From Polytrichum commune (Eukaryota > Streptophyta > Polytrichopsida > Polytrichales > Polytrichaceae): a stretch of 64,000 bases of DNA. The notes beneath the pieces are model-generated. The model had not been told where the DNA came from, made no database searches, and saw nothing but the letters and a program-made list of their open reading frames with translations. Location of the stretch: contig OX485805.1 in NCBI GenBank assembly GCA_950295325.1, positions 34,833,501-34,897,500 of the forward strand, given 5' to 3'. Made by a program: the position numbers and the translations under genes. Each line of letters opens with the position of its first letter. Within the stretch, counting starts at the first letter, position 1. Positions 1 to 64,000 of this stretch are shown here, in pieces.

Positions 1-1079
1 CTTCACAGTCAATTGCTTGAGGCTGATTAACTGGGATGTCTTAGTTACTTAGGCTATAGTCCCTCACAGACTATCATGAATTCTATAATTCGGTTTGCAA
101 TACTTCAGTGGCCAGTCATCGCATTAAGCTATTGACTTGCCCAATCTTACTTGAGTAATTTACATGCTAACCCCCTCAAGACCGTAATCTTTCCAAGATT
201 CACACCAACATTTGCCAAATTTTGGTACAATCATGCAATCAAACTTATCGCTTAATTCAATGGAGTAGCCACTTACAATCATAACATCTCTCAGGCTATA
301 GACATGATTACAAGTCATTCGCTAATTGCACAAGATTGGATGATTGACTCTCTCCGAATCATACTTTGTAATTTCCGAATGAAAATTCCATAGAATAATT
401 TACTAAGAACTCACTCCTTAGATATACACCACACAACAAACCTAGCGCTCTCAACTCAAATGAATATGGTAGAAATATAAGGATGAATCTCTGATCCTTC
501 AATGGAATTAAAAGTCAATCTCCCTCCCGGCAATTGTAATTGCATACATTCCAAGTTCATAGTCATAGAGAGTTTTTTATATCGTCATAAATGAAATCAA
601 CTATCTCTCTCTAGTCTCTCTCAAGTTTTTCCTTGATATACTTCAGAAGGTTACACTTGCCCTAATCAGACAATGGTGTACTCATATTTTCCTCTTCCCT
701 ATCTCCCAGTCTATTGCCCTAACTTGCACATGTTGATGAAGTATCTAGCCCGGATTCAATCATGTTCACATTTTTTTTCTATTTGAGCCAAAAAATTAAA
801 ATTTTTGACTCTGCACCTTCACTTGCATCTCACATATTTCATGTTCTTTTGTTGGAGCTACGATGTTGTGGTGAGGGATGCTTGTCCTACCATAGCCTGC
901 AATATGACAAGCTTTTTGCTTGCAACAAAACTCTCCTCAAACAACCACTCTATCCATCTTTTCCATCGTCCCAATATATACAATCCTCATAGACTTGAAT
1001 CTTTGTGGCCTTCCTATTCTCAAGATATCCTTCCCCCTCTCAATTCCTCATCCTAAAATTTATTGAGATAGTGTGTTCG
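1..1079. other. no gene recognised; AT-rich non-coding stretch
   Basis: I see no convincing coding region here. Open frames between 762 and 1056 have no family resemblance and overlap each other in different frames, so I treat them as chance. The stretch ends at a G-run that belongs to the repeat at 1080-1470. Confidence 0.5.
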
Positions 1080-1470
1080 AGCTTTCATTGAATTTCTTCC
1101 CAAGCTCGGGGGGGGGGGGGCAGTGTGTTAAAAAGTTAAGGATATAGGTGCGAACAACCACTATTTTATAGGGGGGCATTACTTTCAATTCTTTTTTTTT
1201 TCACATGCTATCATTATGTAAATTTCTACTTTGGGTTAATAGAAAAATGGCTTGCATTACTTATAATTCCAAATTACCTATTATTCCATACCCTATAGTA
1301 CTTTAAAGATGTCCAGTGTCATTTTTGATACCCTATATTACTGTCCATTTATAATTTTTAGCCCCCATGTTTTAAAAATACCCTATCATTTGTTCGCACG
1401 TATGTTGCTACTCCAACCAATGACTACCCCCCCCCCCCCGAGTTCCCAAGTTGGTGGAACATCAATCCTT
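1080..1470. repeat. imperfect inverted repeat with facing poly-G/poly-C tracts
   Basis: A TTTCATTGAA-like block, then CCCAAGCTCG, a run of about 13 G and later GTGCGAACAA reads on the plus strand from about 1086. The same order of motifs reads on the minus strand from about 1470 (CAATGAA, CTTGGGAACTCG, a G-run at 1427-1439 complement, GTGCGAACAA). The minus-strand copy lies about 300 bp downstream of the end of the copia pol remnant, where a polypurine tract and 3' LTR start would be expected. My inference is two facing polypurine-tract/LTR junctions; a MITE-like hairpin is the alternative. Confidence 0.45.
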
Positions 1471-1749
1471 CATTGAAACTAAGGTAGCTAATCTTAGATG
1501 GTTAATTTTTTTCTATCAACCTATTGGATGTCAATAAGACTAGAGATAAGATTGCACAAGCATGTACACATACACAAAGGCACATGAACAATGCTAGAAG
1601 TGGGATGGTCTCAAGCTCTCCTTGCTTTGTCTTTTATTGTTTTTTTTCATTGGTTCATACAAATAATATGAGATAACTCTTATCCCTCTTCAAACTAGCG
1701 TTGTAACCTCATTCTAACCTTATTATTTCTTATGCCTCTTCCATTACAT

Positions 1750-4155
1750 TTTTATTGACTACGAGCAATCTAATGCTCTGCCTTCTACACTCCCACTTTG
1801 CGAGTAGTCAAAGGCTTCTAAACCCATTGCCTTTGTTAATGGTTGATGCCTATCATTTGTTAGTGACTTGGTTAGCATGTCTGCTATCATATCCTCTGTC
1901 GGACAATACTTCAAACATAATACTTGGTTTTTTAGTTTCTTTCTAATGAAGTAATGTTGTACATCGATATGCTTGATGTGAGAATGGTGTATAGGATTCT
2001 TTGCAAGTGCTATGTATCCTTGATTGTCGCACATGATGGATGTTGGTCCTTCTTGCTCGTATCCCACATCTGAAGTCCAAAATGCCCTTCAAATATCTCA
2101 TGATGCGTTTCACGGCCATCCAAAGCAGTGGACCGGCCTTCAACATGAATTGACTCACTGTATTCACGGCAAATACAATATCGGCCCTTGTAGCCACCAT
2201 TGGATACATGAGAGATCCTACCCAACCTTGTATGGAACACCTTCCATTTCCCTTTGCACATTCCCAAATTCCTCATCCAAAAATGTTAATAAATTTTGAA
2301 TTTACATCAAACGGAGTTCCGACCGGTTTGCATTTTTTCATGATGTAATGCTTGAGGACCTATTCGATGTAGTTCCTTTGGTTCATAGAGATGGTACGTG
2401 TTTCTCTATTCCTCTTAATTTCCATTCCTAGGCAACAACGCAACTCTTCGAGATTCTTCATCTCAAATTCTTTCTCGAGCTTCAATTTGAGCCACTTCAA
2501 TTGGGTTACATTGCTTGCCAATATGATCAAATCTTCCACGTAGAGAATTGTCACAATCAAATACTCACCCGTTTGTTTGACGTACAACAAATGATCCGCT
2601 TGGATCTTACAAAACCCCTCGTTGATAAGTAACGAGTTGATAAAGTGGTACTATGCCCTCAATGATTGCTTGAGCCTATACAAAGTTGAGTTTGCATACA
2701 AGGTATTTATTCCCCTCTTGTACAAAACCCTCTAGTTAATCCATATAGATCTCCACCTTTAATATTGCATTTAAAAACACTACTTTTACGTCCATTTGTT
2801 GGATCTCCCAACCCATGGCTATTCCTATTCTAAGAATGCATCTAATAGTGATAAATTTGGCCACGGGGTAAACGTCTTGTTGAAATCTACTCTGGCCACT
2901 TGAGAATATCCTTTTGCTATTAATCGCGCCTTATACCTAACAATTTCACTTGACGCATCCCTCTTGGTGCATAACATTTATTTACATCCTATACTTTTGC
3001 GATCCTTTGAAATTTTGGTCAATTCTTACATACTATTGGCCATGAGTGAGTCGTACTCCTCTTGCATTGCAGCCTCCCACTTGCTCGCATCTTTGGATCT
3101 CAATGCTTCGCACAAATTTAAAGAATCATAGAAAAATGCCACATTAGCTTGCTCTTTGTTGCGTTGGAGAAGAATGTGATTCTTCCAGCACTCTCCAGAT
3201 GAATGCCATTCCTTCTTAGGATATCTTCCATCTTTGCTAAATCTCTCAACATGGCAGTCATTATCCACAGGTATTTCGATTGTTTCTTCATTTGCAACCA
3301 AATGATCTCAGACTTGCTCCTCTCACTCCCTACTATTATCATACAAATATGATTTAATAAATTCGTCCGCAACGACCACCGTAGGCCTTTATTTTTCCCA
3401 CTTTGACATATTTCCAAATGATTTTTAACGCTTGTGTTATCATCCATGAATACCACATCTCTATTTTTTATTATTTTTTTAGTTTGCAAACACATTAGTC
3501 TATAGGCTTTAGTTCCCTTACAATAACTTACAAACCAATATTTGGTGCCTTTTGCATCGAGCTTATTCCTCTTTTCATCCGGCACCATTGCGTAGGCCAC
3601 GTATCCAACCACACACATGTGTGCAATGCAAAGCCTCCACCTGCTCCACCCTTCCTCGGGCGTAATGAAGTCTAACGCCCTCGTTAGACATCAGTTTCGT
3701 GTGTAAGCCGCATCTGTCACCGCTTCCATTAAAATCATTTGTGTGAAGGTTTTGAACATGAAGCATGTTCCTGGCCATCTCCATGATGGTGCACTTCGCA
3801 CGATCCCCCACTCGATTTTGTGGAGGCCTATATGAAATGGACGTTTGCTTCTCAATGTCACGATCCTTTAAAAACAACTCGAATGCCTTGGAAATGTACT
3901 CCCTAGGGTTGTCCAGTCGAAATGCCTAGATTTTGTGCTCTGATTATGTCTTTACAAATGCCTTGAATTTTTCAAAACACTTTCCTTTGGACTTCAACGC
4001 ATACAACCACAAGTCCCTCGTAAAATTGTCAATGAAGGTCACAAAATACCTTGTACCACCTATAGATGTAGTCCTCATGGGGCCACACATAGTGGAATGC
4101 ACAATCTCCAAAGGCTTGGTTGCTCGCCTCCCCCCCTCATTTGGAAATTAAGTAC
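1750..4155 (-). pseudogene. Ty1/copia retrotransposon pol remnant (integrase, reverse transcriptase, RNase H)
   Basis: Read on the minus strand the fragment runs from a partial integrase core (about 4150-3600, with the typical TFIDNFTRDLWLYALKSK stretch) through reverse transcriptase (about 3300-2000) to RNase H (2067-1759, with CDNQGYIALAKNP and the end motif QSGSVEGRALDC). This order is that of Ty1/copia elements. The frame changes many times (around 3900, 3600, 3300, 2590 and 2070) and stops interrupt it, so it cannot make a working polyprotein. The usual YVDD active-site motif reads YVED near 2540. No gag, protease or 5' LTR is visible above 4155. It is a 5'-truncated dead copy. Confidence 0.85.
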
Positions 4156-4492
4156 AATTAGTCAACCCATACCTTGAGTTGGGTGGGCCACTAGGAGTAT
4201 AATTATAGCATCTTGCAAAATTTTACACTCCATGCTACACCCACGCTATAGTGTTAGCTTGATGATGTAGAAAGACCTTAATTTTACGGAATATTGTTAT
4301 AAAGTAGGAGGTCAATATGAAGGTGTGAAGCGACATCTATTAAAAAACTAAAATCTTATTGTGTTTCCGCATGGCAATCTTATATTGATTGAGAACCATT
4401 GAAATCCCACCTAGAAACCACAGTTCGGCATCACAAATGATAAACCAAGAAGCACGTTACAGTTCTAGTTGCTACTACAGATATGTGTCCAA

Positions 4493-4545
4493 CACTTTAT
4501 TCACGCCGGCCCCTTGCTAAAAAGGGACCGGAGTTTCTATCTATC
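4493..4545 (+). mobile_element. 53-bp LINE 3' end insertion with 7-bp target duplication
   Basis: The 53 bp begin CACTTTATTCACGCCGGCCC, form a hairpin (CCGGCCCCT ... AGGGACCGG) and end in a TTCTATCTATC tail. TGTCCAA flanks them at 4486-4492 and 4546-4552. The same hairpin and a TTC-repeat tail end the long LINE at about 48134-48190 on the minus strand. I infer a severely 5'-truncated retrotransposition product of that LINE family, or of a SINE sharing its tail. Confidence 0.75.
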
Positions 4546-4889
4546 TGTCCAATGCTGGCAACACAAAACGAATAGAATCTTCAACATTTAATGCACAAGG
4601 AATCTTAGGATATAGAGTTTTTAATTTCAATCCTCCGTCCAAGTTCCCACTGATGCGGCTTCCATGTACATGAGTTTATTTTGTGTGTAACTTATGGTGT
4701 GCCAAAGAGTGGAGAACACGGGAATAATAATCTCACTTTCGGTGACGGTTGTCTGGCATGGGTTTCCTCAACAATGTGTAAAGATCAAATAGCCAAACTG
4801 TGTGAATCACGTGTAGAGGGGCATCTGGTCATCAAAGACGTGATTCCATTTGTCTCTTGCAATAGTTTAAAGGGAACCTCCAAATGTAC

Positions 4890-6000
4890 GGGGGACATTA
4901 AAGTTCCCCCAACGACCTTATAGGGGAGGTAGATTCGGGCAGGGGCAGCCGCCCGCCCAAACATTTTTAGGGTTTCTGGACCTGACCGAAAACTGCTGCC
5001 CACCCGCCTGACTTCAAAAAAGCCATTGCCCTTGCATTCTTGAAGACCACTTATCCACAAATCCCATATTGAGTGCATTTCACCTTCAAGGTTCAAAATC
5101 CAATATATATGTTTACTTCCATTGAGTAAATAAGCGATTGATTGGGATTTCGTTTTCAAAATGAAACCGCCAATAAAGCATGTAAATAACTAGGAAGTCA
5201 AAAATATTATAAAACCCTCATTAGCACCGAGGTTATGATTTTTGTGACTTGCCATTGCAAGGGTCTTTGTCATTCTTAAAATGGAAAAATAGTGGTTTAA
5301 ATTTAGTATGTTAAATATTATAATATTTTAGTCAATACCTTCTACTTTCACAAACTTTCCATACACATTTAAACTAATTAAGTGTGATTGAATGTAATTA
5401 AGTCTAGTTAATTCTGATTAATCCTAATTAAGATCATTAAAATCAGAATGTATGCTTATCAAATTAATCAAGCCTTATTAATGATAAAATAGACTTACTG
5501 GAATTAATCACACTTAATTAATTTAAATGCATACTTTATGAAAGTAGAAGGTATTAACTCAACTATAATACTGAACATACTAAAAATAAAGCTGCAAAAT
5601 TTAGTTCCATTTTAAGAATGACAAAGACCCTTGCAATGGCAAGTCACAAAAATCATAACCTCGGTGCTAATGAGGGTTTTATAATATTTTTGACTTCCTA
5701 GTTATTTACATGCTTTATTGGCGGTTTCATTTTGAAAATGAAATCCCAATCAATCGCTTATTTACTCAATGGAAGTAAACATATATATTGGATTTTGGAC
5801 CTTGAAGGCGAAATGCACTCAATATGGGATTTGTGGATAAGTGGTCTTCAAGAATGCAAGGGCAATGGTTTTTCTGAAGTCGGGCGGGCGGGCAACAATT
5901 TTCGGTCGGGTCCAGAAAATCTAAAATGTTTGGGCGGGCGGCTACCCTTGCCCGAATCGACCTCCCCTATAAGTTCGTTGGGGGAACCTTAACGTCCCCC
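4890..6000. mobile_element. Mutator-like foldback element with 9-bp target duplication
   Basis: The two halves are long inverted copies of each other: 4890 to about 5400 and about 5510 to 6000. The left end reads GGGGGACATTAAAGTTCCCC and the right end read inwards is GGGGGACGTTAAGGTTCCCC. CAAATGTAC flanks both sides directly (4881-4889 and 6001-6009). A 9-bp duplication with very long terminal repeats is characteristic of Mutator-like elements. Open frames at 4785-5159 (minus) and 5732-5992 (plus) translate to nearly the same peptide only because the arms are copies. No transposase is present, so it is non-autonomous. Confidence 0.88.
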
Positions 6001-6009
6001 CAAATGTAC

Positions 6010-7580
6010 ACAAGGATATTGCCAATTTTGGAAAAGTATAGGGAATCTTTTGGATATTCAATTCACTTCTTTATAACCTATCCCAAAGAAAAGAAAAGAA
6101 AAGAAAACGAACTTCAATCTTATCACCAACGTGAAAAAGGCCATGTTTGCCTTAGGGAGCAAGCATGGTCAAGTGTACAGGAAAAATGCTCCGGTATATT
6201 GTACTAAAACTTTAAATTTTTCGGTCAATTTCTTAAAAGTAGGAGCACAATGTTGTTTAAATTATGCCACCTTCTATAAATATGTAAGGTACTCAAACAT
6301 AGAATATCCATATGAGATCTACAAAACTTACCATTAAAAATGATGCTCAAAAGGTAATGATTATATGTGGTTTTGGACGTAGATTTCATGACCTTAAATA
6401 ATTTGAAGATTGAATTTGTTTTCATATTCCTTGAATTCATCATAAACTTGAGGGCAACACTATAAAATTTTGTAGAAAACATCAATTTAATGTAATTCTA
6501 ACATATTTTAAATAATTTAACATGTTCAATATACCTACTTGCATATTATTAGCACCATCTTCTAAAATATGTAAACTTTTCTTGAAAAAATATTGTCAAC
6601 ATAAATTGCTTGGCTTTGTAGATCAATGCATTTTTATTTCAAATGTTTATGATTTTCCTTCACAAAATTCAAACTTAGTATATAGTTTTCAATTACTTTC
6701 AATTAAACCTATGCAGGTACCTGGAGTTGTATTCTTGGTTGTGCTCGCGCGCCTGAACTTGTTAAAGATGACTTATCTCAAAGAAAAGGTTGGAAAAAAT
6801 AATGGTGGTCTTTGTCCTTGATGTGTAAATAGAAGATTGTTCATCCTAGGTTGCTCACATAGAGTTTCCCCTAGATCTCCTCCGTCCCACTATGTTAATC
6901 ACTTATTGTCATTTCTTGTTGGGGAGAGTTGTACGGTTTGGTTTCCTAACACCTACCGTAGGCGGTAATAGGGAAAAAATGCCATGTATAAGTTTGTTGT
7001 TGATTCAACCCAATTTAAGATCACTAGACTAACATGGGTTTTTTCACCACAATTTGGGGGCTAGAAATAACAATTCTAGGACTCTAGAATAGCATTTACT
7101 TTTTTCACCCTCCACCTCCCCCCAAGTCCACCCACCTCCTTAGTGGGTGTTGTGAACATTCACCCAAGAGTAGTATGTCTAGTTTGCCAATGCATTGGAG
7201 GCCAATGAATCATTCTCACTTTTTGTTGTGCAATGTGTCACTAGTATGTAGGAGACCAATAGACTAGAAGTGCCTAGTTTGATTAGTGACCCAATTTTTG
7301 TTTATTGATTACATCTAAGTTTATCTTTACCCACTCATCATGTGTCTTGGAACCACACCTAATGAGCTAATTGCACACTAACTAGGCTCTAAATACCCTC
7401 ACCATATGTCTTTAATCCGACACCCTAGCCAACCAATCATAGCAAAGGAATAGGAAGAAATTTTTGTGTCCTTGACACCATGCTTACGTTGTCATAATAT
7501 CTAGAAAATTATGTTCTTCATTTTCATAATTTTTTGAATTTGTTCCCTAGAGCTCGCCAAAAGGCCATCCCCTCCGTGAT
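6010..7580. other. no gene recognised
   Basis: AT-rich unique sequence. Short open frames (for example 6131-6337 and 6522-6821) have no recognisable family, no start context and no splice structure I would trust. Confidence 0.45.
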
Positions 7581-7820
7581 TGGACATCATACCTTACATT
7601 AAAGTGATCAAAACCAAGTGGCTGCTATGATGTGGTCGGCTTCTGGGATCAACATAGACCAATGCATGTAACCTACAACTCTCAAGTTGGAACTTGTGAG
7701 GTTCAACCATATGTGCACCCATTTGTTTCTGCAGCCTAGTTTGAGTTTAAACTTGTGAACTTCAACCAAGTTTTGCATTCATCTGTGTCCAAAGCCTAGT
7801 TTCAATCAGACGTGATCAAA

Positions 7821-8426
7821 ATGCCAACAACACCAAAAAGATCGCACGTGGTTCTTGGTGCTCCGGAAAACCTTTTCTGAGGCGTGAAACACTCCAACGT
7901 GTTGCTCTTGAAAGCCATCCACCCACAAATACTTTCCCATTCCGAGCACCACAAGGGAGATGGTAGAGAATGCACCATTTCAACCTACGTTGTACGTATT
8001 TGTCTTAACTTGTTTGCTCCTCACTCTTGGATTTAGAGGTTCTAGTTCTTGTTCTTATGGATCTAGTCACATTTGAAACTCCTTAATTCCTTCTTAAATA
8101 CTATCTTGTCCAACATAGGCTCATAATTTGCTTACTATAACATGACTACAGATCCCCTTGATGGTGACACCATCACATTGAAGTGGCTCATGAAAGTGTC
8201 TGTTGAAACTACACACACTTATGTTTTCAATTTTCAAGGAGACTCGAGGTACACATCTCTCAAATTCACAATGACGTTCTTGTCTGGCCCATCAGCCAAC
8301 ACTGACACAGTAATGTGGTTTGTGGAGTACTCTCCATATAGTGGTGGCACGCCTGCCCCAGACAACCTCATGGACATTGGGTCTCATTTGTTCGAAAACT
8401 TCGCTGCTCATGCGGATGTGCATTAA
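7821..8426 (+). pseudogene. MLP/Bet v 1-like gene copy A, broken
   Basis: This copy has the family's two-exon layout: exon 1 at 7821-7995 (175 nt, as in the intact copies) with donor GTATTT, and exon 2 from 8152 after acceptor TACAG. The deduced protein belongs to the major latex protein/Bet v 1 (PR-10 fold) family of small ligand-binding proteins. Two lesions break it. A CGA arginine codon conserved in the other copies is TGA here (about codon 20), and a short deletion near the 3' end brings a stop at 8424-8426 before the conserved last dozen residues. Its leader (7585-7820) is shared with copy E and more distantly with B, C and D. Confidence 0.82.
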
Positions 8427-8858
8427 GCCAAAGCAGGGAACTTAGAATTCCAACAGTGATCTGGTTGTCTCCAGTGTGAAATCAAAAAATCTCGACAAAA
8501 TAAAACTACGTATAGCTGCATTGAAAGTATAGAGTGAGTATGATGCCCTGATTAATCAATCTCCAGGAGTTTGTATAAATTTGGATGACATTGTCATAAT
8601 TGGGATGAATGTGTCTACATATGGAAGTGTATGAAAATGCCATTTAAAAGTGGCTCCATCATTCCAATGATTGTGGCCATTCCGGATATCTTGTTAATTT
8701 GAAGGAATGGGCTGCTCGAGATTGACAGTCTAATCACAAGATAAACACAAGAAACTCCATAACCTCTGCACATCAAAAGCAAGAGCAAAAGCAAATGAAA
8801 AGCACGTGGCTGCCATGCGGGCGGCTTCTAAGATAAATATAGACCAATGCCCATAACC

Positions 8859-8865
8859 TATAAAT
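8859..8865 (+). promoter_or_regulatory. TATA-box-like motif of MLP copy B
   Basis: TATAAAT lies about 130 bp before the copy B start codon. The same motif sits at the matching place before copies C (complement of 14291-14297) and D (complement of 47886-47892). Confidence 0.5.
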
Positions 8866-8872
8866 CTGAACT

Positions 8873-8950
8873 TTGAACTTGTGAAGTTCAACCAGTTGTG
8901 CGTCCATCTGTTTCCGAAGCCTAGTGTGAGTTTGAACTTGCGAAGTTCAA
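8873..8950 (+). promoter_or_regulatory. two palindromic leader elements TTGAACTT-n3-AAGTTCAA
   Basis: TTGAACTT, a 3-base spacer and AAGTTCAA occur at 8873-8891 and again at 8932-8950, between the TATA-like motif and the start codon. Copy C keeps both (14206-14224 and 14265-14283), copy D keeps one well, and copies A and E keep diverged versions. The spacing and conservation suggest a dimeric protein binding site or a hairpin in the mRNA leader. This is inference. Confidence 0.45.
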
Positions 8951-8994
8951 CCAGTTCTGCATCCATCTGTTTTCGAACCTCAGTTTGGATCAAA

Positions 8995-10526
8995 ATGCCG
9001 ACCACGCCAGAAAGGTCGCATGTGATTCCTGGCGCTCCGGAAACCCATTTCCGAGGCGTGAAGAACTGTGATGTGTTGTTCCCGAAGGCCGTTCACTCAC
9101 AAATAATGTCCCATTCCGAGCACCATGAGGGAGATGGTGGAGAAGGCACCATTTCCACCTACGTTGTGCGTACGTGCCTCAACTTGTTCACTTCTCATGT
9201 TGGTTAATTGGAGGTTCTAGTTCTTGTCCATTATAGGATCATCAACATGGCTTATGATTTTTGGCTACAACATCATATTTTCCAGTTGCTTGTAAACATG
9301 TGTCTTCAAGCTGTTTGTTCTTTGTCCGTCACCTAACCAGGCACTGAGAGCCAAACATAAGGTGGGTGTCTGATTAAGAAATATAATAGGATATCACCTA
9401 CATGCCTTATATGTCTCAACTGGTGTTAATTGGAATCATAGTATGCAATGTTGAGATAAACCCGACAAAATATTTGATATTGGAAGATTGTAGTCATAGT
9501 GTCCAAGATACAACCTAGATCTACTGAATCCTAGATGTATTCTCTGGTATGACTTGTGTTTCTTGACTTGCTACAGAGATCCACGTACATACCAAGCTTA
9601 CCTGTCTATCTAGATGCAGCAAGAGCAATTGTATTCTGTAAATTGGTAGTAACTAAATTAGAAGGACAAGAAATACAATTTACAAACACAACGATCATGT
9701 GTCCTGTCAACAGTCCAACGCTCCTATAATCGTCGCTTCATCTTGTGAATCTGTTGCATTAGTAGTGAACGGGGAGAATCGACCGCTAGTTACAGATGAA
9801 CCGTTTGGGTTCGAGACATAACCGATCGTTTCCGAAGAATCTAAGGAATATACTTCAAATCAATCTAAGAAACACCAGAAGATCGCAACGTGTAACCGGC
9901 TGGACTTAGAAATTATGTCCAAAAATCTCCCCGGACACTGTGCATTAGCATGCACTTCTAAGACCAGGGCTAGACACCCACCTCTTTGAGCTAGGCCCAC
10001 CACTATTACGAAGGTGAAGGGGTTCTCATAACAACATGACCAATTCGGGGTCTTCGATGCTAACTTTGAGAACAGTTAAAAAGAAAAGAAAAAAAGAGGA
10101 AGTGTATATGCTATATTAGTTGAATCGGTTGCGTTTTAACCTCAGTTCATAGTGGTAGGGGCTCAACTATTTAGTGCAAGTATTTCAAGTCTAAATTTGG
10201 AGGCATGTAATTGTATTGCAGATCCCGCTGATGGTAGCACCGTCACATTGAAGTCGCTCATGGAAGTGTATGATGAAACTACGCACACTTTTGTTATCAG
10301 TTTTCAAGGAGACCGGAGGTACACTTCTCTGAAATTCACAATCAGGTTTTTGCCCGGCCCATCAGCCGACACCAGCACATTGACATGGTTTGCGGATTAC
10401 ATTCCAATTAGCGACGACACGCCTGCCCCAGACAACCTCCTGGACATTGTGCCTCATTTGTTCGAAAATTTCGCTGGTCATGCGGAGGCCCATTTTGCTG
10501 ATCAAGCCAAAATAGTGAACTTATAA
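8995..10526 (+). CDS. MLP/Bet v 1-like protein, copy B (intact, two exons)
   Basis: Exon 1 is 8995-9169 and exon 2 is 10222-10526, joined across a 1052-bp intron with donor GTACGT and acceptor TTGCAG in phase 1. The product is 159 residues, the usual size for the major latex protein/Bet v 1 family, which bind small hydrophobic ligands in a cavity under a long C-terminal helix. Family signs are HHEGDGGEGTISTYVV just before the splice point (the glycine-rich loop region), then KSLMEVYDETTHT, SLKFTIRFLPGP, LTWFADY and the DNLLDIVPHLFENFAGHAEAH helix, matching MLP topology. The start is the first ATG after the conserved leader. Copies C and D share start and splice points. The ligand is unknown. 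Confidence 0.82.
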
Positions 10527-11579
10527 TTCCAGCAGTGATCTGGTTGTGTCCAGTGTGCAATCAAAAAATCTCAACAAAATAAACTAGGTATATATAGCTG
10601 GATTGAAAGTATAGAGTGAGTATGATTCCCTGATTAATCAATCTCCAGGAGTTTGTTTGTTGGGAAGAGTGTTGGTGCGATTGATAGAGGTTTATATGGC
10701 ATATTATTGTGGAATTTCTGTGAGGTTTTCAAACATGATGTTCGGGAAGCAGAACACTGAAGAAATACATCCACGCACACACACTAGCTACTGCACTGAG
10801 TTGCTGGGAGCTTGCTGTGCATGTGCTGCTGACCTTTATAAATAAAATGGAATCAATTTGCTTTCAATCGTTTTCCACTTGACAAACATTGTATTTTCAC
10901 ATTGTAGTTTGTGTACTTATGCAGTGTCCACTACGTACCAGCATACGTGGTTTTGGCAATGTGGTTCATACAAAATACTTAGGATCATTGTTGCGAAGGG
11001 CAAACTTTGCAAAGCCGAGTTGAGAGCTAATTACATAATTACATGCTACAATTTGTGCAGCATATCTATATTTAGTATGGAAACGTTCAAATTAATACCC
11101 CTTTTGTGCATTCACATATACTCATACGTGTTATGTGAAAGGTGCTCCCTCGGGAAATGCTTGCCACACTTCAAAAGCAACTACAGTGCAACAATCACGA
11201 TTCTCACAAATTGTTTAATTTGCTACAAATAGTTCATGCCAATTGCATCAAGGTGGGTTGAAGGAGTGGTGATGGTTGGCAATGAATTTTGAAGACTAAG
11301 AGGAAGTCGTGGGTTCTTGGTAGGATTGATTTCTAAGCTTCCGAGCAAAAACATTGCATGCTTTGATTCAAGGTCAAGGACTTGTAGGCACATGTTAAAG
11401 CTTTCAGATCTAACCAAAATGAGTTGCTGGAAGAGTGTTCGCATCTCCAACTATTTGATGAAATTACAATCATAAAGAACCTTTAGAAGTCTTTTTTTTT
11501 CTTTTTTTTTCTTCCCCCCCCCCCCCTCTTGTCTCCTTCTTTCTTGAACTCTAACTATTCCGTATGACGTCCCCTTGGT

Positions 11580-11835
11580 AAGAGGACATCATACCTTATA
11601 TTAAAGTGATCAAAACCAAGTAGCTACTGCGATGCGGGCGGGTTCAAGGATAAACATAGACCCATGCTTGTAACCTTCAAATTTCAATTTTAAACTTGTG
11701 AAGTTCATCCATTTGTGCATCCCTCTGTTTCTGCAGCCTAGTTTAAGTTTGAACTTGTGAACTTCAACCAAGTTTCGCATTCATATGTGTCCAAAGCCTT
11801 GTTTCAATCAGACGTGATCAAAATGCCAACAATGC
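11580..11835 (+). pseudogene. MLP copy E: leader and first codons only
   Basis: The leader resembles that of copy A closely (7585-7820) and reaches ATGCCAACAATG, where similarity to the gene stops abruptly. The next base begins a different repeat that recurs at 19005. This is a truncated fragment with no coding body, lying in the central spacer of the inverted duplication. Confidence 0.7.
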
Positions 11836-11837
11836 AT

Positions 11838-11936
11838 AGAATGGTTTTTATAGTTTGAGCACATAGGCCACTCTCATCATAACACATATCGTTTTGAAGA
11901 TTGTGTATATCTGCAAACTATATCACTCAAATATGT
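11838..11936 (+). repeat. paralogous empty site of the giant transposon
   Basis: This stretch (from TAGAATGGTTTTTATAG to CTCAAATATGT) recurs at 19005-19102. Here it runs on without a break into GTGTCTAATAAGGAAGAATG, whose homologue follows the giant element at 46128. A single ATGT is present (11933-11936), against two copies flanking the element. It is the natural unoccupied version of the insertion site. Confidence 0.88.
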
Positions 11937-12164
11937 GTGTCTAATAAGGAAGAATGAACACCTAAGGTCCACATCTTTGAAATATGCGACTCCATTGTGG
12001 GCACTTGTAACTTCACAAAAGATTTTGGTTGTTGGATCATATCAAGATTTAGCTCATGCACTTGTAACCAATTGCAAAATTAATCACAAAGATTGTCATT
12101 TCAAGTTTCAGAAGCGGAGTCCAAATACGAAAATCACAGAAAACCCACGTGTTCTTCTTCCTTT

Positions 12165-14527
12165 GAATTAATTGCCAACCACCACTGCTCCTTCAACCCA
12201 CCTCGATGCAATTGGCATGAACTATTTGTAGCAAATTAAACAATTTGTGAGAATTGTGATCGTTGCACTATAGATGCTTTTGAAGTGTGGCAAGCATTTC
12301 CCAGGGGTGCACCTTTCCCATAACATGTATGAGTATATGTGAATGCACAAAATGGGTATTAATTTGAACTTTGCCATACTAAGTATAGATATGCTGCACA
12401 AATTGTAGCCTGTAAACATGTAATTAGCTCTCAACTGGGCTTTGCAAAGTTCGCCCTCGCAACAATGATCCTAAGTATTTTGTATGAACCACATTGCCAA
12501 AACCACGTATGCTGGTACGTAGTGGACACTGCATAAGTACACAAACTGTGGAAGAGACAATGTTTCTCAAGGGGAAAACGATTGAAAGCAAATTGATTCC
12601 ACTTTATTTATGAGGTCAGCAGTACATGCACAGCAAGCTCCCAGCAACGCACTTCAGTAGCTTGTGTGTGTGCGTGGATGTATTTCTTCAGTGTTCTGCT
12701 TCCTGAACATCATTCTTGAAAACCTCACAGAAATTCCACGATAATATGCCATATGGACCTCTATCAATCGCACCCACACTCTTCACAACAAACAAACTCC
12801 TGGAGATTGATTTACGAGGGCATCGTACTCACTGTATACTTTCAATCCAGCAATTCCTAGTTTACTTTGTCGAGATTTTTTGATTGCACACTGGACACAA
12901 CCAGATCACTGTTGGAGGTATAAGTTCACTGTTTGGCTTGATCGGCAAAATGCGCCTCCGCATGACCAGCGAAATTTTCGAACAAATGAGGCACAATGTC
13001 CATGAGGTTGTCTGGGGCAGGCGTGTCGCTGCTAACTGGAGTGTACTCCGCAAACCATGTCATTGTGCAGGTGTCGGGTGATGGGCCAGGCAAAAACCTC
13101 ACCGTGAATTTCAAAGAAGTGTACCTTGGGTCTCCTTGAAAACTGATAACATAAGTGTACGTGGTTTCATCATACACTTCCATGAGCGACTTCAATGTGA
13201 CGGTGCTACCATCAGCGGGATCTGCAATATAATTACATGCCTCCAAATTTAGACTTGAAATACTTGCACTAAATAGTTGAGCCCCTACCACTATGAACTG
13301 AGGTTAAAACACAACTGATTCAACTAATATAGCATATACACTTCCTCTTTTTTCATTTCTTTTTAACTGATCTCAAAGTTAGCATCGAAGACCCCGAATT
13401 GGTCATGTTGTTATGAGAACCCCTTCACCTTCGTAATAGTGGTGGGCCTAGCTCAAAGAGGTGGGCGTCTAGCCTTGGCCTTAGAAGTGCATGCTAATGC
13501 ACAGTGTCCGGGGAGATTTTTGAACATAATTTCCAAGTCCAATCGGTTACACGTTGTGATCTTTTGGTGTTTCTTTTATTGATTTGAAGTATGTTCCTTA
13601 GATTCTTCCAAAACAATCGGTTATGTCTCATACAACTGGGAGGACCTACGCATTCACGTGAGGGTTCAAAAAACATGGAGTTCCGATAACCATATTAACT
13701 AGATCACGGGAATCCATTTTTCAATCCGCTATTTGTCTGTGCTTCATCATAGATTTGCTCATGCAACACAAGTTTTTTTTTTAACATCTAGTCGGTAGAA
13801 GTTGGAGCACATGAAGAAGGAACCGGGTAGTTACACCCACATCACTTTACCTAATAAGCCAGACTCAAATACAGACCATATGATGTTGAAGCAAAAAATC
13901 ATAAGCTATGTTGATGATCCTATAATGGACAAGAACTAGAACCTCCAATTAACCAACATGAGAAGTGAACAAGTTGAGGCACGTACGCACAACGTAGGTG
14001 GAAATGGTGCCTTCTCCACCATCTCCCTCATGGTGCTCGGAATGGGACATTATTTGTGAGTGAACAGCCTTCGGGAACAACACATCGCAGTTCTTCACGC
14101 CTCGGAAATGGGTTTCCGGAGCGCCAGGAATCACATGCGACCTTTCTGGCACTGTCGGCATTTTGATTGAAACTAAGCTTTGGAAACAGATAGATGCAAA
14201 ATTGGTTGAACTTCGCAAGTTCAAACTTACACTAGGCTTCAGAAACAGATGAATGCACAAATGGTTGAACTTCACAAGTTCAAAGTTCAGATTTATAGGT
14301 TATGGGCATTGGTCTATGATTATCTTAGAAGCCGCCTGCATAGCAGCCACTTGCTTTAAATTAGTGTTTTTTTTTATGTGCAAGTGGCCCAGAGGTTATG
14401 TGCGTAGTTTCTTGTGTTTATCTTGTGACTAGACTGTCAGTCTCCAGCAGCCCATTCCTTCAAATTAACAAGATATTCGAAATGGCGACAATCATTGGAG
14501 TGATGGAGTCACATATAAATGATATTT
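12165..14527 (-). repeat. right arm of large inverted duplication (MLP copy C unit)
   Basis: This is the reverse-orientation counterpart of 8634-11290 and holds MLP copy C. In direct orientation it also matches the segment 46128-48133 (MLP copy D), so one ancestral unit has been copied at least three times. Confidence 0.8.
12926..14161 (-). CDS. MLP/Bet v 1-like protein, copy C (intact, two exons)
   Basis: On the minus strand exon 1 is 14161-13987 (175 nt) and exon 2 is 13221-12926, with donor GTACGT and acceptor TTGCAG. The product is 156 residues. It differs from copy B by scattered substitutions and ends earlier (AKQ then TGA). The same family landmarks are present: the EGDGGEGTI loop, LKSLMEVYDE, SLKFTVRFLPGP, TWFAEY and the FENFAGHAEAHFADQAK helix. 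No lesion is visible, and the leader keeps the TATA-like motif and both palindromes. It is probably functional, but expression cannot be judged from sequence. Confidence 0.82.
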
Positions 14528-14768
14528 CCAGGCACACGTTTATCTCGATTATGACAATGTTATTTAAATCCTATAGTTTTTGAAGATTTCTTTCCTGAAT
14601 ATTTCATCCATGAAATGGTAGAGTATTCTTCTTTTATTCATATAGTAATGTCCTGCTTCAGGATGCACTTTGAACTGGAGCCATTGGTGCGTACTTAGTT
14701 GGTAGGTGCATACTTTACTCATATCGCTTTCTAGACCCTCTTATTCGATGAATCGCAATGGGAAATGA

Positions 14769-14933
14769 ATGAAACTTGAGGCAACCCGCTTGACTAAAGC
14801 CCAACGATGTGAAATCATTGCAAAGTTGAGCAAGTCGAAGACGCCGAGCAAGCATGCGCTGGGGCAGGAGTATGAAGTCAGTGAAGGCGCCATCTCGAAA
14901 GTATGGGACAATCGGGAGAACACACTACAATGA
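14769..14933 (+). pseudogene. helix-turn-helix (CENP-B/pogo-type) transposase N-terminal fragment
   Basis: A 54-codon frame from ATG at 14769 reads LTKAQRCEIIAKLSKSK and then EVSEGAISKVWDNRE. That is the shape of the psq/CENP-B N-terminal helix-turn-helix used for DNA binding by pogo/Tigger-type transposases. The frame stops at 14931. The frame from 14854 stays open to 15195 but I recognise nothing in it, so a frameshifted remnant is the simplest reading. A small domesticated DNA-binding protein is less likely. Confidence 0.5.
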
Positions 14934-15195
14934 AATCCAACCTATCGAGACCTTTGCTGAATCTGAAAGTGCTACCGACTTCAAAGGTTTTGAAGCTCTA
15001 CAGAACACTCTCCTCAACATCGACGATCAATTGTTTTGCTCTGATATTCAAACGGAAGTTAGACAGATGTATGATGAATTGCAACGATCGTTTGAGACGT
15101 TTCAGCAAAACGTTAACAAATGGATATTTAATGTCAAGCATAAGAAATTAATGCTTTTGTGGCAAATAACTCCGCATGACATGTTCAAACAATAA

Positions 15196-17718
15196 AGTAT
15201 AAACCCTGGAGACTGACAGAGACACAAATGCAAGAGACTCCATAATTGCTGTTATGTTGTGATCAGCGATCGAACACGTTTTCTACACGAACCCTCTATG
15301 GTTGAGATGGGCCCCAACCGGTTAGAACTTATTCTTTGTTTGTTCGGGGTGGGATCTACCAAGCTCATCTGCTTCATTTCTCACTTGGCATTTTAGCGCG
15401 GTTGAAATCTGGATGTATAAAAAGCCAAGCGGTAAAAAAATTGTTTAAACAAAATTCTGGCCAGTTTTCATTTTTTTTTCAAATAAATTACATTCCCTCA
15501 CCAAAAACCCAATTTATCCTTAGCAGGAGTTGAACTTGGTTCAAATGCCCCCCACCAGTTGGGGGCTAAGGATTTGTAACCCCTCAAACCACCAATGTCT
15601 TCAAAGACTCTAGGACTACGAGGATCAACAAATTCATCTTGCACACATATTCTTATACACATGACATTTAATAAAATACAAACCAACAACAATACAGTTC
15701 CTTAATCTAACAATGAATTCACATGTTCCAATATAAAACATAAAAAACACACATTCATGATCTTGTTCATGATCATGTTTTGAGTTACATCAACGCCCAA
15801 ATAAGTCATTGTTTAGTTATCGAGGAGAATTGTTTACAAGGACTAAACTAAATACACCAAGAGCAACTCCCACAATCATCACATGTATTGCAATAACTAG
15901 AGAAGATATCTTTGTAGGTCTTGAGGTTCCAATAACCAGTAAACCACAAAATAAGAAGCAGGAGAAACAAGTCATCCAAAGCGTTTAGAGTTACATACTC
16001 AGTCGGAAGCAACTTGAAGGATGCAAACAACAACTAGAATGAAATAGAAACTATAAATGACACTTTTGGCAGTAGCCAAATGATGGAGTCTTGGACTTCA
16101 ATTTCTACTACATCTCCAGAGGTAGAAAAAAATATTCAAACAAATTTTTGTTTAGCATGTGTACTAAGACCTCCATAACAAGGACATAAGTGGAAACCCA
16201 TGGTCTAAGATTGGCCAAACCTAAACCCTAAACCATGTTCATCACAGACTCAGTGCCTTGGTGATGACCAAGAGAAACAGAGAGGTTGTAGAATTTGATA
16301 GGGGAATTCAGTTGCAAGAGTTCATACGTGAATTGTTTATATTATTGCAATCTAGGGATTGAGATGATCCTAGAAATAGCTGGAAATAAACCCAAGCTAA
16401 AACAACAACAAACACCACATTCATGCATGAAATAGAACAAATAAGGTTTTAAGGCCTCCATTCAAACCTCCAACTGCCTAAGATTTTGCATGGTCAAATT
16501 GGTAGCATATGACAATAGTTTCACTATGGAGTAGAGTTGACAACAATAAAATAAGTCAACTTTCAATTGCTAATGTATGCACAGAAAGAAAAATGATCCA
16601 CTAAAAAACTGAAAAAGAATCCCAAGCTGGATAAAAAACCAACACCATAATTGTACGTGAAATAGAACGAATGAGACCTTATAGCCTAAACCCTAAACCT
16701 CCAACTCCCTGGGATTTTTGCACAATTTATTTGGTAGCAAAACAGAACCCTTGAAAGTAATTACACCAATCACTTGCAAAGTAGACACCAATCACTTAGG
16801 TCAGCATTGAATGACCAATGTATGCACTGAGGTGTGTGCACATCAATTGGGGATCCAATCAACAAATGAAAACATTGACCCAAATTGGAGCAAAAGCCAA
16901 CATCACAATTGTACATGAAATAGAACGAATGAGATTTAAGGCCTGAACCCTAAACATCCAACTGCCTGGGATTTAGCGGAGTCGAATCAATAGCAGAATA
17001 GAATCCTTGAAAATAAGGACACCATCAAGCGAAGTTGACAGTAATAAATTAGATCACAATGGATTGGCTTATGTATCCACTGAGGTTTATGCAAAGAAAT
17101 TGTGACAATCCAATAAACAACTCGAAACAAATCCAAGTTGGAGCCAAAACCGCCACCACATAGTCGAATCAGTAGCAGAAAATAATCTTTGAAGCGATTA
17201 CCCCCTTGAGCAAGGTAGATACCAATGAATTAGGTCCATATCGAATGGCTAGTGTATGCACTAGGGGTTATGTACCATGTGATTGGCGGAGTACTGACCT
17301 CCCAATTAGGGAAAGAAAAAAGAAGTCAGATGATTTCAAAGCAAAGATGTGAGAAATGATGTGAATGCTAGCCAAAATCAAGACCAGTCGATATCTGGTT
17401 TTCTCCTTTTATAAATCAGATGCCCATTTGAATACCCTCTTCTATATCCGGTTATTTGTCCATAGCAATCGGTTCCTTTGTAAAGAACTATTGATTCTCC
17501 CCATTCGTTGATTGGATCTCTTTGTCATAATAACAAGGAATTTCATGAAAGCACACATTAGATATTTTGCCACATATACAAAATAAATTTGATTTAAGAT
17601 GTCTTTTTGAATATGCAAATTTCTCTAATGAAATCTATGTGGACTTGAAGAAGGAATCGATAATACGTTGATGTTGTCACATCAAATTAGCAACATATAT
17701 CTTATTCAACTTCTCCAA
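15196..17718. other. no gene recognised; local A/C-rich diverged repeats
   Basis: Between about 16200 and 17160 a motif of the type CCTAAACCCTAAACCTCCAACTGCCT(G)GGATTT recurs three to four times with GAAATAGAACGAATGAG before it, at roughly 240-bp spacing, suggesting an old degenerate tandem repeat. A weak tRNA-like B-box (GTTCAACTCC, minus strand near 15530) may mark a SINE relic. No coding region is supported. Confidence 0.4.
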
Positions 17719-18047
17719 CACTAGTTGAAAACTATGCCAAGAATAACCGCAACCGAAATCGGCTGCTGTTTTTTTGACCACCCTAAGCTACAGTGCCTAA
17801 ATGACTACAAAATTTTTTTTCCGTTTAGCAATCAAAATTTTAGGAATTTGGGGGCATGTAATATTTTTTTGAAAGGCCTTGAAAATAACTTTCCAACGGT
17901 ATATTACACGTCCCAATATTTTTAAAATTGTAGTCACTAAACGTAAAAGAAAAATATGTAATCGTTTAGCGACTGCAAATCAAGCTAGTCAAAAGAACCA
18001 CAACCGATTTCGGCTACGGTGCTTTGGGGCATAGTTTTCTACTAGTG
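17719..18047. mobile_element. CACTA-type MITE, 329 bp, with 3-bp target duplication
   Basis: The ends are CACTAGTTGAAAACTATGCC and, read inwards from the right, CACTAGTAGAAAACTATGCC (19 of 20 identical). Looser inverted similarity continues inwards (CCGAAATCGG near both ends). CAA flanks both sides (17716-17718 and 18048-18050). CACTA termini with 3-bp duplications define the CACTA/EnSpm superfamily. It has no coding capacity. Confidence 0.9.
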
Positions 18048-19004
18048 CAATATGGCCTGCAATTTCATTACGTTTACCGGAGTTTACTCCTATGGATTGT
18101 CCATAAAAATGTAGCTAGCAATTGAGCATGGTGTTAAGCACTTTGCTAGTTTCACAATAGGTGGAGTTCTCCCAACAACATCTAAAGTTGGACAAAGCTA
18201 CCACCAAAAGAAGTGAAATTTCAAGAGCTTTCCAACAATATCCATATCAAAGCAATGTGATAAATAGTTGAGTTCAAAATGCTTAAGAATAGACTGTGCG
18301 CCTTGGTTTAGGATTTAAGGGGTTTAGGTGAAAAATTTATGCGAAAGAGACAAAATATAATGAGTCTCTTGATTGGCTTTCCAGATAGATAACCAAGTTA
18401 CCTTAGTTCCCATGTTTTGGCATAATTTTACATTAAATTTTCTTTATCCACATTTCATATGTGAAAGTTACATAAAACTAATATTAACTATAAACTTTTA
18501 CCTACATGGGACCTATCATATATGCATTCATTATCTCTATAATATAATATTTTTGGGGTCTAGGAGTGTCATGTTAACAATGTCACAATCGTATTATAAA
18601 GGTACATTTCAACTAGAAAGTCTGATTTACAAAATTCGTTGCATTGTATCGAAGTTGTTGTATTATCAACTAGAAAGTATTAAAGAGGTAGCATTGTACT
18701 ATATACATGAATGAGAGATGAATTAAAATCTCAGCTTCTCCATCCCACCAGAAATTTGAAAGCTTTCAATAGGTAGGGAAAGGTCCAACTAAGGGTTGCG
18801 GCACTTCCAACTCCAATCATGACACTTTTAGCTACTCCATGAGATCAATAACTACTCATTTGGTTGGCAATTGCAAATCACAAAGTTTGTATTATCAAGT
18901 TGGAGTTGAGATTCATAAGTTACAAGAGACCCAAGTGTAAATAGTTCTTTTTGTTTTCTAATTAATCACCTAGACACTCCCAAATGTGTTAGCCATTGAA
19001 CTTA
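18048..19004. other. no gene recognised
   Basis: AT-rich sequence. The open frame at 18373-18714 has no recognisable family and unconvincing composition. Confidence 0.4.
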
Positions 19005-19102
19005 GAATGGTTTTTATAGTTTGAGCACATAGCCCAACCTCATTGTAACACATGTCGCTTTCAAGTTTGTGTATATTTGTAAACTATACCACTCAAATAT
19101 GT
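19005..19102 (+). repeat. left half of the split host segment (flank of giant transposon)
   Basis: This matches 11838-11936 and ends with ATGT (19099-19102), the left target duplication. Its continuation lies 27 kb away at 46124. Confidence 0.85.
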
Positions 19103-19129
19103 AACACTATATTAAACATTTCGGGACTT
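19103..19129 (+). repeat. left terminal inverted repeat of the giant transposon
   Basis: 27 bp, starting AACACTATATTAAACATT and ending TCGGGACTT, identical to the complement of 46097-46123. ATGT precedes it. Confidence 0.92.
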
Positions 19130-19159
19130 GGCGTCAATATGGGACTTCTGGAGTGTCCA

Positions 19160-19201
19160 TTGAGATCGCATTGGGAACGCATTGGGAACGCATTGGGAAC
19201 A
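19160..19201 (+). repeat. left subterminal repeats (GCATTGGGAAC, three copies)
   Basis: Three direct copies of GCATTGGGAAC start about 65 bp inside the left end. The core GGGAAC recurs in many copies, in the same inward orientation, inside the right end. Such subterminal repeats are typical transposase binding sites. Confidence 0.7.
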
Positions 19202-19537
19202 AATCCTATGTTGTGTAGCAGTGACCCCTAATGGACTCCCAGTTGATTGCAACACTACTTTGACCGGTTCAAATGAGTGGGTGAGTGGAGGCTACAGCCT
19301 TGTACTCGAAAGAAAAGAATTGGTAACCCATACACCAAGTTTGTAGAACAATTACTGTTTGAATTGAGATCTTTATTCCTGAAGCATATGTCGAATGCCT
19401 CATTCTTAGGCGTCTACATACATGTTTGGCTATATATATGTCCCCACCGATATGTGGCTAAAGGGGACGCATTATCAACTATAGTATTTAATACATGTTG
19501 TGGCTTCTACAGGTCGCTCAATTGTAGTCCTGCCTCG

Positions 19538-20337
19538 TCAAGCGATACGATTATTTCCACGGTCACCCAATCCAGCCCGCAAAAGTCGAACTGCCCTTGA
19601 ATTAGGGCCTTGAGATTCGATGAGTGAAATTTGGTAGTCCCGTGTAGCAGCGGGGTGCACGATGGCCAAAGTTCCGCATGGAGGTGTTGAAGCATCTGCG
19701 AGGGTGCACATACTGGTGTCAACGCCCTCCACATGGTTAATGGTGGAAGGGAGCTTCGTCATGGCGGGTTGAGGGGCATAAGTCTTCCCAAGTCCTGCCA
19801 ATCCAGCACGTAGAAGACGAACACCTCTTGAGTCAGGGCCTTGCGATTCGATTAGCGCAATTTGGTACTCGCGGGTAGGGGTGGGGCGCATAATGGATAA
19901 TGTATGGGCGGGTTGTGGTCCGTCATCCATTGGGGGGAGCATATTTAGGTCAACATCCTGCAGGCCGACATAGGCAAAAAACATTCTCCAACTTATTGCC
20001 CCACAAATACCACCAACATTCATATACATGCACATACATTCCACGCCAAATGTTGGAGATTAGATAGAGATTGAAAAGGAGATTTGCAAAATATTTATTT
20101 GGGTAAGAACATTCCCAGGTGAACAAAATGAGCTATATTTACCAGACTCTGTCCATCAGGGGTTGCTTCAGCGAGGGGTGACACACTTTGAGAGTTAGCG
20201 ACCTGGATAGCTTCTACGCCCACGTGGGTGAGTGAGAAGGGATGGCAGGCCAGTACTACGTTGTGTTCATGCCGCGGGGTGAGACACACGAATGCCGATC
20301 GCTTGGAAGTGGATGGTGTGTATCCAGCAGGAGGAAA
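19538..20337 (-). CDS. C-terminal exons with two copies of a 40-residue module
   Basis: Exon 20337-20143 (acceptor GTTCAG, donor GTAAAT) leads in frame to exon 19957-19538 (acceptor CTGCAG). The last exon contains the module TREYQIALIESQGPDSRGVR followed by LLRAGL, and about 75 residues later TRDYQISLIESQGPNSRAVR followed by LLRAGL, so a segment was duplicated within the gene. I do not recognise the module. The two exons may be the C-terminus of the HAD protein or a separate small gene, because the HAD exon ends in a stop at 20421. Confidence 0.5.
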
Positions 20338-23300
20338 CTGAACAAAGCATATAATACACAATGTTACATGCCATACAATTCATGAACCTTACATGCCCTA
20401 ACCTAAACCCTACATGCTAACTATCTTGGGACATCAGTTATAGGGTGCAAGTCGGGTCGATTGGAGTGCTTGTTGGCCATCATAAGTGACTCCCTGACTG
20501 GATCGTTATGCGGGACCGGCTGTTGCCCAAATCTATGTGTGATCACAAAATCGCGTACGTCGCTCATTGTCGAATTGAACATACGTTGGAAGTAGGGGAG
20601 AAAAACTGCTCTCATATCCGCAGTTGCCTGTTTGTTGGTGATGAAGGAATCGGGAAACAATACATTCCCGGGAGGATTACAAGCACCTTTGTAGGGGTTG
20701 TCATCCACAAGAACAGTGTTCTCAATAGTGGCAGTAACACGTCCGGAATCAAGAGATACAGGCGGCCACCAAAATGTTTTGTTTAAACTCTTGAAGAACA
20801 ATACTGATTCTGGCTTTAGGGGGTTCCTGATCTGATTGTCCCAGATGTCTTTGAATGTGATGCAATCCTCCTGGCCAAGAACTATTGCAGGTCTTGACAT
20901 CCCATTGAATAGAAACTCCACCACGAGGTCCACAGTGGACTTTTTCATAGATGACCATATGCAAACATAGAACATTTGGGTCATTCTCTCCCAAAACTGC
21001 TTGTAACCCAGTCTAGGTAGGACAGCTTTGGGACCGACAATCGCCGGACCCTTGTCTGGCGCACGATCTTGCACCATCCATGTGGGTAAAGCGGAACGGC
21101 CGCGAGGAATACAATGACAAAATATGCCATTCAAATCGAACACCAGAATGAACCTTCGGTCGGGTACAGCAGCTAGCGCCTGGCGACAGGAATCCATTGT
21201 CAACTTCTCCTGCTTTACTCGAATTACATATAATGTTGCAACTAATGAAAATTGTGGAACTTCATATATTCAAAAACTTACATTCATATATGCAATAGGT
21301 GCATATATTGATATGGGGGTTTATAATGAACTAAATATTAAAAGTTATTATGAACTGGGAAACCAATACCTCGAAAGTTATGGGATTGAATTCCCAGCGA
21401 TCCGATGGTCCTAATGAAGGGTCTTGAGGGTCCCTAGAAATAAGTCTTTTAGCACACGCTATTCCCATCTCCCTCGTGAAAACTTGAGAGATGTTCCTAT
21501 CGTACGTTGGGTAGTTGTCAGCGTAAACAAAAAGTTTATCATAAACAACGTGTGGGTTGAAGGGCGCATCCACAGTCGTTTGCGCATTTTGTCCACCCTG
21601 AACCCAAAACTACGCGGAGATGAATGTTTGGGACACAAATAAACCGGGTATATTGAAAAGAAAATCCAGTGGACCAAGTGAAATTTTATTGAGAAGGGGA
21701 AACGAAGCTTACACAAACTAAGTGCCATGAGAAGGGGAAACGATGCTTACACAAACTGGGAGAGCTGGCCGCACACGCAGCTCTGGGCAAGTGACCTCGG
21801 AACGGCTGGCGTGCATAGCCCGCCAAGCCTCAAATGGACGTTCGGCTATTTTTGTATTGTCAGGGGGAAAGTCGGGGAACCTGTCATCGCGTGGCCAACG
21901 TTCCACGACTTTCTTGACATGATGTGGGCCGACAGAAGATGAAGGCTCCGTTGGATCGACGACAGCGGGCTCCGTTGCATCAACGACAGGAGGCTCCTCA
22001 CAATGTGGAGCCTCGGGTTGGCAAGGGCCTGCAGAAGAGGAAGGCTCCGTTGGCTCCACGGTAGCAGTACAGTAACAAGGTGGTGATATTGGTTGTTGCA
22101 GGCCTGCAGATGATGACCCGGGCTCTGAATGTTCGATGACAGCCTGCTTCAGAGCAAGAGGTTTGATGGCAGCAATGTGGACCGCTGTGGGCGAAGGCGA
22201 CTTGACCACATCATCGTCACTACCTATGGGCAAGAGGGGTGAACGATCCCCTTTGTCCAAAGGGGTGACGACAAGCGTTGGACTTCGACATGTAGTGGCA
22301 ATGGGGGCTTGCATGGGGCCAACTATAAGTGAGGTGTCCTCTTCGGCTGCACCCGTTTGCGGGACTGCTACACATGGTGATCCTGGCCGTGTGAAATCAA
22401 CGATTTGCAAACCAGCCTGTGAATTGAACATGCATTGTTAATGACAGCCGTTGCAGACAATGTAATTGAATGTAAAATGTAAAACACATTTCATTGAATG
22501 TAAAATGTACATCTTCCAAGTACCCAGTACATGGTGAGTTTGGCTACAACTAAAATGTCCTAAAGGTTTTTAAGTCCAATGCTCTAGTCAGCCTTGGATT
22601 GCGATCTACAAACGGCTTCCTATTCTCCAAGTGGTTTGATTATGATGCGCGGCCTCCAACCTGGATCAAACATCCCGGCGGAGATTCAGTGACTAGCATG
22701 TTTAAAAACAATTGGAAAAGCGAGAATAGGTCAAGGATATTTACCTCATCTTCAACAGGCTGGGAATCATGGGAAGGCCCCTCCACGCATCCGGCATCTG
22801 CAGGTGAACTTTCCACTTCGTTCTTCTCGGCCGATTTCTCAGCAACCTCCGGTTGATCCACATGAGCTGGCTCGACTTGAGGAAGGACATCTTGGGGAGG
22901 GTCAGTACCAATGGGGGCAGAAACAACCTCCGCATTTGTTGGTACAGGGGCCGGAGTAGGAATTGGCGTGGGCACGGCTTGAGAGGGTGGCATGGCCTGG
23001 GCCATGGCATCCTTGAACAGGCTCGTTAGTAAGCCTGGCAAATTTTTATTCAAAATGCCCATCATGAGAGGTTCCAAAACAGCCGTCGTAAGTGGGGGCT
23101 CCACGGGCTTACCATGGCGGCGTTTATGCCTATCCTTAGTTGAGGACCGACTTCGTGAGCGAGAGGACTTCCTATGTGGAGTGTCCATGGCACCACTAGG
23201 ACCAACATCGGCAGTACTGGGTCTGAGGGGACTCTGTGGAATGTCCATGGCACCACTAGGACCAACTTCGGCGGTACTGGGTCTCTGGGGACTACGTGCA

Positions 23301-26300
23301 GCAGGCTGTGGAGGTTGGTAGGTGTCGGGAATAGAACGAGGGGACTCCAAAACCACATCGACATCTTCGACCTCCTCTTCGACATCCTGGGCCTCTTGGA
23401 TATCCTGATCCTCGTCAAGGGCATCCTGATCCTCTTCTTCGACATCCTGGTCCTCATCTTGGTGTTCTTCATCCTCCTGCTCCTCATCCTCCTGGTCCTC
23501 ATCGTCAGCCGGGTCTTGGTCATCGCGGTCTTCGTCATCGAAGTCAAGTTGCTTCGCTCGCAGCGGCGAAGCACCGAGATCGCAGGCAGTCGACATATGC
23601 TCTTCCAACGGAGTCAAACCGCCAGTGGCATCATCGTCCGAGTGCTGGGACGTGTGGGGGGATTCGCCATGGCTCTCGATGTCGGTATCCCGTTCACTTG
23701 GAGGCTCCACAGACTCATCATCTTCATCGTCAGGAAGATCTTCCACATCGGAGGGGTTTCGGTCAATGTCCATGGCCTCGATCGGTTCGCGATCTTCGAC
23801 ATCCTCCTGTGTAGCAACCATACAATGTCAACAACTATCTCATATAAAAGGGGAGTGAGAAAATGATGATTTTCATAAACACAAGTAATTCATTAGCAAT
23901 ACTTACCAAAAGCAAGGGTGGATCTGGGTTGAGGTCAGGGTGAATGTGGCCATCGTGGGCTTGATACTCATCTTCATCTTCGGCTTGTTCAGCAAAATCC
24001 TTCAGCTTAAGTACGCAAACACGTTGAATCAACGCGTCCAGAATATGCAAGAATGCCGAATCCATGTAGGAAAAGACGTTGTAATCGTGCATCTGGAAAA
24101 TCAATGAGGTTAGAAAAATGGAAGAGGGAAGAGGTGAAAGGGAACGAATTGAGATAGTTCAGATAGGTGGAACTCACCAACGCTGCAGCAACTGGTTTCA
24201 AGCCCCCAAATAGATTGAGAACCATGCCTCCGGCGGAGCCCATGTACTCCAAGAACTTAATATAGACCTCCATTCTGAGCTCCCCTCGATTCACTTCATA
24301 TGTCAACTCAGACCAATCCTTGGGTTTTACTTTGTATCGGCGCGAATCCGGGGCTAGCATTGGACATGCAATTACCTTCCACTTGGGAAATTTATCTGGG
24401 ACAATGAGGTGGTCGATGTAGAAGGCAGGGGTTTGCCTCTTTCCATCTATTTCTTTGGGGTCGGCTAATTCCTCTGCAGGACAAGGGAAATAGAACGACG
24501 GGACGATCACAAACGTATTGGGATGTCTGCGCATAAGCGACGACATGAATACGAGCGAGGCATCGTGGCTACGCAAGTCGGAGACAATCATCCAAGCTGG
24601 AACAGATTTCACCCCTGGTGTCCATTCCGGAGAGCACAAGTATTTAACCAAGGACTCCACAACTTCAGGAGGGATTGGTTTATCTACACATCCAGGGATG
24701 AACCTGAAGTCCAGAAACCCCGCGGCAATGATGTTTCCCTCAATCCACTCAACATCACTGGAATCTTGCTTGGGAATCACCAATCGTTTCTTAATGGCAT
24801 TATGCGACACCCACCGCGTGATCACTTGCCCTGTGCATTTGTTGAAATCTGTTTGGAGCCAGTCGCGAAGCAATCGGTCTAATGCCGGCTGTACCGGCAA
24901 GGACTTGTTGTTAGTTGCCATTTTCTTGTTCAGCCAATCTGAAGTCGCAACCTGGTAGAGCTTTACCCATTTCGGCTTTGTAATTCCATGCTCCCGTTTG
25001 AATTTTGTCCATACGTCGCGATCGAGGAACCCATGCCCCTCATCATCCTTCTTCCACACGCCAACTTTATTGGGATCCCGCCTATCCAACTCCTGCAGCA
25101 AGATATTCTTCCACTTGCGAAAATTGCACCATGACTTCAGTGTCACGACTTTGCTGTTCTTGCAAGTCCTGAGAGTGACACTACGAACGCCGTCCTCTCC
25201 CTTCCCTTCTAGAAGCCGTCTCGCTGCCAGGTGAAAGTCAGGCTTTGTGAGTCCTGACATGTTCTTGAACGTCTCCCTTGTAAGGGATTTAGTCACGAAA
25301 GGTTTCTCCTCGAAGGGTGTTCCTGCCTTGGACTTCTCGTGGCGAGCTCGCAATTTTTGCTGAGCCTCCACATGATCTTCCAGGTATGTGCGTCCTGGCT
25401 TGTCCGGGTTGATAAATAAACCCTTCTCGTGCGACACGAACACTTTCTTCCACAATCTTGATGTTTCCTCAGGGGCCATAATTAACGTGAGTTCCGCTTT
25501 AAGATCGTTATGCGTGATCCCTCTTGCGATTGCGGTGAATGATGCCTCCATACTGGTAGTGAAGTTCTGCACATCACGGATACAGGAGTGAGATTCATGA
25601 TGAACACAATGTGAAGGCTCACCACTTTCACTCGATCAAGTGAAAGTGGTGTGAGGCCATGGTCACCACTTGAGGTGACGGCTCACCACTTTCACTCGAT
25701 CGAGTGAAAGTGGTGTGAGGCCATGGTCACCACTTGAGGGAGCAGATGAATTAAGGGGAGCAGAGAGTAACATACCTTCCAAGCCAATGCTTTCTCAGGG
25801 TCCTGTGTGGCCTCAGAGGCGTTCGCACGTTGCTTTTCGGGCTTGTTCAACTTCACCCATACCCTGCGACAATACAGAATTTGTGTAGTCCATGTTGGTG
25901 TGAACTTGTTGAACGAGTTCGAATTGTTCAATGTATATGAAAGTCTGACGGTCATGCTGGGGTCCTCTGTCCACACAATTGTGCAGGGCCACACCTTCAA
26001 CTTTTCCTTGAGCTTAGGATCCGTATCTCTATAAGCAATTATTTCCGTAGATGCGGCTACAGTATGTTGCCCATTGATTATGGCGAATTGCATGTTCTTG
26101 ATGTCATCCCTTCTCGCCATGTCTCACCTTTCTTAAACTTCAGCATCAAACACAGATTGTGCTGAGACCATGCAGGTGGGGTTTGGATGAGGTAGTTCTT
26201 CATGAGGTTCACCCCACTTGGATCCAGCGGCCGCGTAACATGATAAGCTTTTGCGCCCTTCATTTGCTTGATGGGTACACGGAATATCGATTCTGCGCCG

Positions 26301-27190
26301 AATGGATAAATGTGCCCAAAAAGTTGCAAAAACTTCTTCCTATCCAGAGCAGCTTCCTCAAGGCTGGGTTGTTGACCTTGCGATATAATTCGACCCTTCT
26401 CCGCTTGAGTCAAGACCAGTGGGGTGTCCTCATGCATAACATCGTCTTGCTTCATTTTCTTTTGCTTTGGTTTCTTCTCGGGTGACAATGCCCTCTTTCC
26501 TTTCTTTTTCCTTCCACTCCCGGCATCTCCAACATCCCTCTCCGTGTTCTGAGAATCTGGTGCAACGTGGGGCTCCACCTCGTGAGGCTTCTCTCTCTCC
26601 GTCTCCTTTGATGCAGTTCGCTCTTCAGTTTGTTTCCCCTTCTTTGCCTTCGATTTTTGTCCAATAGAGCTGCCACCTTCGTCGGCCTTGGACTTCAATA
26701 TACCCTTGGCTTGCTTCTTCTTTTGCTGCCTTGATTCTTCACGTGTAGCTGCATCTCTACTGTTGATGTCTTCCAATGTCTCCAACACAAAGTTTATGGC
26801 TCTTTTGGTTATTCCAGATGACATCACCTTCTCTATCTCTTCCTTCTCCTTTGAAGGGAGTGAGGCTACGGACTCATAAAATGGCACCAAGAGAAATGTA
26901 TGCTTCTTGCAATCTATAGATAAAATTCTCTCTTCCACCCCCTCCATAACCGAAACCTCTAGCCTATCCCTCGCTCCCACATGAGCGATGGTAATTGGAT
27001 TTCCAGGGTTCGGAATCCAACTATTGTTTACCTTGTACGTGAATATAAGGTCGTACCCTGAAGATTGGTTTTTCTTGTTAATAGCCAGTGACCACTTCTG
27101 CAAATGGGAGTCCCTAATTACCCATTGAGGACCATTTGGCCCTGCTTGTCTGGATCCAACTAGATCTGTCCATAAAACAACTTTGTCCAT
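19538..27190 (-). CDS. multi-exon gene: ParB/Srx-like + MTase-like + acidic linker + FCP1-like HAD
   Basis: On the minus strand I can chain exons at 27195-about 26085, 26120-25776, 25566-24178, 24092-23907, 23806-22745, 22416-21751, 21597-21370, 21209-20421, 20337-20143 and 19957-19538. Introns have GT/AG ends and every junction I could resolve is phase 0, so long frames join cleanly. Two joins are uncertain: an apparent frame change near 26100, and the end of the HAD exon, which reads into TAG at 20421 unless a weak donor is used. The modules are described separately. The first ATG I can defend is at 27190, but more 5' exons are likely. The gene lies wholly inside the giant transposon and faces its left end. 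Confidence 0.65.
20421..21597 (-). CDS. FCP1/NIF-like HAD phosphatase domain exons
   Basis: Exon 21597-21370 and exon 21209-20421 encode a domain with the order of HAD motifs seen in FCP1/NLI-interacting phosphatases: FILVFDLNGIF (motif I), VCIWSSMKK (motif II), a lysine-bearing KPESVLFFKSLNKTFWW segment (motif III) and NTVLVDDNPYKGA (motif IV). FCP1-type enzymes remove phosphate from serines of the RNA polymerase II tail and related substrates. Motif I reads DLNG where active enzymes have DxDxT/V. The nucleophile Asp is kept but the general-acid Asp is Asn, so activity is doubtful and a binding role is possible. It is an unusual domain for a DNA transposon. Confidence 0.72.
21752..23806 (-). 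CDS. acidic, Ser/Pro-rich linker exons
   Basis: Exons 23806-22745 and 22416-21751 encode about 576 low-complexity residues. The first part is strongly acidic (long runs of Asp/Glu with Gln), then comes a duplicated RPSTAEVGPSGAMD/RPSTADVGPSGAMD segment, an Arg/Ser basic patch (KSSRSRSRSSTKDRHKRRHG) that could be a nuclear localisation signal, and Pro/Val-rich sequence. The second exon is rich in EPSSSAG-type repeats. The linker is probably disordered, joining the N-terminal domains to the HAD domain. The acidic region on one strand explains several long shadow frames on the other. Confidence 0.6.
23907..25566 (-). CDS. degenerate DNA-methyltransferase-like domain exons
   Basis: Exon 25566-24178 and exon 24092-23907 are open throughout (463 and 62 codons) and join in phase 0 across a GTGAGT donor. 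Near the join the protein reads RMEVYIKFLEYMG, then GGMVLNLFGGLKPVAAALMH, then YNVFSYMDSAFLHILDALI before QRV. This resembles the end of beta-class DNA methyltransferases, where a lysine/arginine-Pro/Met-Glu helix precedes the SAM-binding VLDLFGGSG motif and a MELD-type acidic residue follows. The expected catalytic DPPY-type motif upstream is absent; the best positional match is IVSDLRSHDA. It may be a non-catalytic relative. This is motif reading only. Confidence 0.45.
25567..25775 (-). repeat. intron with two 66-bp units each holding a 30-bp palindrome
   Basis: Two tandem units carry ACCACTTTCACTCGA followed by its reverse complement. The copy at 25685-25714 is perfect over 30 bp; the copy at about 25621-25650 has one mismatch (CAAG for CGAG). 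They lie inside an intron (donor GTATGT at 25775, acceptor TGCAG at 25567) and belong to the palindrome family at 27253-27614 and 39161-39893. Confidence 0.85.
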
Positions 27191-27195
27191 TCTTC
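25777..27195 (-). CDS. ParB/Srx-like N-terminal domain with charged linker
   Basis: The first well-supported exon (27195 to about 26085) encodes an N-terminal region, a long Lys/Glu-rich linker with basic patches (KKKGKRALSPEKKPKQKKMK), and then FRVPIKQMKGAKAYHVTRPL with LDPSGVNLMKNYLIQTPP. The next open frame (26120-25776) continues with QFAIINGQHTVAASTEIIAY. A VP.xxI...R.LD..V..L helix-strand start and a NGQH/DGQHR-type loop followed by an A-rich helix are the signs of the ParB/sulfiredoxin fold. The two parts are in different frames with no room for an intron (31 nt at most), so a one-base frameshift or a second start at ATG 26118-26120 must be assumed. ParB-like domains N-terminal to DNA methyltransferases are known in bacteria and phages. 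Confidence 0.5.
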
Positions 27196-27204
27196 CTGCA
27201 AAGT

Positions 27205-27772
27205 CCCCCAATAAGTTAGGAAACCACATAACTCCACAATCCATCCAGCCAGCACTTTCACTCGATCGAGTGAAAGTGGGGCTTGGCCATCAAGCAAGCC
27301 AGCCAGCCATCTACTGGCCACTTTCACTCGATCGAGTGAAAGTGGGGCTTGGCCATCAAGCAAGCCAGACAGCCATCTCTAGCCAGCACTTTCACTCGAT
27401 CGAGTGAAAGTGGGGCTTGGCCATCAAGCAAGCCAGCCAGCCATCTACTGGCCACTTTCACTCGATCGAGTGAAAGTGGGGCTTGGCCATCAAGCAAGCC
27501 AGACAGCCATCTCCAGCCAGCACTTTCACTCGATCGAGTGAAAGTGGGGCTTGGCCATCAAGCAAGCCAGACAGCCATCTCCAGCCAGCACTTTCACTCG
27601 ATCGAGTGAAAGTGTGGCTTGTCTTGAAACCATGTTGGTTGTCCGTACAGTTCCAGGTGTGAACACGGATATTTCCAGCCTCAATGTAAAGAAACACTTC
27701 GACCATAAGCAATGCATGTAAGATTATGAATGTTTGGTATATTTCTTGACATTTAATGCAAGCTATGAAATT
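27205..27772 (-). repeat. intron-borne palindrome array, six units of 66-68 bp
   Basis: The 26-bp perfect palindrome CACTTTCACTCGA + complement occurs at 27253, 27319, 27387, 27453, 27521 and 27589. The intervening 40-42 bp are nearly identical (GGGCTTGGCCATCAAGCAAG, then GCCAGCCAGCCATCT-like sequence), and two unit types alternate. The array lies between a GTAATT donor at 27774 and a TTTGCAG acceptor at 27196. Frames read through it in both directions are artefacts. Confidence 0.92.
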
Positions 27773-27774
27773 AC

Positions 27775-28113
27775 CTGATTTGTGTGAACAATCTGGTTGT
27801 GGATTTGCAACTCAGGCTCCAATTGCACGAACTCCGCGTTGGTGTCTACTGTTAGATAGTTATAATCAACAATTAGAGCACTGCTGGATAATTTACATGT
27901 GATTTGTGAGGTGTCTACATAAATGAAGATGGATGCAATTTCATATTCGGGGAAGGGTTTGGCCAATCTGAATATCTTGTGCCTCTGGATTTAGGGGCCT
28001 GGAGTGAAAAAAACGAACCGGATTGTTTATGGATCAGGTTGGAAAGACCTCAAAAAGTGAACAACGTGCTTATTCTGAAAATTCAATATGCCGAGATCCT
28101 TGAGAATAAGTTT
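27775..28113 (-). other. possible upstream exon(s) of the ParB/HAD gene
   Basis: Frame 27984-27775 on the minus strand encodes protein-like sequence (EYEIASIFIYVDTSQITCKL) and ends at a good GTAATT donor. A shorter open stretch lies at about 28113-28024. The 27984-27775 frame does not join the 27195 exon in the right phase, so either a small exon is missing or one of the splice choices is wrong. Another donor (GTATGT) near 28406 follows an open frame that begins about 28520. Confidence 0.3.
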
Positions 28114-28636
28114 AGGATGCTGTGTGTGAAGATTGCAGGTGCATAACAAACAATGAATGTAGAACACAAAAGTTGAGTAGGTTCGAGGCTCCAGGCGCAT
28201 TCAGTGATGAATAGACATCACTGAATAGTTGAGCAATTGCGTTGAATGAATAGACATCAATGAATAGTTGATCAATGAATAGTTGAGCATGTCCATAGAA
28301 ATTTGACTAATATATTTGAACAAACAAATAGAGAATGACAAACATCAAGCAAAATGCATACACACTGAAATGAATAAAAACAGCATGCTCTTTGTGAACA
28401 TACCAGGTGGCTCCCAGGTGAGGAGGGCAGTTTAGGAAGATTGAGAATGTTGAGGGACCAGCGAAAAGGGAGATGATGCAGAAAGTTTGTGGAAAAGGGA
28501 AGATTCAGATTCTTGGGCAATGTGCATACTAGAGGCAGAGCTCAACCAGATCTTAGTAAAGCCAGTTGCATACTAGAGGAGGAGATCAACCACATTTGAG
28601 TGAAGCAAGGTGCATGCCAGAATTGAGTGAAGCAAT

Positions 28637-28835
28637 GTGCATACTAGAGCAAGAGATAAACCAGATTTGAAGCTATCAATGTGCATACTAGAGCAAGAGA
28701 TAAACCAAGTTTGAAGCTATCAATATGCAGACTAGAGCAAGAGATAAACCAAGTTTGAAACTATCAATGTGCATACTAGAGCAAGAGATAAACCAAGTTT
28801 GAAACTATCAATGTGCATACTAGAGCAAGAGATGA
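28637..28835. repeat. tandem repeat, 44-bp period, about 4.5 copies
   Basis: Units start GTGCATACTAGAGCAAGAGA at 28637, 28681, 28725 (variant), 28769 and 28813. More degenerate units with GCATACTAGAG precede them from about 28520. Confidence 0.85.
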
Positions 28836-29235
28836 AGAAGCAAGGTGCATAGACAAAGCCAGTAGCAGAATGTTGGGGAGCCAGGGGCGAGGAGGGAGGA
28901 GAAAGGAGGAGAAAACAATCTGAAAGGCATGAGCGGGGGAGGTCATTCTGGACACTGCTTGGGAACGGCCACGTCCCTTCGCGATCTCCCGATGGTCAGG
29001 ATTCCGCCGTCAAAGATGGACGGTCCAGATCCGAGACACCTTCCCATGAAGTAGGTACTTGTGAGTAGGTTAGGGTGGTGTAGTCTCACCCGTTCTCATT
29101 AAGGAGGGTGTGGGTTAATAGGTAGAGTACTTCCTACTAATTGTAGAGGGTACTGATTGCAGTGTATGTTGTTAGTTGGTGATTTATGATTCCATTACCA
29201 TACCAAATGGTCTTTCATCCAAATTTCATAATTCC

Positions 29236-29597
29236 AAGACACTGGTTCTTCAATTTAGGCGATTTAAAAGAGATTGGACTATGTATTGAAACATTGATAA
29301 CTACTCTACTCAAAAAAGTTACCACAATTGAAAGGACCTATATACGCAGCTCAAAAATCGACGAACATACACTTTCGATAACCATATATATACGTTATAT
29401 ATATTACACATTTATAGTATATATAACTTGCCGTTATATAACTTGCAAGTTTTATAGACTTATAACGTATATATACTATAATAATAACTGATATATATGA
29501 GACCTATATGTATAAGGCAAGTTATATATACATATATATAATAATATAATAATATACTTATATACTTATATATAATAAATTGAAGAACCAGTGTCTT
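29236..29597. repeat. 22-bp perfect inverted repeat bracketing AT microsatellite
   Basis: AAGACACTGGTTCTTCAATT (plus TA) at 29236-29257 is repeated in reverse complement at 29576-29597. The sequence between is mostly TA-rich repeat after about 29385. The unit looks like a small foldback element, or half of one filled by microsatellite growth. Confidence 0.75.
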
Positions 29598-29830
29598 ACA
29601 TACATATATGTATATAATAATATATGTATGTAATATATATATAATATATGTATGTATATATAATAATATACAATTATACTTAATATACTTCAGATACTTC
29701 AGATACTTATAATTATACTTATAATTATACTTAATATACTTCATAATATACTTATAATTATACTTAATATACTTCATAATATACTTATAATTATACTTAA
29801 TATACTTAATATACTTAGAAATTTTATTAA
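29385..29830. repeat. TATA/TATACTTA-type microsatellite tract
   Basis: Dense TA, TATATG and TTATACTTAATATACTTCATAA-type repeats. Open frames here (for example 29460-29882, minus) are Tyr/Ile/Lys low-complexity artefacts. Confidence 0.9.
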
Positions 29831-29844
29831 TTATACTAAAATAA

Positions 29845-30004
29845 ATTAAAAAATCCACATTAGGACATTGAGAGTAGCACATTCAATTTAAATTGGGATA
29901 CTTTGGATGACAATCATGCGTTTTAGTATGTAAGGGGAAGATATTATTAATATTTTGGAATGCAAAAGGAAGATATATATGCAGCTCATAAATTATACAT
30001 ATAC

Positions 30005-30035
<31 letters not shown>

Positions 30036-30440
30036 CATGTATGTATATGTATATTTTTATGACTCAGAGTGGATTACGTGCTTAAAAGTTTTTAATGATA
30101 CTAGTTTGCATAGTCAAATGCGATTGAATTACTCAATCTATCTATGTGCACTAGAACTACACCGTTTATGATGTTAAATTAGTGTCAAGTGCACAATTTA
30201 CGAAGGGCCTAAACTAGATGCCTAGGGGTCTCAAAGTGTCAAGTCTACTAATTGCCCAATGGCATATGATACAATTCATCAACATAAGTAACATCTTTAA
30301 GCAAAAAAATTAAATAAAAAATCCACATTATGACATTCAGAGTAGCACATTCCAATACTCTAGATGACAATCTTGCGTTTTAGTGTGTTCAATTTAGATT
30401 ATATTAAAAATTTAGAATGCAAAAGGAAGATATTCTCAAA
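29845..30440 (+). repeat. direct repeat pair of about 85-120 bp
   Basis: The stretch AAAAAATCCACATTAGGACA... to ...GCGTTTTAGTATGT at about 29847-29930 recurs at about 30313-30390 with small changes. A TTAGAATGCAAAAGGAAGAT-type block accompanies both copies. A CATA microsatellite (30001-30055) lies between. Confidence 0.75.
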
Positions 30441-33400
30441 AGGCATACTAATGGCAAGTGTCATACTAGGCATACAGTCTAATGAACTTGTAGACCATTG
30501 TGTAACATAGGCATGCACCTCGTGACATTGTATGTGACACTACATTCCACACTAGATTGTGTAGTGGTCGGTTCTCTCTATTGATTGCTCTTCAGACGCT
30601 TAATAAACATTTATAGGATTTCATTTCAAATAGTGACATTACATAAACCAATTCAAAAATGGATGTTGCATAAAATTAGACATGATAGTTAGGTGCTTTG
30701 TTCAAGTACTGTAACTTTTGATGAAAGTTTACCGTTGCCACCTGGTCCAATTAATAATAATGATCCCACATAAGCTAGGCATACCCAAAACTAGGCCAAG
30801 GATGCATCAGGGTTCGGGAGACTTTGGAGCTCAACCAGCTCAAATCCGCCCCTTCACAACTTCTACCGGTTTCTTCAGGATTTGACCGGTTGCAAACTTG
30901 TTGCCATTGATTTGGACCGGCGGTGAACCCATCTTTTTTTTCAAGTGCCGGTTAATTTCTTCTTCATTGTAATGACGACCAGCCAAGAACTTGGGTATTG
31001 ATAAGTAAGCCATGCCTCCAATGTAGCAAAATTATGAATAGCAATAAAGAAGCAAAAGCTTCGCTTATTCGCCATTCACCAAATCGCTACAAGCCTACAA
31101 TGCACAAATAACCTAAACCCTAGAACCAGATGATATTGTGTAGATGAATCAAACCGGATGAAATTTGCCTATTTCACAATTCATCCGGGTAAGAATCCTC
31201 CTCCTGAAAATGGTTGCCGGTTGAAATCCGTTGTGTTTTCAAAAGCACCGGTTTACACTAAATGCCGGTTGGACCCGGAGATTGGGATGCATGCCATTCA
31301 AGCAAGTTGAAGGTGAATTTCAAACGATTCAAAAACCCTTGTAGAGTCTTAAATGCCCCCATATGATCAACGCAATTTCTAATGACAGATGGGTGCTCGA
31401 AGATTGGTGCCATTGGAACATGTTTCGGTTCCTTCTCTTAAAAATAACACTTCTATTGAATAACTAAGTGCAGATCTACAAATAAACACCAATTTGAAAA
31501 TCACATATTATATGTACTAGGCAAGATTGGACCAAGTGCCCCAAACTTAAGTGTCACTTCCTATTTGGATTATACGAGGCTATATGTAGTGTCCAATAAT
31601 TCTTTATGCAATAATTCTTTCCGTCCAATGTTCAAGTTTTGAAGTAAGCACACCTAGTTCAATTGCTCAACTTCAATAGACACCTATATTTGATAGGGTA
31701 TGTAGTCAAGTACGGATAAGTTGTTTGAAAAAGGGATTGAACTACATGCTTCATTTTTTCCAGAAGGTTCTAGGCCCTTTAATCAACATGCGGGGGTGGG
31801 GACAGTAATTCGATCATTTCAGAAGGAAAAAATATCTTCACTTTTGCATTGTATTAGATACATGTACAAGCTTCAAATATAATGAGGAAAACAATGATGG
31901 GCATGATATGGATTTGCTAATAATCTTGCACTAATTGCGTATTGTAAGTACGACAGTATGTAGGGAGTAGAAGATAGTTAACATTTAGAGAGGCATGACA
32001 GTTATAGGTGTAACATTTATATCGTGACCGGTGGCCTGTAGTGGGTTCTGAATATATATCTATATTTCCCCTAATTTTAAGTTACGGAGCCCATTATAAC
32101 CAACATATATCTTCACCATGACCGACAACAACTACTTCGACCCTAAACCCTCCACTCCATAAGGTCCTCACGTCTATAATATACAAATATCGACTTCTCA
32201 CGTTTACAATATCAATCTATCGACTTCTAGGGTTTGCCATGCGCGTTCATGCATCGGTCTACTTATCGGTGATGGGTGCGTTAATATCGGTTATGGGTGT
32301 CTATTGCCTCAAGCCTGCACGACGGTGTAAGGATGTTGAGTGTTCGTAGTACTACACATAAGTTAAGGGCTCTTAATTGCAAGGTGTTACACTGTTGGTT
32401 ATAACATATCAGTTGGTATGTATTTAATTTGTGGTATTGATTATAACATATTATGGTGAAAGTGGGTGTCGCAAGGGTTAGCCCTCCATCCCATATTAAT
32501 ATTGTGCACTTTCATAAGGCTACTAGTAGGCAAATTGAATCCGCTGGCAAGTCTTTCAGACCGTCTAGTTGTGCATGATCGTCGTCCTATTAATGGTTAG
32601 TGGTCTATAGACTGTGGTGCATATATGTCCCAACCCACTCTAGGTACACTAAATATGATATTTAGTGTTAGATACACAAAATACGAACGCATACACTAAA
32701 TATTAGTAACCCTAGATGAAAGTAAGTAACATTAATTGTGAACTATATGAATTAATCCACATATTGCACACTATAAAATTAATGTTAAACATGTTAACTG
32801 TTTACAAAATGGTACTCCCTTCTTTGTAAATTTGACTCTATAAATGTTAACGAATGAAATACAACCATAATATTCCATCCTATGGTGACATACAATCTAG
32901 TTTTGGTACCATTAGAAGGTACATGGCTACACGTTTATGTGATGTGTCCAAGTATGTGGGTTTGTTCTTGGTGCAGATTGAGAAATATTTGGAAGTTGTG
33001 GAATCAATGCAAATGAATCTCACCAAAGGACCATTGATTCATACTTCACCCGTGATTTGTAAACTTGTGTTTCAATATAATTATAGTTTTGATTGGGGAT
33101 TGTAATTTTATGAACGGTATTCACCCACAAGGACTCTTAACAATTGCGTCTATTTACAAATGTGGAATTTTGTATATTGCTCAAAAAAATAATTTTATAA
33201 CTGTGTTATGTCAATGTTATGTTATGTTAACATGTCATGTTATGTCAATATGACATTCAGATAAATTGGAGCACACCCTGTGGCCCTATTACTTATATCT
33301 CGCGCAACCAAGTGTGTCAAGTCAAGAAAGTTGCATCAAAATGTTGTACACACATACTTACTAGGCTAAGCAGGCTAACAAGGAATGATCATAATATAGT

Positions 33401-34070
33401 TGCATTTGACACTCTTCAAACTTTGACCATTTTTATTGAGAGCTATCAGTTTTTAACATCATCATGGTATCTACTAGGGTCATGCATAACATTCATTTGC
33501 AGATTTTGTCACTTGAAACCCTTTATTGAGTTGGATGAAGCGTGGCATTCAACAATTTGAATGCACTTTCTAAATTTGTAATTGCAAGACTTCATCCATA
33601 TATTAATATGCTTTGACAAGTTTACTCCACAAGTTTACTAGTAGGGTTTAGGGTACCCTAAACTTGAATCAGCATTGTTTACTACCCCAAACAATACATT
33701 GTGCTCTATTAAACACTCCAAACAATGGGTGCTCATGTGGATCATTAGCCCTAAGCCGATGTGGCATCACAATTTAACTTCTAATGAATGACATCGCTGG
33801 GTAAACGCCATTCATCGCTCAATATCACAATACTTGATGAGTAACATAATTCCCTACATGCATAATACTACCTTAAGGGTTGCCCCACACTTTTACGGTG
33901 ACCATATAAACAAGACTTAAATCACAAAGATTGCATACAAACAAACTTCTCATCCATCAACATAAGGAACACTTGGCTCACATGATAGGATTGTGGCCAC
34001 AGACCTGATCATGATATCAATCAAAGTATTCAAAGCCAGTATGGAGTTCACTAAAGTACCTTAACCAAAA

Positions 34071-34136
34071 AACCCTAAACCCTAAACCCAAACACAGACC
34101 CAAACCCAGACCCTAAACCCTAAACCCTAAACCCTA
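34071..34136 (-). repeat. interstitial plant telomere-type repeats (CCCTAAA)
   Basis: A run of CCCTAAA units, some mutated to CCCAAA or CAGACCC. A shorter TTTAGGG block lies at about 35745-35767. These are the plant telomere motif in an internal position, here inside the giant transposon. Confidence 0.85.
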
Positions 34137-36336
34137 CAAACGAAACCCAAACCCATACACAATGGATGTATAGTAGAACCCATGAATTACTCCATAAACA
34201 ATATGTGGAGACATAGCATGAATTGCATAGCACACATGAAGAGCCATGATGACAGTGTTCTGTGGCAATGTACGGCCAGTACATCGGTTTAGTAACGAGC
34301 CGGCTGATAGTTTTGCGGTGATTTCCAATTGATTATGGACTGATTCGGGATGGGGTACCGTGACATGTGTATCATGTTGAGGTCGGAAACCTACCGATTC
34401 CAGCTGGCGAGTTGAGGGGACAACGACCAGTTGAGGGATTTACTTCATAGTCCAGGAATGTTACGAAGTCCACTTAGCCATTAGAGGCAAGTAGCCGAAG
34501 GGACTAGGGATAGGGCGGAAATGTTTCTAGTGTTCATAATCTTTAGTATAGTCAATATGACACCTTTGGGGAGCGCAGAAAGCCACCCTAAACCAGCTAA
34601 AATTCCTATTATGACAGGTGGTCTAGAATCTTCTAATCTGATAGTAGGGAATACAAACATGTAAGCAATATGTCATTGAGCTTAAAAACATATACAACTT
34701 GGTCAAACAATATAGGTGGAATTTATAATATACATGTGACAATATATTCAAATAATTTGAAATATACATGTGACAATATAGATTGAAGAGTTATAGGATC
34801 TATGGTGTTGCCTACCTAAGTTGTGAACTGTCATCTTATATTTTAAATTCCTTAATAGCGTTTAAAAACTAAAAAATTTATTAACACCAAAATGTAAAGA
34901 GTTGTCCGATTAAGAGTTACACAACAATGTATAATGACGTAACGCATCACTAGTAAGATTCACCGTAGGTGGTTGGTGTGAACATTATCATGATCCACAT
35001 CTCTTCAATGCACATGAACATTGAGATGAAAGCCGTGTGCACGATTTCTCAATTTTGGGTCAGTAATCCCTTCCCCTTCCATCCGAATATAACTTAGTCT
35101 CGAATGACATCTAGTAATCATCATAATTCAGGGGTTAGCTCCTAGTTCATATTTAATTTAGACAATTTTGGCTTGAGAATGTTTCGATCCAATGGCATGA
35201 TTATTATAGTATATGGCTTAGCCCTCCATCCCATAATGTGTCAGCTCTTGGACCTAACATAATATGAAACTATACATTGTGACCAAATTGAATGGTGGAT
35301 CCGAAGCATTAATTTACCATTGTGAGCGGAACCCCTTGGAATGCCACACTGAAATTTCACATCAATACATTAATTGTCTTTCCTTATGAACACATTAATT
35401 TTAAATTATGTTGGAGATTGGGCTTGGTCCAATAATTAGATTTAGGCAGCTGTAGCCAGGGACCATTATATTAATTGGTAAAACAAACTAACAAATCACC
35501 TCATGTTTAGCACATTGTAAGCCTTTTGTGAGAAAATCCTGGCGTGCAAGGAATTTTCAGACATAGCACTTAATATGAATAACTTGGAAGTTGAGGAACC
35601 TAGTAGGAAATTTGTAAATCCATATACAAATTGAATGTATTTGGGATCGTTTTTGTAATCGTAGCCTGAGTTGGGGTTTTTTTTTGGTTTCCCATTCATT
35701 GTAATTTGCTCAAAATGCAAACCAAAGTGGCACTTAGAGTGTAAGGGGTTTAGGGTTTAGGGTTTACGGTGAGGAGTAGGGTTGATGGGCCTCCGGAGGC
35801 TACTCAATCTTAACTAATATTTAACTCACACATCAACTTTTCGCCTATTGGTTACACTATTGGAGTCAATTTGTTTAGGGTACAAGGGTTTAGGGTCAAT
35901 TTGAGACGGCATCCTCTAATGTTAGTTGGCGGCACAAATTTCGAATGTTAGTTGGAGGCACAATTTCCGAATGTTTGTTTGTCAGCGCAAAATTGAAATT
36001 GTTGTTGATTCAGAAATGTTTTCTGTTTACGAAATACCCCAGAGATGTTGTTGATCACAAATGTTGTTGGTTTCACATTTGCAAACTTTAAGGTGACTAA
36101 CCCAAACATCATGATCAAGGTTGCAAATACCAAGTATTACTCACCCGCCAAGTTAAAGCGATCATTATACCACCGATAAGAAGCCAAATGAAAAGACATC
36201 CAAGTGAGGACTCCGAGGCTAACCAATGAGGTTCATTGCCCTAGGTTACTAAGGCAGATGGTCCACAATCCACTCAAATTTCAGTCTCAGATTGTCAATA
36301 AAGCACCTTTAACTCCGACCATATTAAATACAACCC

Positions 36337-36560
36337 AAAACCCTCAATAGCACAGCGATCATCACAATTTTGTGACTTACCATTGAAAACGTCTGTCATT
36401 CTGAAATGGAACTCAAATTAGGATGTTTATTCTATAGCAGATTAGTTGATAGCACACCACTTTCACAAATTATTCACATTCAACTAATTGAATGTAATTA
36501 CGTGTAAATAACCTTAACTAATCTCAATAAATAAGAAAGTATGCTTCACATATTGCATGT
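36337..36560 (+). repeat. diverged relative of one arm of the Mutator-like foldback
   Basis: The order AAAACCCTCA, TAGCAC, GTGACTT, CCATTG, GTC.TTGTCATTCT-like, then CTTTCACAAA and CAACTAATTGAATGTAATTA parallels 5212-5410 of the foldback element at 4890-6000. Only one arm is evident. It is an older copy nested in the giant transposon. Confidence 0.55.
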
Positions 36561-37035
36561 AAAACAATTAACACTAGCAAATTGATGTTTATCTATAAAT
36601 CAGACCATCACAACCGGGTCATCTGTAACCCGCGTTTGGCAGTCATGGATTACGATTTAGCAACGAAAACCACAAAAAATCAAAATTGAAAGTAATACCC
36701 CTGTGGAAAATAGTGGTTGCTCGCACCTCACTACAAGGAAATGGGTGTATAATTGACAAAAATGTGACACTAAAATGTCCGAAGTGACAAAATCAGCTCA
36801 AAGCTATGAGTTTTTGTCAATTCGGACATTATTCAAAATTTGTGTCAATTTTTTGTCATCAGATTTATATATTTCACGTTTAACTTATTCCCTTCACCTG
36901 AGCATGTGTCTCATATTTATTAACAACAAAAGGTGTTACAAAAGGTTTTTAATTATTGTAATTACTAGTATAAGTAATTAATATAATTAATGTATTTACT
37001 ATAATTAATGTAATAACTAATTTAATTAATTAATG

Positions 37036-37355
37036 TAAATACTGAAATTACCAATTTAAGTAAATACTGAAATTACCCTTTTGAGTAAATACTGAAATTA
37101 CCAATTTAAGTAAATGGGGAAATTACCAATTTAAGTAAATACTGAAATTACCAATTTAACTAAATACTGAAATTTGTTAATTTAAGTAAATATTGAAATT
37201 TTCTAATTTAGGTAAATACTGAAATTTGCTAATTTAAGTAAATATTGAAAATTTCTAATTTAGGTAAATACTGAAATTTGCTAATTTAAGTAAATACTGA
37301 AATTTGCTATTTTCAGTAAATACTGAAATTTGCTATTTTCAGTAAAATACTGAAA
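37036..37355 (+). repeat. 25-bp tandem repeat inside the CACTA element
   Basis: TAAATACTGAAATTACCAAT-type units start at 37036, 37061, 37086, 37111, 37136 and 37161, then continue at about 25-26 bp with TTGCTAATTT variants to about 37355. Confidence 0.88.
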
Positions 37356-37588
37356 TTATTGTAATTAATGTAGTTAAAATAATTACAATAATTACTGTAA
37401 TAATGTTTAGGAGTATTTTTGTAAATTGTTTTTAATACAAATACAATACGTACTAATTAAAAACAGTAAATACATTAATTCTATGCTTGTTTTTACTTTC
37501 ACTAATTAAAAAATATATATACATAAGTTTATAAGTCTTATGGCTTCTTCATACAAAACTCTTACATACTTGGCCTGTATCATGTAAT

Positions 37589-37767
37589 GAGCGGTGGCTT
37601 AGTGGCTAAGGCCTTCACACTATAGCCAAGAGGTTCAAGGTTCGATCCCCTTGACCCCTCACCCTTTGTCCATTAGCCTAGGTTAGGTGATGTGGCCCTT
37701 CGCCCTTAGACCTATGTGAGTAGGCTCCGAATGCGAGGGTGGATTACTAATTTAGGATTTTTTTACT
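37589..37767 (+). mobile_element. tRNA-derived SINE-like sequence
   Basis: An A-box (TGGCTTAGTGG at 37595-37605) and a B-box (GGTTCGATCC at 37639-37648) stand 33 bp apart, as in RNA polymerase III promoters. The 5' part folds roughly like a tRNA, with GAGCGGT against ACCCCTC as acceptor arms with one mismatch. The T-stem is imperfect and about 90 bp of unrelated sequence ending in a T-run follow, so this is a SINE and not a working tRNA gene. I could not find a clear target duplication. Confidence 0.6.
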
Positions 37768-38774
37768 AGTATAACTTGGACATTAAAGCACATCACCATG
37801 GGTAAATGACGAGGTAAAGAGAATCCAACATGGCAAGGGGGCCGGAGTAAATGGAATCCTACGTGTATAATTATCCCAGATGACAAAGAAATTGACAGAA
37901 CTCTGTTAATTGTATGACCGAATCAAGGTGCCCTATATGACACCCAAATTAACAGAATTTCGTCACATTTTTGTCAAATAGGTCATATAAACTTTTGTAG
38001 TGCCTATATCCCCATTTTTTTAACACACTGAGTGAACCCAGAGATATTATTGTGTTGTGACATGGCCCGAGCTCGTTGAATTGGGTGAACCCAAAATTAT
38101 GGGCCAAACCTTGGGTCACTGAATTGGCCTACCCTCTAGAAATGTTAACCATCGGGATCGCCACAACATTTATAGAGGTGTTAACAGCTAACAATTATTA
38201 TAAAAATATTATTATTTTGAACCCTATAAAAATCTTAACATTTATAAAGCTAACAAATAAACAACAAAATCACATTATATGTAGGCAAGCTTGGACCAAG
38301 TGCCGCAAACTTAATTGTGATTTTAGTCCCCTTCGTCAAATGTTACGATATTGGGGGGTGTTCAATAATTCCCTTTTTGCTTGGGAACATTGTACGCGCC
38401 TCAATAGCAGGGTATGATGCCCAAGTGTGATGGCAGTGGTGGGCCGAGGGTACCAATGGATAGGAATTACCAATTCAGGCGTGTTTTCATCCCATCAATC
38501 CAACTTGGATCCAAAGGCGTACCAGCGGGTAGTACGCGCTCATAGTGGTGATGCCCAAGAGTGGGCGATGTGCTAAGTATCATTACAGGATTGGGGGTGG
38601 ACCGGATTGGCAAAATTTCCCACGTTCACAATTGCATGATGTGCATGTAAATACCCACCAAAAGGCATCAAAAGCCGTCCTTCCGCCGGAGCTGTGACGG
38701 CCTAAAACGACAGGGAGGGAACCTTCAAATTTGTATTAGGGCACTATTCTCCCACCAAATCTGCTACACCCGTC

Positions 38775-38781
38775 TATATAA
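38775..38781 (+). promoter_or_regulatory. TATA box, probable promoter of the DUF7869 gene
   Basis: TATATAA in the context CGTCTATATAAGCCGG lies upstream of the plus-strand DUF7869 gene with no other gene between. The first coding ATG I accept is 1.26 kb downstream, so a long or spliced leader containing the palindrome array is implied. Confidence 0.5.
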
Positions 38782-38900
38782 GCCGGCAACATGCACACTC
38801 GCACCCTCTTTTGTCGCCCTCTGCCAGGGAGCACAGCACCACAACCTTCTTGTTGCTATCCCATCCCTGGATCCATAAACAAGGTTCGGTCCTACACATA

Positions 38901-39075
38901 TACCACACCTGCTCGAAGGGGTGTTGTAGCATATGTTGTTCCATGTGTTGTTCCATGTGCAGGGAGCATTGCAATGGCGGTAATACCACACCTGCTCGAA
39001 GGGGTGTTGTTCCATGTGTTGTTCCATGTGCAGGTCCATGTGCAGGTCCATGTGCAGGGAGCATTGCAGTGGCGG
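38901..39075 (+). repeat. 83-bp tandem duplication in the leader region
   Basis: TACCACACCTGCTCGAAGGG starts at 38901 and again at 38984. Each is followed by TTGTTCCATGTG and CAGG repeats and by GGGAGCATTGCA. Confidence 0.8.
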
Positions 39076-39160
39076 TAGTTTTCCAGGGCCTCTAATCATC
39101 CCTCTATACCGTACAGTACGGACGTGTAGCCAAAGCCTAGAAGCCAGAGCCAACCCAAGG

Positions 39161-39545
39161 GGTTTCACTCGATAGAGTGAAACCTCAAGGTCCATAAACT
39201 TAGCCAGAGCCAGCCCAAGGGGTTTCACTCGATAGAGTGAAACCTCAAGGTCCATAAACTTAGCCAGAGCCAGCCCAAGGGGTTTCACTCGATAGAGTGA
39301 AACCTCAAGGGCCATAAACTTAGCCAGAGCCAGCCCAAGGGGTTTCACTCGATAGAGTGAAACCTCAAGGTCCATAAACTTAGCCAGAGCCAGCCCAAGG
39401 GGTTTCACTCGATAGAGTGAAACCTCAAGGGCCATAAACTTAGCCAGAGTGAAACCTCCAGGGTTTCACTTGATCGAGTGAAACCCCATGGGCTGGCTAT
39501 GGCTAAGTTTATGGCCCTTGAGGTTTCACTCTATCGAGTGAAACC
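39161..39545. repeat. palindrome array, five 60-bp direct units plus two inverted copies
   Basis: GGTTTCACTCGATAGAGTGA(AACC) occurs at 39161, 39221, 39281, 39341 and 39401 in 60-bp units. At 39462-39485 and 39522-39545 the unit continues in the opposite orientation (TTGATCGAG and TCTATCGAG centres), so the array can fold on itself. It is the same palindrome family as the arrays at 25.6 and 27.3 kb but with GG/CC flanks in place of CAC/GTG. Confidence 0.92.
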
Positions 39546-39646
39546 CCTTGGGCTGGCCATTTTACTTACCTTTTTACTTACCTTTTTACTTCCCCTTTAC
39601 TTACCCAGAGCCGTAACACCACTTAATTATCAGCCAGCCCTTGAAG

Positions 39647-39893
39647 TTTCACTCGATCGAGTGAAATCTCAAGGGCACTGGCGTCTTCCAGCAGATGGCT
39701 CTAGGGTAGGCTTTGTGATATTCAAAATTGCAAATGAATGTCAGTACACTACATAAAAGCAGTCTGTATCATTACTACAAACCATATAGTATTGCGAAGT
39801 TATTTAGAGCCCATATATTAGGAAAGGATTTCATTGCAACATGTGCTATGTGAATATAGTGCCAGCCCAATTAGCTCTCACTCGATCGAGTGA
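39647..39893. repeat. two further solo palindromes of the same family
   Basis: TTTCACTCGATCGAGTGAAA at 39647-39666 is perfect. TCACTCGATCGAGTGA at 39878-39893 keeps the core. Both are upstream of the first coding exon of the DUF7869 gene. Confidence 0.88.
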
Positions 39894-40041
39894 AAGTTCA
39901 TTGGCAGGCTGCTTGTGCTGGCAGCCAACATAGTGCGAGTGCAAGCTCTAATATGATTAAATAGCAGATTGTATGTGAAGCTATATGAAGGCCAAGTTGT
40001 AGCCCTGACTGCGCAAGTGTTTTTGTGCAAATTTGCGGAGA

Positions 40042-43000
40042 ATGGATGCGGAATCATCTACTTCAGAGGAGGTGGTTTTCTAAACTTAGATGTTTAACGT
40101 TGTATGTTGGAATATGTTTTATTAATGATAAGTGTGATGTGCAGGGGTCATCCCTTTCGGACGCAATATTCTCGGAAGATGAAACTGTTCCAGTTGAGGA
40201 TATTGACCCCAATTGCAGTGGACTTCATAGGGATGATTGGGTGAACAAACCTGTTATGCTTGTGAACGAACGTGGACAGAATATGGCAAAAGGAATTTGC
40301 CGTAATGTAAACCCAATTGACTGCGTGGAAGACAAATGTTTGGGACCTGATCACGTTGGTGTCCTCATAATGGAGCCTATTGATGGCATGATGGACATGG
40401 GGGCCATGTTTGCTTTGAGGGCCTGGCCAATTTCTCGTGTTTTTCACGATGGATGCACTCTGGCACATCACATCCTAGTTAGTGGCCAGAGATTGCGGGC
40501 ACAAACTAAGATGCTGGAGAAGCGAAGGAAGGAAGGGAAGAGGGCGTATGATACATCCCGGATATCAGAGCATCGTAAGCCAACAAAAAAATCCCAAATA
40601 CTGACCAATGCAAGCATACAACAACTATCTGCAATTTTGTGTTGTGATCGCGAGTGCCTCAGATTCTTTCCTAGAGATGAGGCATTCGCTCTTCGAACTG
40701 AATTTTATGATTGCTCCACAAGGATGAGGCATGCAAAACGTCTTGAGGTCCACGGACAAATACATCCACTTCCGGGGGCGTGTACGAATGTCGTAACACT
40801 AAGTGGACGTGATATTTGCCTCATCGCATGGAGGCACATATTTGTAATATCAAAAACCGCCAGGGTTGTCTATTGTGTCGTGACGGAGGGTAATCCCGGC
40901 ATAATGTCGTGCCATCACGACACGTATCCGTCACGACATTATGCCGGATGCTGTCTTTATCCTGACGGACTTGAATTTTACCGATTTTTTTGTGTAATTA
41001 CATTAACCCAATTCAGACACGTAGGATTTACAATGTCCACGTGTGATGACATGTCAGCAAAGTAAAGGTAAAGTGGGGAAAAATTTACTAGAGCCCGTCC
41101 GCCCCCCCGTCCGCCCCTGTTCCCGACCCCGTCCGCTCCGTTCCCAACCCCGTACGCCCCGTTCCCCCCCGTCCGCCCCTGTTCCCGACCCCGTCCGCTC
41201 CGTTCCCAACCCCGTACGCCCCGTTCCCCCCCGTCCGCCCCTGTTCCCGACCCCGTCCGCTCCGTTCCCAACCCCGTACGCCCCGTTCCCCCCCCCGTCC
41301 GCGCCCCGTCCCCCCCCGTCCGCCCCTCCGTCCGCTCCCCCGTCCGCTCCCCCGTCCGCCTTTTGTTTTTTTTGTTTTTTTTTCCCCTTCCCCGTCCGCC
41401 CCATTTTTAAAAAAAAAATTCCCCCCCCCCTCCGTCCGCTCCCGTTCCCAACCCCGTCCGCCCCGTTCCCCCCCGTCCGCGCCCTGTTCCCCCCCGTCCG
41501 CCCCTCCGTCCGCTCCCCCGTCCGCCCCAGTTTTTTTTTTTTTTTTTCCCCCCCCCCCCCCCTCCCTTCCCCGTCCGCCCCATTTAAAAAAAAAATCCCC
41601 CCCCCCGGTCCGCGCCCCGTTCCCCCCCCCGTCCGCGCCCCGTTCCCCCCCGTCCGCCCCTCCGTCCGCTCCCCCGTCCGCCCCAGTTTTTTTTTTTTCC
41701 CCCCCCCCTTCCCCGTCCGCCCCATTTTAAAAAAAAAAAAAATTCCCCCCCCTCCGTCCGCTCCCGTTCCCCCCTGTCCGCCCCGTTCCCCCCCGTCCGC
41801 CCCCGTTCCCAACCCCGTCCGCCCCGTTCCCCCCCGTCCGCCCCTCCGTCCGCTCCCCCGTCCGCCCCAGTTTTTTTTTTTTTTTTTTTTTTTTTCTCCC
41901 TTCCCCGTCCGCCCCATTTAAAAAAAAAATCCCCCCCCCTCCGTCCGCTCCCAATCCCCCCCGTCCGCCCCGTTCCCCCCCGTCCGCGCCCTGTTCCCCC
42001 CCGTCCGCGCCCCGTTCCCCCCCCGTCCGCGCCCCGTTCCCCCCCGTCCGCCCCTCCGTCCGCTCCCCCGTCCGCCCCTCCGTCCGCTCCCCCGTCCGCC
42101 CCAGTTTTTTTTTCCCCCCCCCCTTCCCCGTCCGCCCCATTTAAAAAAAAAAAAATTTCCCCCCCCCTGTCCGCGCCCCGTTCCCCCCCGTCCGCCCCTC
42201 CGTCCGCTCCCGTTCCCCCCCGTCCGCCCCGTTCCCAACCCCGTCTGCCCCGTTCCCCCCCGTCCGCGCCCCGTTCCCCCCCCCCCGTCCGCCCCTCCGT
42301 CCGCTCCCCCGTCCGCCCCAATTTTCCCCCCCCCCCCTTCCCCGTCCGCCCCATTTAAAAAAAAAAAAAAAAAATTCCCCCCCCTCCGTCCGCCCCCGTT
42401 CCCGACCCCGTCCGCTCCGTTCCCCCCCCCGTTCCCCCCGTCCGCCCCCGTTCCCGACTCCGTCCGCCCCCGTTCCCGACTCCGTCCGCCCCCGTTCCCG
42501 ACTCCGTCCGCTCCGTTCCCGACTCCGTCCGCTCCGTTCCCGACTCCGTCCGCTCCGTTCCCCCCCCCCGTCCGCTCCGTTCCCGCCCCCGTTCCCGACC
42601 CCGTTCCCGACCCCGTCCGCTCCGTTCCCCGCCCCCCCCCACCCCCGTCCGCCCCACCCTCGTCCCCCGTCCGCCCCCACACCCTCCTTAGTCATTTTTT
42701 ACTACTTTGATTTTAACAAAATGGTAAACAAAATGGCAAAATGATTTACCTGGCGCTAGGCATATCCACGACCACGTCGGCGTTTTCTGCCACATAGGAC
42801 GCCACCTTGGCAAGAAGGTAAGTATTTTACCCACCCTAGTCCGTTCCCCCTATGTTGACCCTACGTGGACCCTATTGTGTCGTGACGGAGGGGTCCGTCA
42901 CGACACGACACGACATGACGGCACGACACCGTCATGACGTCGCGATAGACAACCCTGAAAACCGCGTTCTACAGAAATCGACAAGAATTCAATTGTGGGG

Positions 43001-45325
43001 TGCGACCACGAGACCATGGAAACTTGAACACCAAACGGTATCGTGTGTCCACACAGCAAGCCACTGCCACTCTTTCCAACCTCTTAGAGGACAAAGCGGA
43101 CATGATGCCCCATAAATCCCGCACTTTGCCTAACGGCACTCGAGTAGTGGAGATGGTTTTGCCTCGCGGAACAAAATGGAAGAAATTTTTGGAGACAATC
43201 AACCAGGTTAGTATGCTCATGATGTTCCATTTATTCCGTTTTCAATGTTAGTCTGAGCCTCACAAATCAGAACACCTGGATTGAGGCAATGTCTAAATGT
43301 TGCATGTGGTATGATTTTCAGGTGAATGAAAAATGTGGGTTGCAACCAATTTCTCTTTCTACTCTGAGCCAAATAAGACAGAATTATTTTAAGCACTACG
43401 TGACAAAAAGAGCAGGGGATAATTTTGCTCGCTGTGGGAAATGCGATTCACTTATGGCTATTATTCAACAACATGTTAAAGGTTCCGCCGCACACACCGG
43501 GTTTTCGAAGCAGTTGGAGAAGCACCAGGCACAGCAGGAATCCGCTCGTAATGCTTACCGCTGTATGAGAGCGTTGTCTATTGAGCATCCCCGCAAGGTT
43601 TTGACCATCATTCACGACAAAATGGACCATGGCAAAACTGCATCTCCATGCTTTGCTAACAAGAACAAAGACACTGATATGTTCACGAAACTACCACTTT
43701 CAGTGACAGGCATGATGGCTCATGGCCATGGAGATGAGAGATATGCTCATTATGCATTGGATTTGTATCCTGGTGATTGCAACCATACTGTGGGCTCATT
43801 TGCGAGGCTTCTTCGCGATTTGGAACAGCCCCCGGCTTCATCATCTCGCATGCTATTCCATGGTGCGGGTCGGTCACCGCTTTATCGTGCTGTTCTTCAT
43901 GGGAGTGATGTATGTTTGTCAGGATTACGACCTCCACCCAGTGAGCCTATTCCAGCTGTCTTGCTTCCACCCGTTTTGCATGTTCAACTCGATAATTGTT
44001 GGAAGGACAACAAGTGTAGATATGTGAAGGCATTTTGGTCCATGCTCACGGCCAAAGGTATATTCACGGAGGTCCACGTGTCTTACCTTTTAGTTGGTCA
44101 TACACATGATGACATTGATGCTTCATTTGGTAGATGGAGTATGGACTTGCGCGAACATGATTACCCCACTATCCCCTTGCTCATGAAATCATACATGGAC
44201 ATGGAGAAGGTCCCTATCATCCCACATATGATAGAGGAGCTTCCAGATTGGAGGGCTTTTGTTAGTGAGTACATTCCTGATGGCCAAGACAAACTCATTG
44301 GCCATACGAAAGCCCAACAATTCAAATTTGTTGTACGGGATGATGGTTGGCCCGTCATGCATTACAAGGTGCTTAGTACGCATGATGAATGGTTGCCCAA
44401 GGATGGCATATTGATGTGGAAATCCAACATAAAGGGGGAGCCAGTTTTCCCACCTGGGGAACCTTACCCTGCTAAACCTCGAGAAATGGCAAAACTGGAC
44501 GATGTTCTTGTTGGGTTGCAAGGGTTTGTTGACTACTGGCAATCTATATGTGACCATGACATGACCGGAGCATATAGGGGCTCACAAACACATCTTTTAC
44601 AATACTGGACTGGGGTACTGGAGGCATTACGGGCACCCCTCACAAATGTGTACACTGCGGGATTGGCACTCCAAGAGGGATTCTGGCCATCCTCCCGAAT
44701 CGAATTGGACGCACATCCTTTCATGAATACTGGTGAACTTCGTGAGGAGCACCAACCAGATGACCATTATGTGGGCCCCTCTAACCTTCGACCTGCACCT
44801 GCTTTCCGCATTGCCGACAACGTGCATGAGGGGCATTTCCTCATTCTTCGACCCCAAGATCAAGACATTGATAGACCCATTTGGGTGTGCCGAGCTTTGT
44901 GTCCACCAAACTTGAACGTCACTGGGGACCATCCCCGTCAGATTCTGGTACAGTGGTTCACTCCCACTTCAACTGCTAGAGACATAACAAGGAAATACCA
45001 TGGTTGGGACTCCAACAAGAACTTCAAGTGGAAAGCCGATTCGAAATATTCCATCCCCGACTGGCAACCAATTGACTGCATCTTGGCAGCATGGCCTCTA
45101 CCTGCACATGAAGATGTTGAGCCCCTTAAGATTACTATTCCACCAGAGCAGATTGAATTTGCCAAAGACAACCTTCGCCGTTGTTCTGAGCAAGAGCGCG
45201 GAGGGATGGCGGTTGAGGAGGACGTTGATCTGCCGAGTGCGCGACAAGTAGGTCGTGGACGTGGAACTGGAGGTCGTGGCCGTGCAACTGGTAGACGGGG
45301 AGCTCGGGGCAACCCTTCCTCGTAA
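40042..45325 (+). CDS. DUF7869-type protein, candidate transposase; split by a hAT insertion
   Basis: Proposed exons are 40042-40071, 40145-40860 continuing at 42966-43206, and 43322-45325. The 40861-42965 block is a hAT element plus one target-duplication copy, and the frame is open on both sides of it. Introns are phase 0. Without the insertion the frame would encode 996 residues. The N-terminal half has a Cys-bearing CCDRECLRFF and CLIAWRHIF region typical of proteins carrying DUF7869. The C-terminal half has FARCGKCDSL, IIHDKMDHGK, HVQLDNCWKDNKCRYVKAF and VGHTHDDIDASFGRWS. The spaced acidic residues look like an RNase H-fold DDE/D nuclease core. The protein ends in an RG-rich tail. It lies near the right end of the giant transposon and is my best guess for its transposase. 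As it stands the gene is disrupted. Confidence 0.72.
40861..42957. mobile_element. non-autonomous hAT element, 2097 bp, with 8-bp target duplication
   Basis: Ends are CAGGGTTGTCTATTG and, inwards from the right, CAGGGTTGTCTATCG. AAAACCGC flanks both sides (40853-40860 and 42958-42965). CAGGG-type termini with 8-bp duplications are diagnostic of hAT elements. GTCGTGACGG motifs repeat within about 100 bp of both ends, and a 16-bp-arm hairpin lies at 40896-40947. No transposase is encoded; the interior is minisatellite. It sits in an exon of the DUF7869 gene. Confidence 0.93.
41086..42690 (+). repeat. CCGTCCGCCCC minisatellite with poly-T/poly-A blocks
   Basis: Short CCGTCCGCCCC and CCGTTCCC units are organised into higher-order repeats of roughly 150-250 bp. 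Each has a block CCCCAG, T-run, C-run, CCCATTT, A-run, TTCCCC (seen near 41360, 41525, 41685, 41865, 42105 and 42340). The plus strand is almost pure pyrimidine outside the A-runs. Long Arg/Gly/Thr and Pro/Ser/Arg frames on both strands are artefacts of the repeat. Confidence 0.92.
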
Positions 45326-45780
45326 TGCGAGACTGGAAAACCCACATCGTATTCGTCACACAATGATTCATGATTAGATGTGATTTCCTTGACAATGTGA
45401 GACACCACATCAAATACTCCGGTGATTGGTACTAATTTTTTTGGGGTGGTTCCTCGATGGGAGACCATCATGGCTCCTCTCGGACATGTGGGTGCAATTT
45501 TTGTTGATTTCAACACTATGACCAGCTAAATGGAACCCCATTGTGGGCACGGTATACCCGTGCAACTCTTAATGAAAACCACCAGCATTATAGAGGGCGG
45601 GTTCATTTATCTAATGTGAAGTGTTGTAATTTGAACTTTGAAGTATGTAATGCAAGGTCTGTCCTTTGTATTTGGATGTAGTTGGCATGACTTGTATTAA
45701 TGAGCCCTCGGTCTGTCACTGTGCACACCACAAACACCCCTTCTATCACGTTTGCAAACCACACTACCCTGGCGCGACCA
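45326..45780. other. 3' flank of the DUF7869 gene, no further gene
   Basis: No coding region is supported between the DUF7869 stop and the right subterminal repeats. Frames here are shadows or short. Confidence 0.45.
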
Positions 45781-45786
45781 CACACC

Positions 45787-46060
45787 GTTCCCACGTAGCC
45801 ACAAAATGTGTTCTTGTTCCCCCGTTCCACAGTGCGCACATGCGTTCCCATAGAGCGTTCCCAACGTTCCCCTAGAGAGTTCCCACATTCCCATATAGAG
45901 TTCCCACGTTCCCGTAGAGTTTTTATGCGTTCGCTCTAACGTTCCCATACATAGGTTCCCACGTGCGCATCTGGCATTCACATGGTCTAACTTCATTGTT
46001 CCCACGTTCCCACAAGCTAGTTGCATGTTCCTGGGAGCAATAAATATGTTCCCATGTCCC
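45787..46060 (-). repeat. right subterminal repeats (GTTCCC on plus, GGGAAC inwards)
   Basis: At least 15 GTTCCC hexamers, often as GTTCCCACGTTCCC, crowd the last 340 bp before the right end. Read inwards they give GGGAAC, the core of the left subterminal repeats. This matches the layout of clustered transposase binding sites. Confidence 0.75.
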
Positions 46061-46096
46061 CAAAATGTAAAAAAATCTTCACTTTGGGACTCCCAA

Positions 46097-46123
46097 AAGT
46101 CCCGAAATGTTTAATATAGTGTT
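46097..46123 (-). repeat. right terminal inverted repeat of the giant transposon
   Basis: Exact complement of 19103-19129. It is followed by ATGT (46124-46127), the second target duplication. Confidence 0.92.
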
Positions 46124-48133
46124 ATGTGTGTTTGATTAGGAAGAATGAACACATAAGGTCCACATCTTTGAAACATGCGACTCCAATATGGGCACTTGTA
46201 ACTTCATAAAAGATTTTGGTTGTTGGATCAAATCAAGATTTAGCTCATGAACTTGTAAACAATTGCAAATCGCGAAGATTATCATTTTAAGTTTCAGAAG
46301 CGGAGTTCATATACGAAAATCACAAGAAAACCTACGTGTTCTTCTTCCTTAGGATTAATTGCTAACCACCACCGCTCCTTCAACCCATCTCGATGTAATC
46401 GGCATGAACTATTTGCAGCAAATAAAACAATTTGTGAGAATCATGGTCGTTGTACTGTAGTTACCTTCGAAGTGTGACAAGCATGTCCCAAGGGTGCACC
46501 TTTTACATAACACGTATGCGTATACGTGAGTGCACAAAAAAGGTATTGATTTGAACTTTGCCATACTACTTATACATATGCTACACATATTGTAGCCCGT
46601 CTCAACTGGCTTTGCAAAGTTCGTCCTTTGCAACAATGATCCTAAGTATTTTGTATGAACCACGTTGCCAGAACCATATATGCTGGTAGGTAGTGGACAC
46701 TGCACAAGTACACAAACTGTGAAAATACAATGTTTCTCAAGAGGAAAACGACTGAAAGCAAATTGATTCCACTTTATTTATGAAGGTTAGTGGCACATGG
46801 ACAGCAAGCTCTCATCAACGCACTACAGTAGCTAGTGTGTGTGCGTGTATGTATTTCTTCAGTGTTCTGCTTCCCACACATCATGTTTGAAAACCTCACA
46901 GAAATTCCACAATAATCTGCCATGTAAACCTCTATCAATTGCACCAACACTCTTCCAACAAACAAGCTCTTGGAGATTGATTTACGAGGGCATCGTACTC
47001 ACTGTATACTTTCAATCCAGCTATATATACCCAGTTTATTTTGTCGAGAATTCTTGATTTCACACTGGACACAACCAGATCACTGTTGGAAGTATAAGTT
47101 CACTGTTTGGCTTGATTGGCCAAATACGCCTCCGCATGACCAGCAAAGTTTTCGAACACATCACGCACAACGTCCATGAGGTTGTCTGGGGCAGGTGTGT
47201 CGTCACTAATTGGAGTGTAATCCGAAAACCATGTCAATGTGCTGGTGTCGGCTGATGGGCCAGGCAAAAACGTCACCGTGAATTTCAGAGAAGTGTACCT
47301 TGGGTCTCCTTGAAAACTGATAACATAAGTGTGCGTAGTTTCATCATACACTTCCATGAGCCCCTTCAATGTGATGGTGCTACCATCGCAGGGATCTGCA
47401 ATCATATTATAGAAACCAAATTATGAGCATATGTTGGACAAGATAGTATTTAAGTTGGGATTAGGGAGTTCCAAATGCGACCAAATTCATAAGGTTGTTG
47501 ATCCTATAATGGACAAGAACCAGAACCTCTAAAAAATCAAGCGTGAGAAGCAAACAAGTCGAGGAACATACGCACAACGAAGGTGGAAGTGGTGCCTTCT
47601 CCACCATCTCCCTCGTGGTGCTCGGCATGAGAAACTATTTGCGCATCTTTGGCCTTCGGGAGCAACATGTCGAAGTGTTTCACGCCTCGGAAATGGGTTT
47701 CCGGAGCGCCAGGAACCACATGCGACCTTTCTGGCGTGGTCGGCATTATGATCGCGTCTGATTGAGACTAAGCTTCAGAAATAGATGGATGCAAAACTTG
47801 TTGAACTCCACAAGCTCAAAATTACACTAAGCTTCGGAAACAGATGAATGCACAAATGGTTGAACTTCACGAGTTCAAAGTTCAGATTTATAGGTTATGG
47901 CCATTGTCTATACTTATCTTAGAAGCCGGCAGAGCAGCCACGTGCTTTTGTTTTGCTTTTGCTTTTAATGTGCAAGTGGCCCGGAGGTGATGGAGTTTCT
48001 TGCGTTCATCTTGTGACTAGACTGTCAGTCTCCCGCAGCCCATTCCTTAAAATTAACAAGATATCCGAAATGGCGACAATCATTGGTGTGATGGAGCCAC
48101 TTTTAAATGATATTTTCATCCACATCCAAATGT
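46124..48133 (-). repeat. right half of the split host segment (MLP copy D unit)
   Basis: This continues the sequence broken at 19102 and parallels 11933 to about 14527 in the same orientation, including the 3' flank, both exons and the leader of the MLP gene. It ends where the LINE 3' tail begins. Confidence 0.82.
47100..47746 (-). CDS. MLP/Bet v 1-like protein, copy D (intact, two exons)
   Basis: On the minus strand exon 1 is 47746-47572 (175 nt, donor GTATGT) and exon 2 is 47395-47100 (acceptor CTGCAG side), with an intron of only 176 bp against 765-1052 bp in C and B. The product is 156 residues with the same family landmarks (EGDGGEGTTSTFVV, LKGLMEVYDE, SLKFTVTFLPGP, TWFSDY, FENFAGHAEAYLANQAK). 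The leader keeps a TATA-like motif (complement of 47886-47892) and the palindromic element. The giant transposon entered more than 900 bp beyond the 3' end, so the coding region was not hit. Confidence 0.82.
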
Positions 48134-48675
48134 AGAAGAAGAAGAAGAACTCCGGTCCCTACTAGGGGCCGGAGTGAATAAAGTGTATGTTCGTAGGACA
48201 ACCGTGGCCGCACCCCAGGGTAGCGGCGTTGGGTGTAATACTACTTCACCCTTTGCAAGGAGTAGACACTATGTTAGTAACTGAGGTTTTAACCGGTTGA
48301 ACCGGGGGGGGGGGGGGGGGGGGTGTGTAGGGTGCATGGGCTTTAATTAGAATTTTGTGAGTCTTGCTACTTTGTTTGAGACAAGAAGCGTGCGTATTTG
48401 TTTGGAGTATAAGTGGTGGTTGGTTGTATAGTTGGTCGCCAAGTCATGGTTCCAAGGTTGGTTGGATAAGGGCGTGCGTGTTATATTAATACGGTCCGGG
48501 TTCGATTCGCGTTGAATCCGTCTGAGCGTGTTAGTGCAATACACTTTGACTTGGTGCTGCAAGTGAGTTAATCATAGGCAGGAAAGTTATGCCAACCAGC
48601 CGGCTACTCCCCGCCTTTCTGAGCTATAGGTGGTATCTTAATAACTAGTGGTCTAACCACTACCCCTCTCTAATT
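48134..48675 (-). other. LINE 3' region: hairpin, tail and G/C homopolymer
   Basis: The minus strand ends ACACTTTATTCACTCCGGCC, then CCTAGTAGGGACCGGAGTTC and a TTC tail. The CCGG...CCGG hairpin is shared with the 53-bp insertion at 4493-4545, which supports it as the retrotransposition recognition structure. A run of 17 C (plus-strand G at about 48307-48323) lies upstream. On the plus strand a B-box-like GGTTCGATTC near 48489 hints at an old tRNA-like insertion but the fold is poor. Confidence 0.6.
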
Positions 48676-51600
48676 TTAATTATGATTTTGTAAGTCTGTG
48701 ATGGGTTGTCTATTTTCTATTCTTCTTTTGTGGATTAATATTGAGTGTGCATATTGTATGGCAATTGTGTTGAGTTGTTTGAATGTGTTCCTAATTTGTG
48801 ATGTAGGAAGTTTAAGCTTTGTTTCGAGTTCGTTCATTGAGGGGATGTGAGTTGTGGCTCTAGCACCAAATGCTAATACAATAAGTGGGGCTACGTTCCA
48901 ACCCTTTGCGATAATATTATTTATGAGTGGTTGATATTTTGTAATTTTTTGATTTATCGTTTCAATGGAGAATCTGTCATTACAGTATGTGAATTCTTTG
49001 AATTGAACTGTAATTTCCGGTGTGGGTGCTTCTGGTGGTGGGGACTTATATGGGTGTCCTAGTATGCATAATATGTCAAGTTTGAGCCTAGCGTTGCAGT
49101 GACATCTTTGGGTGGTACATGTGCATGGAAGTAACCATGATGGTATTGTGTTTTCTTGGGGGAGCTCATTATATGTACCTGCATTCATGAGTGTGTAGTA
49201 TCTTGTCTTTTTGTTGGAGATGAGAAGTTTGCGTATTCCCATACGGCTTTGTTATGTCTTTTGGTTATTAGGGCGTGTATATGTTGTTGTTTACATTTGA
49301 GGAGTACATGTAACCATGTGTCTGCTTCTTGTGTGTTGCATATGGGGCACGTATTGAGGGGTATGCATTTCTTCCGAAGAAGAGTTGTTTTCTGGCATGT
49401 CCCATGTATTGTCCGGTTCTGAATTTAACTAGGCATGTTTTTTGTTTATCTGTGATAATCGGGTTGTTCCAAAAATCGTTTGATAGTGTTTTGTCAATAT
49501 CTTTGTTGTCTAGCCACTTATGTAGTTGATGTGTTTGGGTTGCTATAATGGATAGGTTATGTTTTTTGTCATGTTTAGCGATGTATTTACCAAGGTGTTG
49601 GATGGGGCCTTTATCTGGTGTTTCTTGCATTGAGTGCCACCAATCTTTCTGTAGGTAGTATGGCGTGGGGTGTGCATGTTCGTATGTGGTTGTGGCATCT
49701 CTATGTTCGAGTTCACAACCCATTTTGGCTAATTTGTCCGCTTGTTCGTTACCACTAATGTTTGTATGAGCTTTGATTTTATGGAGTGTGGTGGTTTGTG
49801 AGCGGGATTGCAACATCTCAATTATAGATTCGAGTATCTTTTTGTCCGGGTGGCTATTATGTAGAGTTGGGTGTTTGTTTGTATGTTTAGTAGGTATAGT
49901 ACATTAAGACAATCTGTAAAGATGTGTGCCGGTTCATTTCGATATGTGGTAGTGAGGAGGCCGAGGGTATGGTGTATAGCCATTAGTTCGGCTCTTAGTA
50001 TATTTTGGAGTCCGGGAAGTCTTTCTGCGATTTGGAGATTTTTGAAAGGGTTATATATGCCATATCCTGCTTTTTCTCGTTTCCAATGTCCTTGGGTTAT
50101 TTCTTTGGGTGGGATGAAGGATCCGTCTGTGTAATAGCAGAACTGTGGTTGATATTTGAGGGGAAGGCATATGTCTTGGTTTGTGATGATGGGGACGTTA
50201 GTAACTTGAGTCGTAGGTGGGGGAGGGTATATGAGTTGGGACCATTTTTTGCTACGGTTTACTAGGGTGTTTATTGGTGTGGGTGGCGTCGTTGTGTTAA
50301 AAATAGTGGGTATTTGTAAGATGTTGCCAATAATGTCCATTTGGTGTGCGTAGTTTATCGGACTGAATGACGTGGTTTTGTGATGTATACATAGTATGCG
50401 GATGTCACGGCTTTCTGTGCGTGGTTCAATTCGTAATTTTGGTGGTATTGTGGGTTCATCGTATATAATGGTGTCCGCCTTAAAGTGTGTGATGACGTGC
50501 GAATCTGGAAAAAGGCCTACTTGAGGTTGAAGGTTGTGGTACCAATTTGGGTCGGTTGTTACGAGTATTGTAATTGTATTTGGGTTACTTTGGGCTGCAA
50601 GTCTTGCCCAATGTAGGGTTTGTTGTATGTCCGCTTCTGTATGTGGATGGGCATACACGTTCCCTATCCATTTATGTTGGAATGTTGTTCCTATTAATCC
50701 GAATACTTTGTCTCGAGAGAATGGGGAGGAAAATTGTCTTAGTGTGGTAGGGCATGTTACAGGTGACGAGAAGTAGGAGTGGGTGATGTGGAAGGAGTTG
50801 ATGATGTTTTCAATGATGGCATTGGGGAGGGTGTATTGTGCGAGTTTGAGGGGGTCATTTTTGGGTAACCTATATTTGTACCTTTGGTACAACCATGCCA
50901 CTTCTTTTTCAAATGTTTGTATGGGGGGTTCTAAGTTATGTACTTTAGTTAGTGCGTCTTGGTATTGTTCCCATAACCATTGTAATCTTTGTTCCGGGAT
51001 GGTAACTAAGTGGCGACCATCGTTGTTGTAAATATGTGATGCGCCATGTTGGCTTTGAATGGTATGTTGTGTACATGTGATGTCACTGTCGGGATTGCAT
51101 TCGTTAATGTGGATATGACATAAAGGTATATTCAGTGGGGGGGGATGTACCTTGTATCCCTCAATTGTCCTTCATTGAAGTTTAGTTGTAAGATGTTAGT
51201 GAAGTACTTGGGTTGTTTTTGGGTGTAGTATTGTGTTAGGAGTAGTATGTTATGATTTATGGTGTCTTGGTTATTCCATGGGAATAAGTCTCTTTGTGGG
51301 AGCCATTTGTTGTAATTTATTCCGTTTGGAAGTTGCCATTGGCATAAATAAGATGTATATTGTTTTGTAATTTTGTTTTTATCTTTGGAAGTGTGAGGGC
51401 GGTCGTTTATTATAGAGTGTATTGGAAATTGAGTATGGTTTTTTTGGATATGCAGGGGGGGGGGGGGGTTGGGTACTCCGGTGGTGGAAGTAGCGGGGGG
51501 TGTGGGTTATGTCTACTACCTCTTGTGTGGATGTGATGGTTTTGTATCTTGTATGCGTTCTTGAGCGTATTTGGTATGGCATGTGTTGGGCAATTGTTTG

Positions 51601-52460
51601 GGCATTGGTTATAGCATGTTGGTTCGCAAAAGAGCACCCGTGCTTGTTCTAGGGCGGCTTTAATTGTTTTAGTGGGGGAGGTATAATAATGTTTGAAATC
51701 GTCATTTGTCATTAATTGTGTGCCATTGGGGTGTGTTATGTGTTTGAGTTCGGTTATGTTTTGTAATATTAATTTATGTAAGTAGTTTAGGGAGGTAGTG
51801 GGGGTTATCGTTGGGATATTTTGTGTTTGGTGCATCCATTGTGTCTCTAGTGGTGTGGGAAGAAGGGGGAATTTTTCTAGTGTGCTTCTGAGGTGGGTGT
51901 TACTAGTGGTTTTGAGTAGGAATAGCATTCTTGTGATTGGTGATCTTAGGTAGTCGTGTTGGGTGATGCGTGGTATATTAAGTGAGCCGCCGTGTTTGGC
52001 AAGAATGTGTGTGGTCAGGCCATTGTAGATTCTTCCTAGTCTACCTTTGTCATTGAGGGCATTGACAAGTTGTTCACCTATACATGTTATATATGCATTT
52101 TTTAGTGAGAAGGCTTCGGTACCAAACATATTTTGTGGTAGTTGTGTGACGGCGTTTGATAGACATTTCGGGAGATCACATATGGTTTTGTGGAGGGCAA
52201 TTATTCTTTTATCTAATTTTTTGATGGCGGAGAGTGAGTATGGCACGGCGTAGAAGTTGTAGGCGATACCGGCTCTTATGACTGTGTCTACCATTTGAAT
52301 TTTTTGCTTCATGGTGGCTGGGCATGTGATTAGTAGTTTGCATTATTTGATTAATTTAGTTGTTCTAATGTGTGTTTGTGTTTTTCATTGTAGTGATGGT
52401 ACTACATTAATTTCAAGGTAGACATATGACTCATGTTGAATTAGAATGGGTATGGATTGG

Positions 52461-53910
52461 TGTGAGCCCAAAATGGTGCCCACATGTGGTGATTAAGTCT
52501 TCGAAACCAATTTTAGTGTGACTTTGATGTGCTATGATTATTCACAAAACATAAAAAGAGTGAAGTGTGGTATGGATTTAAGTTTAGGCATTAGAATGTG
52601 TTGTGTAGTAATTTCAAGGTTTAACTTCAATAAGAGGATGCCTTGATTAGGTGAGTGGGGGGTAAGGTGAAGCAAGGTGAGCTCCGCGAGTTAAATGCCC
52701 ACTTTTGGATCCACCTTGGTAGTTTGGGAAGAAGGAAGCTTGGTGGATGGGGATTAGTCCCTACTTTGGAGGAGAGGGTTAAAGGATTGTGATTGGAGGT
52801 GCCAATCCTCTCACCCTATCCTCACATCTTTCCCACTCTCTCCCTCTTTGCTACTTAAGGTGTTTTTTTTCTCTCATTTCTCTCTCTCTTCATCAAGCGC
52901 TCTCAAGGGAGCAAGCTCTTAAAAGCTTGAGCTACGCGTGTAGGACATTAGTTTTTAGTGAATTTAATTAGTTAAGTTCTCTCTCTCAATTCCTCTCAAG
53001 TGGAGTGAGCTCTTAGAGCTTGAGACAACATGTGGGGATTAGGTAGTTATTTAGTGGAATTAGTGGGTTAGATTAATTCATTAGTAAAGGATCGAAAACA
53101 AAGACTTAGGGAAATGCTCGATTAGCGGCTAGGGGAGACTGTATCAAGAGGCAACTGGTTAACTGCGGCTGCGACTGCATCGGAGGCAGCTGGTTAGCTG
53201 TGGTTGCGACTGCATTGGAGGCAGCTGGTTAGCTGTGGTTGTGATTGCATTGGAGGCAGCTGGTTAGCTGTGGTTGTGAGTGCATTGGAGGCAGCTGGTT
53301 AGCTGTGGCCGGGACTGTATCAAGAGGCAACTGGTTAACTGCGGCTGCCACTGCATCGGAGGCAGCTGGTTAGCTGTGGTTGCGACTGCATTGGAGGCAG
53401 CTGGTTAGCTGTGGTTGTGACTGATTAGTTTATATTATTACATTAGTTTATAGACTATATTAGACTATATTAGTTTATAGATAAGTAGTTGGCCACATTA
53501 GGTTAGGTGGAGGCACGTGTGGGTTTCATAAGTAATTGCACTTAGGATTGATTATGGGAAATAGCGTTTTTTAACGCTTGTATCCTCTCTATTAAATAAA
53601 TCAAGTGCACAAGTAATGGAGAAGGTGGAGGACTTCCGCGAGGGGAAGACAAAGGAGGTTGGGTCAAAGTATGCAAGGGGAAAATCATTGAGGGCATGTG
53701 CGGCTAAAGCCGCGGGTTGGACTCTTGAGAAAGCCAACTCTAGCACAAGCCAAGAGGCCAACATTAATAAAGTACAATGAGTGAGACAATGCATGTTCAT
53801 TTAAACATGAAAATCACCTTGCATATGGTTCCATGTTGTGATAGATAAATGTGATTCTCAAAGTCATCACCCGGACTAGGACGCTTAAGGGTGGTGGATT
53901 TGGTCTCACA
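52461..53910 (+). mobile_element. solo LTR 1 (1450 bp) inside the LINE, TSD ATTGG
   Basis: It starts TGTGAGCCCAAAATGG and ends GGTCTCACA, the TG...CA with short inverted ends expected of an LTR. ATTGG flanks it on both sides (52456-52460 and 53911-53915). Removing it rejoins the LINE reading direction between the reverse transcriptase and the thumb/connection region. There are no internal genes or second LTR, so it is a solo LTR left by recombination or a very small non-autonomous element. Confidence 0.88.
53140..53430 (+). repeat. 35-bp tandem repeat within solo LTR 1
   Basis: GGAGGCAGCTGGTTAGCTGT-type units repeat about eight times, with a GAGGCAACTGGTTAACTGCG variant opening each half of the array. 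Confidence 0.88.
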
Positions 53911-56900
53911 ATTGGTTTCGGAAATTTATGTTGGTGTTTCTAAGATGTGTTTTGAAGGCTTGAGGGTTTAGTTTTGATTTATTGGGGCATCATGTAATGG
54001 CACACTTTGGAATACTGAGGTCCATGTCTGCCCATTCACAATATTTGTCTAATTTGTTTAGTTGGTGTTGGAAGGATGTTATATTGTTGGATATGGCCGC
54101 GAGGTCATCGGCGTAGGCTGCGGAGCTTAATTTTGTGTTGGAGATGTTGAAGGTATATCCATTATTTTCTTGTTGTAGCCATCTAAGAAGTGGTTCAAGA
54201 AAGATAATAAAGAGGTATGGACTCAAGGTATCCCCTTGTATTGTTCCTCTTTGTATAGGTATTGGTTGTGTTTTGTCGAAATGTTCGCCTATAAATGTTG
54301 TATTGAATTGTGAATATATGTTACCTACTAGTGCTATAGCATCTTGTGGGTAGCCAAGGTCTTTCATAATCACAAGAAGTCTAGTATGATCAATGAAGCC
54401 AAAGGCGTTTTTGAAGTCTATGTATAGGATATAAATGTCTTGGTTGGTAAGTCTGACATCTTCTAGGGCTGCGATAATAGTTTGTAATTTTCTAGCGGTA
54501 CATCTTTAAGCTCTAAAGCCCTCTTGACTATCGTGTAGAATTTGGTATTTTTCTCCGTATGAGGAGAGTATACTTGTAAGTGTACTAGTGAATAATTTGT
54601 AAATAGTATTGGCGAGTGCGATTGGTCGGTGGTTGGTAAGTTGGTGGGGGTTTCTTCTTTTGTATAGTAATATTGTGAGGTTTGTTTTCCATGCTTCTGG
54701 GATTTTTTTTATTTGTAACAATGGGTGAAGAATAGTAATAAGAGCGTATGGAATCTTGGCGGCATATTTTTTAGTATGGTGTAAGGGATTTTATCAGGGC
54801 CGGGGGTTTTTACATTAGCTAAATTTTTGAGGCATATATCATATGTTTCTTGGTCTAGATATATGTGTAAGGGGATTAGGGCCTCACCCCTCTTTTCTAT
54901 AGTATATCCATTTAGGTCGTGCCATGGGTATTGTCTAATTTCGCATACACATTGTTGGGTATGATCTGGTTGGTAATGACATGTTGGAACAATTGGCCTA
55001 TTACTGATGGATTGTTGGGTATGTATTTCTTGTGCAATGTCCTTTGGGCTTGTAAGGATATTGTTGAATCTATCAATGAGGCAGTCGAGTGAGGGAGTTT
55101 CCGTGTTTTTGAAAAAATTTCTATTGATTTTCTTGGGACTTTTGTCATAGAGTTGTTGGTATTTGGATATGGTTTTTTTGATTTGTTTGGTGGTATAGTT
55201 GGTTGTGATTTTGTGGGTTTTATTTTTAGCTTCTTTGGCGATATTTGCTAAGTTTTCTATCCATGTTTCATTCGTGTGAGGAGGGTTTGGTGGTGGGGGT
55301 ACCGTGGCGTGTCTATGGTTGTTAAGTTCTTGTGTGATAATGGGATGAGTGTGCCAGTTGGGGTTGTTATTTTATAATGTAGATAGCTTTCCGTATTAGG
55401 TGATAGGTAGAGAGGTGTGTTGTCCATTTTTTGGGGATTTCTTTGGGAGGTATCCGCCTTGTTTAGCGACCCTATGTGGTAGTGTGGGAATGGGTGGGGC
55501 ACTACATGTCTCGAGGACTATGGAGGTGATATTGTCGGTAAGGGTGTTTAGTGAATTACAAGCTTGTTGCTATTGTACGCTTGTTAAGTGGTTATTTTGT
55601 AATAGGTGTATAAGCTCATCTATTTGGTTGGAGTTGTTTTCAAAAAAATTGGTGTGAAAATTTTCTAGTTTTTCTTTTGGGATGGGGTTGAGGATTTTTG
55701 GTGGTGGTTCGGAGTTTGTAGTGGGGAATTTGGCGATTAGTGTGTTTGGGGGAATTTGTAGTTGTATGGATAAATGATCGGAGTTTAATTGAAATTGGTT
55801 TGTAATTGAGGTGTATTAGGGTTTGGGGGGTTTTGATGAAGAACCCATCTATTAAGCTGTTTTGTGTGTAGTTATGTCCTCCTTGTCTTGAGAATGTTGT
55901 GTTTGTCGGGACATATGATAGTGTAAGGCCGGTTGTAAATGAGCGCCAGTTGTAGTCTTCCGTTTGTGGAGGTGTGGTTTGTTGGTCATTTTGTCTGCCA
56001 ATTAGAGTTATGTCCCGATTGAAGTCCCCGCATAGAATATATGTGTGATTAGGGTGTGTAGCTATTTGATTAGTTATGGTGGTTTCTATAATGGGGATGA
56101 GGGGAAGGTCCTCCTTATGTGAGGGCATGTATAGATTAATTAGGATCCAAGGTTGTAAAGGTTGATTTGCTATTCGTGTTATTTGGAATGAACGGGGATA
56201 TGTCGGCGGGGGTGGGTATTTTGGAGAGGTTACCCGGGAATGCGTGTTTATTATGAATTAGTAGGAGTAGGCCTCCTCTGTATCCTCTGTATGTCATCCG
56301 TTGGCGTGCGACCCTCGTGATGTTATGCGTACTATTAAAGAAGAGTTTATATTGGGGGAATAGGCGTTGTATGTATTTTGTGGATTTAGTGGCGGACAAT
56401 TTAGTTTCTTGTATGGTGATGATTGACGGGGGTTGTTGGTGATGTATAATTAGATCTTGGAGACATGACATAGCGGTATTAAGTGATGACGCGTTCCAAG
56501 TGATGGCGTATGGGTTTTGGCTAGTTAGTGGGGTTGAATTATGCGAGGGTGTTGAATTTTGAATTGGCGGGGGATTAGGGTGTGTGTATTCATTTATGGG
56601 TTCGTTAACTCTTAATGCCTCTGTTAATAGTTGCATTGGTAAGTATGAGAATGTTTCTTGTAAATTTTGAATATTGAGTGAATCATAGTTTTGTTGTATG
56701 TAGTCATATAGTTTGTTGTGTATTGTGTTGGGTGGGGTGATTGTATCTTTATATATGTTACGAAATTGTGTATATGGGTGTGGTGTGTTTATGTGCCTTT
56801 CCGGGGGGTTGGCTAATCTTGTCATTTTGTCTAGTAGTTGAGTTGTCCAATCTTGTGTATGTTGTTGTTGTAGATATGTGTTGCATATTATAAGTGAGGG

Positions 56901-57356
56901 GCTAATTGTTACGATCATTGCATAAATTATCCGTGGGGGGGGGGGATGGTGATTATGTTGTTGTATATAGTTGTATAGGTATGGGAGTGAATTCGTTGTT
57001 TGTGTGTGTAGGGGATGCGTATTTTGAAAAAAAGGTTTGAATGCGTTAGCTAAGTGTTGGTACTCCGGTTGTGGTTTGATCGTGCATGGTAAGAAGTATG
57101 TTGTTTGATGTCTTTTGTGGGAGGTGGGGTGTTTTTGGAGTAGGTTGGGTATAGGGCCTGGGTGAGGGTGAATATCACCACATTGTAGTAAAAGGGTGTT
57201 ACGGAATTTTGGGACTAAATTATTTGTTATTTGTTGATTATATATGCATGGTTCCGGGGTATATGACTTATGTGTACATTTATTTTGTGGTGTATTAGAT
57301 ATTTTGTAAGTGGTAGGTTGTTGTTTCGGCGGCGAGTTGGGTCTTGGTTGTTATTT

Positions 57357-57830
57357 TTATGGGTGAAGTATGTTGTAGGAAGGGCTTCTAGGTGAGTGTA
57401 TTATGTGTTGCGTGTAAGTGTATTTGATATGAAATATTGTGTTTGTTTGTGGATGTATTCTTGTGAGGGGTCTTGGAATTTTTGAAGGGGGGCCCAGATT
57501 TGTTTCTATGTCTCCACTAAGTAAGATGAGTGTGGGATTATTCCACATGTAGTATTGTATGGTTTTGATTTTCGGGGTTTTTAGGTGTATGTGTGTTATG
57601 TAGTAAATATTGCCGATGTTGTTGATGTTGTTTATTAGCGTATGTGGTGGTGGAGATTTTTGTGGTATTGTGTTTTGTGTTATGTTTTTTGTAGTGTATG
57701 TGTGGGTGTAGTTGTGGTGATGGGATGTAGTGGTAGATTTATGGGTCATATATGGTGTGTTACAAGTATGTGTAGTTGTGTGGGTTATGTTTTGTGGGGT
57801 TGGAAGATTGGTGTGGGCGTATGTTGTCAT
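57357..57830 (-). pseudogene. LINE segment with 2A-like motif upstream of the endonuclease
   Basis: The frame contains TLILLSGDIETNLGPPSK. This has the shape of the 2A-type ribosome-skipping motif (D-V/I-E-x-N-P-G-P) known near the start of ORF2 or ORF1 in several LINEs, but the Pro after Asn is Leu (CTG). The Asn-Pro-Gly-Pro core is essential for skipping in known 2A sequences, so this copy should not skip. The change fits a single CCG to CTG transition at a CpG. The flanking frame is Thr/His/Asn-rich. Confidence 0.6.
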
Positions 57831-58168
57831 GATGGCAAGTACAAGTATTATAGTGTATGTTTGGTTGGGAGTGGGTGTATTTTTTTATTTGATCATGTAT
57901 GAGGGAGGTCTCACTCCAAATGTGACATTTTTGAACACAAGTGTGTATCCTTTATTTATATGTAAGAAGAAAGTACATAATAGGTGTATGAGTATCGTCC
58001 ATGAGTATGCTATGTGTGTACTATTCATGTAAGTGGTAGGGGTCTTTGTGGAGACTTGATGGAGAGTTCCTATAGTGGGCATTATGGAAGCCCGGGGGTG
58101 CTAGTTGTGATACGTTGTTGTCCCCTACTTGTGCATTGGCCATGGATGTGCTTGGTGTATGTGGTAGC

Positions 58169-58338
58169 TTAGCTATGTTGGTGTGGGGGGGGGGGGTCCG
58201 GAAATGTGGCGGCTAATGTTTGCATTATGTTGTGGATGCGGTGATTTGATTGTTGGAATTCCATTGCCATTGCGCTCATGATGTTGTGGATGTTTGTTGC
58301 ATGTGTCTTAAGGGTGTCCGTAGAAGCTTCGATCCGCA
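58169..58338 (-). CDS. LINE ORF1, C-terminal piece cut off by solo LTR 2
   Basis: The frame (EASTDTLKTHATNIHNIMSA and on to a stop at 58169) continues ORF1 exactly in phase once the LTR and one CCGCA copy are discounted. It is helical and Met/His/Asn-rich, ending PPPPHQHS. Confidence 0.7.
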
Positions 58339-59039
58339 TGTGAGCCCAAAAGGGTGCCCACATTTAGTCTTAGACCCTTGAAACGTTAGTTGATGCACTT
58401 TGAAGTAGCATGTTACTTCACAAAAATATAAAAAGAGTGAAATGTTAGTCTTAGAAGTACCATGTTGTAAGAGGCTAGGATGTGAGTTGTTATTGTGTTT
58501 TTACCTTCGGAAGGATTTGAGTGAATGAGGATAGGTAAGGAGAACTTGGATTGAGTAGTTAGTGAGTAGGCTAGTACAAATGGATGGAGACAACCAAAGT
58601 GACTCAAGAGGCAAGTGCATTCGAATTGGGATGAATGGAGGATCACATGGAGCGCACAAGTGGACCACCTCATCATGGCCACTTAATGGGGAAGGCCCAA
58701 GGAAGAATGCAAGGTGGAGGATAAGCAAATTCTCAAAGCACCAATCAAATCACGAGTTAAGCATCGTGGTTTGAATTAAGTGGTGAGCGACGATTTGGGA
58801 AAGTAAGGGGAGAAAGTTATGGCGGCGGAAAGCGAAGGAGGCTAAGTTTGGGTTGAAGCATCCCAAGTTTGGTAAAGTGTGGTAGGTAGAAAGCCAAGGC
58901 TAGTTAAATGTTCGAATTAGGATCCTTGTTGATCATTTGAGGGAGGAAGGCTTAGAAGATAGGATTGGCGCCTACTAAGTAGGAGGAAATCTCAAGGGCT
59001 TATCGTGAGCCTTGAGGGTGCTCACCCCCTCAAGCTTAC

Positions 59040-59046
59040 TATATAA
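59040..59046 (+). promoter_or_regulatory. TATA box of solo LTR 2
   Basis: TATATAA in CTTACTATATAATCCC, followed by a pyrimidine-rich stretch (TCATTCTTCCCTCACTCATC), the usual layout of a plant LTR promoter. Confidence 0.45.
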
Positions 59047-59554
59047 TCCCTCATTCTTCCCTCACTCATCCTCTCTTTCCTTTGTGCTCCAAGGCACCCC
59101 ACGAGTTATAAGTGTGGGTGTGGGAAGCCATATTGGAGCACATGTGTGTGCTTAGTTTTTAGTTTGAGAGCCAAGGCTTGTTAGCCTTGAAGAGGGCTTG
59201 ACCTCTTGGTAGAATTAGTGTTGACGTGAAGGATTTTAAAGTTAATTCATGATTCCAATTTGTGGTACTTAAAGTTCATGTTTTGAATACACGTGGTTGC
59301 AAGTTCCATGTTTAAGAGTTGAGCACTTGATGTTGTGATGAGTGCAAAAATATACTTGTGTGGATTAGTTAGTCTTAGTGAAGTTAGGAAATTCTCTCTC
59401 CCCCTCTCCTCTCTAGGATTTTAGGATTTTAGGATTAGAGAAGAATTGTGTGATTAGAAAGGGGTTGTTAGTAGAATTAGGGAAATTAGGTAGGAAGATT
59501 AGTTAAGGGCTTGAATAATTAGTGAGGTAGTTGGGGATTACAACTACAAAGTTG

Positions 59555-59720
59555 TGGGTTCATGAAGGAGCTGGGTTTATGAAGGAGCTGGGTTTGTTTA
59601 GTTAGAAAGTAAAGAGCTGGGTTTATGAAGGACCTGGGTTTGTTTAGTTAGAAGCTAAGAAGCTGGGTTTATGAAGGAGCTAGGTTTATGTAATTAGAAA
59701 GTAAAGAGATGGGTTCATGA
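59555..59720 (+). repeat. GAGCTGGGTTTATGAAGGAG tandem repeat in solo LTR 2
   Basis: Irregular units of GAGCTGGGTTTATGAAGGAG alternate with TTGTTTAGTTAGAAAGTAAA over about 165 bp. Confidence 0.8.
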
Positions 59721-60423
59721 AGGAGCTTAGTAGATAGCCTACCTAATTAGCTCATAGACAAGTAGTTAGTTACATCATGCTAGTTAGTGTTATGTGTGGC
59801 TTTCACAAGTAAATGTATTTGAGATTGACTATAGAGAATAGTATTTTTTTTAACACTTGCATCCTCTCTTTAAAAATAAACCACGTGCACAACTTAATGG
59901 AGAATGTGGAGCACTCTCGCGATGGCAAGACAAAGGAAGCAAAGACCAAAGGTGCGAGGGAGAGATTGACATAAGTCACATAAGTATTTCTTAATACTTA
60001 AAGGCTTATGTACGGTATGGAGACACCAAGTGAGACCTCTTATAGTAGCGATACGGAATACACAAGTGATAGTTCAAGTGGTAGTATAGAGTCAACGGCA
60101 CGGACTCCATTTAGGAGAGGGATATCCTTAAGGGCTTGTGTAGCTAAAGCAGCCGGATGGACGTTAGAAGCAAACAAAGACAAAATAGCACCCGAGCATA
60201 AGGAGGTTAAAATAACATAGTTAACTTGTGCATTCTCCACATACGTATTGAAATCGTACATTGAGTTGTTAAAAGTGAAATTCCAGTTAAATCCAAGACC
60301 ACTTGAAGGGTGAACCTTGCACTATGGACTCATCCAAGTCCAAATCCACTACCGCGGAGGAATGTGAGCCCAAACCCACTACTCGGACTACGGACGCTTA
60401 AGGGTGGGGGGTTTGGCCTCACA

Positions 60424-62208
60424 CCGCATGTCCGTATTGAGGTTGATGTTGTTGGTGAGCGTGGTAAGTTTGTCATCCATCGTATCGGCTAGCTCTTTCA
60501 TAGCTTTGGTGAAGAGTTTCTCGGAAACTAATGGTGAGAATGCCGTGGTGTTGTTCATAGCGTGGATTTTTTGAGCAATGACTTCTCTTACAGGAGCTTG
60601 TGCTAGTCGGATAGCGGTTTGGTTAGGTTCGGTGCCGTCGATACCCCCTTTGTGCGGAACAAAGTCTACACGCCTTCCAAGGATATATGTAGACTTGTGT
60701 AGCCAATCCGTGTAGACCGCCGCGTTCAAACATTGGATATGGCACCATCCGGCTTGGCGGTCATCGTCATGGTTGGTCTTATATCCAAAGGTGATCCCGG
60801 TGATGTTCTCCTCCCCAAACAACTTCTTGAGGGATTTGGTGATGGTTGATTGAGATTCCCGTTGCGGTAAGTTGTTGGCAACTAAGGTGGTGCTGATCCT
60901 TAGTTCCGATGAGTTGCCTAAGTCTTTGTCTTTGGTGATGTTGACTTTGAGGCGCTCAGATTTGAATGTGAGGCCGTTGTTGAGAATGTCATCGCGGGCT
61001 TCCTCGGTGGTGAGGGTGATGAAGGCAAAATCCTTCTCTATTCCGGCTTTAGTGAGAGAGAGTATCTCGACCTCTCTACCGTCGTAGTATGATTGTTGCA
61101 TGAGGTTGCGAAGAATGTCAAGGGCCGAGTTGTTGCGGATGGTCTCTCCTTTGAGGTGTAGCCTCATGTTCTTCGCCTTGGTGATGAGCTCAAAGCCTTT
61201 TTCTACCTTACCAATGACTCGTTCTCCGTCCCCCAATGTCATAACAAAGGCTCGATCCCCTCTAAGTAGAGCTAGGCCGTCGCGCTTGGGTTCTTGGAGA
61301 TGGATTTTGATGAAGCCGGCCCAATTCCTTGTGACCGTGTTGATGCCAATATTAATGGGATTTGAGTATGCGGCTCCGAGTGGCATGTTCATGATCCTAA
61401 GTCGCTCTGTGCATGCAATCTTGACCTCTCGTCGGTTAAGTGTCTTGTATTCCCCGTCAAATCGGATGGTTACATGGAAATCTTCGGTGAGGCCTGTGTC
61501 TTGAGAGGTCTTATCGTACATGGGTATTTGTGTGAAGTGTAGGTGTTGGCCGGGTACCGCGTCCGGTCGTTCCATGGGGTAGAGAGTTTGCTTGACCCTT
61601 GGGAATGCTCGCCGTAGTGATCGAAATTCGTGTATCTCGCTCACGGGTGTATTGGTGGCGGCGAATTCCTCATCGATGCGTTTCTCCTTCAACTCTTTCT
61701 TGCCTCTTTGTGTAGCTAGTAATTCGTGCATTTGAAAGCCTAGCCACATGCACCCCATCATGTCAATGCCAAGAGTGGCCGTCCTTCGTACCTTAGTGTG
61801 TGATGATGGCGTTGTGATTTTGTGTGACATGTCGGGTGTTGATGTCGCGGTGTAGTCATCCGCCTTTCTTCTCTTGGTATTTTGGCTCTCCAACATATCT
61901 TCAATTCTTGGATTGCGGTATTGGAGTGTTGGAGGCGTGCTCTCGGTGTTGTGTGTGAATTTGAAGAGTGTGGCCTTGGCGGATTGTTGAGGGTTGCGTT
62001 CGTATGTCAATTGGAGGGAGCTGCTCCCTTTTTCCGGGGATACGTTCTCCAATTGAGCGTCCATATCAAGATCTTCTTCGGCGTCCAGGTCATGAGATTG
62101 AGGGGGGTGATTGGAGAGTTGAGGCGGTTGGGCTAGTACCTGCTGCCGGAATTCGGTGTACGTCTTGTCTAGTGTCGTTGGCTGGGACGTTCCTGTGTGC
62201 GGATTCAT
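60424..62208 (-). CDS. LINE ORF1 protein, long and intact up to the LTR insertion
   Basis: An uninterrupted frame of almost 600 codons runs from ATG at 62208 to the LTR junction. The last residues of the frame as it now stands (60423-60388) come from the LTR. The N-terminal third is hydrophilic with an acidic LDAEEDLDMDAQ patch and a KRRK basic patch. The rest has two regions with RRM-like strand patterns (AFITLTTEEARDDILNNGL, and AGWCHIQCLNAAVYTDWLHK), as in RNA-binding LINE ORF1 proteins. It would act as the RNA chaperone or packaging protein of the LINE. Its openness contrasts with the broken ORF2. Confidence 0.7.
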
Positions 62209-64000
62209 GACTGTAGTGGGATGGTACAGAAAGTTACCTTGTCTTTTAAAGTGGTGTTGGATTCAATGAAGAGGCGATTCTTCGCATGGTTGTTGCTGGT
62301 GGTTGTAATGTGGGTGTTGTGTGGGGTTGCTGCTGTCGGCTCATGCTCGGGCTTGGTCTCTCCTTGCTGGCGATGGTGCTGCTGTGTGTTGTCTGAGTTG
62401 TTACTGGGTGGCTGATGTGCGCTTGTGTCCCTGGGATTGGCGGTGGGCGGTTGTTGTGTGTTCGAGGCCTGGATATGCCGCGGTGCCGGTGTTGATTGTT
62501 GCGTCGTGTGGTCCTAAGTGTTGTTTTGCTTGGGAGTCTTGATTGTGTGTTGGGGATGATCCGGTGTTGTGGTGTGCAGGTTGGGTGGTGTACGGTGGCG
62601 TGTGTAACGTCATGTGCGGGAGTGGGTGAGTGTTGGGCAGGTGGTGAGGTAGCGTTGTGGGGGACGTCTCCAGCAGTGTCGATGTGATTGTGGAGGGCGT
62701 CGACGGCTTCCTCAATTCTGGTTCTTTTGCAGTCGTCGCCAATTTCCCCGGTTCTGCTTCTGTTGAGGGTGTCAGTAGTTGTTGTAGGTGTTGGAGCTCG
62801 TCTGGTGTGGGGGCAGTGGCGTGGGGTCTTGATCGTCAGTTGCCGCCTTCTGCTGTTGCACAATTGTGCATTCTGATGTGCTGAATGTGATCTGAGAGAG
62901 TGGAGAGGGGAGGGGGCCGTCGGTAGTGTGCGGGATGTGGGTGGGATGCCTATGTAGTGGGGGGGGGGGGGGTTGATGAGAGTGGGGGGGTTGTCATGCG
63001 AATGGGAGGCTGGGGAGGTTGAGATAGAGAGTGTGAGAGGTGTGTGAGAGGGTGCGTAGTGAAATGTGTAATGTGTGTATGAAGTAGCTATGGGGTGGGG
63101 AGGGCTAATGAGAGTGGGGGGGGGGGGTTGACATGAGAGTGAGAGGTCAGAATGGCTGTAATTGAGAGTGTAGGAGATGTGTGGGGGGGTGCAAGGGGGA
63201 ATGTGTGGGATGTGCAGGGCGTGGCTGTGAAGTGGTTGTGCCTAATGAGAGTGAGGGGGTTGGTAGGAGAGTGGAAGACTGGTAGGGCTAGAATTGAGAG
63301 AGGAAGAGATGCGTAAGAGTTGAGAGAGCCGGTGCTAGCCTGCGGTGGTAGTGTGTATGATGAGAGATGGATGGTGTATAGATTGAGGTTGGGTGTGTTA
63401 AGTAGTAAATTGTGTAGTGGGGTTTCGGCTGGTTGTGGCAGGGTTTCTGTCATGGCTGCCAATGTTGATGGGTGTAGCCAGAGGGGATGGGTTGTTATCT
63501 TGGGAGGTTTTGGTTGGGGAGTGTGCTTGGTGGGGCTCCTGATTTGGGAGGTTGTGTGCTGGGGGTTGTGTGTGTGTGTTGGCATGGCAAGTTTTATGAG
63601 TTTAGAGTTTCTGATTGTGTTGTTTTGGGGGGTATTTGTATTGGCCATGGCAATTTTGTCATGGGTGTGTGAGTGTGTGTCCGGCTGATTTTGTCTTATG
63701 CGGTGGGGGTTGTGTTCGGAGTTGTGTGAGAGTGGTGGGAGATGAATGCTCTTGTGTGGGGGAGGGAGTGGATTGAGTGGGGGTTTGCCTTGCTTAATGC
63801 GGATGGTTGTGTGCAGGCCGTGTTCAGCTATGTTTGCCCATTGGCTGTTTGTGTTTGGGATTGTGCAGTCAGTGGCAGGTGCTAACTTTGATTTTGTGTG
63901 AGTTGTAATGTGGGTTGTGGGAGGTCGTGGGAGGTGGTGTGGCATGTCGAGGCGGTGTTTGTGTGGTCTTTTGCGACAGGGTGTCTGCTGCTGATCAGGT
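62209..64000 (-). other. upstream LINE region, A/C-rich on the minus strand
   Basis: Open minus-strand frames at 62246-62863 and 63088-63945 are long but consist of Thr/His/Pro/Asn-rich low-complexity sequence produced by an A/C-biased strand that rarely forms stop codons. I think this is LINE 5' leader, perhaps with a small upstream ORF ending 38 bp before ORF1, and do not call genes. The left boundary of the LINE is not in the window. Confidence 0.4.

Follow-up and report, generated by a model that had tools for sequence, protein, structure and literature searches.

Sola transposons have a DDD transposase, 4-bp target site duplications (TSDs) and terminal inverted repeats (TIRs) of 11 to 1,124 bp; in the available part of the survey, most are 2 to 9 kb long and some exceed 15 kb (PMC10741241). 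Sola elements have likewise been reported from a moss, Physcomitrella, according to the accessible portions of two papers (PMC9033089, PMC10741241). A giant member of the Sola-1 superfamily, Sola1-1_Ec32, was described in the brown alga Ectocarpus. The available part of that description gives a size of 21.5 kb, a transposase gene and an opposite-strand ParB-like/DNA methyltransferase gene, whose methyltransferase has N4-methylcytosine or N6-methyladenine as its predicted product (PMC12477816). The same portion covers giant elements of the KDZ and EnSpm kinds in algae and fungi, which also carry accessory genes, and presents ectopic recombination as a presumed restraint on giant DNA transposons (PMC12477816).

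The window (the whole 64,000-nucleotide stretch of Polytrichum commune DNA that was analysed) contains a real, recently mobile giant DNA transposon with 14 full-length sister copies. As the first-pass annotation had proposed, it is one insertion of 27,021 bp (19103–46123), as defined by perfect 27-bp TIRs, the duplicated ATGT and a paralogous empty site. Its boundary features were as follows.

19103–19129, forward strand: left TIR, AACACTATATTAAACATTTCGGGACTT, a perfect 27-bp match to the right end
46097–46123, reverse strand: right TIR, a perfect inverted match to the left end
19099–19102, no strand: left copy of the TSD ATGT, from flank comparison
46124–46127, no strand: right copy of the TSD ATGT, from flank comparison
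11837–12457, forward strand: paralogous empty site that matches the joined flanks at 85.5% and carries ATGT only once at the junction
19158–19200, forward strand: left subterminal repeats CATTGGGAACG with the inward GGGAAC motif, from tandem repeat and end enrichment
45843–45919, reverse strand: right subterminal repeats around GTTCCC, a motif present 13 times within the last 500 bp

For the empty-site comparison, the flanks of the window element were joined and one ATGT was kept. The subterminal repeats were confirmed as well. In family A, to which the window copy belongs, GGGAAC occurred 3 times in the first 500 bp, never in the last 500 bp and 7 times elsewhere, and GTTCCC occurred 14 times in the last 500 bp and nowhere else. 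These repeats pointed inward in the window copy, A, B and D, and none was found in X.

A search of the host genome for the TIR pattern, allowing up to 3 mismatches, gave 133 matches (71 + 62), compared with none for the reversed control. By pairing left and right ends, we obtained 15 clean copies, the window copy included, with sizes from 22.2 to 31.5 kb. Six further family-A left ends, situated in two rearranged loci (C6:4.96–4.98 Mb and C2:23.19–23.29 Mb), were excluded before counting. An exact 4-bp TSD flanked all 15 clean copies. Because the letters of this duplication vary from site to site, the TSD is 4 bp long and the TIR begins with AACACTAT. Therefore, of the two readings left open by the first-pass annotation, ATGT was retained, and TG with a 28-bp TIR was ruled out by the flanks of the 15 copies. 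Across A, B, C, D, X and Y, 19 of the 20 elements traced had an exact 4-bp TSD, the miss being family C (C2), whose left end was looked for and not found; A+T made up 80% of the 19 TSDs. Across 450 bp inward from the left end, identity between the window copy and the 14 other clean copies was 98.9–100%, indicating a recent spread of family A, and identity to the six excluded left ends was 94.9–96.2%. A possible older copy of the element lies at C4:27786891–27814000.

Two divergently oriented genes lie in the element: an accessory gene and one for DUF7869, which is interrupted by a nested insertion.

25811–27190, reverse strand: exon with an N-terminal domain and a ParB/Srx-like motif (INGQHT), labelled by motif only
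24044–25575, reverse strand: MTase-like exon with a motif I-like NLFGG, from alignment, labelled by motif only
22640–23827, reverse strand: acidic low-complexity open frame from the ORF list; X and Y also have acidic frames between the corresponding exons
21331–21609, reverse strand: short conserved coding stretch adjoining the HAD exon, 62–98% by tblastn in A, B, C and D
20424–21215, reverse strand: HAD/NIF-type (CTD-phosphatase-like) exon, Pfam NIF E 1.6e-9
40139–40860, forward strand: DUF7869 gene, conserved N-terminal coding part, amino acid identity 65–73% in B, C and D and 38% in X
40861–42957, no strand: nested hAT-like insertion with an 8-bp TSD, AAAACCGC, and a 13-bp TIR, rich in CCCGTCCG arrays
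42966–43206, forward strand: DUF7869 gene, second part of the coding stretch
43207–43321, forward strand: DUF7869 gene, intron, GT...AG
43322–45325, forward strand: DUF7869 gene, main exon, presumed catalytic region of the transposase, Pfam E 9.2e-40

The accessory gene, with its start codon at 27188–27190, had been read as a ParB/MTase-like/HAD gene. The HAD part of this label was upheld: it is assigned by Pfam to the NIF-type HAD phosphatases, with 38 bits in the window copy and 60 bits in X against a cut-off of 21.8. The ParB and MTase parts stand as motif readings. Searches of Pfam (permissive settings included), NCBIfam, PHROGs and PDB gave no profile support for either, with chance-level matches only, and a GQH motif is what supports the ParB/Srx-like label. 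N4/N6 DNA methyltransferases have a motif IV, [DNS]PP[YFW]. This motif was absent at the aligned place in the window copy, A, B, C and X and, by eye, in Y, a difference from the methyltransferase predicted for Sola1-1_Ec32 in the available description (PMC12477816). The acidic frame is probably a linker of the accessory protein.

The DUF7869 gene and the nested hAT of the first-pass annotation were both recovered. The 2,097-bp hAT-like insertion was absent at the matching place in A (the C5 copy), B, C and D. Since it splits the DUF7869 gene, and since the ParB-like exon shifts frame near 26.08–26.12 kb, the window copy looks disabled and non-autonomous. HVQLDN and GHTHDDID were invariant in an alignment of four DUF7869 sequences, and HDKMD is a further conserved motif; in family Z (C3:1.63 Mb), for which element ends were not found, IQASN was seen by eye where other families read QLDN or QMDN. 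No DUF7869 relative was found in PDB by sequence or profile search, or among viral contigs with the ORF as query, and Rfam gave 0 matches on the element. AlphaFold run on single window sequences returned pLDDT values of 36 for the DUF7869 core and 41 for the MTase-like region, too low for use.

The DUF7869 (partial in 1), MTase-like and HAD coding regions were each present in 15/15 clean copies. Thus, the copies with the same ends, 4-bp duplications and shared internal genes that the first-pass annotation had said would support its reading were found, and its counter-scenario, in which the termini occur elsewhere only as separate short MITEs, fails because the ends bracket these genes in all 15. 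The same layout and a 4-bp TSD were seen in four less closely related elements, B, D, X and Y (16–25 kb). X and Y kept the gene order and divergent orientation of A, with 24–50% amino acid identity in X and 24–28% in the ParB-like core of Y. The TIR of Y, about 31 bp and imperfect, differs from that of A, and in B and D the left TIRs are unlike their own right TIRs. The dN/dS values show purifying selection on the element genes between families: 0.085 for DUF7869 (window-B; 0.085–0.16 over pairs), 0.23 for the HAD exon (window-B), 0.12 (B-D) and 0.29 (window-A) for the MTase-like exon, and 0.12 for the ParB-like region (B-D); in several pairs dS was saturated and the ratio is undefined. Few intact giant DNA transposons have, to our knowledge, been described from land plants. 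The genome studied here holds many recently moved giant copies together with several deep families that share a fixed two-gene layout. The host plastid carries rbcL-trnR(CCG)-accD, an arrangement that fits a bryophyte and not an angiosperm.

We consider it probable that these elements form a giant cut-and-paste family with a core of about 22 kb, most probably of the Sola-1 type, with DUF7869 as the presumed transposase and an accessory protein that would recognise palindromes. The DUF7869 protein would be a DDE/DDD transposase that cuts at the TIRs and subterminal repeats and inserts the element with a 4-bp stagger. The misfit to hAT, Mutator-like, CACTA, PIF/Harbinger and Helitron elements argued earlier was borne out by the 4-bp TSD and the TIR. 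Helitrons lack both TIR and TSD. KDZ and EnSpm TSDs differ in length from 4 bp, and these giant elements belong to other transposase families, no domain of which was seen in the 10 ORFs scanned. Ginger was rejected, with no Gypsy-type integrase in 10 ORFs scanned with Pfam. hAT elements make 8-bp and PIF-Harbinger elements 3-bp TSDs, and neither suits a 4-bp TSD of varied sequence for the whole element. The same applies to Mutator (7–12 bp) and Tc1 (TA), as given in the available part of the survey (PMC10741241).

The Sola likeness probably holds, as judged from published descriptions (TSD, size and ParB/MTase gene). The 15 clean A copies and B, D, X and Y all have the 4-bp TSD of Sola, the TIRs of 27 bp (window copy) and about 31 bp (Y, imperfect) lie within its range, and the sizes of 16.2–31.5 kb match only its large minority, as far as the accessible survey text goes (PMC10741241). 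A somewhat unlikely alternative is a new DNA transposon superfamily, in which DUF7869 is its own transposase lineage and resembles Sola-1 by coincidence in having a 4-bp TSD and accessory genes of ParB-like type. Pfam has the domain only as DUF7869, a name absent from the literature searched, and several families within a single genome group coherently by their gene set, their 4-bp TSD and their palindromes close to the genes; yet the available texts report that Sola1-1_Ec32 agrees in size and in its divergent ParB/MTase gene (PMC12477816), that Sola has 4-bp TSDs (PMC10741241) and that Sola1 is listed from a moss (PMC9033089). Because of the first two of these points, the term "undescribed" in the first-pass annotation, which had omitted Sola, was too strong at the level of kind; its recognition of one giant DNA transposon with accessory and DUF7869 genes stands.

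Beyond that earlier reading, we made a new observation: palindromes are arrayed by both genes, perhaps the element's most informative feature.

25626–25709, no strand: palindrome cluster 1 (TTTCACTCGATCGAGTGAAA, up to 3 mismatches), 2 sites, between the ParB-like and MTase-like exons
27256–27611, no strand: palindrome cluster 2, 6 sites, immediately upstream of position 27190, where the accessory gene starts
39163–39895, no strand: palindrome cluster 3, 9 sites, on the 5' side of the DUF7869 gene

A repeated palindrome was clustered ahead of a gene start in 8/8 DUF7869 loci read. The commonest palindrome had 14–22 occurrences per element, compared with at most 1 in 20 shuffles, and the A-type palindrome had 0 sites in the 36,979 bp of the window outside the element. 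Genome-wide, three palindromes had 236, 2,909 and 644 exact sites (reversed controls, 0). The 236 sites were those of the A type, and among the distinct sites listed, 50/50 were in known A loci. The palindrome core is common to A, B and D and differs in C, X, Y and two other loci.

These arrays suggest, tentatively, a eukaryotic transposon superfamily with a ParB-parS-like self-recognition, in which the ParB-like/MTase-like/HAD protein binds the arrays at both gene starts and co-varies with the palindrome from group to group. Family C keeps three palindrome placements with changed outer letters, which makes such private self-recognition slightly more probable. The divergent accessory protein, with its ParB-like and MTase-like parts, acidic linker and HAD phosphatase, would recognise the arrays and thereby control expression, or mark or assemble the element, the palindrome letters having diverged between groups while their placement stayed constant. 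If true, private self-recognition could serve to autoregulate the element, to shield it from silencing or to bring the 22-kb unit together for transposition. We regard as improbable that the arrays are functionless, satellite-like tandem expansions carried along by the element: many palindromes do sit within short tandem repeats, but the repeat periods differ among A, B and D while the core stays constant, and C, X and Y again have palindromes, of other sequence, ahead of gene starts. The combination of a ParB-like motif protein with clustered palindromes recalls bacterial ParB-parS, and the A-type half sites TTTCAC/GTGAAA resemble parS halves. Unlike in that system, however, 8 bp separate the A-type half sites, the palindromes of C, X and Y are not parS-like, no ParA was seen and the ParB likeness is at motif level only. 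In the available part of its description, compared as text, Sola1-1_Ec32 is given neither a HAD domain nor palindrome arrays (PMC12477816). The palindromes are direct candidate binding targets for the proteins of each group. Whether transposons evolve group-private operator systems is now testable, as are the function of DUF7869 and the reason why ParB/MTase-like genes accompany giant transposons in algae and plants.

It is very improbable that DUF7869 is cargo and the elements giant passengers moved by another enzyme in trans. The 10 ORFs scanned with Pfam held no recognised transposase domain, and the window copy's DUF7869 gene is interrupted, but an interruption can postdate insertion, and DUF7869 was found in every clean copy and every other family read, with the low dN/dS given above. 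Two further readings can be dismissed, a CACTA element and a chance assembly of unrelated insertions whose ends merely look like those of one element. The ends do contain CACTA, in favour of the former, but CACTA (EnSpm) elements have a 3-bp TSD and CACTA/G at the extreme end, whereas here CACTA lies two bases in (AACACTA) and the TSD is 4 bp in 15/15 copies; the same ends bracket the same genes 15 times and an empty site exists. In family C, a second DUF7869 gene (51% identity) adjoins the element.

The single-insertion reading of the first-pass annotation, which claimed perfect 27-bp inverted ends, a short direct duplication (ATGT or TG) and a paralogous empty site, held on all three points. 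The terminal inverted repeat (TIR) was perfect over 27 bp at 19103 and 46123, with ATGT on both sides, and the empty site (window 11837-12457) matched the joined flanks at 85.5% and carried one ATGT. This paralogue lies among long inverted and direct repeats (window 4890-6000 and 7568-14535), which suggest a local duplication next to the element. The TIR pattern, allowing at most 3 mismatches, had 133 matches in the 408-Mb host genome (seven numbered contigs, here C1 and so on, of 42-78 Mb each) versus 0 for the reversed control. We then used the element's first and last 300 bp as probes, a search the same annotation had proposed. The first 300 bp had 29 matches, 21 of them at 89-100%, and the last 300 bp had 42. 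When paired, these gave 15 clean copies of 22,227-31,502 bp including the window copy (family A), each with an exact, site-specific 4-bp target site duplication (TSD) and all sharing the internal genes, so that the expectation of a repeated element was confirmed. Six additional family A left ends, situated in two rearranged loci, were left out of this count. In the 450 bp internal to the left end, identity was 98.9-100% among the clean copies and 94.9-96.2% between them and the six set-aside ends, so the spread of this family is recent. In the rearranged loci (C2:23193592-23289424 and C6:4957769-4979121), left ends of opposite orientation have an AAAG or CCAT outer flank in common, which looks like the result of inverted duplication after insertion. 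Among the places listed, two TIR matches just 2.5 kb apart (C1:53390548-53393042) are possibly a short non-autonomous relative.

Comparison between copies revealed two divergent genes in the element, with these features in the window copy:

Start at 27190, minus strand: accessory gene, with an N-terminal domain, ParB/Srx-like motif, MTase-like exon, acidic stretch and HAD/NIF exon
43207-43321, plus strand: GT-AG intron of the DUF7869 gene

We infer that the minus-strand exons encode a single protein. The ParB and MTase identities are motif readings, for which profile searches gave no support, and methylation by the MTase-like part is doubtful because the catalytic PP motif is missing. The DUF7869 region was present in all 15 clean copies, complete in 14 and partial in the remaining one. 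The MTase-like exon was also in all 15: it was intact and stop-free in 10, contained stops in 4 and was fragmented in 1. The HAD/NIF exon, likewise in every clean copy, was stop-free in 14, of which one had only part of it. The DUF7869 reading frame showed a TAG in most clean copies and further stops in some; in the C5 copy, our family A representative and the one in which its position was established, the TAG lies at residue 4, within the intron. The dN/dS ratio was 0.085-0.16 for DUF7869 (0.07-0.30 for its N-terminal part) and 0.22-0.23 for HAD between families; the HAD value of 1.13 between the window and C5 copies rests on very few changes. The MTase-like part gave 0.29 for the latter pair and 0.12 between the more distant families B and D, and the ParB-like part 0.12 for B and D; for both parts, dS between A and the other families was saturated, hence no ratio. 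Between B and D, dS was 0.08 in DUF7869 versus 0.27-0.40 in the MTase-like and ParB-like parts, which hints at recombination among lineages.

The window copy itself is probably non-autonomous at present, judging from its reading frames. A 2,097-bp hAT-like insertion (8-bp TSD AAAACCGC, 13-bp TIR) lies within the DUF7869 coding stretch, one of several differences from the 22-kb copies. The ParB-like exon shifts frame near 26.1 kb; the C5 copy, B and D keep one frame there, and the C5 exon has its own stop. The nested hAT-like element (40861-42957) is rich in CCCGTCCG/CGTTCCC tandem arrays, which look like the GTTCCC subterminal motif of the enclosing giant element.

A first look for DUF7869 in the host genome gave 1,490 candidates, which yielded 150 scored matches, each above the Pfam cut-off. 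There were none in 14 control genomes, which carries little weight since the controls named are prokaryotes. Further families and loci were as follows:

B, C4:27835849-27860007, TSD CAAA
D, C6:38871691-38895379, TSD TAAG
X, C5:31804078-31820295, 16,218 bp, TSD TTTA, likewise starting with AACACTATATT
Y, C3:7181164-7206209, 25,046 bp, TSD CTTA, different TIR ATGGGGATATTAACTAAAATGAG
Z, C3:1629001-1649000, a more divergent DUF7869 family amid Ty3-type retrotransposon pieces
DUF7869 gene beside family C, about C2:2972323-2975304 (3197-6178 of the turned 29-kb piece), 51% identity

B and D have the same right TIR as A, and their left TIR deviates from the right at several bases; for both families, identity is about 83% in DUF7869 and 57-76% in the accessory parts. 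X kept the gene layout at 24-50% identity, and Y has the same layout. A 4-bp TSD was found in 19 of the 20 traced elements, the exception being C, whose left end was looked for and not found. The host genome also has another group of NIF/HAD frames, at no fewer than 57 places. Most are 261 aa long; their identity to the element's own frame is about 33%, and their scores vary little. The sole frame examined (C5:31805579-31806271) is part of the X family.

The element combines TIRs, a 4-bp TSD, dispersal as whole units and a conserved gene pair. DUF7869 would be its transposase, because it is conserved and has invariant acidic residues, in HVQLDN and GHTHDDID (Z lacks the D of QLDN). One paper describes Sola elements, with a DDD transposase and 4-bp TSDs, as uncommon in flowering plants and mention Physcomitrella (PMC10741241); an occurrence table in another gives Physcomitrella and Capsicum (PMC9033089). 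We filed the element as Sola-1-like, which falls short of a proven Sola. The plastid of the host has the gene order rbcL-trnR(CCG)-accD, an arrangement that would rule out an angiosperm and fits a bryophyte.

Palindromes were present at all eight DUF7869 loci read. Those of A, B and D, with the centre CTCGATCGAG, lie between the ParB-like and MTase-like exons, directly upstream of the accessory start and upstream of the DUF7869 gene. C has a variant, TCCTCTCGNNCGAGAGGA, at 13 sites in the three equivalent places (14098-14178, 15882-17150 and 23028-23387 of the C locus). X has TTTACGAACGNNCGTTCGTAAA (30 sites, at most 3 mismatches), Y has CCCACGGGTGNNCACCCGTGGG (21 sites), and the DUF7869 gene beside C has its own, TTTGGGTCGNNCGACCCAAA, at 10 sites directly upstream. 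In Z, 8 sites of GTGAGGCANNTGCCTCAC adjoin a minus-strand frame in which visual inspection picked out a DGQH motif. The two clusters before the gene starts held 15 of 17 palindromes in the window copy, 11/14 in A, 26/30 in B, 17/24 in D, 21/30 in X and 12/21 in Y. The others fell mostly amid accessory gene exons and introns; none of the 17 in the window copy was inside a modelled exon, and at least one apiece in X and Y sits within a long acidic-stretch open frame. The commonest palindrome occurred 14-22 times per element versus at most once in 20 shuffles (window copy, A, B, D, X and Y). Exact matches genome-wide numbered 236 (A-type), 2,909 (X-type) and 644 (Y-type), with 0 for each reversed control, and among the matches listed (50 distinct of the 236), all A-type palindromes fell within three known A loci. 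The accessory protein is the putative reader of these palindromes, a role that the DUF7869 protein could fill instead. In the excerpts and literature searches on DUF7869, giant plant transposons, Sola1, and ParB with Sola or methyltransferase, we found no prior description of either the HAD module or the gene-proximal palindromes. The spacer between the two palindrome clusters (window 27620-39160) had no RNA family match and no DNA match to B, C or D except short repeats. It spans 11.5 kb; the counterpart in B measures about 9 kb, that in Y about 12 kb and that in X about 3 kb.

Follow-up and report, generated by a model that had tools for sequence, protein, structure and literature searches.

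The minus strand between positions 27190 and 19538 of a 64,000-nucleotide stretch of the Polytrichum commune genome (hereafter the window) carries a series of open exons that were initially read, from their sequence alone, as a gene joining ParB/Srx-like, methyltransferase (MTase)-like and FCP1-like HAD domains within a transposon. This raises the question of whether these modules truly belong to a mobile element, whether they form a single protein, and whether they act on the element's DNA as enzymes or in some other capacity.

The element itself is sharply delimited. Homology with the copies on C2 and C5 starts and stops at the limits of a 27.0 kb transposon (19103..46123) bounded by 27 bp terminal inverted repeats (19103..19129 on the plus strand, AACACTATATTAAACATTTCGGGACTT, and 46097..46123 on the minus strand), which are the same at the ends of two sister copies, A and B (22.4 and 22.7 kb, ~99% identical). 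The target-site duplications are of 4 bp in each of the three copies, being ATGT in the window (19099..19102 and 46124..46127), TTAT for copy A and GTTG for copy B, and an uninterrupted insertion site is visible in a sister repeat at ~11837-13228 of the window. Together, these repeats and duplications, and sister copies of the whole length, confirm that the locus lies inside a transposon. The element contains the accessory locus (minus strand) and, on the opposite strand, a DUF7869 transposase (plus). The N-terminal part of the transposase (39989..41065, plus strand) shares 32% identity over 272 aa with the matching part of a distant element, L287, and the part with the DUF7869 domain (43226..45322, plus strand; Pfam PF25273, E 9.2e-40) shares 54% identity over 503 aa. 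CACTA (En/Spm) elements have CACTA at their very end and a 3 bp duplication, and Sola1 elements duplicate 4 bp of their target. Membership of the former is ruled out by ends that read AACACTA and by the 4 bp duplications at three copies. Judged by its DUF7869 transposase and 4 bp target duplication, the transposon is probably Sola-1-like; a 4 bp duplication is also given for Sola2 in the accessible part of PMC3627910. Scanning the window for Rfam families and tRNAs gave no result.

The modules are linked throughout the genome. The MTase-like exon has at least 98 matches in 407.8 Mb (64 contigs), of which 40 covering residues 1-462 or 1-463, and three distant ones (92-462), were used. All 40 full-length copies, at >=58% identity and with the window included, have a HAD match downstream on the same strand, within 7 kb in 37 cases and at 8.6, 17 and 39 kb in the other three, which may belong to another element, as the count took the nearest same-strand match. 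This count used the first 81 of 146 HAD matches, without the 65 weakest ones, which belong to a second family at 32-34% identity. In divergent copies the exons are colinear, except that exon 6b is unmatched in L162 and L165, and L164 matches exons 1 and 3 only. The colinearity and the 40/40 linkage therefore show that the module series is not a chance arrangement. Even in a very distant element (23-29% identity), which has a transposase of the same type, the order of ParB-like, MTase-like, acidic and HAD parts is kept. Between subfamilies, purifying selection is evident from dN/dS values of 0.10-0.36 for exons 4 and 6b-10. Between close pairs, dN exceeds dS on few changes in the HAD exon (one synonymous and eight non-synonymous for W-A; two and ten for L162-L165) and in exon 9 (L161-L163), and exons 7, 9 and 10 of W-A differ by non-synonymous changes only (2, 4 and 2). 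Linkage and selection thus bear out the description of the locus as cargo whose three modules are kept together. The host has no relatives within a collection of prokaryotes.

The claimed open exons are present on the minus strand, and the chosen borders are all GT-AG and all in phase 0. Exon 1 (25776..27190) encodes an N-terminal region, a basic linker and the ParB-like domain; exon 3 (24178..25566) is MTase-like, closing with the motif-I-like GGMVLNLFGGLKPVAAAL; and exon 4 (23907..24092) holds a motif-II-like VFSYMD and then the start of the acidic region, which continues as exon 5 (22745..23806), the acidic linker of the original description. Exon 6a (22640..22660) is a short terminal exon, with an acceptor-like GATCCAG (GATCCAA in L165) and a stop in 7/7 copies read, whereas exon 6b (21751..22416) is a low-complexity linker behind a conserved acceptor, TTCACAG|GCT. 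Exon 7 (21370..21597) has 61-66% identity in four divergent copies and a between-subfamily dN/dS of 0.25-0.30. Exon 8 (20421..21209) is the HAD domain, with a stop at its end, and a conserved acceptor 83 nt past this stop leads into exon 9 (20143..20337). Exon 10 (19538..19957) contains an internally duplicated motif (REYQIALIESQGP / RDYQISLIESQGP) and ends with a stop.

This layout does not support a single uninterrupted gene. In the window copy, exon 1 has a frameshift at ~26108, where relatives, among them copies A and B, are open, and all seven copies read have an in-frame stop after the acidic exon and another closing the HAD frame. The sequence-only reading had named transcripts ending between the modules as evidence against it, and a weaker form of this outcome was found in the recurrent stops and in the AATAAA that follows the exon 5 stop in all four divergent copies among the seven. 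These stops weaken the case for one joined polypeptide and, with the frameshift, make alternative terminal exons likelier. A HAD gene starting at MDSC is ruled out, as copies A and B have GTG for this Met; as they also lack any ATG upstream in that open frame, the HAD exon needs an upstream exon. To reach the last two exons (20337-19538), a transcript must be spliced past the HAD stop. A database search with the 1911-residue chain found no protein with all modules, which does not imply absence, the hits in that database being exon-sized.

Of the modules, the ParB-like one is well supported as being of the phage DGQHR type on profile comparison. Box I (26190..26233, minus strand; RPLDPSGVNLMKNYL) and Box II (INGQHTVAAS; 26049..26078, minus strand) occur in order, and they align in register with the phage proteins. 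The hhalign score against 116 phage DGQHR proteins was 52.5 (probability 94-95%), compared with 27.5 for the best of 33 unrelated phage families, in a test made partly circular by the selection of the DGQHR set on its Box II. When Box II was masked, the score fell to 16.8, below this best null, with the register kept. No shuffle in 100 of the columns occupied in at least half of the rows reached the real score (largest 22.5); in an earlier control the highest of 60 shuffles scored 134.4 and so exceeded the real value, which was put down, without proof, to sparse columns. The ParB part of phage ParB-MTases is no close match to this region, ranking 7 of 35. No significant match to either the ParB-like or the MTase-like module was found in Pfam, PHROG or NCBIfam (nothing below E 0.03), PDB sequence searches gave two irrelevant hits only (E 2.2 and 3), tblastn against phage records gave unrelated weak hits only, and viral-contig scans with family peptides gave no result. 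The Box II GxxR arginine, which the phage DGQHR proteins keep by selection of the set, is absent here: the 38 rows, comprising the 36 of the own-family alignments plus P0004 and P0005, have Ser (19), Thr (15) or a gap (4), hence Ser or Thr in 34/34 informative rows. The accessible text of PMC12704722 describes an R to A mutation in Box II as abolishing nucleotide binding.

The evidence for the MTase-like module, from motif and profile comparisons, is only suggestive. Its best-ranked family of 35 was the phage ParB-MTases, on motif I (26.5 vs 22.2), yet the match is weak: the hhalign probability was 2%, one of 60 shuffles scored as high, and HMM E-values were 0.27 or worse, and poorer with a longer region. 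The rank test gave an AUC of 0.885 for the short region and 0.725 for the longer one, on which DGQHR proteins do as well (0.774). The motif-I-like VLNLFGGLKPVAAAL ends at 24178, and the SAM-loop motif I, (D/E)xFxGxG, is replaced by N-x-F-G-(G/D)-(L/T)-K-P in 36/36 rows, which represent 31 distinct copies, as five places occur twice (L161-L165 being L141, L146, L143, L151 and L147). The same 36/36 rows have I-(V/I)-(S/E)-D, with no PP following, in place of the motif IV (D/N/S)PP(Y/F).

The HAD module, in contrast to the two modules without significant Pfam matches, certainly belongs to Pfam NIF (PF03031) by sequence, as its FCP1-like label implied: all 18 aligned members match over the domain, the window exon (21209-20421) at E 1.3e-9 to 1.6e-9 and its row with 38.4 bits against a gathering cut-off of 21.8. 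It resembles the FCP1/SCP Pol II tail phosphatases in this match and in a VDD-type motif, but differs in its catalytic DxDx(T/V), of which the second Asp is Asn (DLNG) in every row showing the motif. Of 30 database rows, 25 have this string and five show none, and of eight copies from the same genome it occurs in seven; the exception, L162, where it was not found, also carries an internal stop. Hence DLNG is family-wide, ruling out the decay of one copy. Key catalytic residues have thus been lost from all three modules in nearly every readable row. The Ser/Thr of Box II in 34/34 informative rows, and the K and P of FGGxKP in 36/36 rows, indicate that, at the level of sequence, this is conserved replacement rather than random decay.

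The element also carries palindromes that are candidate sites for the ParB-like protein. Six perfect palindromes (CACTTTCACTCGATCGAGTGAAAGTG) lie upstream of exon 1 (27253..27614), two, one with a single mismatch, are in intron 1 (25623..25712), and one core is upstream of the transposase gene (39647..39666), where copies A and B have arrays. The three whole elements contain 9, 13 and 17 palindromes (8, 13 and 17 with the shared core), against a largest shuffle count of 1. Their sequence is specific to subfamilies, and they lie in intron 1 and close to the start of either gene. Among distant elements, L166 has one palindrome, within its shuffle range, and a scan of L287 found none of that kind.

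The interpretation we favour, with somewhat better than even confidence, is that this giant DNA transposon has two transcription units, the transposase gene and, as its accessory second, the present locus, which would encode alternatively ended, non-enzyme regulators that act via the element's own palindromes. One product would combine ParB-like and MTase-derived parts and end in an acidic tail, and alternative phase-0 terminal exons would yield forms ending instead with a HAD domain of the FCP1/NIF type or with exons 9-10. These products would most likely be DNA-binding regulators rather than enzymes. The ParB-like part would recognise the palindromes of intron 1 and those close to the two gene starts, which is a guess, as no HTH was identified, and the acidic and HAD parts may act on transcription from those promoters, with the HAD perhaps a binder of the Pol II tail that does not remove its phosphates. 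The suggested role in marking or reading element DNA therefore divides: reading is strengthened by the palindrome arrays, which supply candidate sites, whereas marking by methylation is weakened by the absence of the SAM-loop glycine pattern and DPPY in 36/36 rows. A more speculative extension, less likely than not, is of a parS/ParB-like self-recognition system in a eukaryotic transposon, with a ParB-like protein co-diverging with family-specific palindrome arrays near both element promoters, and inactivated enzymes serving as reader and tether, which would set transcription or protect from silencing.

The strongest challenges concern the gene's structure and the palindromes' users. Two or three neighbouring genes, with a ParB-like/MTase-like/acidic gene separate from a HAD gene starting at exon 6b, and never one protein, are a substantial possibility that falls short of being favoured. 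The stop and AATAAA after exon 5 accord with such a division, as does an in-frame ATG ahead of exon 6b in all seven copies read, but in L161 only 48 bases separate the AATAAA from this ATG, the exon 6b acceptor is conserved, every exon is in phase 0, and exon 9 requires splicing from upstream in any case. It is comparably plausible that the palindromes work for the transposase, in DNA replication or in insulation, and not for the ParB-like protein. The array that precedes the transposase gene in copies A and B would suit this, although most sites in the three whole elements are located around the accessory gene, and their sequence varies by subfamily.

Other alternatives question the modules' identity and purpose. 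It is rather doubtful that either of the two resemblances, ParB-like or MTase-like, arose by accident and that the folds are of another kind: the lack of significant Pfam, PHROG, NCBIfam or PDB sequence matches and the weak MTase score are set against a ParB-like score far above its controls, both motifs in phage order, and the algal precedent. More improbable is a working methyltransferase that would place 6mA or 4mC on the element carrying it, a role that has been proposed in algal transposons. The gene position and domain order are those of Sola1-1_Ec32, as available in PMC12477816, and a motif-IV-like Asp (36/36 rows) and a motif-II-like Asp (34/34 informative rows) persist, but FG(G/D)xKP replaces the SAM loop in 36/36 rows and the motif-IV-like site lacks PP, whereas FxGxG is held by 64/72 phage ParB-MTases, a set chosen for (D/N/S)PP(Y/F). 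Large DNA transposons often carry captured genes, such that the modules could be passengers without function for the element. This is largely refuted, and very improbable, given their retention in 40/40 full-length copies and across 23-29% identity, and the purifying selection between subfamilies.

The combination of modules is partly known. According to the accessible text of PMC12477816, Sola1-1_Ec32 of the brown alga Ectocarpus is a giant element of 21.5 kb with a gene opposite the transposase strand for an 1104 aa accessory protein, with ParB-like and 6mA/4mC-type DNA-methyltransferase domains, and green and red algal cases are cited. The available description has no HAD, palindromes or alternative terminal exons, and the MTase motifs of the present element are degenerate. 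Hence the novelty claimed for the combination does not extend to its ParB-like and methyltransferase pairing, whereas literature searches found no precedent for the HAD module, or for palindromes, in such transposons. Phage ParB-MTase fusions (described in the accessible parts of PMC6536676 and PMC12704722) share the arrangement in which ParB comes first, motif IV follows and motif I lies close to the C-terminus, having GxxR and (D/N/S)PP(Y/F) by selection of the set; they differ in their GHGR-type ParB part, compared with the DGQHR type here, and in that no HAD was seen. The parts shown of two Paracoccus phage records had no annotated ParB-MTase. ParB-MTase accessory genes of eukaryotic transposons are known, yet unexplained, and this lineage, some of whose copies are very recent, has preserved the architecture, replaced catalytic residues in all three modules and added an FCP1/NIF-type HAD. 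Its clear candidate binding sites make self-recognition, or regulation of their own DNA, by such transposons directly testable, and the labels "methyltransferase" and "phosphatase" on transposon cargo may denote readers, not enzymes.

A looser parallel is TnpA of En/Spm, likewise a second element protein with alternative splicing, which reportedly binds repeats close to the promoter and the ends of its element; it is an unrelated protein, and its sites are subterminal repeats rather than long palindromes.

On the minus strand, positions 27190 to 19538 of the window contain a series of open exons, with chosen borders that are all GT-AG and in phase 0. The sequence-only reading placed this series inside a transposon, which is borne out by the 27-bp inverted repeat forming the element's termini, 4-bp target duplications in three copies (ATGT, TTAT and GTTG), and the limits of homology shared with two whole sister copies elsewhere in the genome, A (contig C2) and B (contig C5), at 46123-46125 and 19103. 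The insertion-free site is also visible, in a sister repeat within the same window (approximately 11837-13228). The two sister copies measure 22.4 and 22.7 kb, and contain long aligned blocks of 99.2-99.8% identity; hence the family has moved recently. A DUF7869 transposase (Pfam, E-value 9.2e-40) is encoded on the opposite strand to the exon series, with the two genes divergent and their ends near the two termini. The insertion site is itself one copy of a repeat family of at least 2 kb, present in both orientations at 7568-14536 and 46123-48136. A C-rich CCGTCCGCCCC tandem array occupies 41049-42744, within the transposase gene region, and blastn comparison of the window with A and B aligns either side of this array, not across it.

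Seven copies were read for exon ends: the window copy (W), A, B, and the more divergent L161, L162, L163 and L165. In all seven, a conserved stretch ending in GATCCAG (in L165, GATCCAA) comes after the acidic linker of exon 5 and leads to a short exon with a stop; AATAAA lies beyond that stop in the four divergent copies, but no more than AATGAA in W, A and B. Downstream, a conserved acceptor (TTCACAG|GCT) leads into exon 6b, a low-complexity linker, and the HAD frame of exon 8 ends at a stop in 7/7 copies, with a conserved acceptor into exon 9 beyond it. The HAD module might be a separate gene, beginning at the in-frame ATG that precedes exon 6b in all seven copies, although this is the less likely reading. 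Within the HAD exon, the methionine codon of MDSC is GTG in A and B, where the frame has no upstream ATG, and hence this exon must be joined to another exon upstream. Judged from the sequences, the simplest model would be a single transcription unit in which different terminal exons are used alternatively. The proposal of a single cargo gene may hold in this form, but is not supported as one continuous frame, as stops recur, and the window copy is frameshifted near 26108, a point at which the frame is open in A, B and database relatives.

Between subfamilies, dN/dS was 0.10-0.36 for exons 4, 6b, 7, 8, 9 and 10, with few codons in some cases (19-33 in exon 9) and dS near 2 in exons 4 and 6b. 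The between-subfamily dS was saturated in exons 1, 3 and 5, for which close pairs gave dN/dS values of 0.09-0.53. Values above one, each on few changes between close pairs, were found for exon 8 (W-A and L162-L165) and exon 9 (L161-L163). Synonymous divergence between W and A drops along the gene, from 0.14 in exon 1 to 0.006 in exon 8, as if the 3' modules had been swapped between copies; L161 and L163 are similar.

The ParB/Srx-like assignment of exon 1 was supported by comparison with phage DGQHR proteins, to which both of its boxes (I and II) align; the hhalign score was 52.5 (probability 94%) against at most 27.5 for 33 unrelated phage families, in a test that is partly circular because the reference set was selected by its Box II. 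Masking Box II left the register unchanged, with a score of 16.8, under the best null. No shuffle out of 100 restricted to occupied columns reached the real score (largest 22.5); in an earlier control, with every column included, shuffles rose above the real score (maximum 134.4). The score against the ParB part of phage ParB-methyltransferases (ParB-MTases) was at background level (rank 7/35). The arginine of GxxR, required for nucleotide binding according to the available text of PMC12704722, is replaced by serine or threonine in 34/34 informative rows.

For exon 3, phage ParB-MTases ranked first of 35 families, matching on motif I (26.5 vs 22.2), in a weak alignment with a probability of 2% and an equally high score in one of 60 shuffles. 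An HMM ranking of 505 sequences placed ParB-MTases in all of the top seven positions (AUC 0.885), with E-values of at least 0.27, and a longer region ranked worse (AUC 0.725). The FGGSG-type loop is replaced by FG(G/D)xKP, and the motif-IV-like aspartate is not followed by PP in the own-family rows examined. A methyltransferase-like fold is considered likely, with a higher prior owing to the algal ParB-MTase precedent; with the loop and PP missing, methyltransferase activity is unlikely. Elsewhere in the window, a non-LTR retrotransposon ORF (49825-51171, minus strand), beside an RNase H region, matches Pfam PCIF1_WW (E-value 4.8e-9); PCIF1 is a cap m6Am methyltransferase.

In the available text of PMC12477816, the Ectocarpus element Sola1-1_Ec32 likewise carries, on the strand opposite its transposase, a gene in which a DNA-methyltransferase domain is combined with a ParB-like one; further cases from green and red algae are cited there (Iyer 2011; Petroll 2025). 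On the basis of that text, the ParB-MTase core of the cargo is already known, and the suggestion that the combination was new survives for the HAD module, of which no report in such an element was found in searches of the open-licence literature. A search listing from the same literature showed no report of palindromes with such an element.

The FCP1-like identification of exon 8 was confirmed by Pfam NIF matches in 18/18 aligned members. DLNG occupies the catalytic DxDx(T/V) site in 25 of the 30 database relatives, with no such string in the remaining five, and in 7/8 own-genome copies, the exception being L162. The 407.8-Mb genome contains at least 98 matches to the MTase-like exon, and 146 to the HAD exon. 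Forty of the former, the window copy among them, cover their exon with an identity of at least 58%, and all have a HAD match downstream on the same strand, at 2.6-3.2 kb (n=34), 3.7-6.7 kb (n=3), or 8.6, 17 and 39 kb. The last three distances fit nested insertions, and these HAD matches could belong to another element. The HAD exon was within the fetched stretch in seven of the eight non-window copies read across the gene (A, B and L161-L166); the nearest match to L164 is 8.6 kb off. In each of the 29 further copies whose flanks were retrieved (L124-L152), an exon-1 match of over 200 residues adjoins the MTase-like exon. Three distant matches span residues 92-462 of the MTase-like exon at 25-26% identity, without a HAD match among the best 81 of the 146. 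In the distant copy that was read, L166, the order is kept (ParB-like 26%, MTase-like 23%, HAD 29%), with an acidic stretch between, and a transposase of the same type, 54% identical, lies upstream.

Perfect palindromes (at least 18 bp, with at least six G or C) number 9, 13 and 17 in the three whole elements, against a largest count of one in a crude two-base block shuffle. Some are located in intron 1, and others precede exon 1 or the transposase gene; before the latter, the window has a single core and A and B have arrays. All but one of these palindromes share the core TTTCACTCGATCGAGTGAAA. The palindrome sequence varies with subfamily: TCCACTCGATCGAGTGGA lies upstream of exon 1 in L161 and L163, TCCTCTCGATCGAGAGGA in intron 1 of L163, and CTCTCGGCCGAGAG sites occur in L162, L164 and L165, with intron 1 holding 4/5. 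A single GTTTGGGTCGGCCGACCCAAAC is present in L166, where it lies downstream of the MTase-like exon, a count no higher than in the shuffles of this copy, and the stretch upstream (L287) has no palindrome of this kind. Overall, the intron-1 site is present in 7/9 copies, and that upstream of exon 1 in 5/9. These palindromes are candidate binding sites of the ParB-like protein. The protein made by the element would most likely serve as a DNA-binding regulator that recognises the element's own palindromes, with its acidic and HAD parts influencing how Pol II transcribes the two genes.

The 65 last-listed HAD places in the host genome form a second family, which is very uniform and consists mostly of intact ORFs of approximately 261 aa. 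Its HAD domain shares 32-34% identity with that of the accessory gene, and two HAD-like pieces are located immediately outside copy A. This is probably another mobile family carrying a HAD domain. Near-identical HAD copies also occur as inverted pairs on contigs C2 (23.19-23.28 Mb) and C6 (4.959-4.972 Mb), which suggests tandem or nested insertions, or segmental duplication.
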